DNA of 64,000 bases from Buxus sempervirens (Eukaryota; Streptophyta; Magnoliopsida; Buxales; Buxaceae), in assembly GCA_947561395.2 (NCBI GenBank), contig OX387190.1, positions 27,646,858 through 27,710,857 on the forward strand, given 5' to 3'. Both the position numbers and the translations under genes were made by a program. The notes beneath the pieces are model-generated. The model saw only the letters and a program-made list of their open reading frames with translations, did not search any database and was not told the DNA's origin. The number at the start of each line of letters is the position of its first letter. Positions within the stretch are counted from its first letter, which is position 1. Below are positions 1-64,000 of the stretch, one piece after another.

Positions 1-1032
1 TTGGAGTTTTTTGTAGTTTGGCTGATCCATCTCTATTCATTTACCATTCATCTCGTGGTATACTAGTTTTGTTATTTTATGTTGACGACATGTTGCTTAC
101 AGGTTCAAGTTCATCATTCCTGAATCAATTTATTGATGTTCTGCATCAAGAATTTGCAATGAAGGACCTTGGTATCATTCATCATTTTCTTGGGATGGAA
201 ATTACACCTAACTCCGATGGTTTGCATGTATCTCAAACTCACTATGCTCTTACTCTTCTAGACAGGACTCATATGACTGACTGTAAACCTATGAGCACCC
301 CACTGGAAACAAGAACTAGTGATACAATGGATGATACTCCACTTGTCGACCCTAGCTTCTATCGTAGCATTGTAAGGGCACTTCAATACTTAACACTCAC
401 ACGGCCTAATCTTGCATTTAGTGTGAATTTTGTTTCTCAATTTATGCATGCTCCGTGCAATTCCCACCTAAAATTGTTCGCCGCATCTTGCGCTATGTTA
501 AAGGGACGATTCATCTTGGATTACAATTTTACTCACAGTCTTCACTTGATCTCTTTGCTTTTTCTAATGCAGATTGGGCAGGATGTCCCATAACTATGCG
601 TTCCACCACCGGGTACTGCACATTTCTTGGTCACAATCTTCTCTCATGGTGTGCAAAGAAGCAAAATACAGTGTCTCGATCCAGTACGGAAGCCGAATAT
701 CGGTCCATGGCCCATACCTCAGCTGAGCTTACCTGGCTTACTTTCATTCTCCGTGATCTCAGAGTTCCTCTATGATCTCCTCCAATTCTCTTTTGTGATA
801 ATTTGAGTGCACTACACATGACAATTAACCCAGTATTTCATGCCTGAAGCAAACACATCGAATTTGATTATCATTTTGTTTGGGAGCGAGTTGCTCTTGG
901 TCAGCTTGTTACATGGCATGTTTCATCTGTGAATCAACTCGCTGATATCTTTACAAAGGCTCTTCCAAAAGTTAACTTTTATTCACTCCGAAGCAAGTTG
1001 TGTCTCCAACCCCGTCACAACTTGAGGGAGGG
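1..1032 (+). mobile_element. Ty1-copia element, 3' part (reverse transcriptase, RNase H)
   Basis: Translated plus-strand pieces show the copia reverse transcriptase with the YVDDM catalytic motif near 78-95, then a copia RNase H region with ADWAGCP and SRSSTEAEYR near 570-700, then the LADIFTKALP tail near 935-970 that ends copia polyproteins. A purine-rich tract (1022-1032) follows and abuts the LTR. The gag, protease and integrase parts lie outside the window or are lost. It is a fossil with several reading-frame breaks. Lineage within copia is not assigned. Confidence 0.9.
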
Positions 1033-1557
1033 TATTAGCGAATATAATACTCTGAAGGATAAGGAAGAAGAAGGTCACGTTACTTGGAGAGATAAGGTGA
1101 GGACAACACCTCAACACCAACAGACTCAAGGAAGGAATGGTACATCACATCATAAGGAAATCCAACCAAGATCCACCCAACTACTCTTGTGACAATCAAG
1201 AAGACTACCAGCTTGGAAAGCCAACCACGTTCAAGATTCACCCAACTGCTCTTGTGACAATCAAGAAGACTACCAGCTTGGAAAGCCAACCACGTTCAAG
1301 GGAAATCTAGCTGAGATTTCCTCCTCTAGCTCATTTGACAATCAAGATACTACCAGTTTGGAAAATCAATCAAGCTAGCTGTTACAACCAAGGATATTAT
1401 CAGCAATAAAACTAGCCGTTACAATCAAGGATATTTTTAGCATGTAAATAGATTAGGAATTGAATCAATTATGGAAAGATTGTAATTATAAATAAAGATA
1501 TACTCATACTCTCAGACTTACGTTGAGTTGAGACTCTTAAACCATTGTTTTTCTTCT
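1033..1557 (+). repeat. Copia 3' LTR, plus orientation
   Basis: It begins directly after the polypurine tract with TATTAGCGAATATAATACTC and ends near ACCATTGTTTTTCTTCT. The same sequence recurs inverted at 1761-2349, where a tRNA-iMet type primer site follows its end, which fixes the LTR boundary. Two direct copies of a 65-bp unit (starting 1167 and 1232, with CTCTTGTGACAATCAAGAAG in each) lie inside. Confidence 0.85.
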
Positions 1558-1760
1558 GTAGAACACCGTTCCTACTAAAAGCTCAAGCTAATAGTAGGGG
1601 GAGAACTTTTATATGTTTAATATATTCCTTAATACTCCCCCTCACGTGTGGGCCAGACTCACCCATTTTAGGGAGGCCCTACACGTGGAATATTTTTTCT
1701 CAACGGGTGGAGAGAAGGTTTGAACCCAGGACCTAGCATTTGCCTAAGGCTTTGATACCA
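1558..1760 (-). other. Spacer between inverted LTRs, with copia primer-binding site
   Basis: At 1748-1760 the minus strand reads TGGTATCAAAGCC, close to the initiator-methionine tRNA primer site of copia elements (TGGTATCAGAGC). It lies immediately inside the minus LTR. The rest (1558-1747) is the start of that element's internal leader, or another repeat piece. It includes a CCCCCTCACGTG stretch resembling a polypurine tract on the opposite strand. No coding region is seen. Confidence 0.6.
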
Positions 1761-2349
1761 AGAAGAAAAACAATGGTTTAAGAGTCTCAGCTCAACGTAA
1801 GTCTGAGAGTATGAGTATATCTTTATTTATAATTACAATCTTTCCATAATTGATTCAATTCCTAATCTATTTACATGCTAAAAATATCCTTGATTGTAAC
1901 GGCTAGCTTGATTCAATTAATATCCTTGATTGTAACGTCTACCTTGATTGTTGACAATATCCTTGATTGTAACAGCTAGCTTGATTGACTTTCCAAGCTG
2001 GTAGTATCTTGATTGTCACAAGAGCAGTTGGGTCAATCTTGAACGTGGTTGGCTTTCCAAGATGGTAGTCTTCTTGATTGTCACAAGAGCAGTTGGGTCA
2101 ATCTTGAACGTGGTTGGCTTTCCAAGATGGTAGCAATTGGGTGAATCTTGAACGTGGTTGGCTTTCCAAGCTGGTAGTCTTCTTGATTGTCACAAGAGCA
2201 GTTGGGTGGATCTTGGCTGGATTTCCTTAGGATGTGATGTACCATTCCTTCCTTGAGTCTGTTGGTGTTGAGGTGTTTTCCTCACCTTATCTCTCCAAGT
2301 AACGTGACCTTCTTCTTCCTTATCCTTCAGAGTATTATATTCGCTAATA
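1761..2349 (-). repeat. Copia 5' LTR, minus orientation, inverted partner
   Basis: This is the reverse complement of the LTR at 1033-1557 over its whole length. It is somewhat longer because the internal 65-bp unit is present about three times (2000-2220). It ends with CGCTAATA, the mirror of the start of the plus copy. With its primer site at 1748-1760 it is a 5' LTR whose internal region is almost entirely gone. The pair forms an inverted repeat with arms of over 500 bp. Confidence 0.85.
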
Positions 2350-2356
2350 GGATTCC

Positions 2357-2469
2357 GTGAGATGCTGTCATCTAGAGTATCTCACGGTCACTATTTTTTC
2401 ATATGTTATAAATCAACATATGAAAAAAAAAATGACCGTGAGATGTTCCACACGACAGTATCTCATGAC
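2357..2469. repeat. Small hairpin element (MITE-like foldback)
   Basis: The arms are imperfect reverse complements along the whole unit. ATCTCACGGTCA on the left pairs with TGACCGTGAGAT on the right, the centre is CATATGTT-ATAAATC-AACATATG, and the ends pair as GTGAGATGCTGTC with GACAGTATCTCAT. It lies directly beside the copia LTR and about 390 bp before the terpene synthase start codon. No transposase and no clear target duplication were found, so the superfamily is unknown. Confidence 0.6.
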
Positions 2470-2711
2470 CATATCAAGGAGCACTTCAGAGAGGCATGAC
2501 AGACGATTTCATTCCCTCTAAACTATACATAACAAGCAGTTGCTTGCCACATAAGTGAATAAGTAACGTGGAGAGAGAAAATTAAAATATTTCTTTCAAA
2601 GTTCTTTTCAGTGAAGTTGTTTGCAAGCAACTGTATAAAATGTTATTTCTAAGGAAAGTAAATAGATTAATTACCAAAAAAAAAAGGGACGATGTTATTC
2701 CAGGTTCAACT

Positions 2712-2717
2712 CACGTG
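2712..2717. promoter_or_regulatory. G-box CACGTG upstream of terpene synthase
   Basis: A perfect CACGTG palindrome lies about 75 bp before the TATA box. G-boxes are bound by bHLH and bZIP factors, and MYC2 uses them at jasmonate-induced terpene genes. Its use here is inference from position. Confidence 0.35.
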
Positions 2718-2789
2718 TGTTTCAGGTGGAATTCGACATCGTTGTATTTGCTCGAATATCAGTAAAGACTGCGGACCACACCATAGACC

Positions 2790-2797
2790 TATAAAAG
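2790..2797 (+). promoter_or_regulatory. TATA box of terpene synthase
   Basis: TATAAAAG lies 70 bp before the start codon in otherwise AT-moderate sequence, the expected place for a short plant 5' leader. It is the only good TATA motif in the 2480-2860 interval, which otherwise shows nothing recognisable apart from the G-box. Confidence 0.6.
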
Positions 2798-2859
2798 GGC
2801 CACTCCTCCTGAGTTCGAAAACACAAAATAACGCAACATTAATCGAAACGGTTGCATAA

Positions 2860-5209
<2,350 letters not shown>

Positions 5210-5429
5210 AAAAAGTCCATTCTATTTTGCTGTGATGCGTGTGGCGTTTTATGTTGGAGTTAACCACGTAAAGCATATGCTCTCAGGATTTATAAATCAT
5301 GTTAATTGGGTAGATTCTAATTCATTCGAATGAGAGTATTCATGATCATGTGAATGTGTAATAACCTAGAATTTTCATAAGGATAGTTTCGTCCTTTTTT
5401 AATTATTTTGAGTAACCAAATTATTAATG
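5210..5429. other. Downstream of terpene synthase, no gene seen
   Basis: AT-rich sequence following the TPS stop codon, presumably its 3' untranslated region and flank. No open frame, repeat or RNA gene was recognised. Confidence 0.5.
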
Positions 5430-5726
5430 GAATCTAATTTGGATTTGAAGCATCCGAATCCTCATGCTAGTAAAGGAAAGAATTATAATGCATTGGTAAC
5501 ATGCGATTTTCATATGGGAACTCCAGGACATATTACAGATTGTTGTTTGGCTTTAAAGCACGCAATATAGGGTTTGCTGGATAATAATTCTTTATCTTTT
5601 AATTCAGTCACACCCACTCCTCATCCCAATGGCAATAATGGGGTAAGCACATCAAATGCACTATGAGCCATTTTTGCTGAAAGGAGAAGGTTTGATCCTT
5701 CTCAACTCATTGCTCATATTGGATCA
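5430..5726 (+). mobile_element. Relic D: Tat-type Ty3/gypsy gag fragment
   Basis: Translation shows a zinc-finger-like stretch, CDFHMGTPGHITDCC followed by LALKHAI, matching the CDYHMGAPGHPTDKC block of the gag genes in elements A and B. A segment like FDPSQLIA follows, as in A. It is clearly more diverged than A and B, is only about 300 bp, and stops exactly where the LTR of element C begins, so C inserted into it. It is an old fossil with several breaks. Confidence 0.75.
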
Positions 5727-6932
5727 TGAAAAACACGGTTTAGACTCTAACAACAGCTGGGGGGGGGGGGGGGGTGAATAGGTGTAAACAATTGCGGAAT
5801 AAAAATTCTACTAATTAAAGACAAGTCCTTAATTAATAGGCATGCACAAGTCTTGAACAAATAGTAACTAATCACACAGAATTGCAAATAAAATAATGAG
5901 ACAACACAAACAATTTTGGTGACGAAGGGACAACTCTAAGAGAACTCTCAAAGAGAAAAACCCTTCAAGCAATCAGGTGCCACATCAAAATATTCACTAT
6001 AAAAAGACTTATAGACAGTGGTTCAGATGACCCAACACAGACTCTGACTTACAGTGCAAGTATCTGAAGAACTCTTCAGATTTGCAACCTTGCAACAATC
6101 CAGAACTTTGAATATCTTCTTTGTGAAGTGCCAAACAAACTCGCTTAACAACCGTAGGAACTCCCACGAGCAAGCTCTCCAACCCGAAACTCCAAGGTAA
6201 GAGGAGAAGGAAGAGAGGAAGGTTTGATGGCTCAAAGGTAGAAAGGGAAGGAGAAAAAGTTCTCTTCCTCACACACACGATTTAGGGTTCCAAAAAACGT
6301 CTTGAGTAGTCATATTAGAATCCCTAAACGATCCTTATATTGGTTAGAAGAAGATCAAGGAGAATAAGGAAACAAATCAGAAAAGATCAGAATTTTATAA
6401 GTAATTTTACGACTTGAACGTTCGAACGTTCATCGAACGCGGTTCTAACGTTCAGTTCGTAAAACTACTTCACGTCATCTCGTTCGAACGAAAGACTCAC
6501 GTTGTGTTCAATCAATACTAACGTTCGAATGACGGCTCTAACATTAGGTTAAAATATACTAACGTTCGAACGTCAGCTCTAACGTTATTGAATGCAACTC
6601 TCGGGTTTCTCTGTAGACTTTGAACGGTTAAACGGCATGGCTCACGCTCTCAAACGCAACTCTTGGGTTTGTCTGCAAACACTGAATGTTCGAACGCCTC
6701 ATCCCACGCTCTCGAACGCAACTCTTAGCTTTGTTTGCAATTGAATTTTGCACTGATCGTTCGAATGACGCTTCAAACGACTATCTAACGTTCACCATAA
6801 CTTCTTCAATTTGACTCCGACTTATACGCTGTTTGAACCATGACTCCTACAACCTATTCGAAAAAAATTAAACACCTTGAACACTAACTTTTTGACATGG
6901 AATTAAGCCAATCTAAAATATTGATCCTAACA
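5727..6932 (-). repeat. Element C 3' LTR, minus orientation
   Basis: On the minus strand it runs from TGTTAGGATCAATATTTTAG (6932) to CCGTGTTTTTCA (5727), so it has TG...CA ends. A purine tract GCCAAAGGGGGAGTT lies immediately outside (6933-6948 complement), the usual polypurine tract before a 3' LTR. Inside are a run of 16 C (G on the plus strand, 5759-5774) and many TTCGAA-centred palindromes (6415-6780). The lineage is not certain; the CCTATTCACC-plus-C-run ending resembles LTRs of some large plant copia elements. Confidence 0.7.
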
Positions 6933-7702
6933 AACTCCCCCTTTGGCTATTCCGTGACAAAACTAATAAGACTTAACCTAGTTGTTGTGAACCACCAAGC
7001 AACAACCATAACAACAACAAAATAAAAAAATTGACATGACCTCACCCTAATATTATCAAACTCAACCTTATTCACCTGTTCCTGAAACACCAAAGACAAT
7101 AAAATACCAGGTGAAAAGCAAAGAGAATAATAAAAAATAACTAAATAAGAAAATGATAATGCATTAACACAATCCACATCATCCATTATCCAAGAAACAA
7201 AATATCCATTCATCCACCAAAATTATACTTCATGTTCAAAGAAAAATATACATTCAACCATGTCCATCCACACATCCACTGAAAATATATACATCCAGCA
7301 ATTCAAGACAAACAAATACCATCATGTCCAAAAGCAAATATCCAAAAGCAAATACATCCATCCAAAATAAAGATATCCAAGTAAACAAGTACATCAGCTA
7401 AAAGCTACACTACATTCCAAAACACATCTCCCCCCTTTTTGTCACGACTAGACAAAGGGAACAGCATCTCCTCAAGAGTGAGATGGGCCAACATCTCCAT
7501 CACCTCGGCCATCACCTCAACTCTGACCCGGAGCAGCATCAGGTCCTGGATCAACACCACTGCCACCACCACCACCAATGTTGGGACTCCTAGAATCACT
7601 CGGAGCAACAGTGGGGTCTTCTTCATCATCCTCATCAACTTGACTATTAAAATAGTCAATCAGCTCCTTAGAAAGCCTTTGATGCGAGATCTCTAGTCCT
7701 CT
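6933..7702 (-). mobile_element. Element C internal region, distal part
   Basis: Between the C polypurine tract and the insertion site of B. On the minus strand 7500-7690 encodes an acidic and glycine-rich tail (DEDDEEDPTVAPSDS, then GGGGGSG) that follows on from the plant transposon-protein coding stretch on the other side of B at 61200-61900. A second purine tract lies near 7430-7440. The rest is AT-rich with no long coding region. Target duplication CCTCT of element B is 7698-7702. Confidence 0.6.
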
Positions 7703-9512
7703 TGTGAGACATGGGAAAAAAATCATATTCAATGACTTCCTCAATCATCACACGGGATTGGTTAAAAACACAGAATCCCCACCATTCAATTTAGGTGTGA
7801 ATGGACACCAAAATATCAAATAAGCACAAAAGGCAAATTTTAGGGTAAAAATAACCCTCTAAAAAAAAACAACCAGAGATGGGTAAGAGGATTAGGTTAT
7901 GAACAGGGGAAGGTGTTAGGCACCCCTATTCATCCACACAAGGTGGTTGCCAGGCATTGTTCATGTTAAAATAAAGGAAAAAGGCTTGCTATAAAAATCA
8001 CAAAAAATCACAAAAAAGACAAAGATGTATGGTTTTTTCATACGAATAGCCTGATTGATCTAGAACTTTCAAATATGATCATACCATTACTAGGGTTTCA
8101 TGATCAAAACAAAATTGAGATAAAATCAAATAAAACCAAAATAAAGTGAAAAATCCAAAAATCTGGCTTCAAGTTAAATTCTAGAAATCTAGAAAAATAT
8201 GATTTTTATAAAATATTTCAAAATTGAACTTGAACAGTCCAGGACATAGATATAGCCCAAATTTCACATTAAATCAAGAAATCAAAACCAAAAATACCCA
8301 CGTTGATGAAGAACATCAAAAGGGGAGAACTTAGACCGTAGGGTCTTCTCTCAATAATGAAAAACAACTCAAAAACCATATCATGAAACCCTAGAAGTTA
8401 TTTTCAGGCTTCTAGATCCAAATCTATCATATTGATCATGATGGATCCAGGATCTTAGCCTAATATCACAAAAATCACGAAAACAATGCTGTAGATGCAA
8501 AAGTGGTGAAAATCCAAATTTTATAAAAAAAGTGGGGATCTCATGCTATAAACATCATAGACTCATAGGATTAATCCAGATATAAAATAAAATCATTAAA
8601 ACATGATCAGGATATCAAAATTAGTCACATCTCACAAATTAGAGCACATGGGGGTCTACCCTACGGATCCACCTGTTCTCTTTTCCCCTAGCTCTCTCTT
8701 CACGTTTTACAACTAGAGAGGATTCTTGAGGTACTTGGAGATAGGTTTGGTGATACAAACACAATCAGAGGCCTTATTCTAGAAAAAAGAGAAAAAGAGA
8801 TATGGGGTCCTATTCTAGGGATCCACCTGTTCCCCTTTCCCCTAGCTCTCTCTTCACGTTTTACGGCTAGAGAGACTCTTGAGGTACTTAGAGACAAGTT
8901 TAGGAATACAAGATAAAAGATGGTCTGATTCTACAGCAATAGAGAAGATCCTATTATCTCTAGAATTGAAGACAGAAAATAAAAGGGAAAAGGGACTTAC
9001 TTGGATTGAGCAGGCAGAGCAGTAGGGATTCCTCTCTTCTCTTGGAGCTCCTTGGACTTCAAATTTTCGTGGCCTTTTGCTTGAGGAGAGACCCTCTATT
9101 TATAGGCACAGCCAGGGGTATGGTTGGTCCAAGGTTTGGCAAGATAGAGTTTCAGATTGAGTTAAACACAAGGATAATGCCCATCCATGGCCAACAAGGA
9201 TATTTCGAACGAAATAATGAGATAATTCGCTCATCTAAATACATATTGGACTAAAGATAAGGCTCAGAAATCGAGAGAAGAATAAAACTCTCACGAATCT
9301 AATGTGCCCGTAAATGATTTACGGTCCAATGGTGTCCGTATATATATTGCGGGCACTGCGTGTCCGTATATAAAATTCGGACGCGCTTAGCCCGTAGATA
9401 CAATACGGGCAAGGCTTAAATTATTGATTTTCATGCATTTTTGGCCTGTTTTAAATTCCAATTAATGTTTTTATTATTTTCTCATTTTGTAGTGCAATTT
9501 GGGGTGTCTACA
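7703..9512 (-). repeat. Element B 3' LTR (minus orientation)
   Basis: On the plus strand it begins TGTGAGACATGGG and ends GGGGTGTCTACA, the reverse complement of the element A LTR type (TGTAGACACC...TCTCACA). A TATA box (complement of TATTTATA, 9097-9104) and a four-dyad array (9306-9410) mark U3. An imperfect repeat around CGTTTTAC-GCTAGAG, spaced about 150 bp, lies downstream. Confidence 0.93.
9306..9410. promoter_or_regulatory. Dyad array 1 (B 3' LTR U3), four units
   Basis: Four units of GCCCGTA-like arm, 7 nt, TACGGGC-like arm, with 7-nt linkers. Left arms start at 9306, 9334, 9362 and 9390, an exact 28-bp period. Spacer and linker sequences differ while the arms are kept. It lies about 200 bp upstream of the LTR TATA box in the direction of LTR transcription. 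Confidence 0.85.
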
Positions 9513-9861
9513 ACTGCCCCCTTTTTGCTGGTAATTAGAACCAATTACAAGCAGAGAGCAAAAAGACCCACCAATTGCATTTTTTGAGATCTTTGTCTAA
9601 CTAATTGCATTTTGCAAGGATTAAATGGATGATTTTGGGAAAAAGAATTCATTGCGGAAGATTTGCTAAAAGTCCCTAAGCTTAAGGGGCAAATCTTCCT
9701 CTCTCCTCTCACTAAGCACTCGTGGCTATGAAGTGAGATTTGAGACAAAAAATTTTAAACAAAAGTGGGTAAGGTGGCAATCCTTGCAACTTACAACTAA
9801 TATAGACATTAATCTCCTAAAAAGTGTGGAGAAAATAATAAAAAATGCAATTTTCTGCTTC
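9513..9861 (-). other. Element B polypurine tract and short 3' noncoding region
   Basis: The minus strand reads AGCAAAAAGGGGGCAGT directly before the 3' LTR (9513-9529), as expected for plus-strand priming in reverse transcription. The rest of the interval matches the equivalent place in A (41050-41398) and shows no coding region. Confidence 0.75.
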
Positions 9862-9937
9862 GCCCGTATTTTCATTACGGACAGATGATGCCCGTAATTT
9901 GAACATGGGTGAAAGGGACCGTGTTACCTTTACGGAC
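9862..9937. promoter_or_regulatory. Dyad array 2 (upstream of B antisense PMD gene), three units
   Basis: Left arms at 9862, 9890 and 9917 (GCCCGTA, GCCCGTA, GACCGTG) pair with TACGGAC, CATGGGT and TACGGAC across 7-nt spacers. It precedes the leader exon of the plus-strand (antisense to B) PMD gene. No clear TATA box was seen after it. Confidence 0.75.
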
Positions 9938-11477
9938 GTCTGCTATTCGTACTGCTTTTACCGATTTTGGGGTTCTTCTTAACCGCGGCTGCGAACAGTT
10001 CTTCATTTCTGCTCGCACTTCAGCCCTAACTTCTTGCGCCCGTATTCTTCTCTCCGGTCCTCCTTCTTCTTCTTCCAATCTCCGACAGTGCACGACCTCT
10101 TCGCTCTGGCGACCACTGTTCTTCTCCGGCAACGTCTCTCGTTTTCCGGCGACCTTCACCATCTCCGGTGATTTCCAGCGACGGTTCTCTTTCATTGCCG
10201 TGCTCCATTTCTACCACTGCTGAGACTGTTGCTTCAAGCCTCTTCATTGTCAGACCAGTGCATCCTCTCACCTCCTGGGATTTCATTCCAATCATTCATG
10301 GGATATCCACTGTGTGTTAGCTCGAAGGTTCAATTTTCACTTTACAAATTCCTCATTTCGATCTATACAGGTATGTTAACCCATTTAGTTTTCTCCTCGA
10401 CTGAGAATCAATGTTCAAAATCCATGTTTGAATGAATACAATTATATGGGCATGATTTTGATTTACTCTGCTCGATTTACAGAGTTCTCCAACTCCTTAT
10501 CTGAACATGTGCAGTTGGGTGATTTGTGACTCATGAACTAATCTTCTGCCTGTTTCCAGCTGATTTTTATTTTGAAATTCTCCTGCTTCTATTATGACAT
10601 TCCATGCTTGTTTATCTTGATTTGTATGAATCCTCAATTTTGAAGCTTGCTTAGACTGATTTTGGTGCTTTGTCCTCTACAAACATGAATTACCAATTTA
10701 TGTTCACTTCATGCTCAATTTCCTGCATTCTTCAGTTATTGGACTATTGTGCTGCCTTGCTGTGAAATGCTGATTTGGAGCAATCATGTTTTGATTGGTG
10801 CTGTATTTTTCATGATTTTGATGCATGTTAGCAGACTTTTGTATGCTCAATTCCAGCTTCCGGACTGTTGCTTTAGGTTTCTTGAAACTTTGCTTTGATC
10901 ATTGGATGCTAGATGATTGCCCACCCCTGCATTTTTAGAAAACTGATTTTGACCAGCTTGGATCTGTACCAGAGGGGCCGCTAGGCCAATGATTTTGACT
11001 CCCTACTAAACCGATCCTCCATCCAATTGACAACCATGATAGCTTTCTGAATCTATAATTGAATAAACCTAAACTTGATGAGTACTTATGTTACCACAAT
11101 CCCAATACAAGTAGGCTTGAATTTCCGTCCTGAAACCAAAATACAAAAGAGAAGATTAAAATCAATCCTTAACACCTTCATATACATTTTCTTATTTTAT
11201 ATAAAGAGAATATACAAGAAGTCTAAACTTCTTATATATAATTTTTATATATTTTCTTGATTAAAGCAAAGACAAGTAAATATCACAATAAAATTTCTCC
11301 AAACAGAAAATTAAACTCCTTCAGTTGATTTCTGATTTGATTGGGAGTTTCTGAAACATTTTATTCTATTTTCCAGCTTTCTTTTTCCCGCAAATGAATT
11401 AAACTTAGTTAAAATGAAAATCAAGCAATAAAGATTTTAACAAGAATAATTAAATATCTCCCTGATTTGAACCGTAG
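9938..11477 (+). other. Leader exon and leader intron of the antisense PMD gene in B
   Basis: The segment to 10370 is CT-rich, leader-like sequence ending ATCTATACAG followed by GTATGT, a strong donor. The interval 10371-11477 (about 1.1 kb) is AT-rich, ends AACCGTAG directly at the start of the first coding block, and shows nothing coding. The same donor (ACAG|GTATGTT) and acceptor arrangement is present in A, which supports a real spliced leader. Splicing is inferred from sequence only. Confidence 0.6.
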
Positions 11478-14400
11478 ATAGCCCGCCTTCGATCAGCTTT
11501 CAGGGATCCTGCAGATGAGCCTTCCTCCTCAAGGGTTAGACGGGATCATGCTGATGTGGCATCGTCTTCGAGGGGCCGAGAGGGATTCTGATTCTGATAT
11601 TCCAGATCTCCCTTCTAGGGATTCGCGTGAGGCGACTCCAGAGGTATACTCTAATCTTTCTGAAATTTCACATTCCTTCACAAAATGCATCACCCTGATT
11701 CTTTCTCCCTTCCAATTGCTTCTTTAGCCGGTAGTTGAGGCTTCGGGCAGAGACAGGAGCCATAGCAGGCGTCGAGGTGGAGGCAGAGATGGAGGCTATG
11801 ATGAGGGCCGTAGAGGAGGTCGTGGCAGAGATGAGGCCAGGACCAGGGTTGAGGTCCCTGAGGAGGTGGCTTCCTAGATTAGGGATACCGATCTTTTGCA
11901 TGGCTTGAGGACTCATCCCTCAGCGTGTATTAGGGCGGATATCCCTTTGGAGTATCCTATGTCTCATTATAGAGGGAGCTGGGCCAGCTTTATTAAGTTT
12001 ATTGGAGATTGCAGTTCAGCCTTCTGCCGGGAGTTAAGCTTGTATGGCTTTGGCCTCTTCATCACCATTCTGGATGTGCGCCTGGATCGGGCCCTTATTG
12101 TTGCACTACTTGAGGGGTTCTTCCCCGAGACATTGAGCTTCCATTTTCCAGATATCGAGATTGGGATCCGGCCTTCTGACTTCACCCTTATCACCGGGAT
12201 TAGGATGACCGGTGATACTATTCCTGAGATGGTGATGCCGGATGCAGAGGAGATCGCCTCCTATCTTGGATATATTGTGTTGTCTCCGGAGGCATGGGAT
12301 AGAGGGAGAGCGAGACTGTCTCTGACTTGGTTGAGAGAGACTTTTCGGAGGAGGCAGCTTGGCCAACTTGCCACCAGTGATCCAGTTTTTCAATTCGCCT
12401 TCCGCTTCATTTTTCTGTACATGATGGGATCCTGCTTCTTTCCAGAGGACATGACTTCAGTTAGTCCTCATTTTTTGAGCTTATTGGGAGATCTTCATCG
12501 AGCGAGGAGGTATGCCTGGGGCCCGCTCATTTTTGGTACCATTTTGGCCGGCTTGCACCGATCAGTGAGCGGCCTCTCTACTTCCAGAGGAGCTGGAGTT
12601 GGGTGCAGATTCTTCTGGCCCTTCCGGCAGGTGAAATATCTATTTCTCTTCTCTTTCTTTCTCTCTTTTTCTATTCTTTTGATCTTCTTTTCCTTTTTTT
12701 TTTTTTTTTTTTGCAGTTTTTTGCTAGGGTTTATATCCCTTATTTCCGCCCTACCTTTACGATGCCAGAAGAGACATATCCCATGGCTCGTAGATGGTGT
12801 CATGTGGAGCACGACTCTGAAAAGAGTCGTCCTAGGTCTGCCCGGGCCCACCTGGACAGGCTATATCGGTCTGAGGTAAGCTGCTTTAATTCCTCTTCTC
12901 TCTCTCTTTTTTTTTTCTTTTCCTGGATCACATGTCTAATATCCTTTTCTGTTTTTTAAGCTGTTCGTCCCCAGGATGGAGGCCATTCATGAGGTGCTAG
13001 CCCTGCATGCGGCTAGGGATGATGCCTTTGCCCCTAACCAGAGACGTTAGAGATATCAGTTCTTTATTGGTCAGATGGGCAGCATCTGGTATTGCGGCGA
13101 GCGCTTCTTCTATCAACACGTTGGAGAGCCTCGGATTCCTGCCATCCCTCCAGATACTACCCCCTCCTTTCCTCCTATGCCGGTTGATTCTGCCCAGTTC
13201 CTAGATTGGACTAAGGCAGAGACTTTATTGGAGGAGGGTGACTATGATGCCTGGTTCAGGCGATCTTCAGTTGGGTGCCTCATGCCACCCATGCCTGTCC
13301 GTGGCTGAGTCACGGAGATTGGAGGGGTAGTGATTAGAGCTTATGACACGACGGTATGCCTTCTCCTTTTTGATCTTCTATTCTTTATTTTATTTGATCT
13401 TGGCATTTTCTGACACCTTTTCTTCTATTTCAGGAGGCTCAGTTGGCAGAGATCCGGTCTCGGTATTCTAATATAGAACGCCAACGAGATGCTGCTATTG
13501 CCGAGTGGGACGCCCTCTACATTACTATCTCAGACCTCCGAGGACAGCTTGGGGGCGCAGGGCCAGGTGGGCCCTTTTGATGCATAGGAGCAGGCAGGTC
13601 CATCTCATACCCAGGTTAATTCTTTCACCTCTTTCCATTTCTACTTTTATCTCTGTTTATCCTGTTCTAATTAAAATTTCCTTTCTTATTTTCAGGATGA
13701 CACAGCTGGTCCTTCTTCACCTGCTTCATCTGTGCCTATGCATCTTCATGGCGAGGTATTTTCTGTGGCACGGGTGGAGTTCGTGACTTCTCCTAGATCG
13801 GTAGAGGCACCTGTAGCAGAGCCCGAGATCGAGGCTGAGGTTGATCCTACTGCTGTGGATGTGCCAGATTCTGCTCCAGCACCTGAGACTGCTCCTGCTG
13901 CATCCACTAGTGTAGATATAGAGATGAAGTCTGTTGAGGGGGTTGCTGGGGTGGAGCCTATTGAGGAGGCTGTGCGCACCCGATTTCGGTCGCATGACGA
14001 GGTGCATGCGAAGTGATGCTTGCCTCGGGACTGGTTTGGAGTCACCACTGCCTGAGAGGTGCAGGCAAACACAAAAGGGGCACCTATCCGGGCTTACTTA
14101 TTCTGGTCTGCGGCTTATTAGAGTTCTGAGCAAGTTCTCGGTTACGTCTAGGGAAGTCCGAAGACACCCTAGCCCGCCCCGTCAGTTAACGGGTCCCACG
14201 GGTCTCCTTGGTTTTGAGTCAACTTAGTTTTCACCCAATTCCTAAGCCCTCATGCACACTTATTTGGTCTGAGTGGGGACCATTGAGGGTGTGGGTCCCC
14301 TTTTTATTTGATTTTATCTTTTTATCAATTAGTGGAGTGGGTCTGGTATGGGCCCCGTTGGAAGGCCCAGTGGAATCTAGGTTGGGCTTAAGTCAAGCCC

Positions 14401-14762
14401 AAGGCCCAATTCGGGTTATGGGTAACCCTTACTGGATTTTGGCTATTTGGCTTAAGGAGTTATTGAATATTCACAAAATTATTGAGTTAAAGCTTTTAGG
14501 GTCCAATGGGTTTGGATTTGGCCCAATGGCAATTAGTCAAGTGACCTTGGGCCCATTTATCCAAATGAGCCTTGCTTGGGCCAGACGGGATGTGGGCCTC
14601 ATCGGAGGGCCCACGAAGCCTTGGTGGGCCCAATTAGGCCCACAGTCTCAAAATGGGCTTGGAAAAGTCCAAGAAGCCCAATGGGTCAGATTATGTTAAA
14701 ATAGGTCGGATTGGGTCCAACCGGGGTCCAAAAAAGATGAATTTTAAGCTATTTTTTAATTT

Positions 14763-14867
14763 GCCCGTATTTACTGTACCGGCGGGCTTAGCCCGTAAAT
14801 ATAATACGGCTCAAGCCTGCCTGTATATTAAATACAGGCAAGTCTGAACCGCAATACAAGCACGGTT
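14763..14867. promoter_or_regulatory. Dyad array 3 (in X3), four units
   Basis: Left arms at 14763, 14791, 14819 and 14847 (GCCCGTA, GCCCGTA, GCCTGTA, AACCGCA), each with a 7-nt spacer and a matching right arm; the period is exactly 28 bp. The following plus-strand sequence is rich in TTCCGGC/TCTCCG motifs, like the leader exon of the antisense PMD gene. Confidence 0.85.
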
Positions 14868-15682
14868 TTCGCCCGAATTTCCATTCTTGCGCTGATTTCG
14901 GCCGGGAACAGTTCGGCTGGCTTCTTGGGGTCTCCGATGACTTCCGTTGAGTTTTCCGGCATCTTCAAGTTGACAGAAACATTCCATGTTTGATCTCAAT
15001 CTCCATTTTCTGCTTTTCCGCTTGTAATTCCGTCAAAGAAGGATAGACCTTCTTATTCTATCATCTTAAAACCTGCACATGTTAGTTTTAAAGATGGGAA
15101 AGAGGGAAAAAAGGTGTGGGGATACAGTGGATTTTTAGGAGGACAAACCCCTCCATAAAGTGGATTAATTAATGCTTATTTAGATTATGTCACAGTGTAT
15201 GTTTCTTTTCTACTTTCCTCCCATTTTGCATATAGATTCCCACCTTAGGTGGGACCTCTCATGACATGCCAAACACAACAAAAAAGATTAGAGATAAGAT
15301 AAAAGAAACTGAAAAATAAGTAAGGTAATGGAAAGACTTGAAAAGATGCCAAAATTAGCTTATTTCAACTTAAAATGACAAGAAGGCTTACAGTATCAAT
15401 ACTTGCTTGTGGGGTGGTTCTTCTAGTAATTTTGGCAGCGCTTCCGCATTCCTTGTGTTTCTTTGAAATGGGTTTGAAAAGGGATTCACTTAGCTTCAGG
15501 TTGAAAGAGTGGAAGAAAGAGAGATTATGCAAGGTTTATTGACAACCTAAGGGTATTTTGGGTATTATTTCGGGCTGGTGAGGTTCCGGCAGAACTTGGG
15601 TAGGGGTTGGATGCAGAAAAGTCGAGAAAGGAGAGGGGGAGCAGCTTGCACAAATGGGGGGGAGGGGGGGGGGCTGGCCCCA

Positions 15683-15690
15683 TATTTATA
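15683..15690 (-). promoter_or_regulatory. TATA box of X3 LTR
   Basis: The minus strand reads GGCTATAAATATGG here, 14 nt from the edge of the dyad array at 15705-15897. In the X3 reading direction the array is immediately upstream of the TATA box. Confidence 0.6.
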
Positions 15691-15704
15691 GCCAAAATTT
15701 TCGT

Positions 15705-15897
15705 GCCCGTATTTGAAGTGCGGGCATGCCTTGCCCGTATTTCAAATGTAGGCATGCCTTGCCCGTACTTCAAATGCGGGCGAAAAACGCACATTTTCAA
15801 ATCTCGCCGAATCGGCCGTACGGGACGCGTGTCCCCTTCTAGAAGCTTGCCCGTATTTGAAATACGGGCATGCCTCGCCCGTACTTCAAATACGGGC
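15705..15897. promoter_or_regulatory. Dyad array 4 (in X3, next to TATA), five clear units
   Basis: Clear units start at 15705, 15733, 15761, 15849 and 15877, with arms GCCCGTA and TGCGGGC or TACGGGC; those within each run are exactly 28 bp apart. The 15782-15848 gap keeps one weak GGCCGTACGGG dyad. Linkers are ATGCCTT or ATGCCTC throughout, so this array is more homogeneous than the others. Confidence 0.85.
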
Positions 15898-17105
15898 GCG
15901 CACGTTTTTTAAATGTTTGGATTTCAAATTTTTACCCAATTTGTTTTTTAAACAGATTTTATTCCGATTTTATGATTATTATATTATAAAAACGAGATTC
16001 CTTTATTAAAATATTATTAAAAAATAAAGATATTTCTATTAAATGATTATTTTATTTATTTAATTCATTTATTCTGCTTTTTTGCTGCTGTTTTGCCACA
16101 TGGGCAGCTTTCTTAAAACTTCAACTGCCCATAACTTTTCCGTCCGATGTCCGATTTCAGCAAACTTAGTATCGTCGGAATCAGCTTGAAATGTTCTATC
16201 TAATGGGATCAAATTAGGTAGTTGAATTGGGGTCGAGCAAAAAGTCAACTTTTGCTTCCCCAAAAGTTTGACCGGCTCATAATTTCCTCATCCAGACTCC
16301 AATTCCGGCAAACTCGGTTGCGTTGGAACCGTGTTGAAGTGCACTTTTCAATGAGATGAAGTTTTATGGCCAATTATCCTTGGATCAAAAAGTCAAATTT
16401 TGGCCCCCTTAGGGTTTGACTTTTTAATTGAAATTTTCATTTTCTTCATTTTTTGGGGTGCAAAAATCAGGTGCTAACAAAGGCCGTGGTGATAGAGGAG
16501 GCTGCTGTTGAGCCTGCGGATCCTAGTCCTGATATTGATGTTCCTGAGGCTGTGATAGACCCTCCACCTGTGATCAATGTTCCAGAGGTGCCGACTCCAG
16601 CTTCTAAGCCTACTATTAGTGTAGATCCTGCAGCTGAGCCCGTTCCTGCAGAACCTGATCTTGAGTCTACTAGAGACGTAGATCTCCCGGGGTCTGCCCT
16701 TGCTTCTTCAGCTGACTCCGGGTATGTTTATTCTATGCACTTGTCTTCTATTCTTGTATTTGTATGACATTCAATCTTTTTTTTGGGCTGCAGGAGGGAG
16801 CGTATTTCCGCTCGTGATAAAGTGCCGATAGTCTTTGGTCGTCGACGATCTTGAGGCAGAGGACGTGGCAGAGGCGGTGGACCTGCAGAGGCACAGTAGA
16901 TTAGGATTCTTCCTGTACATTTGTTTTAACAAACTGATGTATCCCTTCATATATATAAAAGAAATTTGATTCATTTTTATTCATTTGTGCTCTTTTTTCT
17001 TTTATTTCTAGCTTTTCTTGCATGATATGTGTTAATGCAGGGACAGGTGAAACTCAGGAAACCAATGAAATTAAAATTTCCCACTTTTTTGCATTTTCCC
17101 GAAGG

Positions 17106-17238
17106 AACCGTAATTATGTTACGAGCAAGCCGTGCCCATAATGTTAATGCGGGCGCACTCTGCCTGTAAATTTTCCACGGTCACAGTGTGTCCGTATTCT
17201 TTATACGGGCACACCATGCTCGTATTATAATTACGGAT
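17106..17238. promoter_or_regulatory. Dyad array 5 (promoter of second antisense gene, B), five units
   Basis: Left arms at 17106, 17134, 17162, 17190 and 17218 (AACCGTA, GCCCATA, GCCTGTA, GTCCGTA, GCTCGTA) with right arms TACGAGC, TGCGGGC, CACGGTC, TACGGGC and TACGGAT. Every spacer and linker is 7 nt. The array ends 23 nt before a TATA box. Confidence 0.88.
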
Positions 17239-17260
17239 TTTACTGCCTTTTCGAATTTTC

Positions 17261-17268
17261 TATATAAA
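17261..17268 (+). promoter_or_regulatory. TATA box of second antisense gene in B
   Basis: TATATAAA in the context TTTCTATATAAACTC, 99 bp before the ATG at 17360. The copy in A has the same box at almost the same distances from array and ATG (36363-36370). Confidence 0.7.
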
Positions 17269-17359
17269 CTCAAGGGGCATGTCATTGTATCACTTTTAAT
17301 AGTTTAAAAACTCCCTGAGCCTTCCGTTTTCTGCTTTCCTTGGCTTCCTTGGTGCTTCC

Positions 17360-17760
17360 ATGGCTTCCTTTGCCCCTTTCTCTTCTGCAGATGAATCTCC
17401 TCCTGCAAGACAACCTGTTAGATCAAAACCTCCTAATCTCACCAGGTACAATATCGTGGACTCCTTCTATGATAGATGGGTTAACTCTATGACCCTTGAT
17501 GAGGAGATTCGCTGGGATTCCATCCACTTAGGCCATATCCTACACCTCCCTAAAATTCCCTTTAAGTGGGAAATCATTGAAGCTTTGATTGGACACTGGG
17601 TACCTGAACTGAATCTCTTGCATTTTGATGACAAAGAGATGACTCCTACCATAGAAGAAATTGAAACCATCTTTGGCCTAAGGTTTTTTGAAAAAGTTGT
17701 GAACTCACCCCTAAAGCCTAGCAACAAAAAGGAGGCCTCCACCTTCTTGGGTATAGGGAA
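17360..17760 (+). pseudogene. Second antisense gene of element B (DUF7745-like), first part
   Basis: Starts MASFAPFSSADESPPARQ and continues through RWDSIHLGHILHL, HWVPELNLLHFDDKEM and IEEIETIFGLRF, close to the copy in A at 36271. This helical N-terminal domain resembles DUF7745 proteins often found near plant Tat elements; that name is from recall. The gene is cut at GGGAA (17756-17760) by X1 and element A; its remainder is at 43223-44600. Confidence 0.75.
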
Positions 17761-17892
17761 TGTAAGCACCTCATTTTTGCGCTCCCAAAAAAAAAACCAA
17801 AAATACAAACCCTGGACAGAAAGTCAAACCCTAAGGGGTGAAAAGTTGACTTTTTGATCAAGTGAAAATTGCCCACCTCGCTTTATGCCATT

Positions 17893-18790
17893 GGATAGAG
17901 AATCTCGACACGGTTCCAACGCAACTGAGTTTGCAGGAATCAGGGTCCGGATGAAGGTTCTGCGGGCGGTCAAACTAAAGCAGAGCCAAAAGTTGACTTT
18001 CTGCTAAAATCCGATCCAGAGGCCTACCCCTAGGTCATTGGATAGAGAATCTCGACACGGTTCCAACGCAACTGAGTTTGCAGGAATCGGGGTCTGGATG
18101 AAGGTTCTGCTGGTGGTCAAACTTGAGTAGAGCCAAAAGTTGACTTTCTGCTAAAATCCGATCCGGAGGCCTACCCCTAGGTCATTGGATAGAGAATCTC
18201 GACACGGTTCCAACGCAACTGAGTTTGCAGGAATCGGGGTCCGGATGAAGGTTCTGCGGGTGGTCAAACTTGAGCAGAGCCAAAAGTTGACTTTCTGCTA
18301 AAATCCGATCCAGAGGCCTACCCCTAGGTCATTGGATAGAGAATCTCGACACGGTTCCAACGCAACTGAGTTTGCAGGAATCGGGGTCCGGATGAAGGTT
18401 CTGCGGGTGGTCAAACTTGAGCAGAGCCAAAAGTTGACTTTCTGCTAAAATCCGATCCAGAGGCCTACCCCTAGGTCATTGGATAGAGAATCTCGACACG
18501 GTTCCAACGCAACTGAGTTTGCAGGAATCGGGGTCCGGATGAAGGTTCTGCGGGTGGTCAAACTTGAGCAGAGCCAAAAGTTGACTTTCTGCTAAAATCC
18601 GATCCAGAGGCCTACCCCTAGGTCATTGGATAGAGAATCTCGACACGGTTCCAATGCAACTGAGTTTGCAGGAATCGGGGTCCGGATGAAGGTTCTGCGG
18701 GTGGTCAAACTTGAGCAGAGCCAAAAGTTGACTTTCTGCTAAAATCCGATCCGGAGGCCTACCCCTAGGTCATGGGATGGAGGGCTCCGA
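17893..18790 (+). repeat. 147-bp tandem repeat in X1, six units plus a partial
   Basis: The anchor GGATAGAGAATCTCGACACG recurs at 17893, 18040, 18187, 18334, 18481 and 18628, a constant 147-bp step. A diverged seventh begins near 18775. Units are nearly identical, so the array was amplified or homogenised recently. X2 has only about two units plus the diverged one. Confidence 0.9.
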
Positions 18791-19180
18791 TACGATTCTA
18801 ATGAAACTAAGTTTGCCCAGATCGGAGTTCGGATGAAGGAAATATGAGCTGACGAAATTCCCGGGCAGCAAAACCGGCAATCTGCGCACGTGGCAAAAAG
18901 CTGCACACGTGGCGAGTTGCGCAGGAAAATATCTCGGGGATTAAATCCGTAAATATCCAAACATACGAAATATCCCAGGGACTAAATCCGTGAAAATCTG
19001 AGAATATCGGATTAAATCAAAAATTGCCAGGGACTAAATCTGAATTTTTCAGATTTTTACGTCCTGCGAGCGGCGGCATTAAATGATTTTCATCATTATG
19101 CCGCTCGCGCGGACGTGGCGAGCGAGCATGTGCCCACCTTGAGCTGGGCGCCAAGGTGGGCGGCACCTTTTTTTCTGGCT

Positions 19181-19188
19181 TATATAAG
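19181..19188 (+). promoter_or_regulatory. TATA box of X1 LTR
   Basis: TATATAAG within GGCTTATATAAGCC. X2 has TATATAAA at 45621-45628 in the matching place. Confidence 0.5.
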
Positions 19189-19303
19189 CCGCGCAACTTC
19201 TCGCGCAGGAGGGTTGAAAAAATTCGAAAAAAAAAAACTAAGTGTTCAGAGTGTGAGAGGGTTCGAAGGGTTTTTTTTGTTTGATTTCCTTCTTCCTTCA
19301 TCC

Positions 19304-19465
19304 GAAGCCCCTCTCTTCACCCCTGCTTGCTCCCCAGAAAACCCCAAGAGGCTCATCCTCCTTTGGTTCTTCTCCATTTCACCCGAAGCCCCTCTCTTCA
19401 CCCCTGCTTGCTCCCCAGAAAACCCCAAGAGGCTCACCCTCCTTTGGTTCTTCTCCATTTCCACC
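19304..19465 (+). repeat. Tandem duplication of 81 bp in X1
   Basis: Two adjacent copies beginning GAAGCCCCTCTCTTCACCCC at 19304 and 19385 are nearly identical. They lie in the transcribed part of the LTR, about 120 bp after the TATA box. Confidence 0.8.
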
Positions 19466-20364
19466 CAAGCAAGTGGAAGCTTGCTACTGTTGGTGCGGTG
19501 AAGTGGAGGATCCCGCTGCTGTCCGGTTTCGAGGAGGCTCCCACGTTCGGCTCCAGAACTTAAGAACCACCAGGTGAGGATCCCTGTTACTTTGGGTTAC
19601 ATATATATGAATATGCAATGTTCTTTAGTAAGCCGGTCTTATTCAGTGGTATGAAACCACTGCCATGAAAGCTTGCTGTGTTTTTTTTCTGTTCACTTCC
19701 ATCTGATAAATACCACCCAGCAAGGAAGAGGAAGATGCATGTGCTATTCACGTCGAGAAGGGAGCATGTTCCCCAAGTGCCCGCCATCTAATGTACCCCT
19801 GTAAACCCCCCCCCCCTTCCTCCTTCCCTTCTTCAGGTATTAGTGTGCATGTTCGAGGTCTAGTAGGGTGGAGGAAAGTGCATATAATGTCTGCATGTGG
19901 TTTTTTTTTGTTGTTTTTACGTTGCTGGACTTGCAAGCATGCTATTTTCTACTTGTGCACCCTTGAGCATGCTCCCATCACCCCCCCCCCCCCCCTTTTT
20001 AAGCTGTTTATGAGTCTGTACCTGTTTGCTTTTTTATCGGGTCTGTTTTTTTCCTTTTGAGAGATTTTGGGTTGTGGGATGAAGCATGAATCATGCTTAG
20101 ACTAGTTTTAATACAAGTTTAAGTGCCTTCTGGGGAGTGGTCGAAGCCCGGGGAAGTGTCCTGGGCATATTATTCGAGAAGTATTTTGAATGCATGTTTG
20201 TATTGTGAGTTTTCTGGGTTTTCAAAACTTGAAATAAAATGTGTTTAGATTAAATCCAAAATTAGTTGGGAGGTGTTCTGGGCATGTTAAGAGGCTAGTG
20301 GAACAGTTACAGACCAAAAAAAATCGGCCAGAGTTGGAGATCTCAAAAAAACAGAGAGTAGTGA

Positions 20365-20620
20365 ACTGCCGCCCACCTGGCGCCCACCTGGCGCTCACCT
20401 AGGAGGTGGGCGCCCCTTTCATCTCACTTCCCGCCGAGCTGGCGCCCACCTGGCGCTCAGCTCGCGCCCACCTAAAACCAAGTGAAATTCTCGCGCCCAT
20501 CTCGCGCTCACCTCCCGCCCATCTCGCCCTCACCTGGTATCGGGTGAGCGCCAGGTCAAAATTTCGCCCGATTCTGGCGCCCACCTGGCGCTCACCTCAG
20601 GAGGTGAGCACCAGGTCCAA
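20365..20620 (+). repeat. GCGCTCACCT / GCGCCCACCT short repeat block in X1
   Basis: Degenerate copies of a 10-12 nt unit such as GGCGCTCACCT or GGCGCCCACCT occur more than ten times. X2 has a parallel block at 46795-46985. It looks like an internal family feature and not a gene. Confidence 0.7.
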
Positions 20621-21903
20621 AACAGGCCGAATTGTTATTTTTTTTGAAAATTCCAAAAATACCCCTTACCATACCGCGGGGGGCCACCCCTTGGTTCGCT
20701 GCGCGTCCAACTCGTACCTTGGACCCAGCACAATGAGCCGGTTTTTTTTTCTTACAGAGTGTCTATCTTGTGTCTTTTTGTGTGATTATTGCTAGATGTG
20801 AATGATATTTCTGAACCGAACCGGATAAACCAATAGGGTTTCTGGGTCACCCGGAAACCCTACATGGGACTTGGACTCCCGGTCCAACTTGACTTCCAGT
20901 GGGCCTTCCAACGGGGCCCACCAAGCCCAATAAACACCAAAAGCATGCCATTAGAATAACTTAAGTAAAATGAACAATTTGAACCGAGCGGGCCAAACCC
21001 AATGCGGCCCACCCGAGCCTTGTTATGTGAAATTGATGCATGAATTGCGTGGTTTGGCCGAGACCAAGGGCAAGGGCCTACCGGGCCCGCCAAAGCCCAC
21101 CAACCGAACCAAGGAAGGGTGCAAACCCTAACTTCCGGTAACTGGGGCTTACAAGCCCAGATTTGGACTGCGGGCCCCAAGCCCAGTGTCCGAATCACTT
21201 TGGCAAAATTAAAAAGATAAGTCCAATAAAAAAAATACTTGGCCACCATGTGGGCCCACCTAAGGGGCCCACCAACCAGTCCGGCCCACTTGTGCATAAA
21301 AAAACACTTAACCTTCAAATCTGAATCTAAAGTAAAATCAATGCACCAACCAGAGCCCAAAGGGCCTCCTAGGATAGGCCAAGGCCCACAAGGGCACACA
21401 GGCTTGACTAAGCCCACCAAGGATACCGTGGGCCTTCCAACGGGGCCCACCCAACCAGACTCAGATTACCTAAGTAATCAAGATAAAAGCAACTAAAGGG
21501 ACCCACACCACTCAGGTGGTCCCGCCAGACTTAACCAAATTGCATATCGGATTAGGAAACAGGTGAGACCAATGTAAGCTGACTCAAAACAGGGAACCCA
21601 CGGGACCCGTCATCCGACGGGGTGGACCGGGGTGTCTACGGACTTCCCCGGACCACAACCGAGAACAGACTTAGAATCTCAAGCCGCAGACCAAAAGCCC
21701 TAATAGACAGGATTAGGCACCCAGGTGTCCGCCTGCACCCCATCAGGCGATGGCGACTCCGAATTACCCCGTGCCGCGTTTCCCAAGCGCGCACAGGGAA
21801 TGTAGACACCCCAAATTGCACTACAAAATGAGAAAATAATAAAAACATGTAATTAGAGCTTAAAACAGGTCAAAAAAACCTAAAAATAGAATGAACAGGC
21901 TTT

Positions 21904-22007
21904 GCCCGTATTTTCTTCACGGGCCTATCGCGCCCGAAAATTATCTACGGGCAGGCGCGCCCGTAGTACCAATACGGTCACTATTGGACCGTAGTGCATT
22001 TACGGGC
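21904..22007. promoter_or_regulatory. Dyad array 6 (A 5' LTR U3), four units
   Basis: Left arms at 21904, 21932, 21959 and 21987 (GCCCGTA, GCCCGAA, GCCCGTA, GACCGTA) with right arms CACGGGC, TACGGGC, TACGGTC and TACGGGC. Spacers are 7 nt; one linker is 6 nt. About 200 bp upstream of the LTR TATA box. Confidence 0.88.
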
Positions 22008-22208
22008 ATTAAAGACACGTGCAAGTTTTGTCCTTCTCTCGATTTCCGAGCTTTATTTGAAGTCCAATATATCTTTAAACGAGCGAATTAAGTGTTTTAT
22101 TCGCTGAAGCCACCTTGGTTAGCTATGGATGGGCATTATCTCTGTATTTCACTCTATCCTAAAGACCAGGCTATATCCTTCTGGACCAACCATACCCCTG
22201 GGTGTGTC

Positions 22209-22216
22209 TATAAATA
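22209..22216 (+). promoter_or_regulatory. TATA box of element A 5' LTR
   Basis: TATAAATA in GTGTCTATAAATAGAGG, the likely start of the genomic and messenger RNA. Counterparts: 41807-41814, and on the minus strand 9097-9104 and 60769-60776. Confidence 0.75.
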
Positions 22217-23622
22217 GAGGCTCTCTCCTCTAGCTAAGGGCCACGAAATTTTGAGTCCAAGGAATTCTAAGAAGCTCCCAAGAGAAGAGAAATAACTCCT
22301 GCTGCCTGCCTGCTCAATCCAGGTAAGTCCCCTATCCCTTTTTATTTTCTGTCTTCAATTCTAGAAATAATAGGATCATCTCTATTGCTGTAGAATAAGG
22401 CCATATCTGTTTTTGTATTCCTAAACTTGTCTCTAAGTACCTCAAGGGTCTCTCTAGCCGTAAAACGTGAAGAGAGAACTAGGGGAAAGGGGAACAGGTG
22501 GATCCCTAGAATAGAACCCCATATCTGTTTTTCTCCTTTTTTCATAGAATAAAGCCTTTGATTGTGTTTGTGTAACCAAACCTATCTTTAAGTACCTCAA
22601 GAGTCTCTCTAGCCGTAAAACGTGAAGAGAGAACTAGGGGAAAAGAGAACAGGTGGATCCGTAGAGTAGACCCCCATGTGCTCTAATTTGTGAGATGTGG
22701 CTGTTTTAAATATCCTGATCATGTTTTAATGCTTTTTATGATATATCTGAATGAATAACATGAATCCATGATGTTTATAGCATGAGATCCCTTATTTTTG
22801 CCAAAATTTGGATTTTTGCCACTTTTGCACCTATAGCACTGTTTTCGTGATTTTTGTGGTTTTAGGCTAAGATCTTGGATTTATCATGATCAATATGATA
22901 GATCTGGATCCAGAAGCCTGAAAATAAATTCTAGGGTTTCATGAGATGGTTTTTAAATCGTTTTTCATTATTGAGAGAAGACCCTACGATCTAAATTCTC
23001 CCTTTTTGGTGTTTTTCATCAATGTGGATATTTTTGGTTTTTATTTCTGGATTTAATGTGAAATTTGGGCTTTATCTATGTCCTGGACTATTCAAGTTCA
23101 ATTTTGAAATATTTTATAAAAATCATATTTTTCTAGATTTCTAGAATTTTGACTTGAAGCCAGATTTTTGGATTTTTCACTTTGAATTGATTTTATTGGA
23201 TTTCATCTCAATTTTATTTTGATCATGAAACCCTAGGAATGGTATGATCATATTTGAAAGTTCTAGATCAATCAGGCTATTCATATGAAAAAACCATACA
23301 ATTTGTGTCTTTTTTGTGATTTTTCATGAATTTTATAGCAAGCCTTTTTTCTTTGAAAAACATGAACAATACCTGGCAACCACCTTGTGTGGATGAATAG
23401 GGGTGCCTAACACCTTCCCCTGTTCATAACTTAATCCCCTTACCCATCTCTGGTTGTTTTTTTTAGGAGGGATATTTTGCCCTAAAATTTGCCTTTTGTG
23501 CTTATTTGATATTTTGGTGTCCATTCACACCTAAATTGAATGGTGGCGACTCTTTGTTTAATTTAATCCCGTGTGATGATTGAGGAAATCATTAAATTTA
23601 TTTTTTTCCCATGTCTCACAAC

Positions 23623-23640
23623 TGGCGACTCTGCTGGGGA
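23623..23640 (+). other. Primer-binding site of element A
   Basis: TGGCGACTCTGCTGGGGA, two bases after the 5' LTR. It fits the 3' end of tRNA-Arg as used by Tat/Ogre elements. Confidence 0.85.
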
Positions 23641-25149
23641 CTTGTGGATTTGAGCCTTTTGGTGTTTGTTCATGTTTTTGATATTTTTTGATTTGCTTGC
23701 TATTTTGTGTTTTTAAGCATGTTAAGTATGTTTTAAATCTGAATTATAGCTTAGGAATTCATGGGGGTAGAAACATGCTTAATTTTTATTTATAGGATTG
23801 TTTCTACAAACATGCGTAGGGGAGGTCCGTTTTGATGAACTATGCTCATTTCTTGCTATATTTTTATGATAGCATGTTTTAATTTTCAGCATGATATCCA
23901 TGATGATTTTGGGTGTATAACATGATCATATGTTTGCATGATAGATAAATTTTTTTTATGAGAATGTTTTAGGTGCTATAGGATTGCTTTATTTACTTGT
24001 TTATTTTAAATATGCTTTCCTATTATGCTTTGGTTTGTTTATGCATGGCTGCGAAAAGAGTGGCAAGGGTTTAGGACGTTGTGAATGCACCCTATTTTTA
24101 CAATGCACTGTGCACCTTTTATTTTTTTTACACAGCCTACCCTTAACCTATAGGAAGTTGAACCCGAATGTGTGTAGCTTGGCGCAACGAGGTCGATACT
24201 TCGGAAAGCGAAAGTGAAAACATTCACCTTAGAACTTTGAGCTAATGATGTGATGATAACGTGGATCTGGGATTCTGGTCATCACTAGGCTTGAGTGCTA
24301 AGTTGCCATTAAGCCAAAACCCAAAACCCCTACGCTTGAAGGTGGAGTTACACGTTTTTGGCTAAAGTATACAATTACGTGGGGATAGGGGTTTGTATGA
24401 TTGTGGGAAGGCCGTGTGCATGGCTTACAAACCAGGGCATAATGCGGATGCCATATTGAAGGTAAACAAGGTAACAAGGTAATCCCATTGTTTTGCATTA
24501 TTTTCATGTCATAGGGGTGTCATGGTGCCCATTGGTTCTGGATAAAATTGGTCCCAAAATTTACATGTTTTTAAAATTAGTGCAGCCCATAGGAAGAGTT
24601 CTTAACTCTGTTTAGAATCAATCCTACCCAATGTTCATACAAGAGGCAGCACAAGGGTACCAAATTCTAGAATATGGTGTCAATTTAGAGGGTACATGTA
24701 CCTTCCTAAACATGTGTTTTAGAAAAAAGGCCAAGGTCCACTTTGGGACAGTTTAGAAGCTCTGTACTGGGTGAACCGTACGTTTGGATGAGCAATTAAA
24801 GTGATCAAACCACTAATAACTGGAAAAATATAACAAGGTTCCGTAAAACCGCATTTAGTACACGGGCTGAGCTTGCCCGTATTAGTTATACGGGCTAGGC
24901 TCGCCCATGGATTGCATACGGTCACGGCAGGATCGTAATTTGAATACGGGCAGGGTTGGACCGTACTGTATATACGGTTTTCTCGGAATATTCAACTTTA
25001 ATCAGTTTTTCCCACTAAAATATTCTTTTAACCTTTAAATAATGATAAAGGGAAACAAGTTTGAATAAAATGCTTCAAAAAAAAAAACAAAAAAAAAAAA
25101 ACAAAAAACAAACAAACAAAATAATTAAAAGAAGAAAAATGTGAGAGAA
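23641..25149 (+). other. Leader of element A, noncoding
   Basis: AT-rich sequence between primer site and tandem repeats. It matches the inverse of 57870-59357 in B throughout. Apart from the dyad array at 24847-24979 no open frame of note is seen. Confidence 0.7.
24847..24979. promoter_or_regulatory. Dyad array 7 (A leader), five units
   Basis: Left arms at 24847, 24875, 24903, 24931 and 24959 (AACCGCA, GCCCGTA, GCCCATG, GATCGTA, GACCGTA) with right arms CACGGGC, TACGGGC, TACGGTC, TACGGGC and TACGGTT. All spacers and linkers are exactly 7 nt. No TATA box follows closely. Confidence 0.9.
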
Positions 25150-26003
25150 AGGTTCCTTGGGCTTCTGCAAGCCTTTGAATTTCAGATTTTTCAAAAATAT
25201 CCCTGGGCCTCTGAAAGCCTTTGAATTTCAGATTTTTCAAAAAAAAAAAATTCCTCGGGCCTCTGAAAGCCTTTGAATTTCAGACTTTCATCAAAATATC
25301 CCTGGGCCTCTGAAAGCCTTTGAATTTCAGATTTTTCAAAATATCCCTGGGCCTCTGAAAGCCTTTGAATTTCAGATTTTTCAAAATATCCCTGGGCCTC
25401 TGAAAGCCTTTGAATTTCAGACCTTTATCTTTTGGGCCTCTGAAAGCCTTTGAATTTCAGACATTTATCTTTTGGGCCTCTGAAAGCCTTTGAATTTCAG
25501 AACTTTTGGGCTTCTGAAAGCCTTTGAATTTCAGACATTTATCTTTTGGGCCTCTGAAAGCCTTTGAATTTCAGAACTTTTGGGCCTCTGAAAGCCTTTG
25601 AATTTCAGACCTTTTTCTTTCTTTTGGGCCTCTGAAAGCCTTTGAATTTCAGAATTTTTGGGCCTCTGAAAGCCTTCGAATTTCAGACCTTTATCTTTTG
25701 GGCCTCTGAAAGCCTTTGAATTTCAGACTTTTTCCTTTTGGGCCTCTGAAAGCCTTTGAATTTCAGAACTTTTGGGCCTCCGAAAGCCTTTGAATTTCAG
25801 ACTTTTTTTCAAAATATCCCTGGGCCTCTGAAAGCCTTTGAATTTCAGACTTTCATCAAAAATCCTGGGCCTCTGAAAGCCTCTGAATTTCAGACTTTTT
25901 TTCCAAAAATATCCCTGGGCCTCTGAAAGCCTTTGAATTTCAGACCTTTTTCAAAAACCCCCCGGGCCTCTGAAAGCCTTTGAATTTCAGATCTTTCTCT
26001 CTT
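25150..26003 (+). repeat. Leader tandem repeat of element A, about 20 units
   Basis: The core GGGCCTCTGAAAGCCTTTGA plus ATTTCAGA is repeated with short, variable T-rich joints (unit 31-50 bp). Each core holds an inverted pair TCTGAAA - 9 nt - TTTCAGA. The matching array in B has about 22 units (56890-57865). It lies about 260 bp before gag. Confidence 0.92.
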
Positions 26004-26265
26004 TTGTGGGACCTGTTGGAAGCCCTAGAATATTCCAACATTTCAAAAAAAAAAAAAAGAAGCAAAGAAAAAAGAAATAATAATAAATAAAAAAAAAAAG
26101 AAAACAAAAAACAAATCCAAACTCGTGTTCACCCAGCTTGCACATAGGCATTCTTAGGCATGTGAATAAGATTAAATGGGCACTGATATTTTCTCCTTTG
26201 TTTTGTGATCAGGTACTAACACACTTGCAATCATAGCTCCTGTAACCAGATCAAGAGCTCGAGCC

Positions 26266-28980
26266 ATGAATCCCATTGAAGATGAAGTTGATGCTCCTCA
26301 TCCAGATGTCGTTCTACTCCAAGAATAAGTGGCAGGACTAGCCCGAATGCTAGAGAACATACTGTCAGTACAGGCCCAACAAGTGCAGGCCCAACAAATG
26401 CAGGCCCAGAACCAGGCATCCACATCCAACCCTGCACCTCCACCCCAAGTAAACGTTCCACCTCCAGTGCAACCAACTCCTGAACCCGTCTATGAACCCA
26501 CCCCTGAACCTATACTGACCAGGGATGAGACAACTGAATCAAACAAGGAAAAGGAAAGGATAAGGGAAGAGGTTGAAAGAAAGTTCATGCATAAGCTAGA
26601 AATGATCCAAGATGAACTTAGGGAGGTCAAAAGGGTAAACAACTTTGGAGGCACCAATTTTAAAGACCTGTGCCTATACCCCAATGTTAACCTGCCGGCT
26701 AAGTTTAAGTGCCCAGACTTGGACAAGTATGATGGCACTGGTTGCCCCATGAGCCACCTAAAGTTGTATTGCGGTGCCCTATGCCAGTTCGGGCAGGATG
26801 AGGGTATCTTGATCCAACTTTTCCAAAGGAGCCTGACTGGAACCGCATTAAGATGGTTCGCCACTCTGGACCATGGAAAGATCAAAAGATGGAAAGACCT
26901 AGCCGATGCCTTCCTGGCTCAATACCGGTTCAATTCAGAGATCATGCCAGATAGGTACGACGTCATGAGAATGAGCAAAGGAAGGGAGGAGACTGTAAGG
27001 CAGTATGCCAAGAGGTGGAGGGAGACGGCCTCCCAGGTCAGGCCACCCATGCTAGAACAGGAAATGATTTCTACTTTCATAAGCACTTTGGGTCAACCAT
27101 TCTACAGCCACTTGGTGGGTCATACCACCACTAATTTTGCAGCTTTGGTTCAGGTGGCTGACCGAATTGAGGATGGAATAAGGTCAGGTAAGATAATTGA
27201 CCACTCTGCCATGGTTAGCCAGCAGGACCCCAACCTAAAGAAAGGAAGTGGGACAAAAAAGAATGGGAACAAGAAGGAGGGTGAGGTAAACATGGTACAG
27301 CCACCATCTGGCCCTAACAAGCCCATACAAATCAACGTACCCGCTCATTTTCCTACTCCATCTACACCTACCCAGGCCCCTATGAGGGTTAATGTTCCAA
27401 CAGCACCTTCAGACCAAAAAAGGGTTTTTACCAAAGAGGAAAAGGATGCCTATTTTGCAGCAAGGAGAAATATGGTTTTCACCCCTATTCCAATGACTCC
27501 CTCTCAATTGCTGCCCACTTTATTGCAAGGAGGGTATATCACCTTAAGAGAACCTAATCCGAATGCATCTAAGGGGAGAAATTTTGACCCCTCCACCACT
27601 TGCGATTACCATATGGGTGCACCTGGGCACCCTACAGACAAGTGCTGGCCTTTGAAACATGCCATTCAGGATTTACTGGACCAGAATACCCTGTCTTTCA
27701 ATACAGGGGCTCCCAATCCTCCAAGAACCGATATTGGACAGAACCCTCTGCCCCAGCATCATGGGGCAGGTCCATCTAATGTCATAGGAGTCATCTCTTC
27801 TGACAAAATAACCTTTGACCCATCCCAATTAATTGCTCCCATAGGGACAACGGTCAAAGTATATTTTGACAGGAGAAGTGAAGGCAAAAAAATAAATATG
27901 ATTTCAAAGGGGAATGATAGTGCTGCAAAGAACATTAGCTCATCTTTGGACCGGGTCTCATCCCTCATGGCTCAGATGAACATCACCAAGCCACCTTTGG
28001 TCATTAATTACAATCCATCCACTTTTACTCCGCCCGTTCGGTCTAAGACACCATTGGTCATAAATTGTGACCCCTTTAGTGCATCAGTCACTTCTGCAAA
28101 CCCCCAACCAAAACAACTTCCTCCATTGGTTGTCAATGTTCCTATTACTCAGACTTCCATCACCAAACCCAAACTTCCCCCATTGGTGGTGAATGTCCCC
28201 AAGCCTTCCTACTCTGAATCGGCTGTACCATGGAACTACAGTGAAGCATTTACCACTACATGCCCTGCAGCTGAAAACAAGGAAGAAGTGAACCTCATGA
28301 TGAGATCAGGAAAATGTGTAGGGGTGGAAGAAAAACAAAAAGAAACAGAAAAGGAGAAGGAAGAAGAAAAAAATAAAGGCAAGGCCAAGGTAGGGGAAGA
28401 GGCCCCTCAGGTAACTAACAGTGAGGCTGCTGACCTCATTAAGGTAATAAAAAAGAGTGAGTTCAATGTTATTGAACAGTTGAACAAAGTCCCTGCCCAG
28501 ATCTCAATACTAGGCCTATTGTTAAATTCTGAAAAACATAGGGACTCCTTGTTAAGGATACTCCAGGGGGCCCATGTGCCTAAAAATATTGAACCAGACC
28601 AATTAGGCCGGATGGTTGGTCAAATTTTATCCCATAATGTCATAACCTTTTCTGAAACTGAAATTAGTCCAGCAGGATACCGTCATGTAGACCCATTGCA
28701 CATAGCTGTACTCAGTAAGGGTTGCATGATAGCCCGGGTCTTGATTGACAATGGGTCGGCCCTCAATGTCTGCCCTTTAGTAACCTTTGTTAAGCTCAAT
28801 CTGGAGCGAAACAAAATAAAACAAAACGGAAGAATTATAAGAGCATTTGACAGCTCTAAAACACACTCCCTAGGGGAGGTTGAACTGCCGGTCACAATTG
28901 GACCGTATATTTTCAACATCACATTTGAAGTGATGGATATACCTGCAGCCTTCAACCTACTCCTAGGAAGGCCGTAGATT
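26266..28980 (+). CDS. Element A gag and protease region
   Basis: The gag start MNPIEDEVDAPHPDVVLLQE is taken because the B copy starts with a near-identical MNP. The retrotransposon gag core is at about 26700-27130 (LCLYPNVNLPAKFKCPDLDK, GTALRWFATL, WKDLADAFLAQY). A Tat-type zinc-knuckle-like motif CDYHMGAPGHPTDKCWPLK lies near 27600-27655. A Pro-rich linker and a Lys/Glu-rich segment follow, then an aspartic protease with VLIDNGSALNVCP near 28740-28780 and LLLGRP at the end. This makes the particle shell and processing enzyme of a retrotransposon. It is a fossil, nearly open. Confidence 0.9.
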
Positions 28981-29194
28981 CATACAGCTCGGGCTATACC
29001 ATCTACCCTCCACCAAAGAGTCAAGTATATTAGAGGGCAAAAGGTGATTACCGTCCTGGCCGAAAACTTGGTTCCCCCCATGTGGTCCCCTGACGTACCC
29101 TGTATTAACACGGAAATGACAGCAGATAAGATGGCGTTTCACTCTTTTCAATTTGAAGCTGTGAATTATATACCTGGGGGGTATTAGCAAAAAG

Positions 29195-29817
29195 AAGGAA
29201 AATTGACCTGTGCTGAAAAAATGGTCAAAAATGTGCTAGAAAAGTACCATTTTCACCCTGGAAAAGGTCTGGGGGTTAACCTACAAGGAAGGATAGAACC
29301 AGTACAAGTTAAGAAGATGGTTCACAGAGCAGGATTGGGGTCCAAGCCAAGGAAATGGAGAAGACAGGGGCAGATAGAAACTATGAAATTCCCTCATATC
29401 AGGGAAACTTTTCCTAAGCTGTCTCACATGATTCAGCTGTCTCCTCCTGAGGATCAGGCCAAACCCCCATACTACAATGTTAACCCATTCCAGAAACCCA
29501 AACCCTCAACAGTACAACCATATGTTCCACCTCCACCTCCACAAGCATCTGGTGGGCCTGGGCCACAGACAAAACAAAAGCAGGATTTTTCTGAGGACGT
29601 AGGGGCATTCTTTGCCATGACAGAAGGCAACCAAGAAAAAGTAGCGGAGGAGCTACCTTTTATTGATTGGGCTGCAGTAGAAGTTCCATCTGGAACTGGC
29701 CCTACAGAAGAAGCAGGCGATGCAACTCACCCAGTACTAGTGATCTCAGATGCAGACCCTGAGCTTGAGGAGCAGGCTTGTATCCCTGCCCCAGATTCTT
29801 TTATTCTGAATAATTAG
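29195..29817 (+). CDS. Element A G-patch segment
   Basis: Translation CAEKMVKNVLEKYHFHPGKG followed by LGVNLQGRIEPVQV and HRAGLGSKPRKW matches the G-patch pattern (GxGLG, aromatic-Gly repeats), a nucleic-acid-binding motif that Tat/Ogre elements carry between protease and RT. A Pro-rich and an acidic stretch follow. It is the linker part of the element's long polyprotein region. Confidence 0.75.
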
Positions 29818-29852
29818 GAGGAAACTCCTCTTACTTTTGAAGCCGCGTTTGT

Positions 29853-32800
29853 TTGGCAAACAGACATGGCTTCCAAAAAAAAACTCCATTAGTGGAATGC
29901 CCTTTTCCTGAAGGTTTTAATGAGACTTCGTCTTCAGGGAAAGATTTTGTAGGAGGCTCTCAAAAAATACAAAAAGATTTTTCAGTTTTTTCTAGAAAAG
30001 ATAAAGTTTTCAAAAAGGTCCAAACCATTTATGAACCATATAAGCAAACGGAATTTGATCAGGATGAGTATGACTTCGACCTTAAGCTCGACTTTGACCT
30101 AATGGGGGTTGAAGAAGAGACCGAGGACGAAGAAGACGATGTTCCAAAAGAAATCACATATCAATTAGAACGTCATGAAAAGGGGGTCCAACCCAATATT
30201 GAAGAGACCATATCTATCAACCTAGGGACCGAAGATGACCCAAAAATAGTGAAGATTGGGGTATGCCTATCTGAGGTACAGCGGGATGAAATGATGCGAT
30301 TTTTGGCTGATTATGAAGATGTGTTTGCATGGTCGTATCGGGATATGCCGGGGTTAGACACAGATATGGTGGTGCACAGGCTACCCATTCTACCAGATGC
30401 CAAGCCAGTTAAGCAGAAACTGAGAAGGTTAAAACCTGAATGGACATTAAAGGTTAAAGATGAAGTGGTTAAACAATTCCAAGCCGGATTCTTAGCAGTT
30501 TCCACATACCCCGAATGGCTTGCAAATATAGTGCCAGTGCCAAAGAAGGATGGAAAGGTCAGAATGTGTGTAGATTATAGAGATTTGAATAAGGCAAGTC
30601 CAAAGGATGATTTTCCACTTCCACACATAGACATCTTGGTGGATAACACCGCTGTACATAGTCTGTTCTCATTCATGGACGGGTTTTCTGGGTACAATCA
30701 GATTAAGATGGCTAAGGAAGACCAAGAGAAGACAGCCTTTATCACCCCTTGGGGTACCTTCCACTACACTGTCATGCCATTTGGACTTAAGAACGCTGGG
30801 GCAACCTACCAGAGGGCCATGACAGCCTTATTCCATGATATGATCCATAAGGAGATGGAGGTTTATGTGGATGATATGATAGCCAAATCATGTGAGGAAG
30901 AAGACCACTTGATTAACTTGAAGAAGGTATTTGACCGGCTTAGGAAATACAGTCTAAGGCTTAACCCTGCGAAATGTGTCTTTGGGGCTATATCAGGAAA
31001 ATTGTTGGGCTTTATAGTAAGCAGAAGGGGAATTGAGATTGACCCAGCTAAAGCTAAAGCCATCATTGAAATGCCATCTCCTAGAACCGAGAGGGAAGTT
31101 CGGGGCTTTCTTGGAAGGATTCAATACATAAGCCGGTTCATAGCACAGCTCACCGCTATCTGTGAACCAATTTTCAAACTTTTAAGAAAGAATAACCCGA
31201 CAGCCTGGAATGATGATTGCCAAGAAGCCTTTGACACAATAAAGGAGTATTTATTGAACCCACCTGTGCTAGTACCACCCACGCCAGGAAGGCCATTAAT
31301 TCTATACTTGTCTGTTTTGGAGACATCAATGGGGTGTGTCTTAGGACAGCATGATGATACAGGCAGAAAGGAGAGGGCGATTTACTACCTAAGCAAGAAA
31401 TTTACAGAATATGAAGCAAAATATTCCCCTCTAGAAAAGACTTGTTGTGCTTTAGTATGGGCAACTCAGAGACTGAGGCATTATTTCCTTAGTCATTCCA
31501 CCTTACTGATATCCCGTATGGACCCTTTGAAGTATCTATTTGAGAAACCGGCTTTAACAGGCAGAACAGCAATGTGGCAGTTGTTACTCTCTGAATTTGA
31601 CCTCACCTATATCACAAAGAAGGCCATTAAGGGTCAAGCCATTGCAGATCACTTGGCTGCACACCCTTTACCAGAATACCAACCCTTAAAGACCAACTTC
31701 CCTGATGAGGCAATCCTGTTTGCTGAAGAGGAAGAAGATGAAAGCTCATGGCAAATGTTTTTTGATGGGGCCGCTAATATGAATGGAAATGGAATAGGGG
31801 CTGTTCTGATCAAGCCAGATGGGGCACATATCCCAATCGCAGTGAAGTTAAGGTTTCAATGCACGAACAATATAGCAGAGTATGAAGCATGCATAATTGG
31901 GTTGCAAGCAGCCTTAGATCATGAAGTAGAGGAACTTGACGTATATGGGGATTCGAGTCTTATCATCTTCCAAACAACTGGTGAATGGAAAACCAAGGAT
32001 CACAAATTGATCCCTTATCACCAGTATTTGGAAGAAATAAGCAATAAATTTACTCGAATTTCCTTCAATTATATGCCAAGGGCCAAAAACCAGTTTGCAG
32101 ATGCTTTAGCAACATTGGCTTCAATGGTCAGTATGCCAGAAGGGGTTGATATTAGACCATTGGAAATTGAAGTCAGAGATGAACCAGCTTACTGCCTTGT
32201 TCTAGAAGAAACCCCAGAAGAAGAAGTACCATGGTTTCGAGACACTAAGAACTTCCTAAATGATCGAAGTTTACCAGAAAATGTCACCTCTACAGAGAAA
32301 AGAACAATACAGAGGCTGGCAGGACAGTTCTTACTAAGTGGTGGGCAGTTATACAAAAGATCACACAATGATATACTACTTAGATGTGTTGCAAAAACTG
32401 AGTCAGAAAGGATAGTTGAAACCGTACATGGAGGAGTGTGTGGACCCCATATGAATGGGCATATGCTTGCCAAGAAGATTCTGCGATTGGGATATTACTG
32501 GTCGACTATGGAGCATGATTGCTATATGCACGTTAAAAGGTGTCATTTATGCCAAGTGTACGCGGATAACAAGAATGCACCCCCAAGTGAATTACACAGT
32601 ATGACATCCCCGTGGCCTTTTTCTATGTGGGGTATAGATGTCATTGGAATGATCTCTCCAAAGGCATCAAATGGACACAGGTTTAAACTTGTAGCAATTG
32701 AGTACTTCACCAAGTGGGTAGAAGCAGCTTCATATGCAAACATTACGAGTAGCCATGTTCTTAAGTTTTTGAAGCACAACATCATTTGCCGCTATGGTTT

Positions 32801-33478
32801 GCCAAGTGCCATAGTAACAGACAACGCTTCAAACCTTAAGAACAAAGACATGAGAAAGATGTGTGAACAATTTCAGATTACCCACCACAAGTCAGCGCCT
32901 TACAACCAAAGATGAATGGGGCAGTGGAAGCAGCGAATAAGAATATAAAGAAGATTATTCAGAAAATGGTAGTGAGTTTTAAAGATTGGCATGAAATGCT
33001 GCCACTTGCTCTACATGCTTACAGAACCTCAATCCGGACTTCTACAGGGGCAACCCCATACTCCTTAGTCTATGGAATGGAAGCAGTTTTACCAGTGGAA
33101 GTGGAAATACCTTCACTAAGAGCACTAATGGAAGCTGAATTAGAAGAAGCTGAATGGATACAATCAAGACATGATCAACTCAATTTAATAGAAGAAAAAC
33201 GTTTGAAGGCACTTAGTCATGGCCAATTATATCGTAAGAGGATGGCCAGGGCTTACAATAAAAAGGTGAAGCCCAGAACTTTCCAAGAAGGAAATTTGGT
33301 ATTAAAGAAAATTTTACCCTTTTTGGAGGATCCTCGTGGAAAGCTTAAACCAAATTGGGAAGGACCTTATGTGGTTAAGAAGGTCCTATCAGGGGGAGCT
33401 CTCATCTTAACAGAAATGGATGGGAAGGATTTTCCTGAGCCAATTAACTCTGACGCAGTAAAGAGATATTTTCCATGA
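29853..33478 (+). CDS. Element A reverse transcriptase, two RNase H domains and integrase region
   Basis: RT: VPKKDGKVRMCVDYRDLNKA (about 30536-30600), FMDGFSGYNQI, and the catalytic YVDDM at about 30865. The RT-linked RNase H-like part is at about 31260-31530 (CALVWATQRLRHY). A second, archaeal-type RNase H with FDGAANMNGNGIGAVL starts near 31760, a mark of the Tat clade. Integrase: zinc-binding HGG...H...CHLC near 32430-32560, then a core with GIDVIGM, TDNASN and AVEAANKN up to about 32940, and a C-terminal part with SLVYGMEAVLPVEVEIP. It turns RNA into DNA and inserts it. Nearly open; a fossil with few breaks. Confidence 0.92.
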
Positions 33479-34443
33479 ATGAATATTACTAGGAAATGAT
33501 CTGAGGCCATCGTTCTTTATATCCCAAAATTTGAATCCCTAGTCAAACCAATTTGAGCCTGTTCGTTTTTTTGTTAAACCCAAACTAGACTTACAGCCTT
33601 ATACTGGGGCAAAGCCAATAAGGGCAAGGCCAATAGGGGCAAAAAGAAAAAATTGAAAAAAAAAAAAAAAAGGCCAAATACAAAAGAAGAAGAATGGGAT
33701 CGAGTTCATCATGACTGTAAGTCCAGTTGACCCATTTTTTTTTACACTTAGAAAATTTTGAGCCTTTAATACCTTTTCTTTCATTAACCGAGCCTAGCCT
33801 TTGTTTCGTCCTATTATTAAGCCCTCGGTGATTTTAGTATATTCATTCAACTTTCAGAGTAAGATTGGTGATGACGGAATACAAAGGCCAACCCTAGTGA
33901 AAACCGTAATTGGCACTAGGGGCAAGAAGGGCAAAAGAAAAAAAAAGAAAAAAAAAAGAAGAAAAAAAAAAGAAAAAAAAAGAGAAAAGAATCAAGGGTT
34001 GAGTTGATCATGTGGTCTAAGTTTCAAATCAGCATGAGCACTGGAAACTGAGCAGATTAGCAAGGCCAATCATGAAGGAAAAATCATTAGGGGATGATTC
34101 TAAAGGTCACGGGGTAGACAAATTTGGTCTCTCCCTATTGCTTGGACTACCCTTTTCATTATTCAACCTGATTTTAATTCCTTTAATTATATGTGATTAA
34201 GTGTTTTGGATCAGCTTTCAAAAAAAAAAAAAACTATACTTTGGCCAATGATGAGAAATCAAATACTTTTTCATAAAACTTCTGTTTTTATAAGCATCTG
34301 AGAATTCTGAGGCCAATAATATAAAACCTATTTTTGAATTAAATCTAATATCTTTCCACTAATGGAGTTCGCTTTTGTAAAAAAGTATGGAAAAAAATGA
34401 AAAGAAAAAAAAGAAAAAAAAGAAAAAAAAAAGATGAAAGAAT
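33479..34443 (+). other. Element A spacer between integrase and antisense genes
   Basis: Purine-rich low-complexity sequence with repeated GGGGCAAAG(A)CCAATA-like words (33605-33640) and A/G runs (33650-33672, 33935-33990, 34390-34436). No coding region. The plus-strand integrase unit and the minus-strand second antisense gene both point into it. Confidence 0.7.
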
Positions 34444-35525
34444 CTAATCCCTACTCCCTAACTGCTCCTCAAGCTCCCTAATCCTAGATGCCTGAGTTGC
34501 AATGATTCCAGAAGCACCCTCTGCATCAGGATCACTCAAAAAGGAGATGACCTCATCTGAAAAAGAAAGCTTGCTCTTCAACGCCCTAAGGTCAGCCAAG
34601 GAATCCTGATACTTCTTCCGCATCACTCGGACTTCAAAGCGACGAGCCTGCCTTTGTTCTTCAAGTTTCTTCTCCATGGCAATGCGGCCAGACTTCTGCT
34701 CTTCAAGCTTCCTCTCCAGAACAAGGACTTTTATCCTAAGTTCTTGAGCCTCCCGTACCCATATTTGTTGAAGCCGTTTATGGGTTGCCCTTTCTGACTC
34801 CAGAATGTCCTCATAAGTAGGAGGAAGAACTGCAGGAGGATCCTCTGGTACTGGGGCATGACTCTGCACCTGTTCTTTGATCCAGAAATGATAGTCCTTC
34901 ACATGGAACTCAGAAAAGACTGGACCCCGCAGAAAGCAAACATAGGACCACTCTTTCATTAATTGAGCATTTAGCCCCATGGTGGCTGATGTAAGTGGCC
35001 CTACAAAGCTCTCATAACCTGTGGGGATCATAATTCCCTGGGTCGCTCCAAATTGCCGAAGAACCCGCAAAGGAAGGTAGAGAACAGCAGATTTCAAGCC
35101 TGCCAGGGCCAGAAAGTTTTTATCCCTAAAGCTAATCACTGTCTCTGGAGTAGGCTGATAAGTGCCAGGCCATCTCACTTGATCATCCTGGAGAGTACCC
35201 AAGAAAGTGAACTAGCCTTGCTTGCCACCTTGGATGTTAGGACAACCCCTATTGCTCATCAAAACAGGAACTTTCAATCTTGGAAAGAAGCGGCGAGTTA
35301 TTTCTTCAACCTGGCTAAGATGGTCAAGCAACCAAAGCTGCAGAAAAAGGGAGTATTTCAATTTATTTCCAAAAAGAAAAAAAAAGAAAAAAAAAGAGAA
35401 AAAAAAAGAGAGAAAGAACAATAAAAAAGGAAAAAGAAAAAAAAAAGAGAAAAAAAAAGAAGAAGAAGAAGCAGAGAGAAGAAAAAGAAAGGAATGAAAG
35501 AATAGAAAAAAAAAGAAGAAGAAGA

Positions 35526-35556
<31 letters not shown>

Positions 35557-36271
35557 TATGCATATTTTTTACCTGTAGGATAGGGGCGCAGGCAAGGAAG
35601 CGCTTTTTCTTCCTGAAATAACAATCAGTAAGAGCCTGATATATCTCTGCTAGGATCATGGGGGCTAACCTCTCGCGTTCCCTAACCTGACAGATAACTG
35701 AGATGAGAGCCAAATCAACCTGGTCATCACCCCGTGGAAAAAGCAGCTGATTGACCACTACCAGGGTCAATGCATTAAACCTAGAGTCCTTGTCATTACT
35801 CCTCAGAAGTTTTTCAATCAAAAAGGTCTTGGACAAGGTCAATAGTGCATCAGAATTTCCTAAGTCCTTCTTCCCTATACCCAAGAAAGTGGAAGCCTCT
35901 TTTTTATAACTAAGCTTTAGGGGTGGGTTCACAACTTTTTCAGAAAATCTTAGGCCAAGGATGGTTTCAATTTCTTCTATGGTGCGAGTCATCTCTTTAT
36001 CATCAAAACGGAAGAGATTCAGCTCAGGTACCCAGTGGCCAATCAAAGCTTCAATGATTTCCCACTTAAAGGGAATTTTATGGAGGTGTAGGATGTGCCC
36101 TAAGTGGATGGAATCCCAACGAATCTCCTCATCAAGGGTCATGGAGTTAACCCATCTATCATAAAAGGAATCCACAATATTGTACCTGGTAAGATTAGGA
36201 GGTTTTGATCTAACAGGTTGTCTTGCAGGAGGAGATTCAACGGCAGGAGAAAGCGGCGTAGGGGAGGCCAT
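34444..36271 (-). CDS. Element A second antisense gene (DUF7745-like domain plus coiled coil), two exon blocks
   Basis: Read on the minus strand. Start MASPTPLSPAVESPPARQ at 36271 matches the B copy and lies 100 bp after the TATA box; another in-frame ATG is at 36328. Block 1 (35573-36271) holds helices with RWDSIHLGHILHL, HWVPELNLFRFDDKEM and LLFPRGDDQVDLALISVIC. After a donor CCTACAG|GTAAAA, a low-complexity intron (35338-35572) ends TTTCTGCAG. Block 2 (34444-35337) has LPLRVLRQFGATQGIMIPTG and then a long Glu/Lys/Arg-rich coiled coil (ILESERATHKRLQQIWVREA onward). Function unknown. DUF7745-like proteins near Tat elements are known to me from recall. It has no link to retroviral genes and looks like a captured host gene. 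Confidence 0.75.
35338..35572 (-). repeat. Low-complexity intron with A/G tracts and (TA)n
   Basis: On the plus strand this is a series of A/G runs (35383-35533) and an alternating TA tract (35534-35560). On the minus strand it is a long polypyrimidine tract between donor and acceptor of the second antisense gene. The B copy has the same T/C-rich intron at 43520-43680. Confidence 0.75.
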
Positions 36272-36362
36272 GGAAGTGTCAAAGAAGCCAAGGAAAGCGA
36301 GAAAAGACGTGCTCAGGGAGTTTTTCAATTAATAAAAGTGTTACAATGATGTTCCCTAGGAG

Positions 36363-36370
36363 TTTATATA
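36363..36370 (-). promoter_or_regulatory. TATA box of second antisense gene in A
   Basis: The minus strand reads TTCTATATAAACTCC, 22 nt from the dyad array at 36393-36524 and 100 bp before the ATG. These distances match the B copy closely (23 nt and 99 bp). Confidence 0.7.
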
Positions 36371-36392
36371 GAAAAAATCGTAAGACAGTAAA

Positions 36393-36524
36393 TTCCGTAA
36401 TTATACTACGGGCAAGGCGCGCCCGTATAGGAATTACGGACACGGCTGACCGTGGAAACTTCACGGGCAAAGCATGCCCGTAGTAACTTTACGGGCACAG
36501 CCTGCTCGTAGTATAAGTACGGTT
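36393..36524. promoter_or_regulatory. Dyad array 8 (promoter of second antisense gene, A), five units
   Basis: Left arms at 36393, 36421, 36448, 36476 and 36504 (TTCCGTA, GCCCGTA, GACCGTG, GCCCGTA, GCTCGTA) with right arms TACGGGC, TACGGAC, CACGGGC, TACGGGC and TACGGTT. Spacers are 7 nt; one linker is 6 nt. It lies between the end of the antisense PMD gene and the TATA box of the second gene. Confidence 0.88.
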
Positions 36525-36727
36525 CCTTCGAAAAAATGCAAAAAAGTGGGAAGTTTTAATTTCTTTGTTTCCCTAAGCTTCACCTGTCCCTGTTTTAACA
36601 TTAATCAGGTAATAAATACTGAAAATAAAGAAGAAAGAACACAAATGGAAATAAATCAAACTTCTTTTATATATATGAATGTTTACATCACTTTTGCCAA
36701 AAAAATACAAAGATACATGGAAGAATC

Positions 36728-39636
36728 CTAATCTAATGGCCATGCAGGTCCGCCCCTACGGCCACGGCCTCGTCCTCTGCCTCGACCACGGCCTGTAGAT
36801 CGTCTGCGCTCAAAGACATGCCGCACAACATTGCGGGCCGTGCTACGCGTCATCCTGCTCAAAACAGACTGAATATCATACCACATATATAGAGGCACAA
36901 GGCCAGCAGTGGGATGATCAGGAGGGACGTACCCTGAAGTATCTACATATTCCGTAGAATCGGGATCAGACTCTGTACGGGAAGAATCCGCAGAGGGATC
37001 AACAGCAGCAGACGTCTCCTCTACAGCCTCCATAGCAGGACCAGCAGGAGCAGATGTCCCAGGTACATCAACCTCCGGCTCCACAGGCTCAGTAGCAGTC
37101 ATCTCCACCTCGGGCTCTACAGGATCAGCTGTAGCCTCCTCCATCACTGCAGTCTCCACGGTAGGCTCTACCACAGCGGCGTCCATAGCCGAATCCATAT
37201 CTACATCAGCAGACGCAGCAGGAGCAGTCTCAGCTACTGGGGCAGACTCTGGCACGTCCTCAGCAGCAGGTACAATATCAGCCTCGACCTCGGGCTCTGC
37301 TACAGGAACCTCCACTGGACTGGGAGACGTCACGAACTCCACCCGTGCCACAGAAAACACCTCATCCCGGAAATGCATAGGCACGGGTGAAGTAGGTGAA
37401 GAGGGACCAGCTGTGTACTCCTGAAACTAAGAGAAAAATTCAGTCAGAACAAGACAAACAAATACAAAAGCAGGAATGGAAATAAAAGAAGAAATTAACC
37501 TGTGCATCAGATGGACCCGCCTGGTCCTGTGCATCAGAGGGACCCTCCTGGCCCTGGGCTCTGGCTAGCTTCCCCCGGAGATCTGAAATAGTGATATAGA
37601 GGGCGTCCCGCTCTACGATCGCGGCATCACGCTGGCGCTCTAAATCAGCATAGCGAGACCTGATCTCTGCCAACTGAGCCTCCTGAAATAGCAAAGAAAG
37701 AAGTCAGAAAAATGTTAATGAAATAGAAATAGAAGATTAGAAAAGGAAGAAGGCATACCGTGGTGTCGTAGGCCCTAATCACTACCCCTCCTATCTCCGT
37801 GACTCCGCCACGGACAGGCATGGGTGACATGAGGCACCCAACAGAAGCTCGCCTGAACCAGGCATCATAGTCACCCTCCTCTAATAATGTCTCTGCCTCA
37901 GTCCAATCTAAGAACTGGGCAGGATCAGCAGTCATGGGAGGATAGGAAGGAGTAGTATCTGGCGGGATGGCAGGAATCCGTGGATCTCCCACATGCTGAA
38001 AAAAGAAGCGCTCGCCGCAATACCAGATACTGCCCAGCTGACCAATAAAGAACTGGTATCTCTGTCGTCTCTGGTCAGGGACAAATGCATCATCTCTGGC
38101 TGCCTGCAGGGCCAACACCTCATGAATGTCCTCCATCCTGGGGACAAATAGCTGAAAAACAGAACAGGACATCAGATATGCGATCCAGGAAGAAAAGAAA
38201 AGAAGAAGTAGAGGAATTAAAGAAGATTACCTCAGACCGGTATAACCTGTCTAAGTGGGCCCGGGCGGACCTGGGACGACTCTTTTCAGAGTCATGCTCT
38301 ACATGACACCATCTAAGTGCCATAGGATACGTCTCCTCAGGCATCGTAGAGGTAGGGCGGAAATAGGGTATATAAACCCTAGCAAAAAACTGCAAGAAAG
38401 AAGAAAATAGTCAGAAGAATAGAAAAAGAGAGATAAGGAAAAGAGAAAGAGTGAAAAAGAAAGGAAATAAACATTTCACCTGCAGAAAAGGCCAGAAGAA
38501 CTGGCATCCAACTCCAGCCCCTCTGGATGTAGAGAGGCCACTCACTGATCGGCGTAGGCCGGCCAGAATGGTACCAAATATGAGAGGGCCCCAGGCGTAC
38601 CTCCTCGCCCGCTGCAGATCTCCCAGAAGACTCAAGAAGTGAGGACTAACTGAGGTCGTGTCCTCTGGGAAGAAGCATGATCCCATCATATACAGAAAAA
38701 GGAATCGGAAGGCGAAGGGGAATACATGATCACCGGCAGCAAGCTGGCCAAACTGCCTCCTCCGGAAAGTCTCTCTCAACCATGTCAGAGACAATCTAGC
38801 TCTCCCCCGATCCCATGCCTCAGGAGGCAGCACAATGTATCCAAGATAACCAGCAATCTCATCGGCCTCTGGCATCGCCATCTCAGTAATAACATCACCG
38901 ATCATCCTAATCCCGGTGATGAGCGTGAAATCAGAAGGCCGGATCCCAATCTCAATATCTGGGAAGTGGAAGCTCAATGTCTCTGGGAAAAACCTCTCCA
39001 ACAATGCGGCAATGAGGGCTCGATCCAAGCGTACGTCCGGGATAGTGATAAACATGCCGAAGCCATACAATCCTAGCTCCCGACGGTAGGCCGAACTGCA
39101 AGCTCTCAAGAATCTAGTAAAGCTGGCCCAGCTCCCTCTATAATGGGACATCGGATACTCCAAAGGGATATCCGCCCTAACGCATGCTGAGGGATGAGTC
39201 CTCAAACCATGCAGAAGATCGGTATCCCTAATCTGGGCAGCCACCTCCTCAGGGATCTCAACCCTGGTCCTGGCCTCATCCCTGCCACGGCCCCCTCTGC
39301 GGCCTCCTCTATGGCCCTCATCATGGCCTCCATCTCTGCCTCTAGCTCTGCGTCTGCTACGGCTCCTATCTCTGCCAGAAGCCTCAACAGCCGGCTAAAA
39401 GAAAATAATTGAAGAATCAGGAAGATGTATTTTGGGAAAGGATATAAAATTGCAGAAAGGTTAGAGTATACCTCTGGGGTCGCCTCACGCGAATCCCCAG
39501 AAGGGAAATCTGGGATATCAGAATCAGAATCCCTCTCAGTCCTCGAAGACGAGGCCACATCAGCAGGATCTCGCCTAACCCTCGAGGAGGAAGGCTCATC
39601 TGCAGGATCTCGGGAAGCCGATCTAAGGCGGGCCAT
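36728..39636 (-). CDS. Element A antisense plant mobile domain (PMD) gene, six exon blocks
   Basis: Minus strand, start MARLRSASRDPADEPSSSR at 39636. Blocks with GT-AG boundaries: 39472-39636, 38479-39394, 38231-38389, 37759-38151, 37500-37682, 36728-37420. The first block and start of the second are Ser/Arg/acidic. The PMD core is in block 2: LLERFFPETLSFHFPDIEIG, LTWLRETFRRR, FLYMMGSCFFPED, LLGDLQRARRYAWGPLIFGT. Block 5 is a short coiled coil; the last is Pro/Glu/Val-rich and ends in Arg-Gly repeats, a likely nucleic-acid-binding tail. PMD proteins (MAIN/MAIL type) act in nuclear gene silencing in plants, and PMDs have been taken up by transposons. The role in this element is unknown. It appears open through all blocks. 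Confidence 0.82.
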
Positions 39637-40664
39637 CTACGGTTCAAATCAGGGAGTTGGTTAATTATTCTGGTTAAAATTTTTATTGCTTGATTTCCAT
39701 TCTAACCTAGTCTAATTGATTTATAGGAAAAGGAAAAATGGAAAATAGAAAAAATACTTCAGAAGTTCCTAACCAAATCAGGGTTCAATAAAAATAATTA
39801 TTATCTCTTTGATTTCAAGAAATTCTTTAAGAAGCTCAATTATCTTTAATGACCTATTTTATCAGTTACTTATTCATATTTTTTCTGTTGGGTTTCAGGA
39901 CAGTCAGGACATGTTCAAATTGACCTGAGGTTGTGAACAGGAGGTCAAGTCTAATAAGGAAAATGCCTAGCAAATCTAGACTTGTTCATGAGAAAATTCA
40001 GAAATGTGGATAAGAGGTTCAAACATCCCACTGATCAAGAATCAAGTTCAAACTCACGAGTGTTCAACTCAAGATAAGTTTCAAAGCAAAATCAATCATT
40101 AGCTTGAGTTTACTACAATGAGAACACCAAGATACAAACAAAATACTGATGGCAAATTGCTTCATGATAATTAATGGAAAAGGAAGACAGAATTTCAATA
40201 GGAAGCATACAAGATCAAAAGCAGGAATTCAAAATAGAAATCAAGCCAGGATAAGGAAAAAATGCTGCAAGCATCATACAGGATGTGCAAAAGGGATCAG
40301 TAAGCCAGCAAACAGTTTATCAGCACAATTGCAAGAAATTGGTCAAGGATTGGTCAAGAAATGAGAATTTGAACAAACCATAATAATACAGACAATAGAA
40401 TTCTCAATATAGACAGAAAATTCTCCAAGATGCAATTTGGTTATTAATCAAATGGGAGTCAAAACAGAATACAATCAAAGATATGCATGGCTTAGTTACA
40501 ATCACAATCGACAGCAAATTGCAAATTTCGGCCATTGGTGAAATTAGCCATTTATGAGTAGAAATGATATAGCAAATCAGAGGCATTGTATGAGTTCATT
40601 CAAGGGCAGCAACCAAGCCACGCAACTATGGAATAAAAGTACTAACTGATGGAAAGAAACATAC
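39637..40664 (-). other. Leader intron of the antisense PMD gene in A
   Basis: On the minus strand the donor GCGAACAG|GTATGT is at 40664 and the acceptor AACCGTAG abuts the ATG at 39636. It is about 1.0 kb, AT-rich and without coding. The B copy has the same arrangement (10371-11477). Sequence upstream to about 40944 is the CT-rich leader exon. Confidence 0.6.
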
Positions 40665-40944
40665 CTGTTCGCAGAAGAAAGGAGATTTCAGAAGATCAAT
40701 TCGTGCCTCACCGGAGTAAAATGCAAAAGCCCACAGTCGCCGGAAGGAGCAAGTCGTCGCCAATAATGAAGATGGCAGAAGAACAATGAGAATCGCCGGA
40801 AATTTGAGTTGCCGGAGAACAGTGGTCGTCGGAGGATTGTGGAAGAGAGACGTCCGTAAGAGAAGATACGGACAGCAGAAAATTAGGGCAAAATGCGAGC
40901 AGAGAAGGAAAAGTCGCGTTCGCAAGCTTAAGGAGGAGTTCAAA

Positions 40945-41048
40945 ATCCGTAAAATCAGTACGGGCATCAGACGCCCGTGAAAGTACTACGGTCCCAGTCG
41001 CCCGTGAACCCTCTACGGGCAGGGTCTGTCCGTAAGCACCATACGGGC
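40945..41048. promoter_or_regulatory. Dyad array 9 (upstream of antisense PMD gene, A), four units
   Basis: Left arms at 40945, 40973, 41000 and 41028 (ATCCGTA, GCCCGTG, GCCCGTG, GTCCGTA) with right arms TACGGGC, TACGGTC, TACGGGC and TACGGGC. Spacers are 7 nt; one linker is 6 nt. It precedes the leader exon on the minus strand and lies 350 bp before the 3' LTR on the plus strand. Confidence 0.88.
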
Positions 41049-41384
41049 AAAGCCAAGTATTGCGTATTTTATCATTTTCTCACAATTTTTAGGAGATTAA
41101 TGTTTGTATTAGTTGTAAGTTGCAAGGATTGCCACCTTACCTACTTTTGTTTAAAAATTTTGTCTCAAATCTCACTTCATAGCCCACAAGTGCTCAATGA
41201 GAGGAGAGAGGAGGATTTGGCCCTTAAGCTGAGGGATTTCTTAGCAAATCTTCCATAATCAATTCTTTTTTTCAAAAATCATCCATTTAATCCTTGCAAA
41301 GTGCAATTGATTATACAAAAATCTCAGAAAGTGCAATTGGTGGGTCTTTTTGCTCTCTGCTTGTAATTGGTTCCAATTACCAGC

Positions 41385-41398
41385 AAAGAGGGGGCAGC
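41385..41398 (+). other. Polypurine tract of element A
   Basis: AAAGAGGGGGCAGC directly before the TG of the 3' LTR; it serves as plus-strand primer in reverse transcription. Confidence 0.8.
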
Positions 41399-43217
41399 TG
41401 TAGACACCCCAAATTGCACTACAAAATGAGAAAATAATAAAAACATGTAATTAGAGCTTAAAACAGGTCAAAAAAACCAAAAAATAGAATGAACAGGCTT
41501 TGCCCGTATTTTCTTCACGGGCCTATCGCGCCCGAAAATTATCTACGGGCAGGCGCGCCCGTAGTACCAATACGGTCACTATTGGACCGTAGTGCATTTA
41601 CGGGCATTAAAGACACGTGCAAGTTTTGTCCTTCTCTCGATTTCTGAGCTTTATTTGAAGTCCAATATATCTTTAAACGAGCGAATTAAGTGTTTTATTC
41701 GCTGAAGCCACCTTGGTTAGCTATGGATGGGCATTATCTCTGTATTTCACTCTATCCTAAAGACCAGGCTATATCCTTCTGGACCAACCATACCCCTGGG
41801 TGTGTCTATAAATAGAGGCTCTCTCCTCTAGCTAAGGGCCACGAAATTTTGAGTCCAAGGAATTCTAAGAAGCTCCCAAGAGAAGAGAAAGAACTCCTGC
41901 TGCCTGCCTGCTCAATCCAGGTAAGTCCCCTATCCCTTTTTATTTTCTGTCTTCAATTCTAGAAATAATAGGATCATCTCTATTGCTGTAGAATAAGGCC
42001 ATATCTGTTTTTGTATTCCTAAACTTGTCTCTAAGTACCTCAAGGGTCTCTCTAGCCGTAAAACGTGAAGAGAGAACTAGGGGAAAGGGGAACAGGTGGA
42101 TCCCTAGAATAGAACCCCATATCTGTTTTTCTCCTTTTTTCATAGAATAAAGCCTTTGATTGTGTTTGTGTAACCAAACCTATCTTTAAGTACCTCAAGA
42201 GTCTCTCTAGCCGTAAAACGTGAAGAGAGAACTAGGGGAAAAGAGAACAGGTGGATCCGTAGGGTAGACCCCCATGTGCTCTAATTTGTGAGATGTGGCT
42301 GTTTTAAATATCCTAATCATGTTTTAATGCTTTTTATGATATATCTGAATGAATAACATGAATCCATGATGTTTATAGCATGAGATCCCTTATTTTTGCC
42401 AAAATTTGGATTTTTGCCACTTTTGCACCTATAGCACTGTTTTCGTGATTTTTGTGGTTTTAGGCTAAGATCTTGGATTTATCATGATCAATATGATAGA
42501 TCTGGATCCAGAAGCCTGAAAATAAATTCTAGGGTTTCATGAGATGGTTTTAAAATCGTTTTTCATTATTGAGAGAAGACCTACGATCTAAATTCTCCCT
42601 TTTTGGTGTTTTTCATCAATGTGGATATTTTTGGTTTTTATTTCTGGATTTAATGTGAAATTTGGGCTTTATCTATGTCCTGGACTATTCAAGTTCAATT
42701 TTGAAATATTTTATGAAAATCATATTTTTCTAGATTTCTAGAATTTTGACTTGAAGCCAGATTTTTGGATTTTTCACTTTGAATTGATTTTATTGGATTT
42801 CATCTCAATTTTATTTTGATCATGAAACCCTAGGAATGGTATGATCATATTTGAAAGTTCTAGATCAATCAGGCTATTCATATGAAAAAACCATACAATT
42901 TGTGTCTTTTTTGTGATTTTTCATGAATTTTATAGCAAGCCTTTTTTCTTTGAAAAACATGAACAATACCTGGCAACCACCTTGTGTGGATGAATAGGGG
43001 TGCCTAACACCTTCCCCTGTTCATAACTTAATCCCCTTACCCATCTCTGGTTGTTTCTTTTAGGAGGGATATTTTGCCCTAAAATTTGCCTTTTGTGCTT
43101 ATTTGATATTTTGGTGTCCATTCACACCTAAATTGAATGGTGGCGACTCTTTGTTTAATTTAATCCCGTGTGATGATTGAGGAAATCATTAAATTTATTT
43201 TTTTCCCATGTCTCACA
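41399..43217 (+). repeat. Element A 3' LTR
   Basis: Nearly identical to 21801-23620, with about nine differences by eye. TATA at 41807-41814. Followed by GGGAA (43218-43222) and the rest of the B second antisense gene. Confidence 0.95.
41502..41605. promoter_or_regulatory. Dyad array 10 (A 3' LTR U3), four units
   Basis: Same sequence as array 6, shifted by 19598 bp with the LTR copy. Confidence 0.88.
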
Positions 43218-43222
43218 GGGAA

Positions 43223-44600
43223 GAAGGACTTAGGAAATTCTGATACACTATTAACCTTGTCCAAGACCTTTTTGACTGAAAAGCTTCTAAGGAGTGAAAA
43301 CAAGGATGCCAGGTTTAATGCATTGACTCTGGTAGTGGTCAATCAGTTGCTTTTTCCACGGGGTGACGACAAGGTTGACTTGGCTCTCATCTCAGTTATC
43401 TGCCAGGTTAGGGAACGTGAGAGGTTGGCCCCTATGATCTTAGCAGAGATATACCAGGCCCTGACAGACTGCTATTTCAGAAAGAAGAAACGCTTCCTTG
43501 CCTGCGCCCCTATCCTACAGGTAAAAAAGAAAATAAATTCTATATTTTTTTCTTTTTTTTTTCTTCTTTCTTTTTTTTTTCTTCTCTTTTTCCTTTTTTT
43601 TTTCCTCTTTCCTTTTTTTTTCTTCTCTTTTTTTTTCTTTCTTTTTTTCTTTTCTTTTCTTCTTTTTTTTTCTTTGGAGATAAATTGAAATACTCCCCTT
43701 TTCTGCAACTTTGGTTACTTGATCACTTGAATCAGGTTGAAGAGATAACCTGCCGCTTTTTCCAAGATTCAAAGTTCCTGTTTTGATGAGCAATAGGGGA
43801 TGTCCTAATATCCAAGGCGGTAAGCAGGGCTGGTTCACTTTCTTGGGTACTCTCTAGGATGATCAGGTGAGATGGCCTGGCACTTATCAGCCCAATTCAG
43901 AGACAGTGATCAGCTTCAGAGAAAGGAACTTTCTGGTCCTAACAGGCTTGAAATCTGCTGTTCTATATCTTCCTTTGAGGGTTCTTCGGCAGTTTGGAGC
44001 GACCCAGGGTATTATGATCCCAACTGGATATGAGAAGTTCTTAGGGCCACTTACACCAGCCACCATGGGGCTAAATGCTCAATTAATGAATGAGTGGTCC
44101 TATGTTCGCTTTCTGCGGGGTCCAGTCTTTTCTGAGTCCCATCTGAAGGACTATTATTTCTGGATCAAAGAGCAGGTGCAGAGTCATGCCCCAGTACCAG
44201 AGGATCCTCCAGCAGTTCTTCCCCCTACTTATGAGGACATTTTGGAGTCTGAAAGGGCAACCCACAAGCGGCTTCAACAAATTTGGGTACGAGAACCACA
44301 AGAGCTCAGGATAAATGGTATTAATCTAGAGAGGCAACTTGAAGAGTAGAGGTCTTGCCGCATTGCCATGGAGAAGAAACTTGAAGAACAAAAACAGGCT
44401 CGTCGCTTTGAAGTCTAAGCGATGCGGAAGAAATAGCAGGATTCCCTGGTTGACCTTAGGGCGTTGAAGATCAAGTATTCACTTTCAGATGAGATCATCT
44501 CCTTTTTGAGCGACCCCGATGCAGAGGGAGCTTCTGGAATTATTGCAACTCAGGAAGAAGGAAGATGGAGCTTGAAGAGCAGTTAGGGAATAGGGCTTAA
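43223..44600 (+). pseudogene. Second antisense gene of element B, remaining part
   Basis: Continues from the GGGAA site with GNSDTLLTLSKTFL, LLFPRGDDKVDLALISVICQ and the donor CCTACAG|GTAAAA near 43520. After a T/C-rich intron come LWLLDHLNQVEE and LPLRVLRQFGATQGIMIPTG, then the coiled-coil part to about 44600. It matches A block by block but is degraded, with a few breaks. It is a fossil inside B. Confidence 0.75.
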
Positions 44601-44770
44601 ATTCTTTTCTTCTTTTTTTTCTCTTTTTTTCATACTTTTATACAAAAGCAAACTCCAATAGTGCAAAGACAATAGATTTAATTCAAAAATAGGTTTTATA
44701 TTATTGGCCTCAGAATTCTCAGATGCTTGTAAAAACATAAGTTTTATGAAAAAGTATTTGATTTCTCATC
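44601..44770 (-). other. Element B spacer, part 1
   Basis: Matches the inverse of about 34260-34440 in A: T/C-rich runs then AT-rich sequence. Ends at ACTGG (44771-44775), the X2 target site. Nothing coding. Confidence 0.6.
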
Positions 44771-45735
44771 ACTGGTGTAAGCACCTCATTTTTGCGCTCC
44801 CAGAAAAAACCAGAAATGCAAACCCTGGACAGAAAGTCAAACCTTGAAGGGTCAAAAGTTGACCTTTTGATCAAGTAAAAATTGGCCACCTCGCTCCATA
44901 TCATTGGATAGAGAATCTCGACACAGTCCCAACGCAACTGAGTTTTCGGGAATCGGAGTCCGGATGAAGGATCTGCGGGCAGTCAAACTTGAGCAGAGTC
45001 AAAAGTTGACTTTCTGCTAAAATCCGATCCAGAGGCCTACCCCTAGGTCATTGGATAGAGAATCTCGACATGGTTCCAACGCAATTGAGTTTGCAGGAAT
45101 CGTGGTCCGGATGAAGGTTCTGCGGGCGGTCAAACTTGAACGGAGCCAAAAATTGACTTTCTGCTAAAATCCGATCCAGAGGCCTACCCCTAGGTCATGG
45201 GATGGTGGGCTCCGATACGACTCTAACGCAACTAAGTTTGCCCAGATCGGAGCCCGGGTGAAAAAAATATGAGCTGACGAAGTTTCTGAGCAGCAAAACC
45301 AGCAATCTGCGCACGTGGCAAAAAGCTGTACACGTGGCGAGTTGCGCAGGAAAATATCTCGGGGATCAAATCCGTAAATATCCAAATGTACGAAATATCC
45401 CAGGGACTAAATCTGTAAAAATCTGAGAATATCGGATTAAATTGAAAATGGCCAGGGACTAAATCTAAAAATTTCAGATTTTCCGACAGACGAGCGGCCG
45501 CATTTAATGATTTTTCATCATGTGGTCGCTCGAGCGGACGTGGCAGGAGGGTATGCGCTCAGTGCAAGACTGAGCGGATCCCCTTCTTAAGTGAGCGGAT
45601 CCCTTTTCTTTTTCCTGGTCTATATAAACTGTGCGAGATTTCGCGCAAAGGGTTGGATCATTATTTTAGGGTTCGAAAAAAGGGTTTAAGGTTGGAGGAT
45701 TTTCAGGTTGGCTTCTGGTTTATGTTGGCTCGCCG

Positions 45736-45761
45736 CCCCCCCCCCCCCCCCCCCCCCCCCC
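45736..45761 (+). repeat. Homopolymer of 26 C in X2
   Basis: An unbroken C run just after the TATA region of X2. X1 has shorter C runs at about 19806-19817 and 19980-19995. Such runs are unstable and the assembly length may be wrong. Confidence 0.8.
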
Positions 45762-46794
45762 TCTTCCTTCTTCCCCACTCACCCGAACCTCATCTCTTGA
45801 TACGGCCTTGACTTCCTAGCACCCTAAACACCCCACCTGCCATTCTCAACCCCTTCCCCCTTTGTCTTCTCCACTGTCGCATGAAGCCCCAAAAAAGGGG
45901 AGGTTGCTGTTGAGGATTCGAAGGAGGACCCAACTACTGCCCGTGTCTCCACCCAGCACCAGTGCTCGAGCACTCTCAGGTATTACTCTTTACTACCTTT
46001 TATTCCTCATATATGAAAGTGGAGTTTTTCTAAGCAAGTTACTAGATGTGTTTTTTTTCTCTTGTTATAAACCTGTTTAAATGCCTCGGTGGCATGAATC
46101 CGTCCCCTATCCCACTTCATGAAGACTACCAGGTAAAGAGAGGATTAGGTGTCGGTTTCATAAAAGTGAGAGTTAGTCCATCCCAGTCCCCTTGTGGTTC
46201 GGATCACTGTTTTTTTTTTGTTGTTGTTTTTTTGTTGTTTGCTGTTGTTATATTGGTATGATTTGGAGGAGAATGTTCCTCCCTTCCCCGGCTAATGTAT
46301 CCCTGTAAACCCCCCTTCGACTTCCCTTATTCGAATGTTTTGGTGTGCATGCATGGAAGTCCGGTCAGGCATAGGTAAAAATATCTCTCATTCATGCAAT
46401 ACCTGCTTGTCATTGTTATTGTTTTTTTTTCTTCTTCTTTGTATATGTTCTTGACTTGTCGACCTGCTCCCCCAACCCCCTGCCTGAGCGTCTGCAAGCA
46501 TGGTCCCTTCCCCATTACCCTGTAGTGGTGTGTCTGTGTTGTTTTTTCGAGATAATCAGGTTTGTTTTTTTCTTTTTTAAGAGATTTGGAGTCATGGTTC
46601 AAGGCATGTTTAGATTAATTTCAATGCATGATTAAGGCCTCTTGGGAGTCGGGGAACACTTGGGAGGGCTTACAGAGTTTAAAAAACGATCAGAAATGGA
46701 GTTTGAGCAAAAAATCAGAATATCGGGTTTTTTAAGGGGTATGCGCCGAGCTCTACGAGGTCAGCGCACCCAAAAAACGGGTGAGCGGATCCTT

Positions 46795-46985
46795 TTTTTA
46801 GCATCCGCCCACTTCTTAAATTTGGATGCGCTCACCTCGCACTCACCTCGCGCTCACCTAAATTTGGATGCGCTCACCTTGCGCTCACCTCGCGCTCACT
46901 TAAATTTGGATGCGCTCAGCTCGCGCTCACCTCGCGCTCACTTAAATTTGGATGCGCTCAGCTCGCGCTCACTTGATTTTTGGGT
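46795..46985 (+). repeat. GCGCTCACCT short repeat block in X2
   Basis: CTCGCGCTCACCT and AAATTTGGATGCGCTCA alternate about four times in a roughly 40-bp higher-order unit. It is the counterpart of the X1 block at 20365-20620. Confidence 0.75.
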
Positions 46986-47006
46986 GGGCCCACTTCACCT
47001 TTATCT

Positions 47007-47545
47007 TGAAAAATCCCGAAAATGCCCTTTACCTTGAAAAATCCCGAAAATGCCCTTTACCTTGAAAAATCCCGAAAATGCCCTTTAACTTGAAAAATCC
47101 CGAAAATGCCCTTTACCTTGAAAAATCCCGAAAATTCCCTTTACCTTAAAAAATCCCGAAAATGCCCTTTACCTAGAAAAATCCCAGAAATGCCCTTTAC
47201 CTTAAAAAAATCCCGAAAATGCCCTTTGCCTTGAAAAATCCCGAAAATACCCTTTACCTTGAAAAATCCCGAAAATGCCCTTTACCCTGAAAAATCCCGA
47301 AAATCCCCTTTGCCTTAAAAAATCCCGAAAATACCCTTTACCTTGAAATATCCCGAAAATGCCCTTTACCTTAAAAAATCCCGAAAATGCCCTTTACCTT
47401 GAAAAATTCCGAAAATGCCCTTTACCTTGAAAAATCTCGAAAATGCCCTTTACCTTGAAAATTCCCTAAAATGCCCTTTGCCTTAAAAAATCCCGAAAAT
47501 GCCCTTTACCCTGAAAATGCCCTTTACCTTGATAAATCCCTCCCC
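47007..47545 (+). repeat. 28-bp tandem repeat in X2, about 19 units
   Basis: Unit GAAAAATCCCGAAAATGCCC plus TTTACCTT. Some units are shortened or altered. X1 has just one weak equivalent near 20645-20670, so the array grew in X2 or was lost in X1. Confidence 0.88.
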
Positions 47546-48644
47546 TTGGACCCAGTATAATGAGCCCGTCTCTCCTTGATAAATGTCAATTTTGATATGT
47601 TTCTGTGATGTATATTCTGTAACTTTTGCTAGACATGGGTGGCATTCCTAAATCAAGCCAAATGAGCCAATAGGGTTTCTGGGTGACCTGGAAACCCAAT
47701 ATGGGACTTGCACCCCCGGTCCAACTTGATTTCCAGTGGGCCTTCCAACGGGGCCCACCCGGCCCAATAAACACAATGAAGGGTATGCATGCAACTTAAT
47801 TGAGATAAGTAAAATTAACTGATTAAACCGGGCGGGCCAAACCTAAGGCGGTCCATCCGAACCGGACTTGTGAAATTGATGCATGAAATGCGTGGTTTGG
47901 CCGAGACCAATGGCAAGGGCCTACCGGGCCCACCAAAGCCCACCAACCGAACCAAGGAAGGGTGCAAACCCTAACTTCTGGTAACTTGGGCTTACAAGCC
48001 CAGATTTGGACTACGGGCCCCAAGCCCAGTGTCCAACTCACTTTGGCAAAATTAAAAAGATAAATCCAATAAAAATACTTGGCCACCATGTGGGCCCACC
48101 TTAGGGGCCCATAAACCAGTCCGGCCTACCTTTTCATGGAAAACACTTAAACTTTAAATCTGAACCTAAAGTAAAATCAAAACACTTAACCAAAGCCCAA
48201 AGGGCCTCCTAGGATAGGCCGAGGCCCACAAGGGCACACGGGCTTGACTAAGCCCACCAAGGACACCGTGGGCCTTCCAACGGGGCCCACCTAACCAGAC
48301 TCAGATTACCTAATTAATCAAGATAAAAGCCATTAAAGGGACCCACACGACTTAGGTGGTCCCGCCAAACTTAACCAAACTGCATATCGCATTAGGAATC
48401 GGGTGAGACCAAAGTAAAGCTGACTCAAACCAGGATAAACCTAAGGGACCCGTCACCCGACGGGGTGGACCGGGGTGTCTACGAACTTCCCCGGACCGCA
48501 ACCGAGATCCTACTTAGAATCTCAAAGCCGCAAACCAAAAGCCCTAATAGATAAGATTAGGCACCCAGGTGTCCGCCTACACCCCATCAGGCGGTGGCGA
48601 CTCCGAACTTCCCCGTGCCGCGTTTCCGACGTGCGCACAACTGG

Positions 48645-49400
48645 CCAAAGTATAGTTTTTTTTAAACCAATCCAAAACACTTAATCACATATAATCAAAG
48701 GAATTAAAATCAGGTTGAATAATGAAAAGGGTAGTCCAAGCAATAGGGAGAGACCAAATCTGTCTATCCTGCGACCTTTAGAGTCATCCCCAAATGGCTT
48801 TTCCTCTATGACTGACCTTGCTAATCTGTTCAGTTTCCAGTGCTCATGCTGACTTCAAACTTGGGCCACATGATGAACTCAACCCTTTTCTTCTTTTCTC
48901 TTTTTTTTTCTTTTTTTAGTTCTTGCCAATATTGCCCCTAGCACCAGTTACGGTTTTCACTAGGGCCGGCTTATGTATTCCGTTATCACCAATCTCACTC
49001 TGAAGTTTGAATGAATATACTAAAATCACCGAGGGCTTAAGAATAGGACGAAACAAAGGCTAAGCTCAGTTTATAAAAGAAAAGGTATTAAAGGCTCAAA
49101 ATTTTCTAAGTGTGAAAATAGGTCAACCGGACTTACAGTCATTATGTATTCAATCCCATTCCCCTTCTTTTGTATTTGGCTTTCATTTGCCCATATTTTT
49201 TTTTCTTTTCTTCTTTTTTTTTCTTTTTACCCCTATTGGCTTTGCCCCAGTATAAGACTGTAAGTCCAGCTTAGGTTTATCAAAGAAAACGAACAGGCTC
49301 AAATTGGCTTGACTAGTGATGAAAATTTTGGGAAATAAGGAAAAATGGCCTTAGATCATTTCCTAGTAATATTCATTCAAGGAAAATATCTCTTTACTGC
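48645..49400 (-). other. Element B spacer between integrase and antisense genes
   Basis: Inverse match of 33480-34250 in A, T/C-rich, no coding region. Confidence 0.65.
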
Positions 49401-52400
49401 ATCAGAGTTAATTGGCTAAGGAAAATCTTTCCCATCCATTTCTATTAAGATGAGAGCACCCCCTGATAGGACCTTCTTGACCACATAAGGCCCCTCCCAA
49501 TTCGGTTTGAATTTTCCACGAGGGTCTTTCAAAAAGGGTAAAATGTTTTTCAATACTAAATTTCCTTCTTGGAAAGTTCTGGGCTTCACCTTCTTATTGT
49601 AAGCCCTGGCCATTCTCTTCTGATACAATTGGCCATGACAAAACGCTTTTAATCGCTTTTCCTCTATTAAATTGAGTTGATCATGTCTTGATTGTATCCA
49701 TTCAGCTTCTTCTAATTCGGCTTCTTTTAGGACTCTTAGTGAAGGTATTTCCACTTCCACTGGTAAAACTCTTCCATTCCATATACTAAGGAATACGGGG
49801 TTGCCCCTATAGAAGTCCGGATTGAGGTTCTGTAGGCATGTTGAGCAAGTGGCAACATTTCATGCCAATCTTTAAAACTCACTACCATCTTCTGAATGAT
49901 CTTCTTTATATTTTTATTTGCTGCTTCCACTGCCCCATTCATCTTTGGTCTGTAAGGAGCTGACTTGGGGTGGGTGATCTGAAACTGCTCACACATCTTT
50001 CTCATATCTTTGTTCTTGAGGTTAGAAGCATTGTCTGATACTATGGCACTTGGCAAACCATAGCGACAAATGATGTTGTGCTTCAAAAACTTAAGAACAT
50101 GGTTACTTGTAATGTTTGCATAGGAAGCTGCTTCTACCCACTTGGTGAAATAGTCGATTGCTACAAGTATAAACCTATGTCCATTTGATGCCTTTGGAGA
50201 GATCATTCCAATGACGTCTATACCCCACATGGAGAAGGGCTATGGGGATGTCATGTTGTGTAATTCACTTGGGGGTGCATTCTTGTTATCAGCATACACT
50301 TGGCATAGATGACACCTTTTGACATGTATATAGCAATCGTGCTCCATAGTCGACCAGTAAAATCCCAATCACAGAATCTTCTTGGCAAGGATGTGCCCGT
50401 TCATATGGGGTCCACAAACTCCTCCATGTACAGTTTCAACTAACCTTTCTGACTCGGTTTTGGCAACACATCTGAGCAGGATATTATTGTGTGATCTTTT
50501 GTACAACTGCCCACCACTTAGTAAAAACTTTCTTGCCAACCTCTGTATTGTTCTTTTCTCTGTAGAAGTGACATTTTCTGATAAACTCTGATCATTTAGG
50601 AAGTTCTTAATGTCTTGAAACCATGGTACCTCTTCTTCTAGTGTTTCTTTTAAAACAAGGCAATAAGCTGGCTCATTTCTGACTTCAATTTCCAACGGTC
50701 TAATATCAACACCTTCTGGCATACTGACCATTGAAGCCAATGTGGCTAAAGCATCGGCAAACTGGTTTTTGGCTCTTGGCATATAATTGAAGGAAATTCG
50801 AGTGAATTTATTGCTTATTTCTTCCAAATACTAGTGATAGGGGATCAGTTTGTGATCCTTGCTTTTCCATTCACCAGTTGTTTGGAAGATGATAAGACTC
50901 CAATCTCCATATACATCAAGTTCCTCTACTTCATGGTCTAAGGCAGCTTGCAACCCAATTATGCATGCTTCATATTCTGCAATATTATTCGTGCATTGGA
51001 ACCTCAACTTCACTGCGATTGGGATGTGTGCCCCATCTGGTTTGATCAAAACAGCCCCTATTCCATTTCCATTCATATTGGTAGCCCCATCAAAAAACAT
51101 TTGCCAAGAGCTTTCACCTTCTTCTTCTTCAGGAAACAGGATTGCCTCATCAGGGAAATTAGTCTTCAAGGGTTGGTATTCTGGTAAAGGGTGTGCAGCT
51201 AAGTGATTAGCAATGGCCTGACCCTTAATGGCTTTCTGTGTGATATAGGTGAGGTCAAATTCAGAGAGTAATAACTGCTACTTTGTTGTTCTGTCAGTTA
51301 AAGCCGGTTTTTCAAATAAATACTTCAAAGGATCCATTCAGGATATCAGTAATGTGGAGTGACTAAGGAAATAGTGCCTCAGTCTCTGAGTTGCCCACAC
51401 TAAAGCACTGCCACTTTGTTGTTCTGTCAGTTAAAGCCGGTTTTTCAAATAAATACTTCAAAGGATCCATTCGGGATATCAGTAATGTGGAGTGACTAAG
51501 GAAATAGTGTCTCAGTCTCTGAGTTGCCCACACTAAAGCACAACATGTCTTTTCCAAAGGGGAATACTTTGCTTCATATTCTGTAAACTTCTTGCTTAGA
51601 TAGTAAATCGCCATTTCCTTTCTGCCTGTATCGTCATGCTGTCCCAAGACACACCCCATTGACGCCTCCAAAATTGACAAGTATAAAATCAATGGTCTTC
51701 CTGGATTTGGTGGCACTAGCACAGGTGGGTTCAATAAATACTACTTTATTGTGTCAAAGGCTTCTTGGCAATCGTCATTCCAGACCGTCAGGTTATTCTT
51801 TCTTAGAAGCTTGAAAATTGGTTCACAGATAGCAGTAAGCTGTGCTATGAACCGGCTTATGTACTGAATCCTTCCAAGAAAACCATGAAATTCCTTCTCC
51901 GTTCTAGGTGATGGCATTTCAATGATTGATTTAGCTTTATCTGGGTCAATCTCAATTCCCTTTCTGCTTACAATAAAGCCCAACAATTTTCCTGATGTAG
52001 CCCCAAAGACACATTTTGCAGGGTTAAGCGTTAGACTGTATTTTCTGAGCTGGTCAAATACCTTCTTCAAATTGATCAAGTGGTCTTCTTCTTCACATGA
52101 TTTGGCTATCATATCATCCACATAGACCTCCATCTCCTTATGGATCATATCATGGAATAAGGCTGTCATGGCTCGCTGGTAGGTTGCCCCAACGTTCTTA
52201 AGCCCAAATGGCATGACAGTGTAGTGGAAGGTACCCCAAGGTGTAATGAAAGCCATTTTCTCTTGATCCTCCTTAGCCATCTTAATTTGATTGTACCCCG
52301 AGAAGCCGTCCATGAATGAGAACAGGCTATGTACAACAGTGTTATCCACCAAGATGTCGATGTGTGGAAGTGGAAAATCATCTTTTGGACTTGCTTTATT

Positions 52401-53150
52401 CAAGTCTCTATAGTCTACACACATTTTAACCTTTCCATCCTTCTTTGGTACTGGCACTATATTTGCAAGCCATTCAGGGTACGTGGAGACCGCCAAAAAC
52501 CCCGCTTGGAATTGTTTAACCACTTCATCTTTGACCTTCAAGGTCCACTCAGGTTTCAACCTTCTCAATTTCTGCTTAACTGGCTTGACATCTGGTAGAA
52601 TTGGTAGCCTGTGCACAACCATGTCCATGTCTAACCCTGGCATATCCTGATACGACCATGCAAATACATCTTCATAATCAGCCAAGAACCGTATCATTTC
52701 ATCCCGCTGTACCTCAGATAGGCATACTCCAATCTTTACTATTTTTGAATCATCTTCAGTCCCTAGGTTTATTGATATAGTCTCTTCAATATTGGGTTGA
52801 ACCCCTTTTTCATGACGCTCCAATTGATATGTGATTTCTTTTGGAGGGTCGTCTTCTTCGTCCTCGGTCTCTTCCTCAACCCCCATTAGGTCAAAGTCAA
52901 GCTCGAGGTCGAAGTCATACTCACCCCGGTCCAATTCCGTTTGCTTATATGGTTCATAAATGGTTTGGACCTTTTTGAAAAATTTATCTTTTCTATAAAA
53001 AATTGAAAAATCCTTTTGTGTTTTTTGAGAGCCTTCTACAAAATCTTTTCCTGAAGACGAAGGCTCATTAAAACCTTCAAGAAAAGGGCATTCCACTAAT
53101 GGAGTTGTTTTTTTGGAAGCCATGTCTGTTTGCCAAACAAACGCGGCTTC
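49401..53150 (-). pseudogene. Element B reverse transcriptase, RNase H and integrase region
   Basis: Same order as A on the minus strand: RT with VPKKDGKV and YVDDM (about 52100-52520), RNase H with FDGATNMNGNGIG (about 51080), integrase zinc site with CHLC-type spacing near 50310-50420, core with SDNASN near 50020, and VEVEIPSLR-like tail near 49750. It is a fossil with several breaks, more than in A. Confidence 0.88.
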
Positions 53151-53860
53151 AAAAGTAAGGGGAGTTTCCTCCCAATTGTTCAGAATAAAAGAATCTGGGG
53201 CAGGGGTACAAGCCTGCTCCTCAAGCTCAGGGTCTGCATCTGAAATCACCAGTACTGGGTGAGTTGCATCGCCTGCTTCTTTTGTAGGGCTGGTTCCAGA
53301 TGGAACTTCTACTACAGCCCAATCAATGAAAGGTAGCTCCTCTGCTCCTTCTTCTTGGTTGCCTTCAGTCATGGCAAAAAATGCTCCAATGTCCTTAGAA
53401 AAATCCTGCTCTTATTCTGCCTGTGGCCTAGGCCCACCCAATGCTTGTGAAGGTGGAGGTGGAACATATGGTTGCACGGTTGAGGACTTGGGTTTCTGGA
53501 ATGGGTTGATGTTGTAGTATGCAGGCTTGGACTGATCCTGGGGAGGAGACAGTTGAATCATATGAGAAAGCTTAGGAAAAGTTTCCCTGATATGAGGGAA
53601 TTTCATGTCTTCTATTTACTTCTGTCTTTTCCAGTTCCTTGGCTTGGACTCCAATCCTGCTCTATGGACCATCTTCTTAACCTTTACCGGTTCCAGCCTT
53701 CCTTGTAAGTTAACCCCCAGACCTTTTCCTGGGTGAAAATTGTATTTTTCCAGCACATTCTTGACTATTTTCTCAGCACAGGTCAATTTTCCTTCTTGTT
53801 CCTGATACCCCCCAGGTATAAAATTCACAGTTTCAAACTAGAAAGAGTGAAATGCCATCT
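53151..53860 (-). pseudogene. Element B G-patch segment and linker
   Basis: CAEKIVKNVLEKYNFHPGKG, LGVNLQGRLEPV and HRAGLESKP near 53630-53790 match the G-patch of A; the Pro-rich and acidic linker follows toward 53160. Broken. Confidence 0.7.
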
Positions 53861-53903
53861 TGTCTGCAGTCATTTCCATGTTTACATAGGGTACATCAGG
53901 GGA

Positions 53904-56658
53904 TCACATGGAAGGGACCAAGTTTTCGGCTAGGACAGTAATCACCTTTTGCCCTCTAATATATTTGACTCTTTGGTGGAGGGTAGATGGTATAGCCCTA
54001 GCTATATGAATCCACGGCCTTCCTAGGAGTAGGTTGAAGGCTACAGGTATATCCATCACCTCAAATGTGATGTTAAAAACATACGGTCCAATTGTGACTG
54101 GCAGTTCAACCTCCCCTAGGGAGTGTGTTTTAGAGCTATCAAAAGCTCTTATGATTCTTCCATTTTGTTTGATTTTATTTTGCTCTAGACCGAGCTTAAC
54201 AAAGGTTATTAATGGACAAACATTCAGAGCTGACCCATTATCAGTCAAGACCCAGGCTATCATGCAACCCTTATTGAGCACAGCTATGTGCAAAGGATCA
54301 ACATGATAGTATCCTGCTGGGCTAATTTCAGTCTCAGAAAAAGTTATGACATTATGGGATAAAATTTGCCCAACCATCCGGCATAGTTGGTCTGGTTCAA
54401 TGTTTTTAGGCATATGGGCCCCCTGAAGTACCCTCAACAGAGATTCCCTATGTTTTTCAGAATTTAATAACAAGCCCAGTATTGAGATCTGGGCAGGGAC
54501 TTTGTTCAATTGCTCGACAACATTGAACTCACTCTTTTTTATGATTTTAATGAGGTCAGCAGCCTCACTGTCAATTACCTAGGGGGCATCCTCCCCTACC
54601 TTGGCCTTTCCTTTATTTTTCTCCTCTTCCTTCTTTTCTTTTCCGATCTCTTTCTGCTTTTCTTCCTCCCCCATACATTTTCCTGACCTTGTCATGAGGT
54701 TTACTTCTTTTTTGCTTTCAGCTACGGGGAATGTAGTGGTAAAGGCTTCACTGTAGTTCCATGGCACAGCCGATTCAGAGTAAGAAGGCTTAGGGACATT
54801 TACCACTAATGGGGGAAGTTTGGACTTGGATGATGAGTTTTGAATAGGAGGAACATTTACAACCAATGGTGGAAGTTGTTTTGGTTGAGGGGTTACAGAA
54901 GTGACTGATGCATTAAGATGGTCACAGTTTATGACCAATGGTGGTTTAGACTGAATGGGTGAAGTAAAGGTGGATGGACTGTAATTGACGACCAAAGGTG
55001 GTTTGGCTATGCTCATTTGGGCCATGAGAGATGAGACCCGGTCCAGAGAAGAGCTAATGTTCTTAGTAGCACTATCATTCCCTTTTGAAATCACATTTAT
55101 TTCCTTATTGCTATTTCTTCTGTCAAAATAAACTTTGACCGTTGTCCCTATAGGAGCAATTAACTGCCTCATGATGCTGAGGCAACGGGTTTTGGCCAAT
55201 GTCTATTCTGGGAGGATTGGGAGCCCCTGTATTGAAAGACAGGGTATTCTGGTCCAGTAAATCCTGAATGGCATGTTTCAAAGGCCAGTACTTGTCAGTA
55301 GGGTGCCCAGGGGCACCCATGTGGTAATCACAAGTGGTGGAAGGGTCAAAATTTCTCCCCTTGGATGCATTCGGATTGGGCTCTCTTAAAGTAATATACC
55401 CTGCTTGCAATAAAGTGGGAAGCAACTGAGAAGGAGTCATTGGAATAGGGGTGAAAACCCTATTTCTCCTTGCTGCAAAATAGGCAGCCTTTTCCTCCTT
55501 AGTAAAAACCCTTTTTTGGTCTAAAGGTGCTGCTGGAACATTAACCCTCATAGGAGCCTGGGTAGATGGAGATGGAGTAGGAAAATGAGCAGGTATGTTG
55601 ATTTGTATGGGCTTATTAGGGCCTGATGGTGGCTGCACCATATTTACTTCACCCTCTTTCTTATTCTCATTCTTTTTCAACCCGCTTCCTTTCTTTAGAT
55701 TGGGGTCTTGCTGACTGACCATAGCAAAGTGGTTAATTATTTTACCTGACCTGATTCCGTCCTCAATTCGGTTGGCCACTTGTACCAAAGCCGCAAAATT
55801 ATTGGTGGTCTGACCCACCAGGTGGCTATAGAATGGTTGACCCGATGTGCTGATGAAGGTAGAAATCATCTCCTGCTCTAGCATAGGTGGCCTAACCTCA
55901 GAGGCAGTCTCCCTCCATCTCTTGGCATACTGTCTCAAGGATTCATCCCTTCCCTTACTCATCCTTATTATATCGTACCTGTCTGGCACGATTTCTGAAT
56001 TAAACCGATACTGAGCTAGGAAGGCATCTGCTAGGTCCTTCCATCTTTTAATCTTTCCATGGTCTAGAGTGGCAAACCATCTCAAGGCGGTTCCAGTCAA
56101 GTTCCTTTGGAAGATCTGGATCAGAACACCCTCATCTCGACCGAACTGGCATAAGGCACCACAGTACAACTTCAGATGGCTCATGGGGCAGCCAGTGCCA
56201 TCATATTTATCTAGGTCTGGGCACTTGAACTTAGCTGGCAGGTTAACATTGGGGTATAGGCACAAGTCCTCAAAGTTGGTGCCCTCGAAGTTGTTCACCC
56301 CTTTTACCTCTCTTAGTTCGTCTTGGATCATTTCTAGTCTGTGCATGAACTTCCTTTCAACTTCTTCCCTCATCCTTTCCTTTTCCTTAGCTTTGTCTGA
56401 CTCAACTGTTTCATCCCTGGTCAGTATAGGTTCATGGGTGGTTTCATGAACGGGTTCGGGAATAGGTTGAACTGGAGGTGGAATATTGATTTGAGGTGGA
56501 GGTGTTGGGTTGGAAGTGGATGCTTGATTTTGGGCTTGCACTTGTTGGGCCTGCACCGACAGTATGTTTTCTAGCATTCGGGCTAATCCTGCCACTTGTT
56601 CCTGTAGCAGGACGATATCTGGGTGAGGAGCATCAGCTTCAGTCTCCATGGGATTCAT
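53904..56658 (-). pseudogene. Element B gag and protease region
   Basis: Starts MNPMETEADAPHPDIVLLQE at 56658. The gag core (LCLYPNVNLPAKFKCPDLDK, GTALRWFATL) is at about 56000-56270, the zinc-knuckle-like CDYHMGAPGHP near 55320, and the protease with DNGSALNVCP near 54210-54250 and LLLGRPW near 54020. It is a fossil with a few breaks. Confidence 0.88.
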
Positions 56659-56889
56659 GGCGTGAGCTCTTGATCTGGTTACATGAGCTATGATTGTAAG
56701 TTTATTGGTACCTGGAAAAAAAAAACGAAAATATCACTGCCAATTTAATCTCATTCACCTGCCTATGAATGCCTATGTGCAAGCTGGGTGAACACGAGTT
56801 TGGATTTGTTTCTTTATTTGCTTCTCTTTTTTTTTTTAATCGAATTGTTGGAATATTCTAGGGCTTCCAACAGGTCCCACAAAAAGAGA

Positions 56890-57865
56890 AAAAGATCTTA
56901 AATTCAAAGGCTTTCAGAGGCCCAAGGATATTTTTGGAAAAGGTCTGAAATTCAAAGGCTTTCAGAGGCCCAAGGATTTTTTATAAAGGTCTGAAATTCA
57001 AAGGCTTTCAGAGGCCCAGAGATTTTTTTATAAAGGTCTGAAATTCAAAGGCTTTCAGAGGCCCAGAGATTTTTGATAAAGGTCTGAAATTCAAAGGCTT
57101 TCAGAGGCCCGAGGAAGAAGATCTGAAATTCAAAGGCTTTCAGAGGCCCAAAGGAAAAAGATCTGAAATTCAAAGGCTTTCAGAGGCCCAAAAGATCTGA
57201 AATTCAAAGGCTTTCAGAGGCCCAAAGGAAAAAGATCTGAAATTCAAAGGCTTTCAGAGGCTCGAGGAAGAAGATCTGAAATTCAAAGGCTTTCAGACGC
57301 CCAAAGGAAAAAGATCTGAAATTCAAAGGCTTTCAAAGGCCCAAAGGAAAAAGATCTGAAATTCAAAGGCTTTCAGAGGCCCAGAGATTTTTTAGAAAAA
57401 GTCTGAAATTCAAAGGCTTTCAGAGGCCCAAAGGAAAAAGATTTGAAATTCAAAGGCTTTCAGAGGCCCAAGGATTTTTTTGAGAAAAAGTCTGAAATTC
57501 AAAGGCTTTCAGAGGCCCAAGGATTTTTTGAGAAAAAGTCTGAAATTCAAAGGCTTTCAGAGGCCCAAGGATTTTTTGAGAAAAAGTCTGAAATTCAAAG
57601 GCTTTCAGAGGCCCAGGGAGTTTTTGAGAAAAAGTCTAAAATTCAAAGGCTTTCAGAGGCCCATGGAGTTTTAAGAAAAGGTCTGAAATTCAAAGGCTTT
57701 CAGAGGCCCGGAGATTTTTGAGAAAAAGTCTGAAATTCGAAGGCTTTCAGAGGCCCATGGAGTTTTGAGAAAAGGTCTGAAGTTCAAAGGCTTTCAAAGG
57801 CCGGCCCAAGGAGTTTTGAGAAAAAGTCTGAAATTCAAAGGCTTTCAGAGGCCCAAGGGATTTTC
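56890..57865 (-). repeat. Leader tandem repeat of element B, about 22 units
   Basis: On the plus strand TCTGAAATTCAAAGGCTTTC AGAGGCCC recurs with purine-rich joints; it is the inverse of the A repeat at 25150-26003. The AAA/GAG joints differ from A in length and sequence while the core is kept. Confidence 0.92.
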
Positions 57866-59357
57866 TTTCACATTTTTATTTATTTATTTATTTTTTTGAA
57901 GCATTTTATTCAAACTCATTTCCCTTTTTCATCATTTAAAGGTTAAAGGAACAGGATTTAATGGGAAAAACTGTTTAAAATTGAATATCCTGCAAAAACC
58001 GCATATTTACCACGGTTCGGCCTTGCCTGTATTCAAATTACGAGCAAGCCGTGACCATATGATTAACACGGGCGAGCCCAGCCCGTATAACCAATACGGG
58101 TGAGCCCAGCCCGTGTACTAAATGCGGTTTTACGGAGCTCTTTTATGTTTTCCAGTTTTTACATGGTTTGATCACTTTGATTGTTCATCCAAATATACGG
58201 TTCACCCATTTCAAGGCTTCTAAACTGTCCCAAAGTGGACTTTGACCTATTTGCAAAACACATGTTTAGGAGGGCACATGTGCCCTCCAAATTGACACCA
58301 TACTCAATAATTTAGTACCCTTTTGCTGCCTCTTGTATGAACATTGGGTAGGATTGATTCTAAACAGAGTTAGAAACTCTTCCTATGGGCTACACCATTT
58401 TTAGGAAACATGCATATTTAGGACCAATTTTATCCCAAACCAATGGACACCAAGATACCCCTATGACATGAAAATAATGCAAAAATTAAGGTTACCTTGT
58501 TTACCTTCAATATGGCACCCGCATTATGCCCTGGTTTGTAAGCCATGCAAACGGCCTTCCCATAATTACAAACCCATATTCCCCCATAATTGTGTATTTT
58601 AGCCAAAAACGTGTAACTCCACCTTCAAGCGTAGGGGTTTTGGCTTAATGGCAACTTAGCACTCAAGCTTAGTAATGACCAGAATCACAGATCCACTTTA
58701 TCATCACATCATTGGCCCAAAGTTCTAAGGTGAATGTTTTCACTTTCGCTTTCCGAAGTATCGACCTCGTTGCGCCAAGCTACACACATTCGGGTTCAAC
58801 TTCCTATATGTTATAGGTAGGCTGTGTAAAAAAATAAATTGTGGACAGTGCATTGTAAAAATTGGATGCATTCACAACATCCCAAACCCTTGCCACTCTT
58901 TTCGCAGCCACGCATATACAAACCAAGGCATGATATGAAAGCATATTTAAAGTAAACAAGTACAAGGAAACAAAGTATCCCTATAGCACCTAAAACATGC
59001 TCATAAAAATCATCCAATCATGCAAACATATGATCATGTTATACAACCCAAAAACCCACCATGGAGATCATGCTGAAAATTAAAACATGCTATTATAAAA
59101 ATACATCAATAAATCAGCATGGTTTAACAAAACGAACCTCCCCTACGCATGTTTCTAGAAACAATCCTATAAATCAAAATTAAGCATGTTTCTACCCCCA
59201 TGAACTCTTAAGTAATCATTCAGATTTAAAACATACCCAACATGCTTAAGAACACAAAATAGCAAGCAAAACAAAGACATGCTAAAAACACAAAATAGCA
59301 AGCAAATCAAAAAATATCAAAAACATGAACAAACAAAAAAAGGCTGAAATCCTCAAG
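57866..59357 (-). other. Leader of element B, noncoding
   Basis: Inverse match of 23641-25149 in A. Contains dyad array 57997-58129; otherwise no feature seen. Confidence 0.7.
57997..58129. promoter_or_regulatory. Dyad array 11 (B leader), five units
   Basis: Left arms at 57997, 58025, 58053, 58081 and 58109 (AACCGCA, GCCTGTA, GACCATA, GCCCGTA, GCCCGTG) with right arms CACGGTT, TACGAGC, CACGGGC, TACGGGT and TGCGGTT. The period is exactly 28 bp throughout. Confidence 0.88.
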
Positions 59358-59375
59358 TCCCTAGCAGAGTCGCCA
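59358..59375 (-). other. Primer-binding site of element B
   Basis: The minus strand reads TGGCGACTCTGCTAGGGA, two bases from the 5' LTR, the same type as in A. Confidence 0.8.
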
Positions 59376-59377
59376 GT

Positions 59378-61184
59378 TGTTAGACATGGGAAAAAAATCA
59401 TATTCAATGACTTCCTCAATCATCACACGGGATTGGTTAAAAACACAGAGTCGCCACCATTCAATTTAGGTGTGAATGGACACCAAAATATCAAATAAGC
59501 ACAAAAGGCAAATTTAGGGTAAAAATAACCCTCTAAAAAAACAACCAGAAATGGGTAAGGGGATTAGGTTATGAACAGGGGAAGGTGTTAGGCACCCCTA
59601 TTCATCCACACAAGGTGGTTGCCAGGCATTGTTCATGTTAAAATAAAGGAAAAAGGCTTGCTATAAAAATCACAAAAAATCACAAAAAAGACAAAGATGT
59701 ATGGTTTTTTTCATACGAATAGCCTGATTGATCCAGAACTTTCAAATATGATCATATCATTCCTAGGGTTTCATGATCAAAACAAAATTGAGATAAAATC
59801 AAATAAAACCAAAATAAAGTGAAAAATCCAAAAATCTTGCTTCAAGTTAAATTCTAGAAATCTCGAAAAATATAATTTTTATAAAATATTTCAAAATTGA
59901 ACTTGAACAGTCCAGGACATAGATATAGCCCAAATTTCACATTAAATCAAGAAATCAAAACCAAAAATACCCACGTTGATAAAGAACATCAAAAGGGGAG
60001 AACTTAGACCGTAGGGTCTTCTCTCAATAATGAAAAATAACTCAAAAACCATATCATGAAACCCTATAAGTTATTTTCAGGCTTCTAGATCCAAATCTAT
60101 CATATTGATCATGATGGATCCAAGATCTTAGCCTAATATCACAAAAATCACGAAAACAATGCTGTAGATGCAAAAGTGGTGAAAATCCAAATTTTATAAA
60201 AAAGTGGGGATCTCATGCTATAAACATCATAGACTCATAGGATTAATCCAGATATAAAATAAAATCATTAAAACATGATCAGGATATCAAAATCAGCCAC
60301 ATCTCACAAATTAGAGCACATGGGGGTCTACCCTACGGATCCACCTGTTCTTTTTTCCCCTAGCTCTCTCTTCATGTTTTACGGCTAGAGAGGATTCTTG
60401 AGGTACTTGGAGATAGGTTTGGTGATACAAACACAATCAGAGGCCTTATTCTAGAAAAAAGAGAAAAACAGATATGGGGTCTTATTTTAGGGATCCACCT
60501 GTTCCCCTTTCCCCTAGCTCTCTCTTCTCGTTTTACAGCTAGAGAGACTCTTGAGGTACTTAGAGACAAGTTTAGGAATACAAGATAAAAGATGGTCTTA
60601 TTCTACAGCAATAGAGAAGATCCTATTATCTCTAGAATTGAAGACAGAAAATAAAAGGGAAAAGGGACATACCTGGATTGAGCAGGCAGAGCAGTAGGGA
60701 TTCCTCTCTTCTCTTGGAGCTCCTTGGACTTCAAATTTTCGTGGCCTTTTGCTTGAGGAGAGACCCTCTATTTATAGGCACAGCCAAGGGTATGGTTGGT
60801 CCAAGGTTTGGCAAGATAGAGTTTTAGATTGAGTTAAACACAAGGATAATGCCCATTCATGGCCAACAAGGATATTCCGAACGAAATAATGAGATAATTC
60901 GCTCATCTAAATACATATTGGACTAAAGGTAAGGCTCAGAAATCGAGAGAAGAATAAAACTCGCACGAATCTAATGTGCCCGTAAATGATTTACAGTCCA
61001 ATGGTGTCCGTATATGTATTACGGGCGCTGCGTGTCCGTATATAAAATTCGGGCGCGCTTAGCCCGTAGATACAATACGGGCAAGGCTTAAATTATTTAT
61101 TTTCATGCATTTTTGGCCTGTTTTAAATTCCAATTAATGTTTTTATTATTTTATCATTTTGTAGTGCAATTTGGGGTGTCTACA
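59378..61184 (-). repeat. Element B 5' LTR (minus orientation)
   Basis: Plus strand TGTTAGACATGGG...GGGGTGTCTACA, followed by CCTCT (61185-61189). TATA complement at 60769-60776; a splice donor complement lies near 60670. Differs from 7703-9512 at about 46 positions. Confidence 0.93.
60978..61082. promoter_or_regulatory. Dyad array 12 (B 5' LTR U3), four units
   Basis: Left arms at 60978, 61006, 61034 and 61062; same layout as array 1, with several arm changes between the two LTR copies. Confidence 0.85.
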
Positions 61185-61965
61185 CCTCTGTCGAAGCTTA
61201 AGCCTCTAAAATCTCCTCAAGGCATCTTCATGGTTCTTCATAGATTTTTCATCCATATGCTGTAAGAGATTCCAAATTTGAGAATTTTGATCTTTGAGGA
61301 AGGTGATTTCCTCATGGAGAGAAGAAGGAGGCTAAGGCCAAGCAGGATCATTAGGATCAGGAGCAGGAGTGGAGGACAAGTGAGCTCGACTCTGATGGAG
61401 GGTGGTGTCGGTAATGGGTAGGTTAGCCTTACACAATTCAAGCTTAGGAAAAGAGATATTTAGGGCTACAACCAACTAGGCAATGAGACAACCAAAGGGA
61501 AGCCCATAAGATCTTTTGGAGAAATTGAAGACCTCCAAGATCTTAGAGCAAATCACTTATGGAAGATCAATGGTATGATGCTTTTTCAAATCATAAAGAA
61601 AAAGAAGCTTATCAAAAGGAATGGATGACTTGTGAGCTACAGGATAGAGATTGTAGCTTTGAATACGAAAAACAACAATTGTCTCAGCTGAGAACTTGTT
61701 GGCTTCAAGGGCTTCACCCTTGTAAATCCAATTTCCTCTTCCGTTTCGTAGAAGGGTATCGGCCAACTCATTCTTGAAGCCAGTATTGGTCTTAGGATAG
61801 GGGTATTGAGGGTCAGGAACCCTAGAAAGACCAAGAGCAAAGGCTATCACATCAGGGTTGATGTAAACAACTGAGCCTTTCAAGTAGTAGAGAATTCATT
61901 GCTATCTAGCGTACTCACAATCCCATTCCCCTAAAGTTTGGCTAATTCTAAGGTTAGGACCATTT
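61185..61965 (-). mobile_element. Element C internal region with plant transposon-protein coding stretch
   Basis: On the minus strand 61557-61883 encodes MKGSVVYINPDVIAFALGLS, YPYPKTNTGFKNELADTLLR and YNLYPVAHKSSIPFDKLLFL. This resembles the putative plant transposon protein domain (Pfam Transposase_32, by recall). Further minus-strand coding to about 61240 has SSLHEEITFLKDQNSQIWN, a coiled-coil-like end. It stops at CCTCT where B inserted and resumes at 7702. It looks like the only protein of a non-autonomous element. Fossil. Confidence 0.6.
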
Positions 61966-61976
61966 CTCTGATACCA
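61966..61976 (-). other. tRNA-iMet-type primer-site-like motif
   Basis: The minus strand reads TGGTATCAGAG, the initiator-methionine tRNA primer site, beside an LTR-like end at 61981. It suits a minus-strand element with 5' LTR beyond 61977. That LTR does not resemble the C 3' LTR at 5727-6932. Confidence 0.5.
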
Positions 61977-64000
61977 TCTCTGTAACGCCCCGAACCCGGG
62001 TCAGTGCAAACCGGCACCCGACCCGAACCCGGATCGCTACTGTAACAACCCCAATTTAGTTCAACAACCAAATCCGAGGTGTTACTGGCCCATATCATAT
62101 ACAACATCAAAACATACCAGACCAAAGAATTCAAAATCCATTATCTTATTATACTATCAGAGTTGCGGAAACAAGTATGTGCGGAAGTGTAGTTCAAAAT
62201 CCTCAACTAAACATAAAGTTTGACCATCAATTAGTAATATCAAGGTCTGGTAAAATAACTGGGTACTATCTCTCTCATCTCTCAATACATCAACCCAAAA
62301 ATAATAATAATCCAATCAAATGTACTAAGTCTATAGCAACAATCCACCTCAGACAAGATCTGGATAATAGTAATCCTCCAGAGAATACTCAGCTATCTCT
62401 CCCTGGAAGTCTAAGAGATCCCCCTCTCGCGTATCAGCTGAAAAAATGGAATAACAGTAGGGTGAGATACGAATATCCCAGTAGGTAACACATGCATGAT
62501 TAAACAGTTAATATAAGGAAAGTAACAGTTCATGCACGATTAAGCAACATCGACTAATCAGGCTCGTATAATCATTCGTATCATTCATGAATACAAAACA
62601 ATATGCTAAACAGTTCTAGAGATGAATTCTAGCAAATTTTAATAGAAGAATACAATAGTCAAATCAGTAACATAGTTCACACATTGTCAGGATGTACTAA
62701 GCAGTCACATCCGACCCATATCTCAATCACATGCCTCCCGCATGTATACAATAATAATACCAAGTGTTGTGATTTCAGTGTCATTGTAGGACTCACAAAG
62801 ATAGATAAACCTTTTGAGATGATTCTCAACCAATTGCTATACCACCGTGCAACTTAGGAGCGATGCTACTAATGATACTCAAGCCCCATGCAGCGCAACA
62901 TAGACAAGAGCCGTAGTCACCGACTTATTGCACACGTACCCATCAGAGTTGGCATGAACCACCAGCATGCAGCACCAGAATCAATACATGGAGATGGTCG
63001 CTTATCCACATGTACAGGGAATTACCAGCGGCTCACCGGGGTGTCCCTCCAGACATAGGACCTTCCCAGACAAACTAACTTGTAAAGGAAGCGCGTCGCA
63101 TATAGGAGTAACTCAACCCAAATGACATATCCCTCAACTATCTAGCTACGACTATGGATCCATAACCAGCTATGCCCACTAGACTCCAAAATTCCCTAAA
63201 GTATCATATTTCTATAAGGGTTGGTGCCTAGCGGCATATAATGGTTATATCTGTACATTTATTTCAATATTTGTTCATCTGAATTCTGAATTCTCTTTAG
63301 AATGTATTCTGATTTATAATGTCATTTAGAGGTGTTTTGATAATCAAAGTGTAGTTAAGCTTTTCCAAAATCACATTTCTCCATTTCCTTTGAAACTTGG
63401 CAACTAATGTCCTAAACATCTCCCTAATTTATTTTTCTGTAAAACAGGGATTTAGGTAGTTTATTTTGGTCTTAAAGTACCTTAATTAATCATTAAAATT
63501 GTCTAAAAATAGTTTAGAATTGAATTAGGTTCGAAATTATGAAAATCTGGATTTTCATCTTAGAGCGCCTAGGATCGCTCAGGATCGCCCTGGCGGTCTC
63601 AAGTCGGCGGTAGTGCAAATTCGAGCGCCAGCGGTCCGTCTTCTCGCGGTCTGCGGCGTCCTAATTTTTTTAACCAGCGCCGAGGAGGGCCAATGATCGC
63701 CGAGAACAGTCGAGGTCGGCGATCATACAAAATCGAGCAGAAACAGTTCTAAATCATGATTTTTCTCGTCTAAACTCATTCTAATGTATTTATAACATGC
63801 TTATCTAGCTAAATACACCAATACATATAATAGAAACATGTGTTTGCGAGTAAACGAAGGAAAATCCGATTTCTGAAAGCAAAACGGTGTCACCTACCTC
63901 GTATACGCGCGTTCCTCTTCTTCTCTTCTAAACAGCAACCCTCAAATCTCTCTTCAGTTGCAAAGCAATACTCCGAGCAAGGTAATCTGGTCTTCCTCCC
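61977..64000 (-). repeat. LTR-like repeat of unsettled family, continues past window
   Basis: The plus strand begins TGTAACGCCCCGAACCCGGG (61981), the complement of a GGGGCGTTACA end common in chromovirus-type gypsy LTRs, with the primer-like site just inside. A second TGTAACAACCCC lies at 62044. The rest is AT-rich with a GC-rich patch of GATCGC/CGGCG words at 63560-63730. No coding region of note. The other end is outside the window, so assignment is tentative. Confidence 0.35.

Follow-up and report, generated by a model that had tools for sequence, protein, structure and literature searches.

Twelve arrays of a 28-bp dyad module, in which two inverted 7-nt arms enclose a 7-nt spacer and a 7-nt linker leads to the next unit, are found in LTR retrotransposons of Buxus sempervirens. 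From their sequence and placement, we lean toward reading these arrays as sites of a dedicated dimeric protein, probably the element's own plant-mobile-domain (PMD)-type protein, with a specificity that changes together with the element's sites. The window analyzed here is a stretch of 64,000 nt (assembly GCA_947561395.2, contig OX387190.1, positions 27,646,858-27,710,857, forward strand). A preliminary description of this DNA had reported the arrays, but not their location at LTR-retrotransposon promoters or the presence of other dyad codes in related elements.

Ten of the twelve arrays lie within two nested Ty3/gypsy Tat (Ogre-like) retrotransposons; the remaining two are in a solo LTR that belongs to a third family, LTR-III. 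The inner element (21801..43217, plus strand) has 99.5% identical LTRs (21801-23620 and 41399-43217) and is flanked by copies of GGGAA. The outer element, which belongs to the same family and contains later insertions (7702..61184, minus strand), has 97.4% identical LTRs (59377-61184 and 7702-9512) and is flanked by copies of AGAGG, and the solo LTR (13971..16479, minus strand; flanks GAGGC and AAGGC) is inside it. As expected of Tat/Ogre elements, the inner element has separate open reading frames for gag (26329-28977, plus strand) and pol (29853-32915, plus strand; RT, RNase H, second RNase H and integrase), with the second RNase H (aRH; RVT_3, residues 637-755) between RNase H (RT_RNaseH, residues 478-582) and integrase (rve, residues 922-1018). 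It also has an extra PMD reading frame (PF10536 and PF24924 matches), a feature given for 57% of Ogre elements in the available text of PMC6317226. Both nested elements code for two antisense PMD-type proteins. In the inner element these are a DUF7745/PMD-type gene (34447..36271, minus strand; pieces 35563-36271 and 34447-35202) and a PMD gene (36731..39244, minus strand; pieces 38504-39244, 37648-38172 and 36731-37384, with the Pfam match in the first piece). Their outer counterparts are a PMD gene region (11896..13960, plus strand; PMD match 11896-12876) and the start of a DUF7745 gene (17360..17760, plus strand) that is interrupted by later insertions and resumes at 43218.

Units of the dyad, here called code A, were present at all twelve previously described positions. 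In the nested elements there are arrays in both LTRs, where they precede the TATA box, in the leader and before the two antisense genes. The inner element has four units in its 5' LTR (21904..22007, plus; TATA box 200 nt past the array), four in its 3' LTR (41502..41605, plus), five in its leader (24847..24979, plus), five upstream of the DUF7745 gene (36393..36524, minus) and four upstream of the PMD gene (40945..41048, minus). The outer element has four units in its 5' LTR (60978..61082, minus), four in its 3' LTR (9306..9410, minus), five, one of them degenerate, in its leader (57997..58129, minus), three clear and one degenerate upstream of the PMD gene (9862..9965, plus) and five upstream of the DUF7745 gene (17106..17238, plus). 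The solo LTR-III has a promoter array (15705..15897, minus) and a second array of three clear units and one degenerate unit (14763..14867, strand unassigned). Degenerate units, with more than four mismatches, end two arrays, at 9945 and 14847, and open the one at 57997. The layout of units with a 7-nt spacer stands as first described, but the array at 15705 consists of two blocks (3 + 2 units) and some steps are 27 rather than 28 bp.

The arrays are far above chance. Allowing up to four mismatches over the 14 arm positions, we counted 63 dyads in the window versus 3-11 in each of ten dinucleotide shuffles, and none of the shuffled dyads had a 27-29-bp step, which bears out the earlier claim of phasing. 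Within arrays, 51 pairs had a gap of 7 nt between CCGTA and TACGG and one pair had a gap of 12 nt (gaps of 3-12 nt examined). On the linker side, between TACGG and CCGTA, 33 pairs had a gap of 11 nt, four pairs one of 10 nt and ten pairs together other lengths (4-7, 13, 15 and 16 nt; 3-19 nt examined). A profile of 90 half-sites, built from 45 of the 53 units after leaving out eight from near-identical LTR copies, gave the consensus [GA][CAT]CCGTA followed by N[AT], and was the same for left and right arms. Six of the seven arm positions held 1.24-1.69 bits and one held 0.64, compared to at most 0.75 in the spacer and 0.33 in the linker. Across the whole genome (676.5 Mb), the exact 14-base code-A dyad with an N7 spacer occurs at 11,266 places (reversed-pattern control, 0), versus 67 for all spacers from N8 to N30 together (control, 28).

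Arrays sit at a set distance from the start of the LTR and from the TATA box. A TATA box (TATATAAA) starts 22 nt past both DUF7745 arrays, and another starts 14 nt past the promoter array of the solo LTR on the minus strand. A TATA box lies 14-15 nt past LTR-III promoter arrays in 11/11 cases (20 loci fetched) and 200-210 nt past LTR arrays of the LTRi type in 9/10. Counting against our main reading, no clear TATA box was seen beside the leader and PMD arrays or, in 9/10 cases, beside second LTR-III arrays.

Comparison of the inner and outer elements upheld the expectation that arms are better kept than spacers: 225/252 arm positions (89%) were identical, compared to 81/126 spacer positions (64%), 64/95 linker positions and 373/494 fourfold-degenerate sites (75.5%; Fisher's test, P = 4e-6 for arms versus fourfold sites and 4e-10 for arms versus spacers plus linkers). 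Arms were scarcely better conserved than whole flanks (0.893 versus 0.867), which counts against the main reading. The spacers had at first seemed to change much more rapidly than the flanks; with fourfold sites as the neutral scale, spacers plus linkers (145/221) had a mild excess of change (fourfold sites, 373/494; P = 0.008). Conservation at codon positions 1 and 2 was evident in the first coding pieces of the DUF7745 protein (0.947/0.947/0.82) and the PMD protein (0.883/0.943/0.717). The second DUF7745 piece was weakly conserved (37 synonymous versus 38 non-synonymous codon changes), and the last PMD piece was not conserved (10 versus 25 over 77 codons); both of these count against the main reading.

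Related elements use a second code, B (ATCCGGY-N7-RCCGGAT, 39-bp step), found at 23,647 places genome-wide (control, 2). Exact dyads of both codes add up to 34,913 places in this 677-Mb genome. The two codes have a CCG-N11-CGG core in common and their steps differ by 11 bp. Code B occupies the LTR and leader places in one relative (L031) and the LTR and PMD-promoter places in another (L021), and in five elements code-B clusters are spaced like the arrays of the inner element in the window. Judging by these distances, a code-B array may also sit at the DUF7745 promoter; one such cluster, at C1:4531438, stands at the corresponding distance. One LTR contains a third dyad variant. These different spellings of one site among related families look like a private control code that is altered as a set. 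Code A also occurs in an LTR-III element with gag only; no PMD-type gene was found in the parts of it that were read, which counts against the main reading. A further locus (L017) had looked like a divergent DUF7745 gene enclosed by two LTR-III copies, a view that was dropped because its two LTRs are only ~75% alike.

Under our main reading, the arrays would be cis-regulatory sites near promoters of PMD-bearing Tat (Ogre-like) retrotransposons, read as double-stranded DNA. One dimer would occupy each 21-bp dyad through its CCG-N11-CGG core, and neighboring dimers, 28 bp apart, may bind cooperatively. With one array per LTR promoter, one per antisense PMD-type gene and one in the leader, the transcription units would respond together. 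The specificity of a dedicated reader would shift jointly with the sites of its element, and this reader would most likely be encoded by the element itself, as one of its PMD/DUF7745 proteins, and serve as an activator or anti-silencer with a presumed effect on transcription or methylation. We favor this reading because the 7-nt spacer is locked genome-wide, arms exceed both fourfold sites and spacers in identity, TATA boxes lie at set offsets from DUF7745, LTR-III and LTRi-type arrays, the dyads examined are confined to LTRs or leaders of these elements, code B takes matching places in relatives while retaining the common core, and the first coding pieces of both PMD-type proteins are kept at codon positions 1 and 2. 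The cooperatively binding dimeric protein of the preliminary description fits this layout of strict spacer, alternating half-sites, kept arms and equal arm profiles; dimerization and cooperativity are themselves suggested by that geometry. On the other side, DNA binding by PMD proteins is not known according to the available text of PMC9899485. More tentatively, the arrays could form a private, evolving promoter code: a PMD-type dimer of the element would read CCG-N11-CGG at all of its own promoters, lineages would alter the bases around CCG in all arrays jointly, with the phase stretched by one helical turn, and gag-only relatives would ride along.

The most serious alternative, possible although we doubt it, is that host transcription factors bind the arrays and that related families took up different factors from a single host family. 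The gag-only LTR-III elements would fit this, as would the Sireviruses, which have palindromic repeats upstream of the TATA box and of ENV, with host stress factors suggested for them (sections available of PMC2829016). However, all 46 exact dyads examined (from 50 matches listed in C1:1-8.8 Mb) fall in LTRs or leaders of these elements and none elsewhere, which disfavors a host factor, since host sites would be expected; moreover, in relatives one code runs across arrays at different places of an element. The NAC-type host site is CGT-N7-ACG; the arrays have CGT-N9-ACG, and this candidate was rejected.

It is improbable that host silencing uses the arrays as landing sites, guided by proteins or small RNAs. 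The arrays are indeed CpG peaks (observed/expected 1.13-1.78 versus 0.25-0.83 in flanks), and in VANDALs noncoding regions of this kind are targets of RdDM as well as of VANC (PMC10398659, available text), but a target of silencing should be lost, whereas the arms are kept beyond the neutral rate and retain more of their CpGs than flanks do (56/65 versus 68/107). A fold in RNA or DNA, raised in the preliminary description, appears very improbable even though the complementary arms are able to pair: identical double changes numbered 6 versus 5.1 expected (P = 0.40, 43 units), left and right arms have equal substitution profiles and no Rfam match was found. This missing arm covariation, together with the TATA boxes just downstream of the DUF7745 and LTR-III arrays, argues for a DNA site rather than an RNA fold or single-stranded hairpin. 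We give least credence to slippage having left the arrays as neutral tandem repeats. Exact duplication does enlarge some arrays (L025), and the spacers of the LTR-III promoter array resemble one another (0.77), but in the other arrays, despite the kept arms, spacers of one array are scarcely more alike (0.40) than spacers of different arrays (0.35), and neither arm conservation, the spacer lock nor the constant distance to LTR start and TATA box would be expected.

The arrays offer a concrete, abundant candidate target for PMD proteins, which occur in elements and, as MAIN/MAIL1, in the host, and families with different codes provide a built-in specificity test, the prediction being that every family's protein favors the dyad of that family. 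Among viral contigs, a two-dyad pattern had no matches, and the single hit of a PMD search, a weak one (L001), has no CCGTA-N7-TACGG dyad. Of the protein searches, one yielded a single weak relative and the other none, and a PDB search gave no match.

In the text available, literature searches turned up no phased arrays of dyads for elements of the Tat or Ogre type. The statement that no named element has this form holds for sequence and phase, but in layout the repeated motifs of Sireviruses (PMC2829016) and the arrays targeted by VANC (PMC5735166) come near, in the portions available. Retand elements likewise belong to the Tat clade and have tandem repeats and antisense ORFs between pol and the 3' LTR with a proposed regulatory role, but their domain is TRP28 rather than PMD (PMC11963269, available text). 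The DOWN motif of genes needing MAIN/MAIL1/PP7L is also a promoter motif tied to PMD proteins; its MORC1 copy, CATGCAGTTT, has no dyad and no CCG core (available text of PMC7156037 and PMC9899485), and the motif was rejected as the identity of the arrays. Sireviruses have many palindromic CGG/CCG copies in the LTR shortly upstream of the TATA box, as the Buxus LTRs do, with extra copies before an accessory gene and CpG peaks. They are Ty1/copia elements, however, and the motifs, reported to be confined to Sireviruses and missing from classic elements, are compact palindromes, mostly with 0-4 nt between CGG-CCG halves and no fixed phase described, while the accessory gene is the sense gene ENV (PMC2829016, sections available). 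The Buxus arrays have a variable 7-nt spacer and a 28- or 39-bp phase, stand before antisense PMD-type genes and belong to Ty3/gypsy Tat elements, as gag/RT/integrase order and Pfam matches indicate. VANC targets in VANDALs are also short motifs in tandem arrays that occur across noncoding parts of the element and vary between related families, as codes A and B do at matching places. VANDALs are DNA transposons, and their motifs are YAGTATTAY and AGTTGTCC/AGTTGTAC, with palindromy not mentioned in the available text; protein binding and hypomethylation were shown for VANC (PMC5735166, PMC10398659). If the main reading holds, they would represent a retrotransposon counterpart of VANC and a DNA target for element-encoded PMD proteins.

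Self-comparison of the window revealed two nested LTR retrotransposons. The inner one occupies 21801-43217 on the plus strand and has 99.5% identity between its LTRs; the outer one, on the minus strand, runs from 61184 to 7702, has 97.4% LTR identity and contains later insertions. Both start with TGTAGACACC, finish with CA and lie beside 5-bp copies (GGGAA for the inner, AGAGG for the outer). The inner-element pol encodes RT, RNase H, a second RNase H and integrase, and antisense to it are a DUF7745 gene, which also has a PMD match, and a PMD gene. This domain content fits the Tat clade; a PMD ORF and split ORFs are Ogre features (PMC6317226), and their presence here would fit an Ogre element. 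Ten of the 12 window arrays of the code-A dyad (GCCCGTA-N7-TACGGGC, 28-bp step) belong to this pair of elements. Each of the four LTRs has one roughly 100 bp in from its start, each leader has one, and so does the region upstream of each DUF7745 gene and each PMD gene. The other two, at 14763 and 15705, are in a minus-strand solo LTR (13971-16479) belonging to a third family, LTR-III.

A further family is represented by two 4-kb solo LTRs (17761-21795 and 44776-48640), each with a lone imperfect dyad and without any array at up to 3 mismatches. The former and the inner element seem to be side-by-side insertions at one 5-bp target, because GGGAA is present in three copies (17756-17760, 21796-21800 and 43218-43222); the latter holds a 28-bp tandem repeat (18.5 copies, 46998-47517) that has the period of the arrays but is not a dyad of this kind. 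Tandem repeats of ~40 bp, with a short inverted repeat of their own (CTGAAAG...), occur in the leaders of both elements (25303-25996 and 56888-57864), an inner-element ORF between gag and pol encodes a G-patch domain (29203-29817, E 3.3e-7), and a large inverted repeat (1033-2349; arms about 0.6 kb, 81% identical) contains tandem units of 65 bp and 36-37 bp. Genome-wide, 150 places were scored for the window DUF7745 protein among 5,520 first-look candidates; all were 97-100% identical, which indicates a recent burst. A stretch encoded at 5001-5210 of L001, a contig listed as viral, is 33% identical to the PMD protein.

Code-A units were present at every one of the twelve places named in the preliminary description. 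Allowing up to 4 mismatches in the 14 arm positions, we counted 63 dyads in the window versus 3 to 11 in ten dinucleotide-preserving shuffles, none of which yielded dyads phased at 27-29 bp, and no dyad was found in the 10.5 kb of the window outside elements (up to 3 mismatches). A profile of 45 of the 53 units, with near-identical LTR copies left out, gave the half-site [GA][CAT]CCGTA followed by N[AT], equal in left and right arms. Of 52 core pairs with gaps of 3-12 nt inside arrays, 51 have a 7-nt spacer; linkers are mostly 7 nt and at times 6. Across the genome (676.5 Mb, 247 contigs) the exact dyad occurs 11,266 times and its reversed control 0 times, while the same arms at 23 other spacings (N8 to N30) sum to 67 (control, 28). 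All 46 exact dyads checked, namely those of the 50 listed from the initial 8.8 Mb of contig 1 that fell inside fetched loci, lie in LTR-III (35), in LTRs of the family shared by the inner and outer elements (LTRi-type; 9) or in leaders (2).

At both DUF7745 genes, TATATAAA starts 22 nt past the array. The TATA box follows the array by about 200 nt in the inner and outer LTRs and follows the promoter array of the window LTR-III by 14 nt. In a wider sample of twenty 10-kb loci on contig 1, it was located at +14 or +15 in 11 of 11 LTR-III promoter arrays and at +200 to +210 in 9 of 10 LTRi-type LTR arrays, the tenth being broken by an insertion; the PMD-promoter array at L030 4481 was left out of the latter count. 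A TATA match within 260 nt accompanies one of 10 second LTR-III arrays, no TATA box was found beside the window PMD arrays or the outer leader array, and the inner leader array has just a weak match on the opposite strand, so an adjoining promoter is not shown for every array.

Orthologous arrays of the inner and outer elements, compared with one LTR per element, bore out the earlier claim that arms are kept while spacers vary: identity was 225/252 in arms versus 81/126 in spacers, with 64/95 in linkers and 3661/4221 in flanks. The same held among 13 LTRi-type U3 pieces (arms 0.867, spacers 0.581, linkers 0.584; interrupted L026 and within-element LTR pairs excluded), in which identity was 0.81 5' of the array and also 0.81 over the whole 3' part, where the first 320 nt were at 0.70-0.79. 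With sites treated as independent, arms were more conserved between inner and outer elements than spacer and linker (P 4e-10) and than fourfold-degenerate sites from three gag and pol stretches (373/494 identical, P 4e-6). Against all flanks there was hardly any gain (0.893 vs 0.867); flank identity was 0.60-0.87 in the nearest 60 nt on either side. CpG retention was 56/65 in arms and 68/107 in flanks, and CpG o/e peaks at all 12 arrays (1.13-1.78, versus 0.25-0.83 in flanks). Spacers and linkers were slightly more diverged than fourfold sites (145/221 vs 373/494, P 0.008).

A scan of the window and loci for phased dyads of any kind uncovered a second code. Code B consists of four-unit arrays of GTATCCGGY-N7-RCCGGATAC at 39-bp steps, found in L021 (2411-2566), L031 (9688-9843) and L018 (2962-3117), with GTATCCGAC as the form in L018 and L031 units; L021 (1725-1788) and L031 (7968-8070) each have a further stretch of code B, a code-B-like array in L026 (7241-7396) lies between matched stretches of a 4-kb-type LTR, and the window has no code-B dyad at up to 4 mismatches. 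Of the 18 LTRi-type LTR starts found in the window or loci, code A is at +102 to +104 in 14 and code B at +90 in two (L021 and L031). In L018, code B comes about 500 bp further in, after an apparent insertion, and the U3 of L027 has a third code, AACCGCN-N7-NGCGGTT, at irregular steps (1068-1650) with a TATA at +579. The L021 and L031 LTRs cluster in a tree of U3 pieces (support 1.0; deeper placement weak). Code B also occupies the expected leader-array place in L031 and the expected PMD-promoter place in L021, adjoining a shared GCGACTTTTC stretch; where readable, the switch is thus coordinated across the arrays of an element.

Genome-wide, ATCCGGY-N7-RCCGGAT occurs at 23,647 places (control, 2). 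In 70 places from this list, 30 of 39 steps within clusters are 39 bp, and five elements have four clusters each at intervals of 3.5-3.8, 11.1-11.9 and 4.9-5.8 kb, resembling the distances between LTR, leader, DUF7745 promoter and 3' LTR arrays of the inner element (2.9, 11.5 and 5.1 kb), the third cluster being placed by distance; one reverse-order match merely bridges two adjacent elements. Identity among three code-B arrays is 0.815 in arms, 0.571 in spacers and 0.488 in linkers. Aligned on their spacers, the three codes coincide in the positions of CCG, so that each reads CCG-N11-CGG, and B has a step 11 bp longer than A, close to one helical turn. Over 270,202 bases, whose loci were picked for code A and so are not a random sample, exact 7-bp arms with the CCG core occur 77 times at spacer 7, compared with 0-4 times for any other spacer between 0 and 24; once code-A-like arms are set aside, the counts are 9 versus at most 4, or 35 versus at most 9 with one mismatch allowed.

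The preliminary description had proposed sites for a dimeric protein or a nucleic acid fold. The inverted half-sites and in-register neighbors support the former, while an RNA fold is disfavored by arms that do not covary within the dyad (6 vs 5.1 expected, P 0.40) or across linkers (3 vs 3.3 expected) in 43 units, from which two degenerate units and one copy per LTR pair were excluded. A dimer would sit on the inverted half-sites with neighboring dimers in register, and the transcription units of the element would answer to one protein, since arrays accompany the LTR as well as the two antisense genes. Judged from sequence, that protein is probably dedicated to the element, because arrays at separate places of one element switch code together, and PMD-type proteins would be the obvious candidates. 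Inspected by eye, the PMD product has an acidic region and RG-rich stretches, and the tail of the DUF7745 product is charged and resembles a coiled coil. In both genes, codon positions 1 and 2 of the first coding piece are conserved (DUF7745, 0.947/0.947/0.82 at the three positions over 133 codons; PMD, 0.883/0.943/0.717 over 247); the second DUF7745 piece (37 synonymous, 38 non-synonymous codon changes) and the last PMD piece (10 and 25) are less conserved, and several outer-element pieces show stops, as aligned. Reading by a host factor family is a serious rival, favored by LTR-III elements that keep code A with gag alone detected (about 40% identical to the window gag). One, in L032 (4694-10000) with L037, is covered from the 5' LTR to near the inferred 3' LTR and has gag, with no pol, DUF7745 or PMD match; a second, in L038, has nothing but gag in the part covered. 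These are equally explicable as passengers on the protein of the autonomous family.

Both the arrangement and the proposed reading have precedents. Sireviruses have palindromic repeats upstream of the TATA and before an accessory gene (PMC2829016). VANDALs are described in PMC5735166 and PMC10398659 as carrying motif arrays that differ by family and are read by element-encoded proteins, and one review suggests that elements may produce PMD proteins against silencing (PMC8616336). In literature with few subscription journals covered, we found no phased dyad arrays common to LTRs and antisense PMD-gene promoters, and no code switch. Given these parallels and negatives, we therefore regard the arrays as a new form of a known type.
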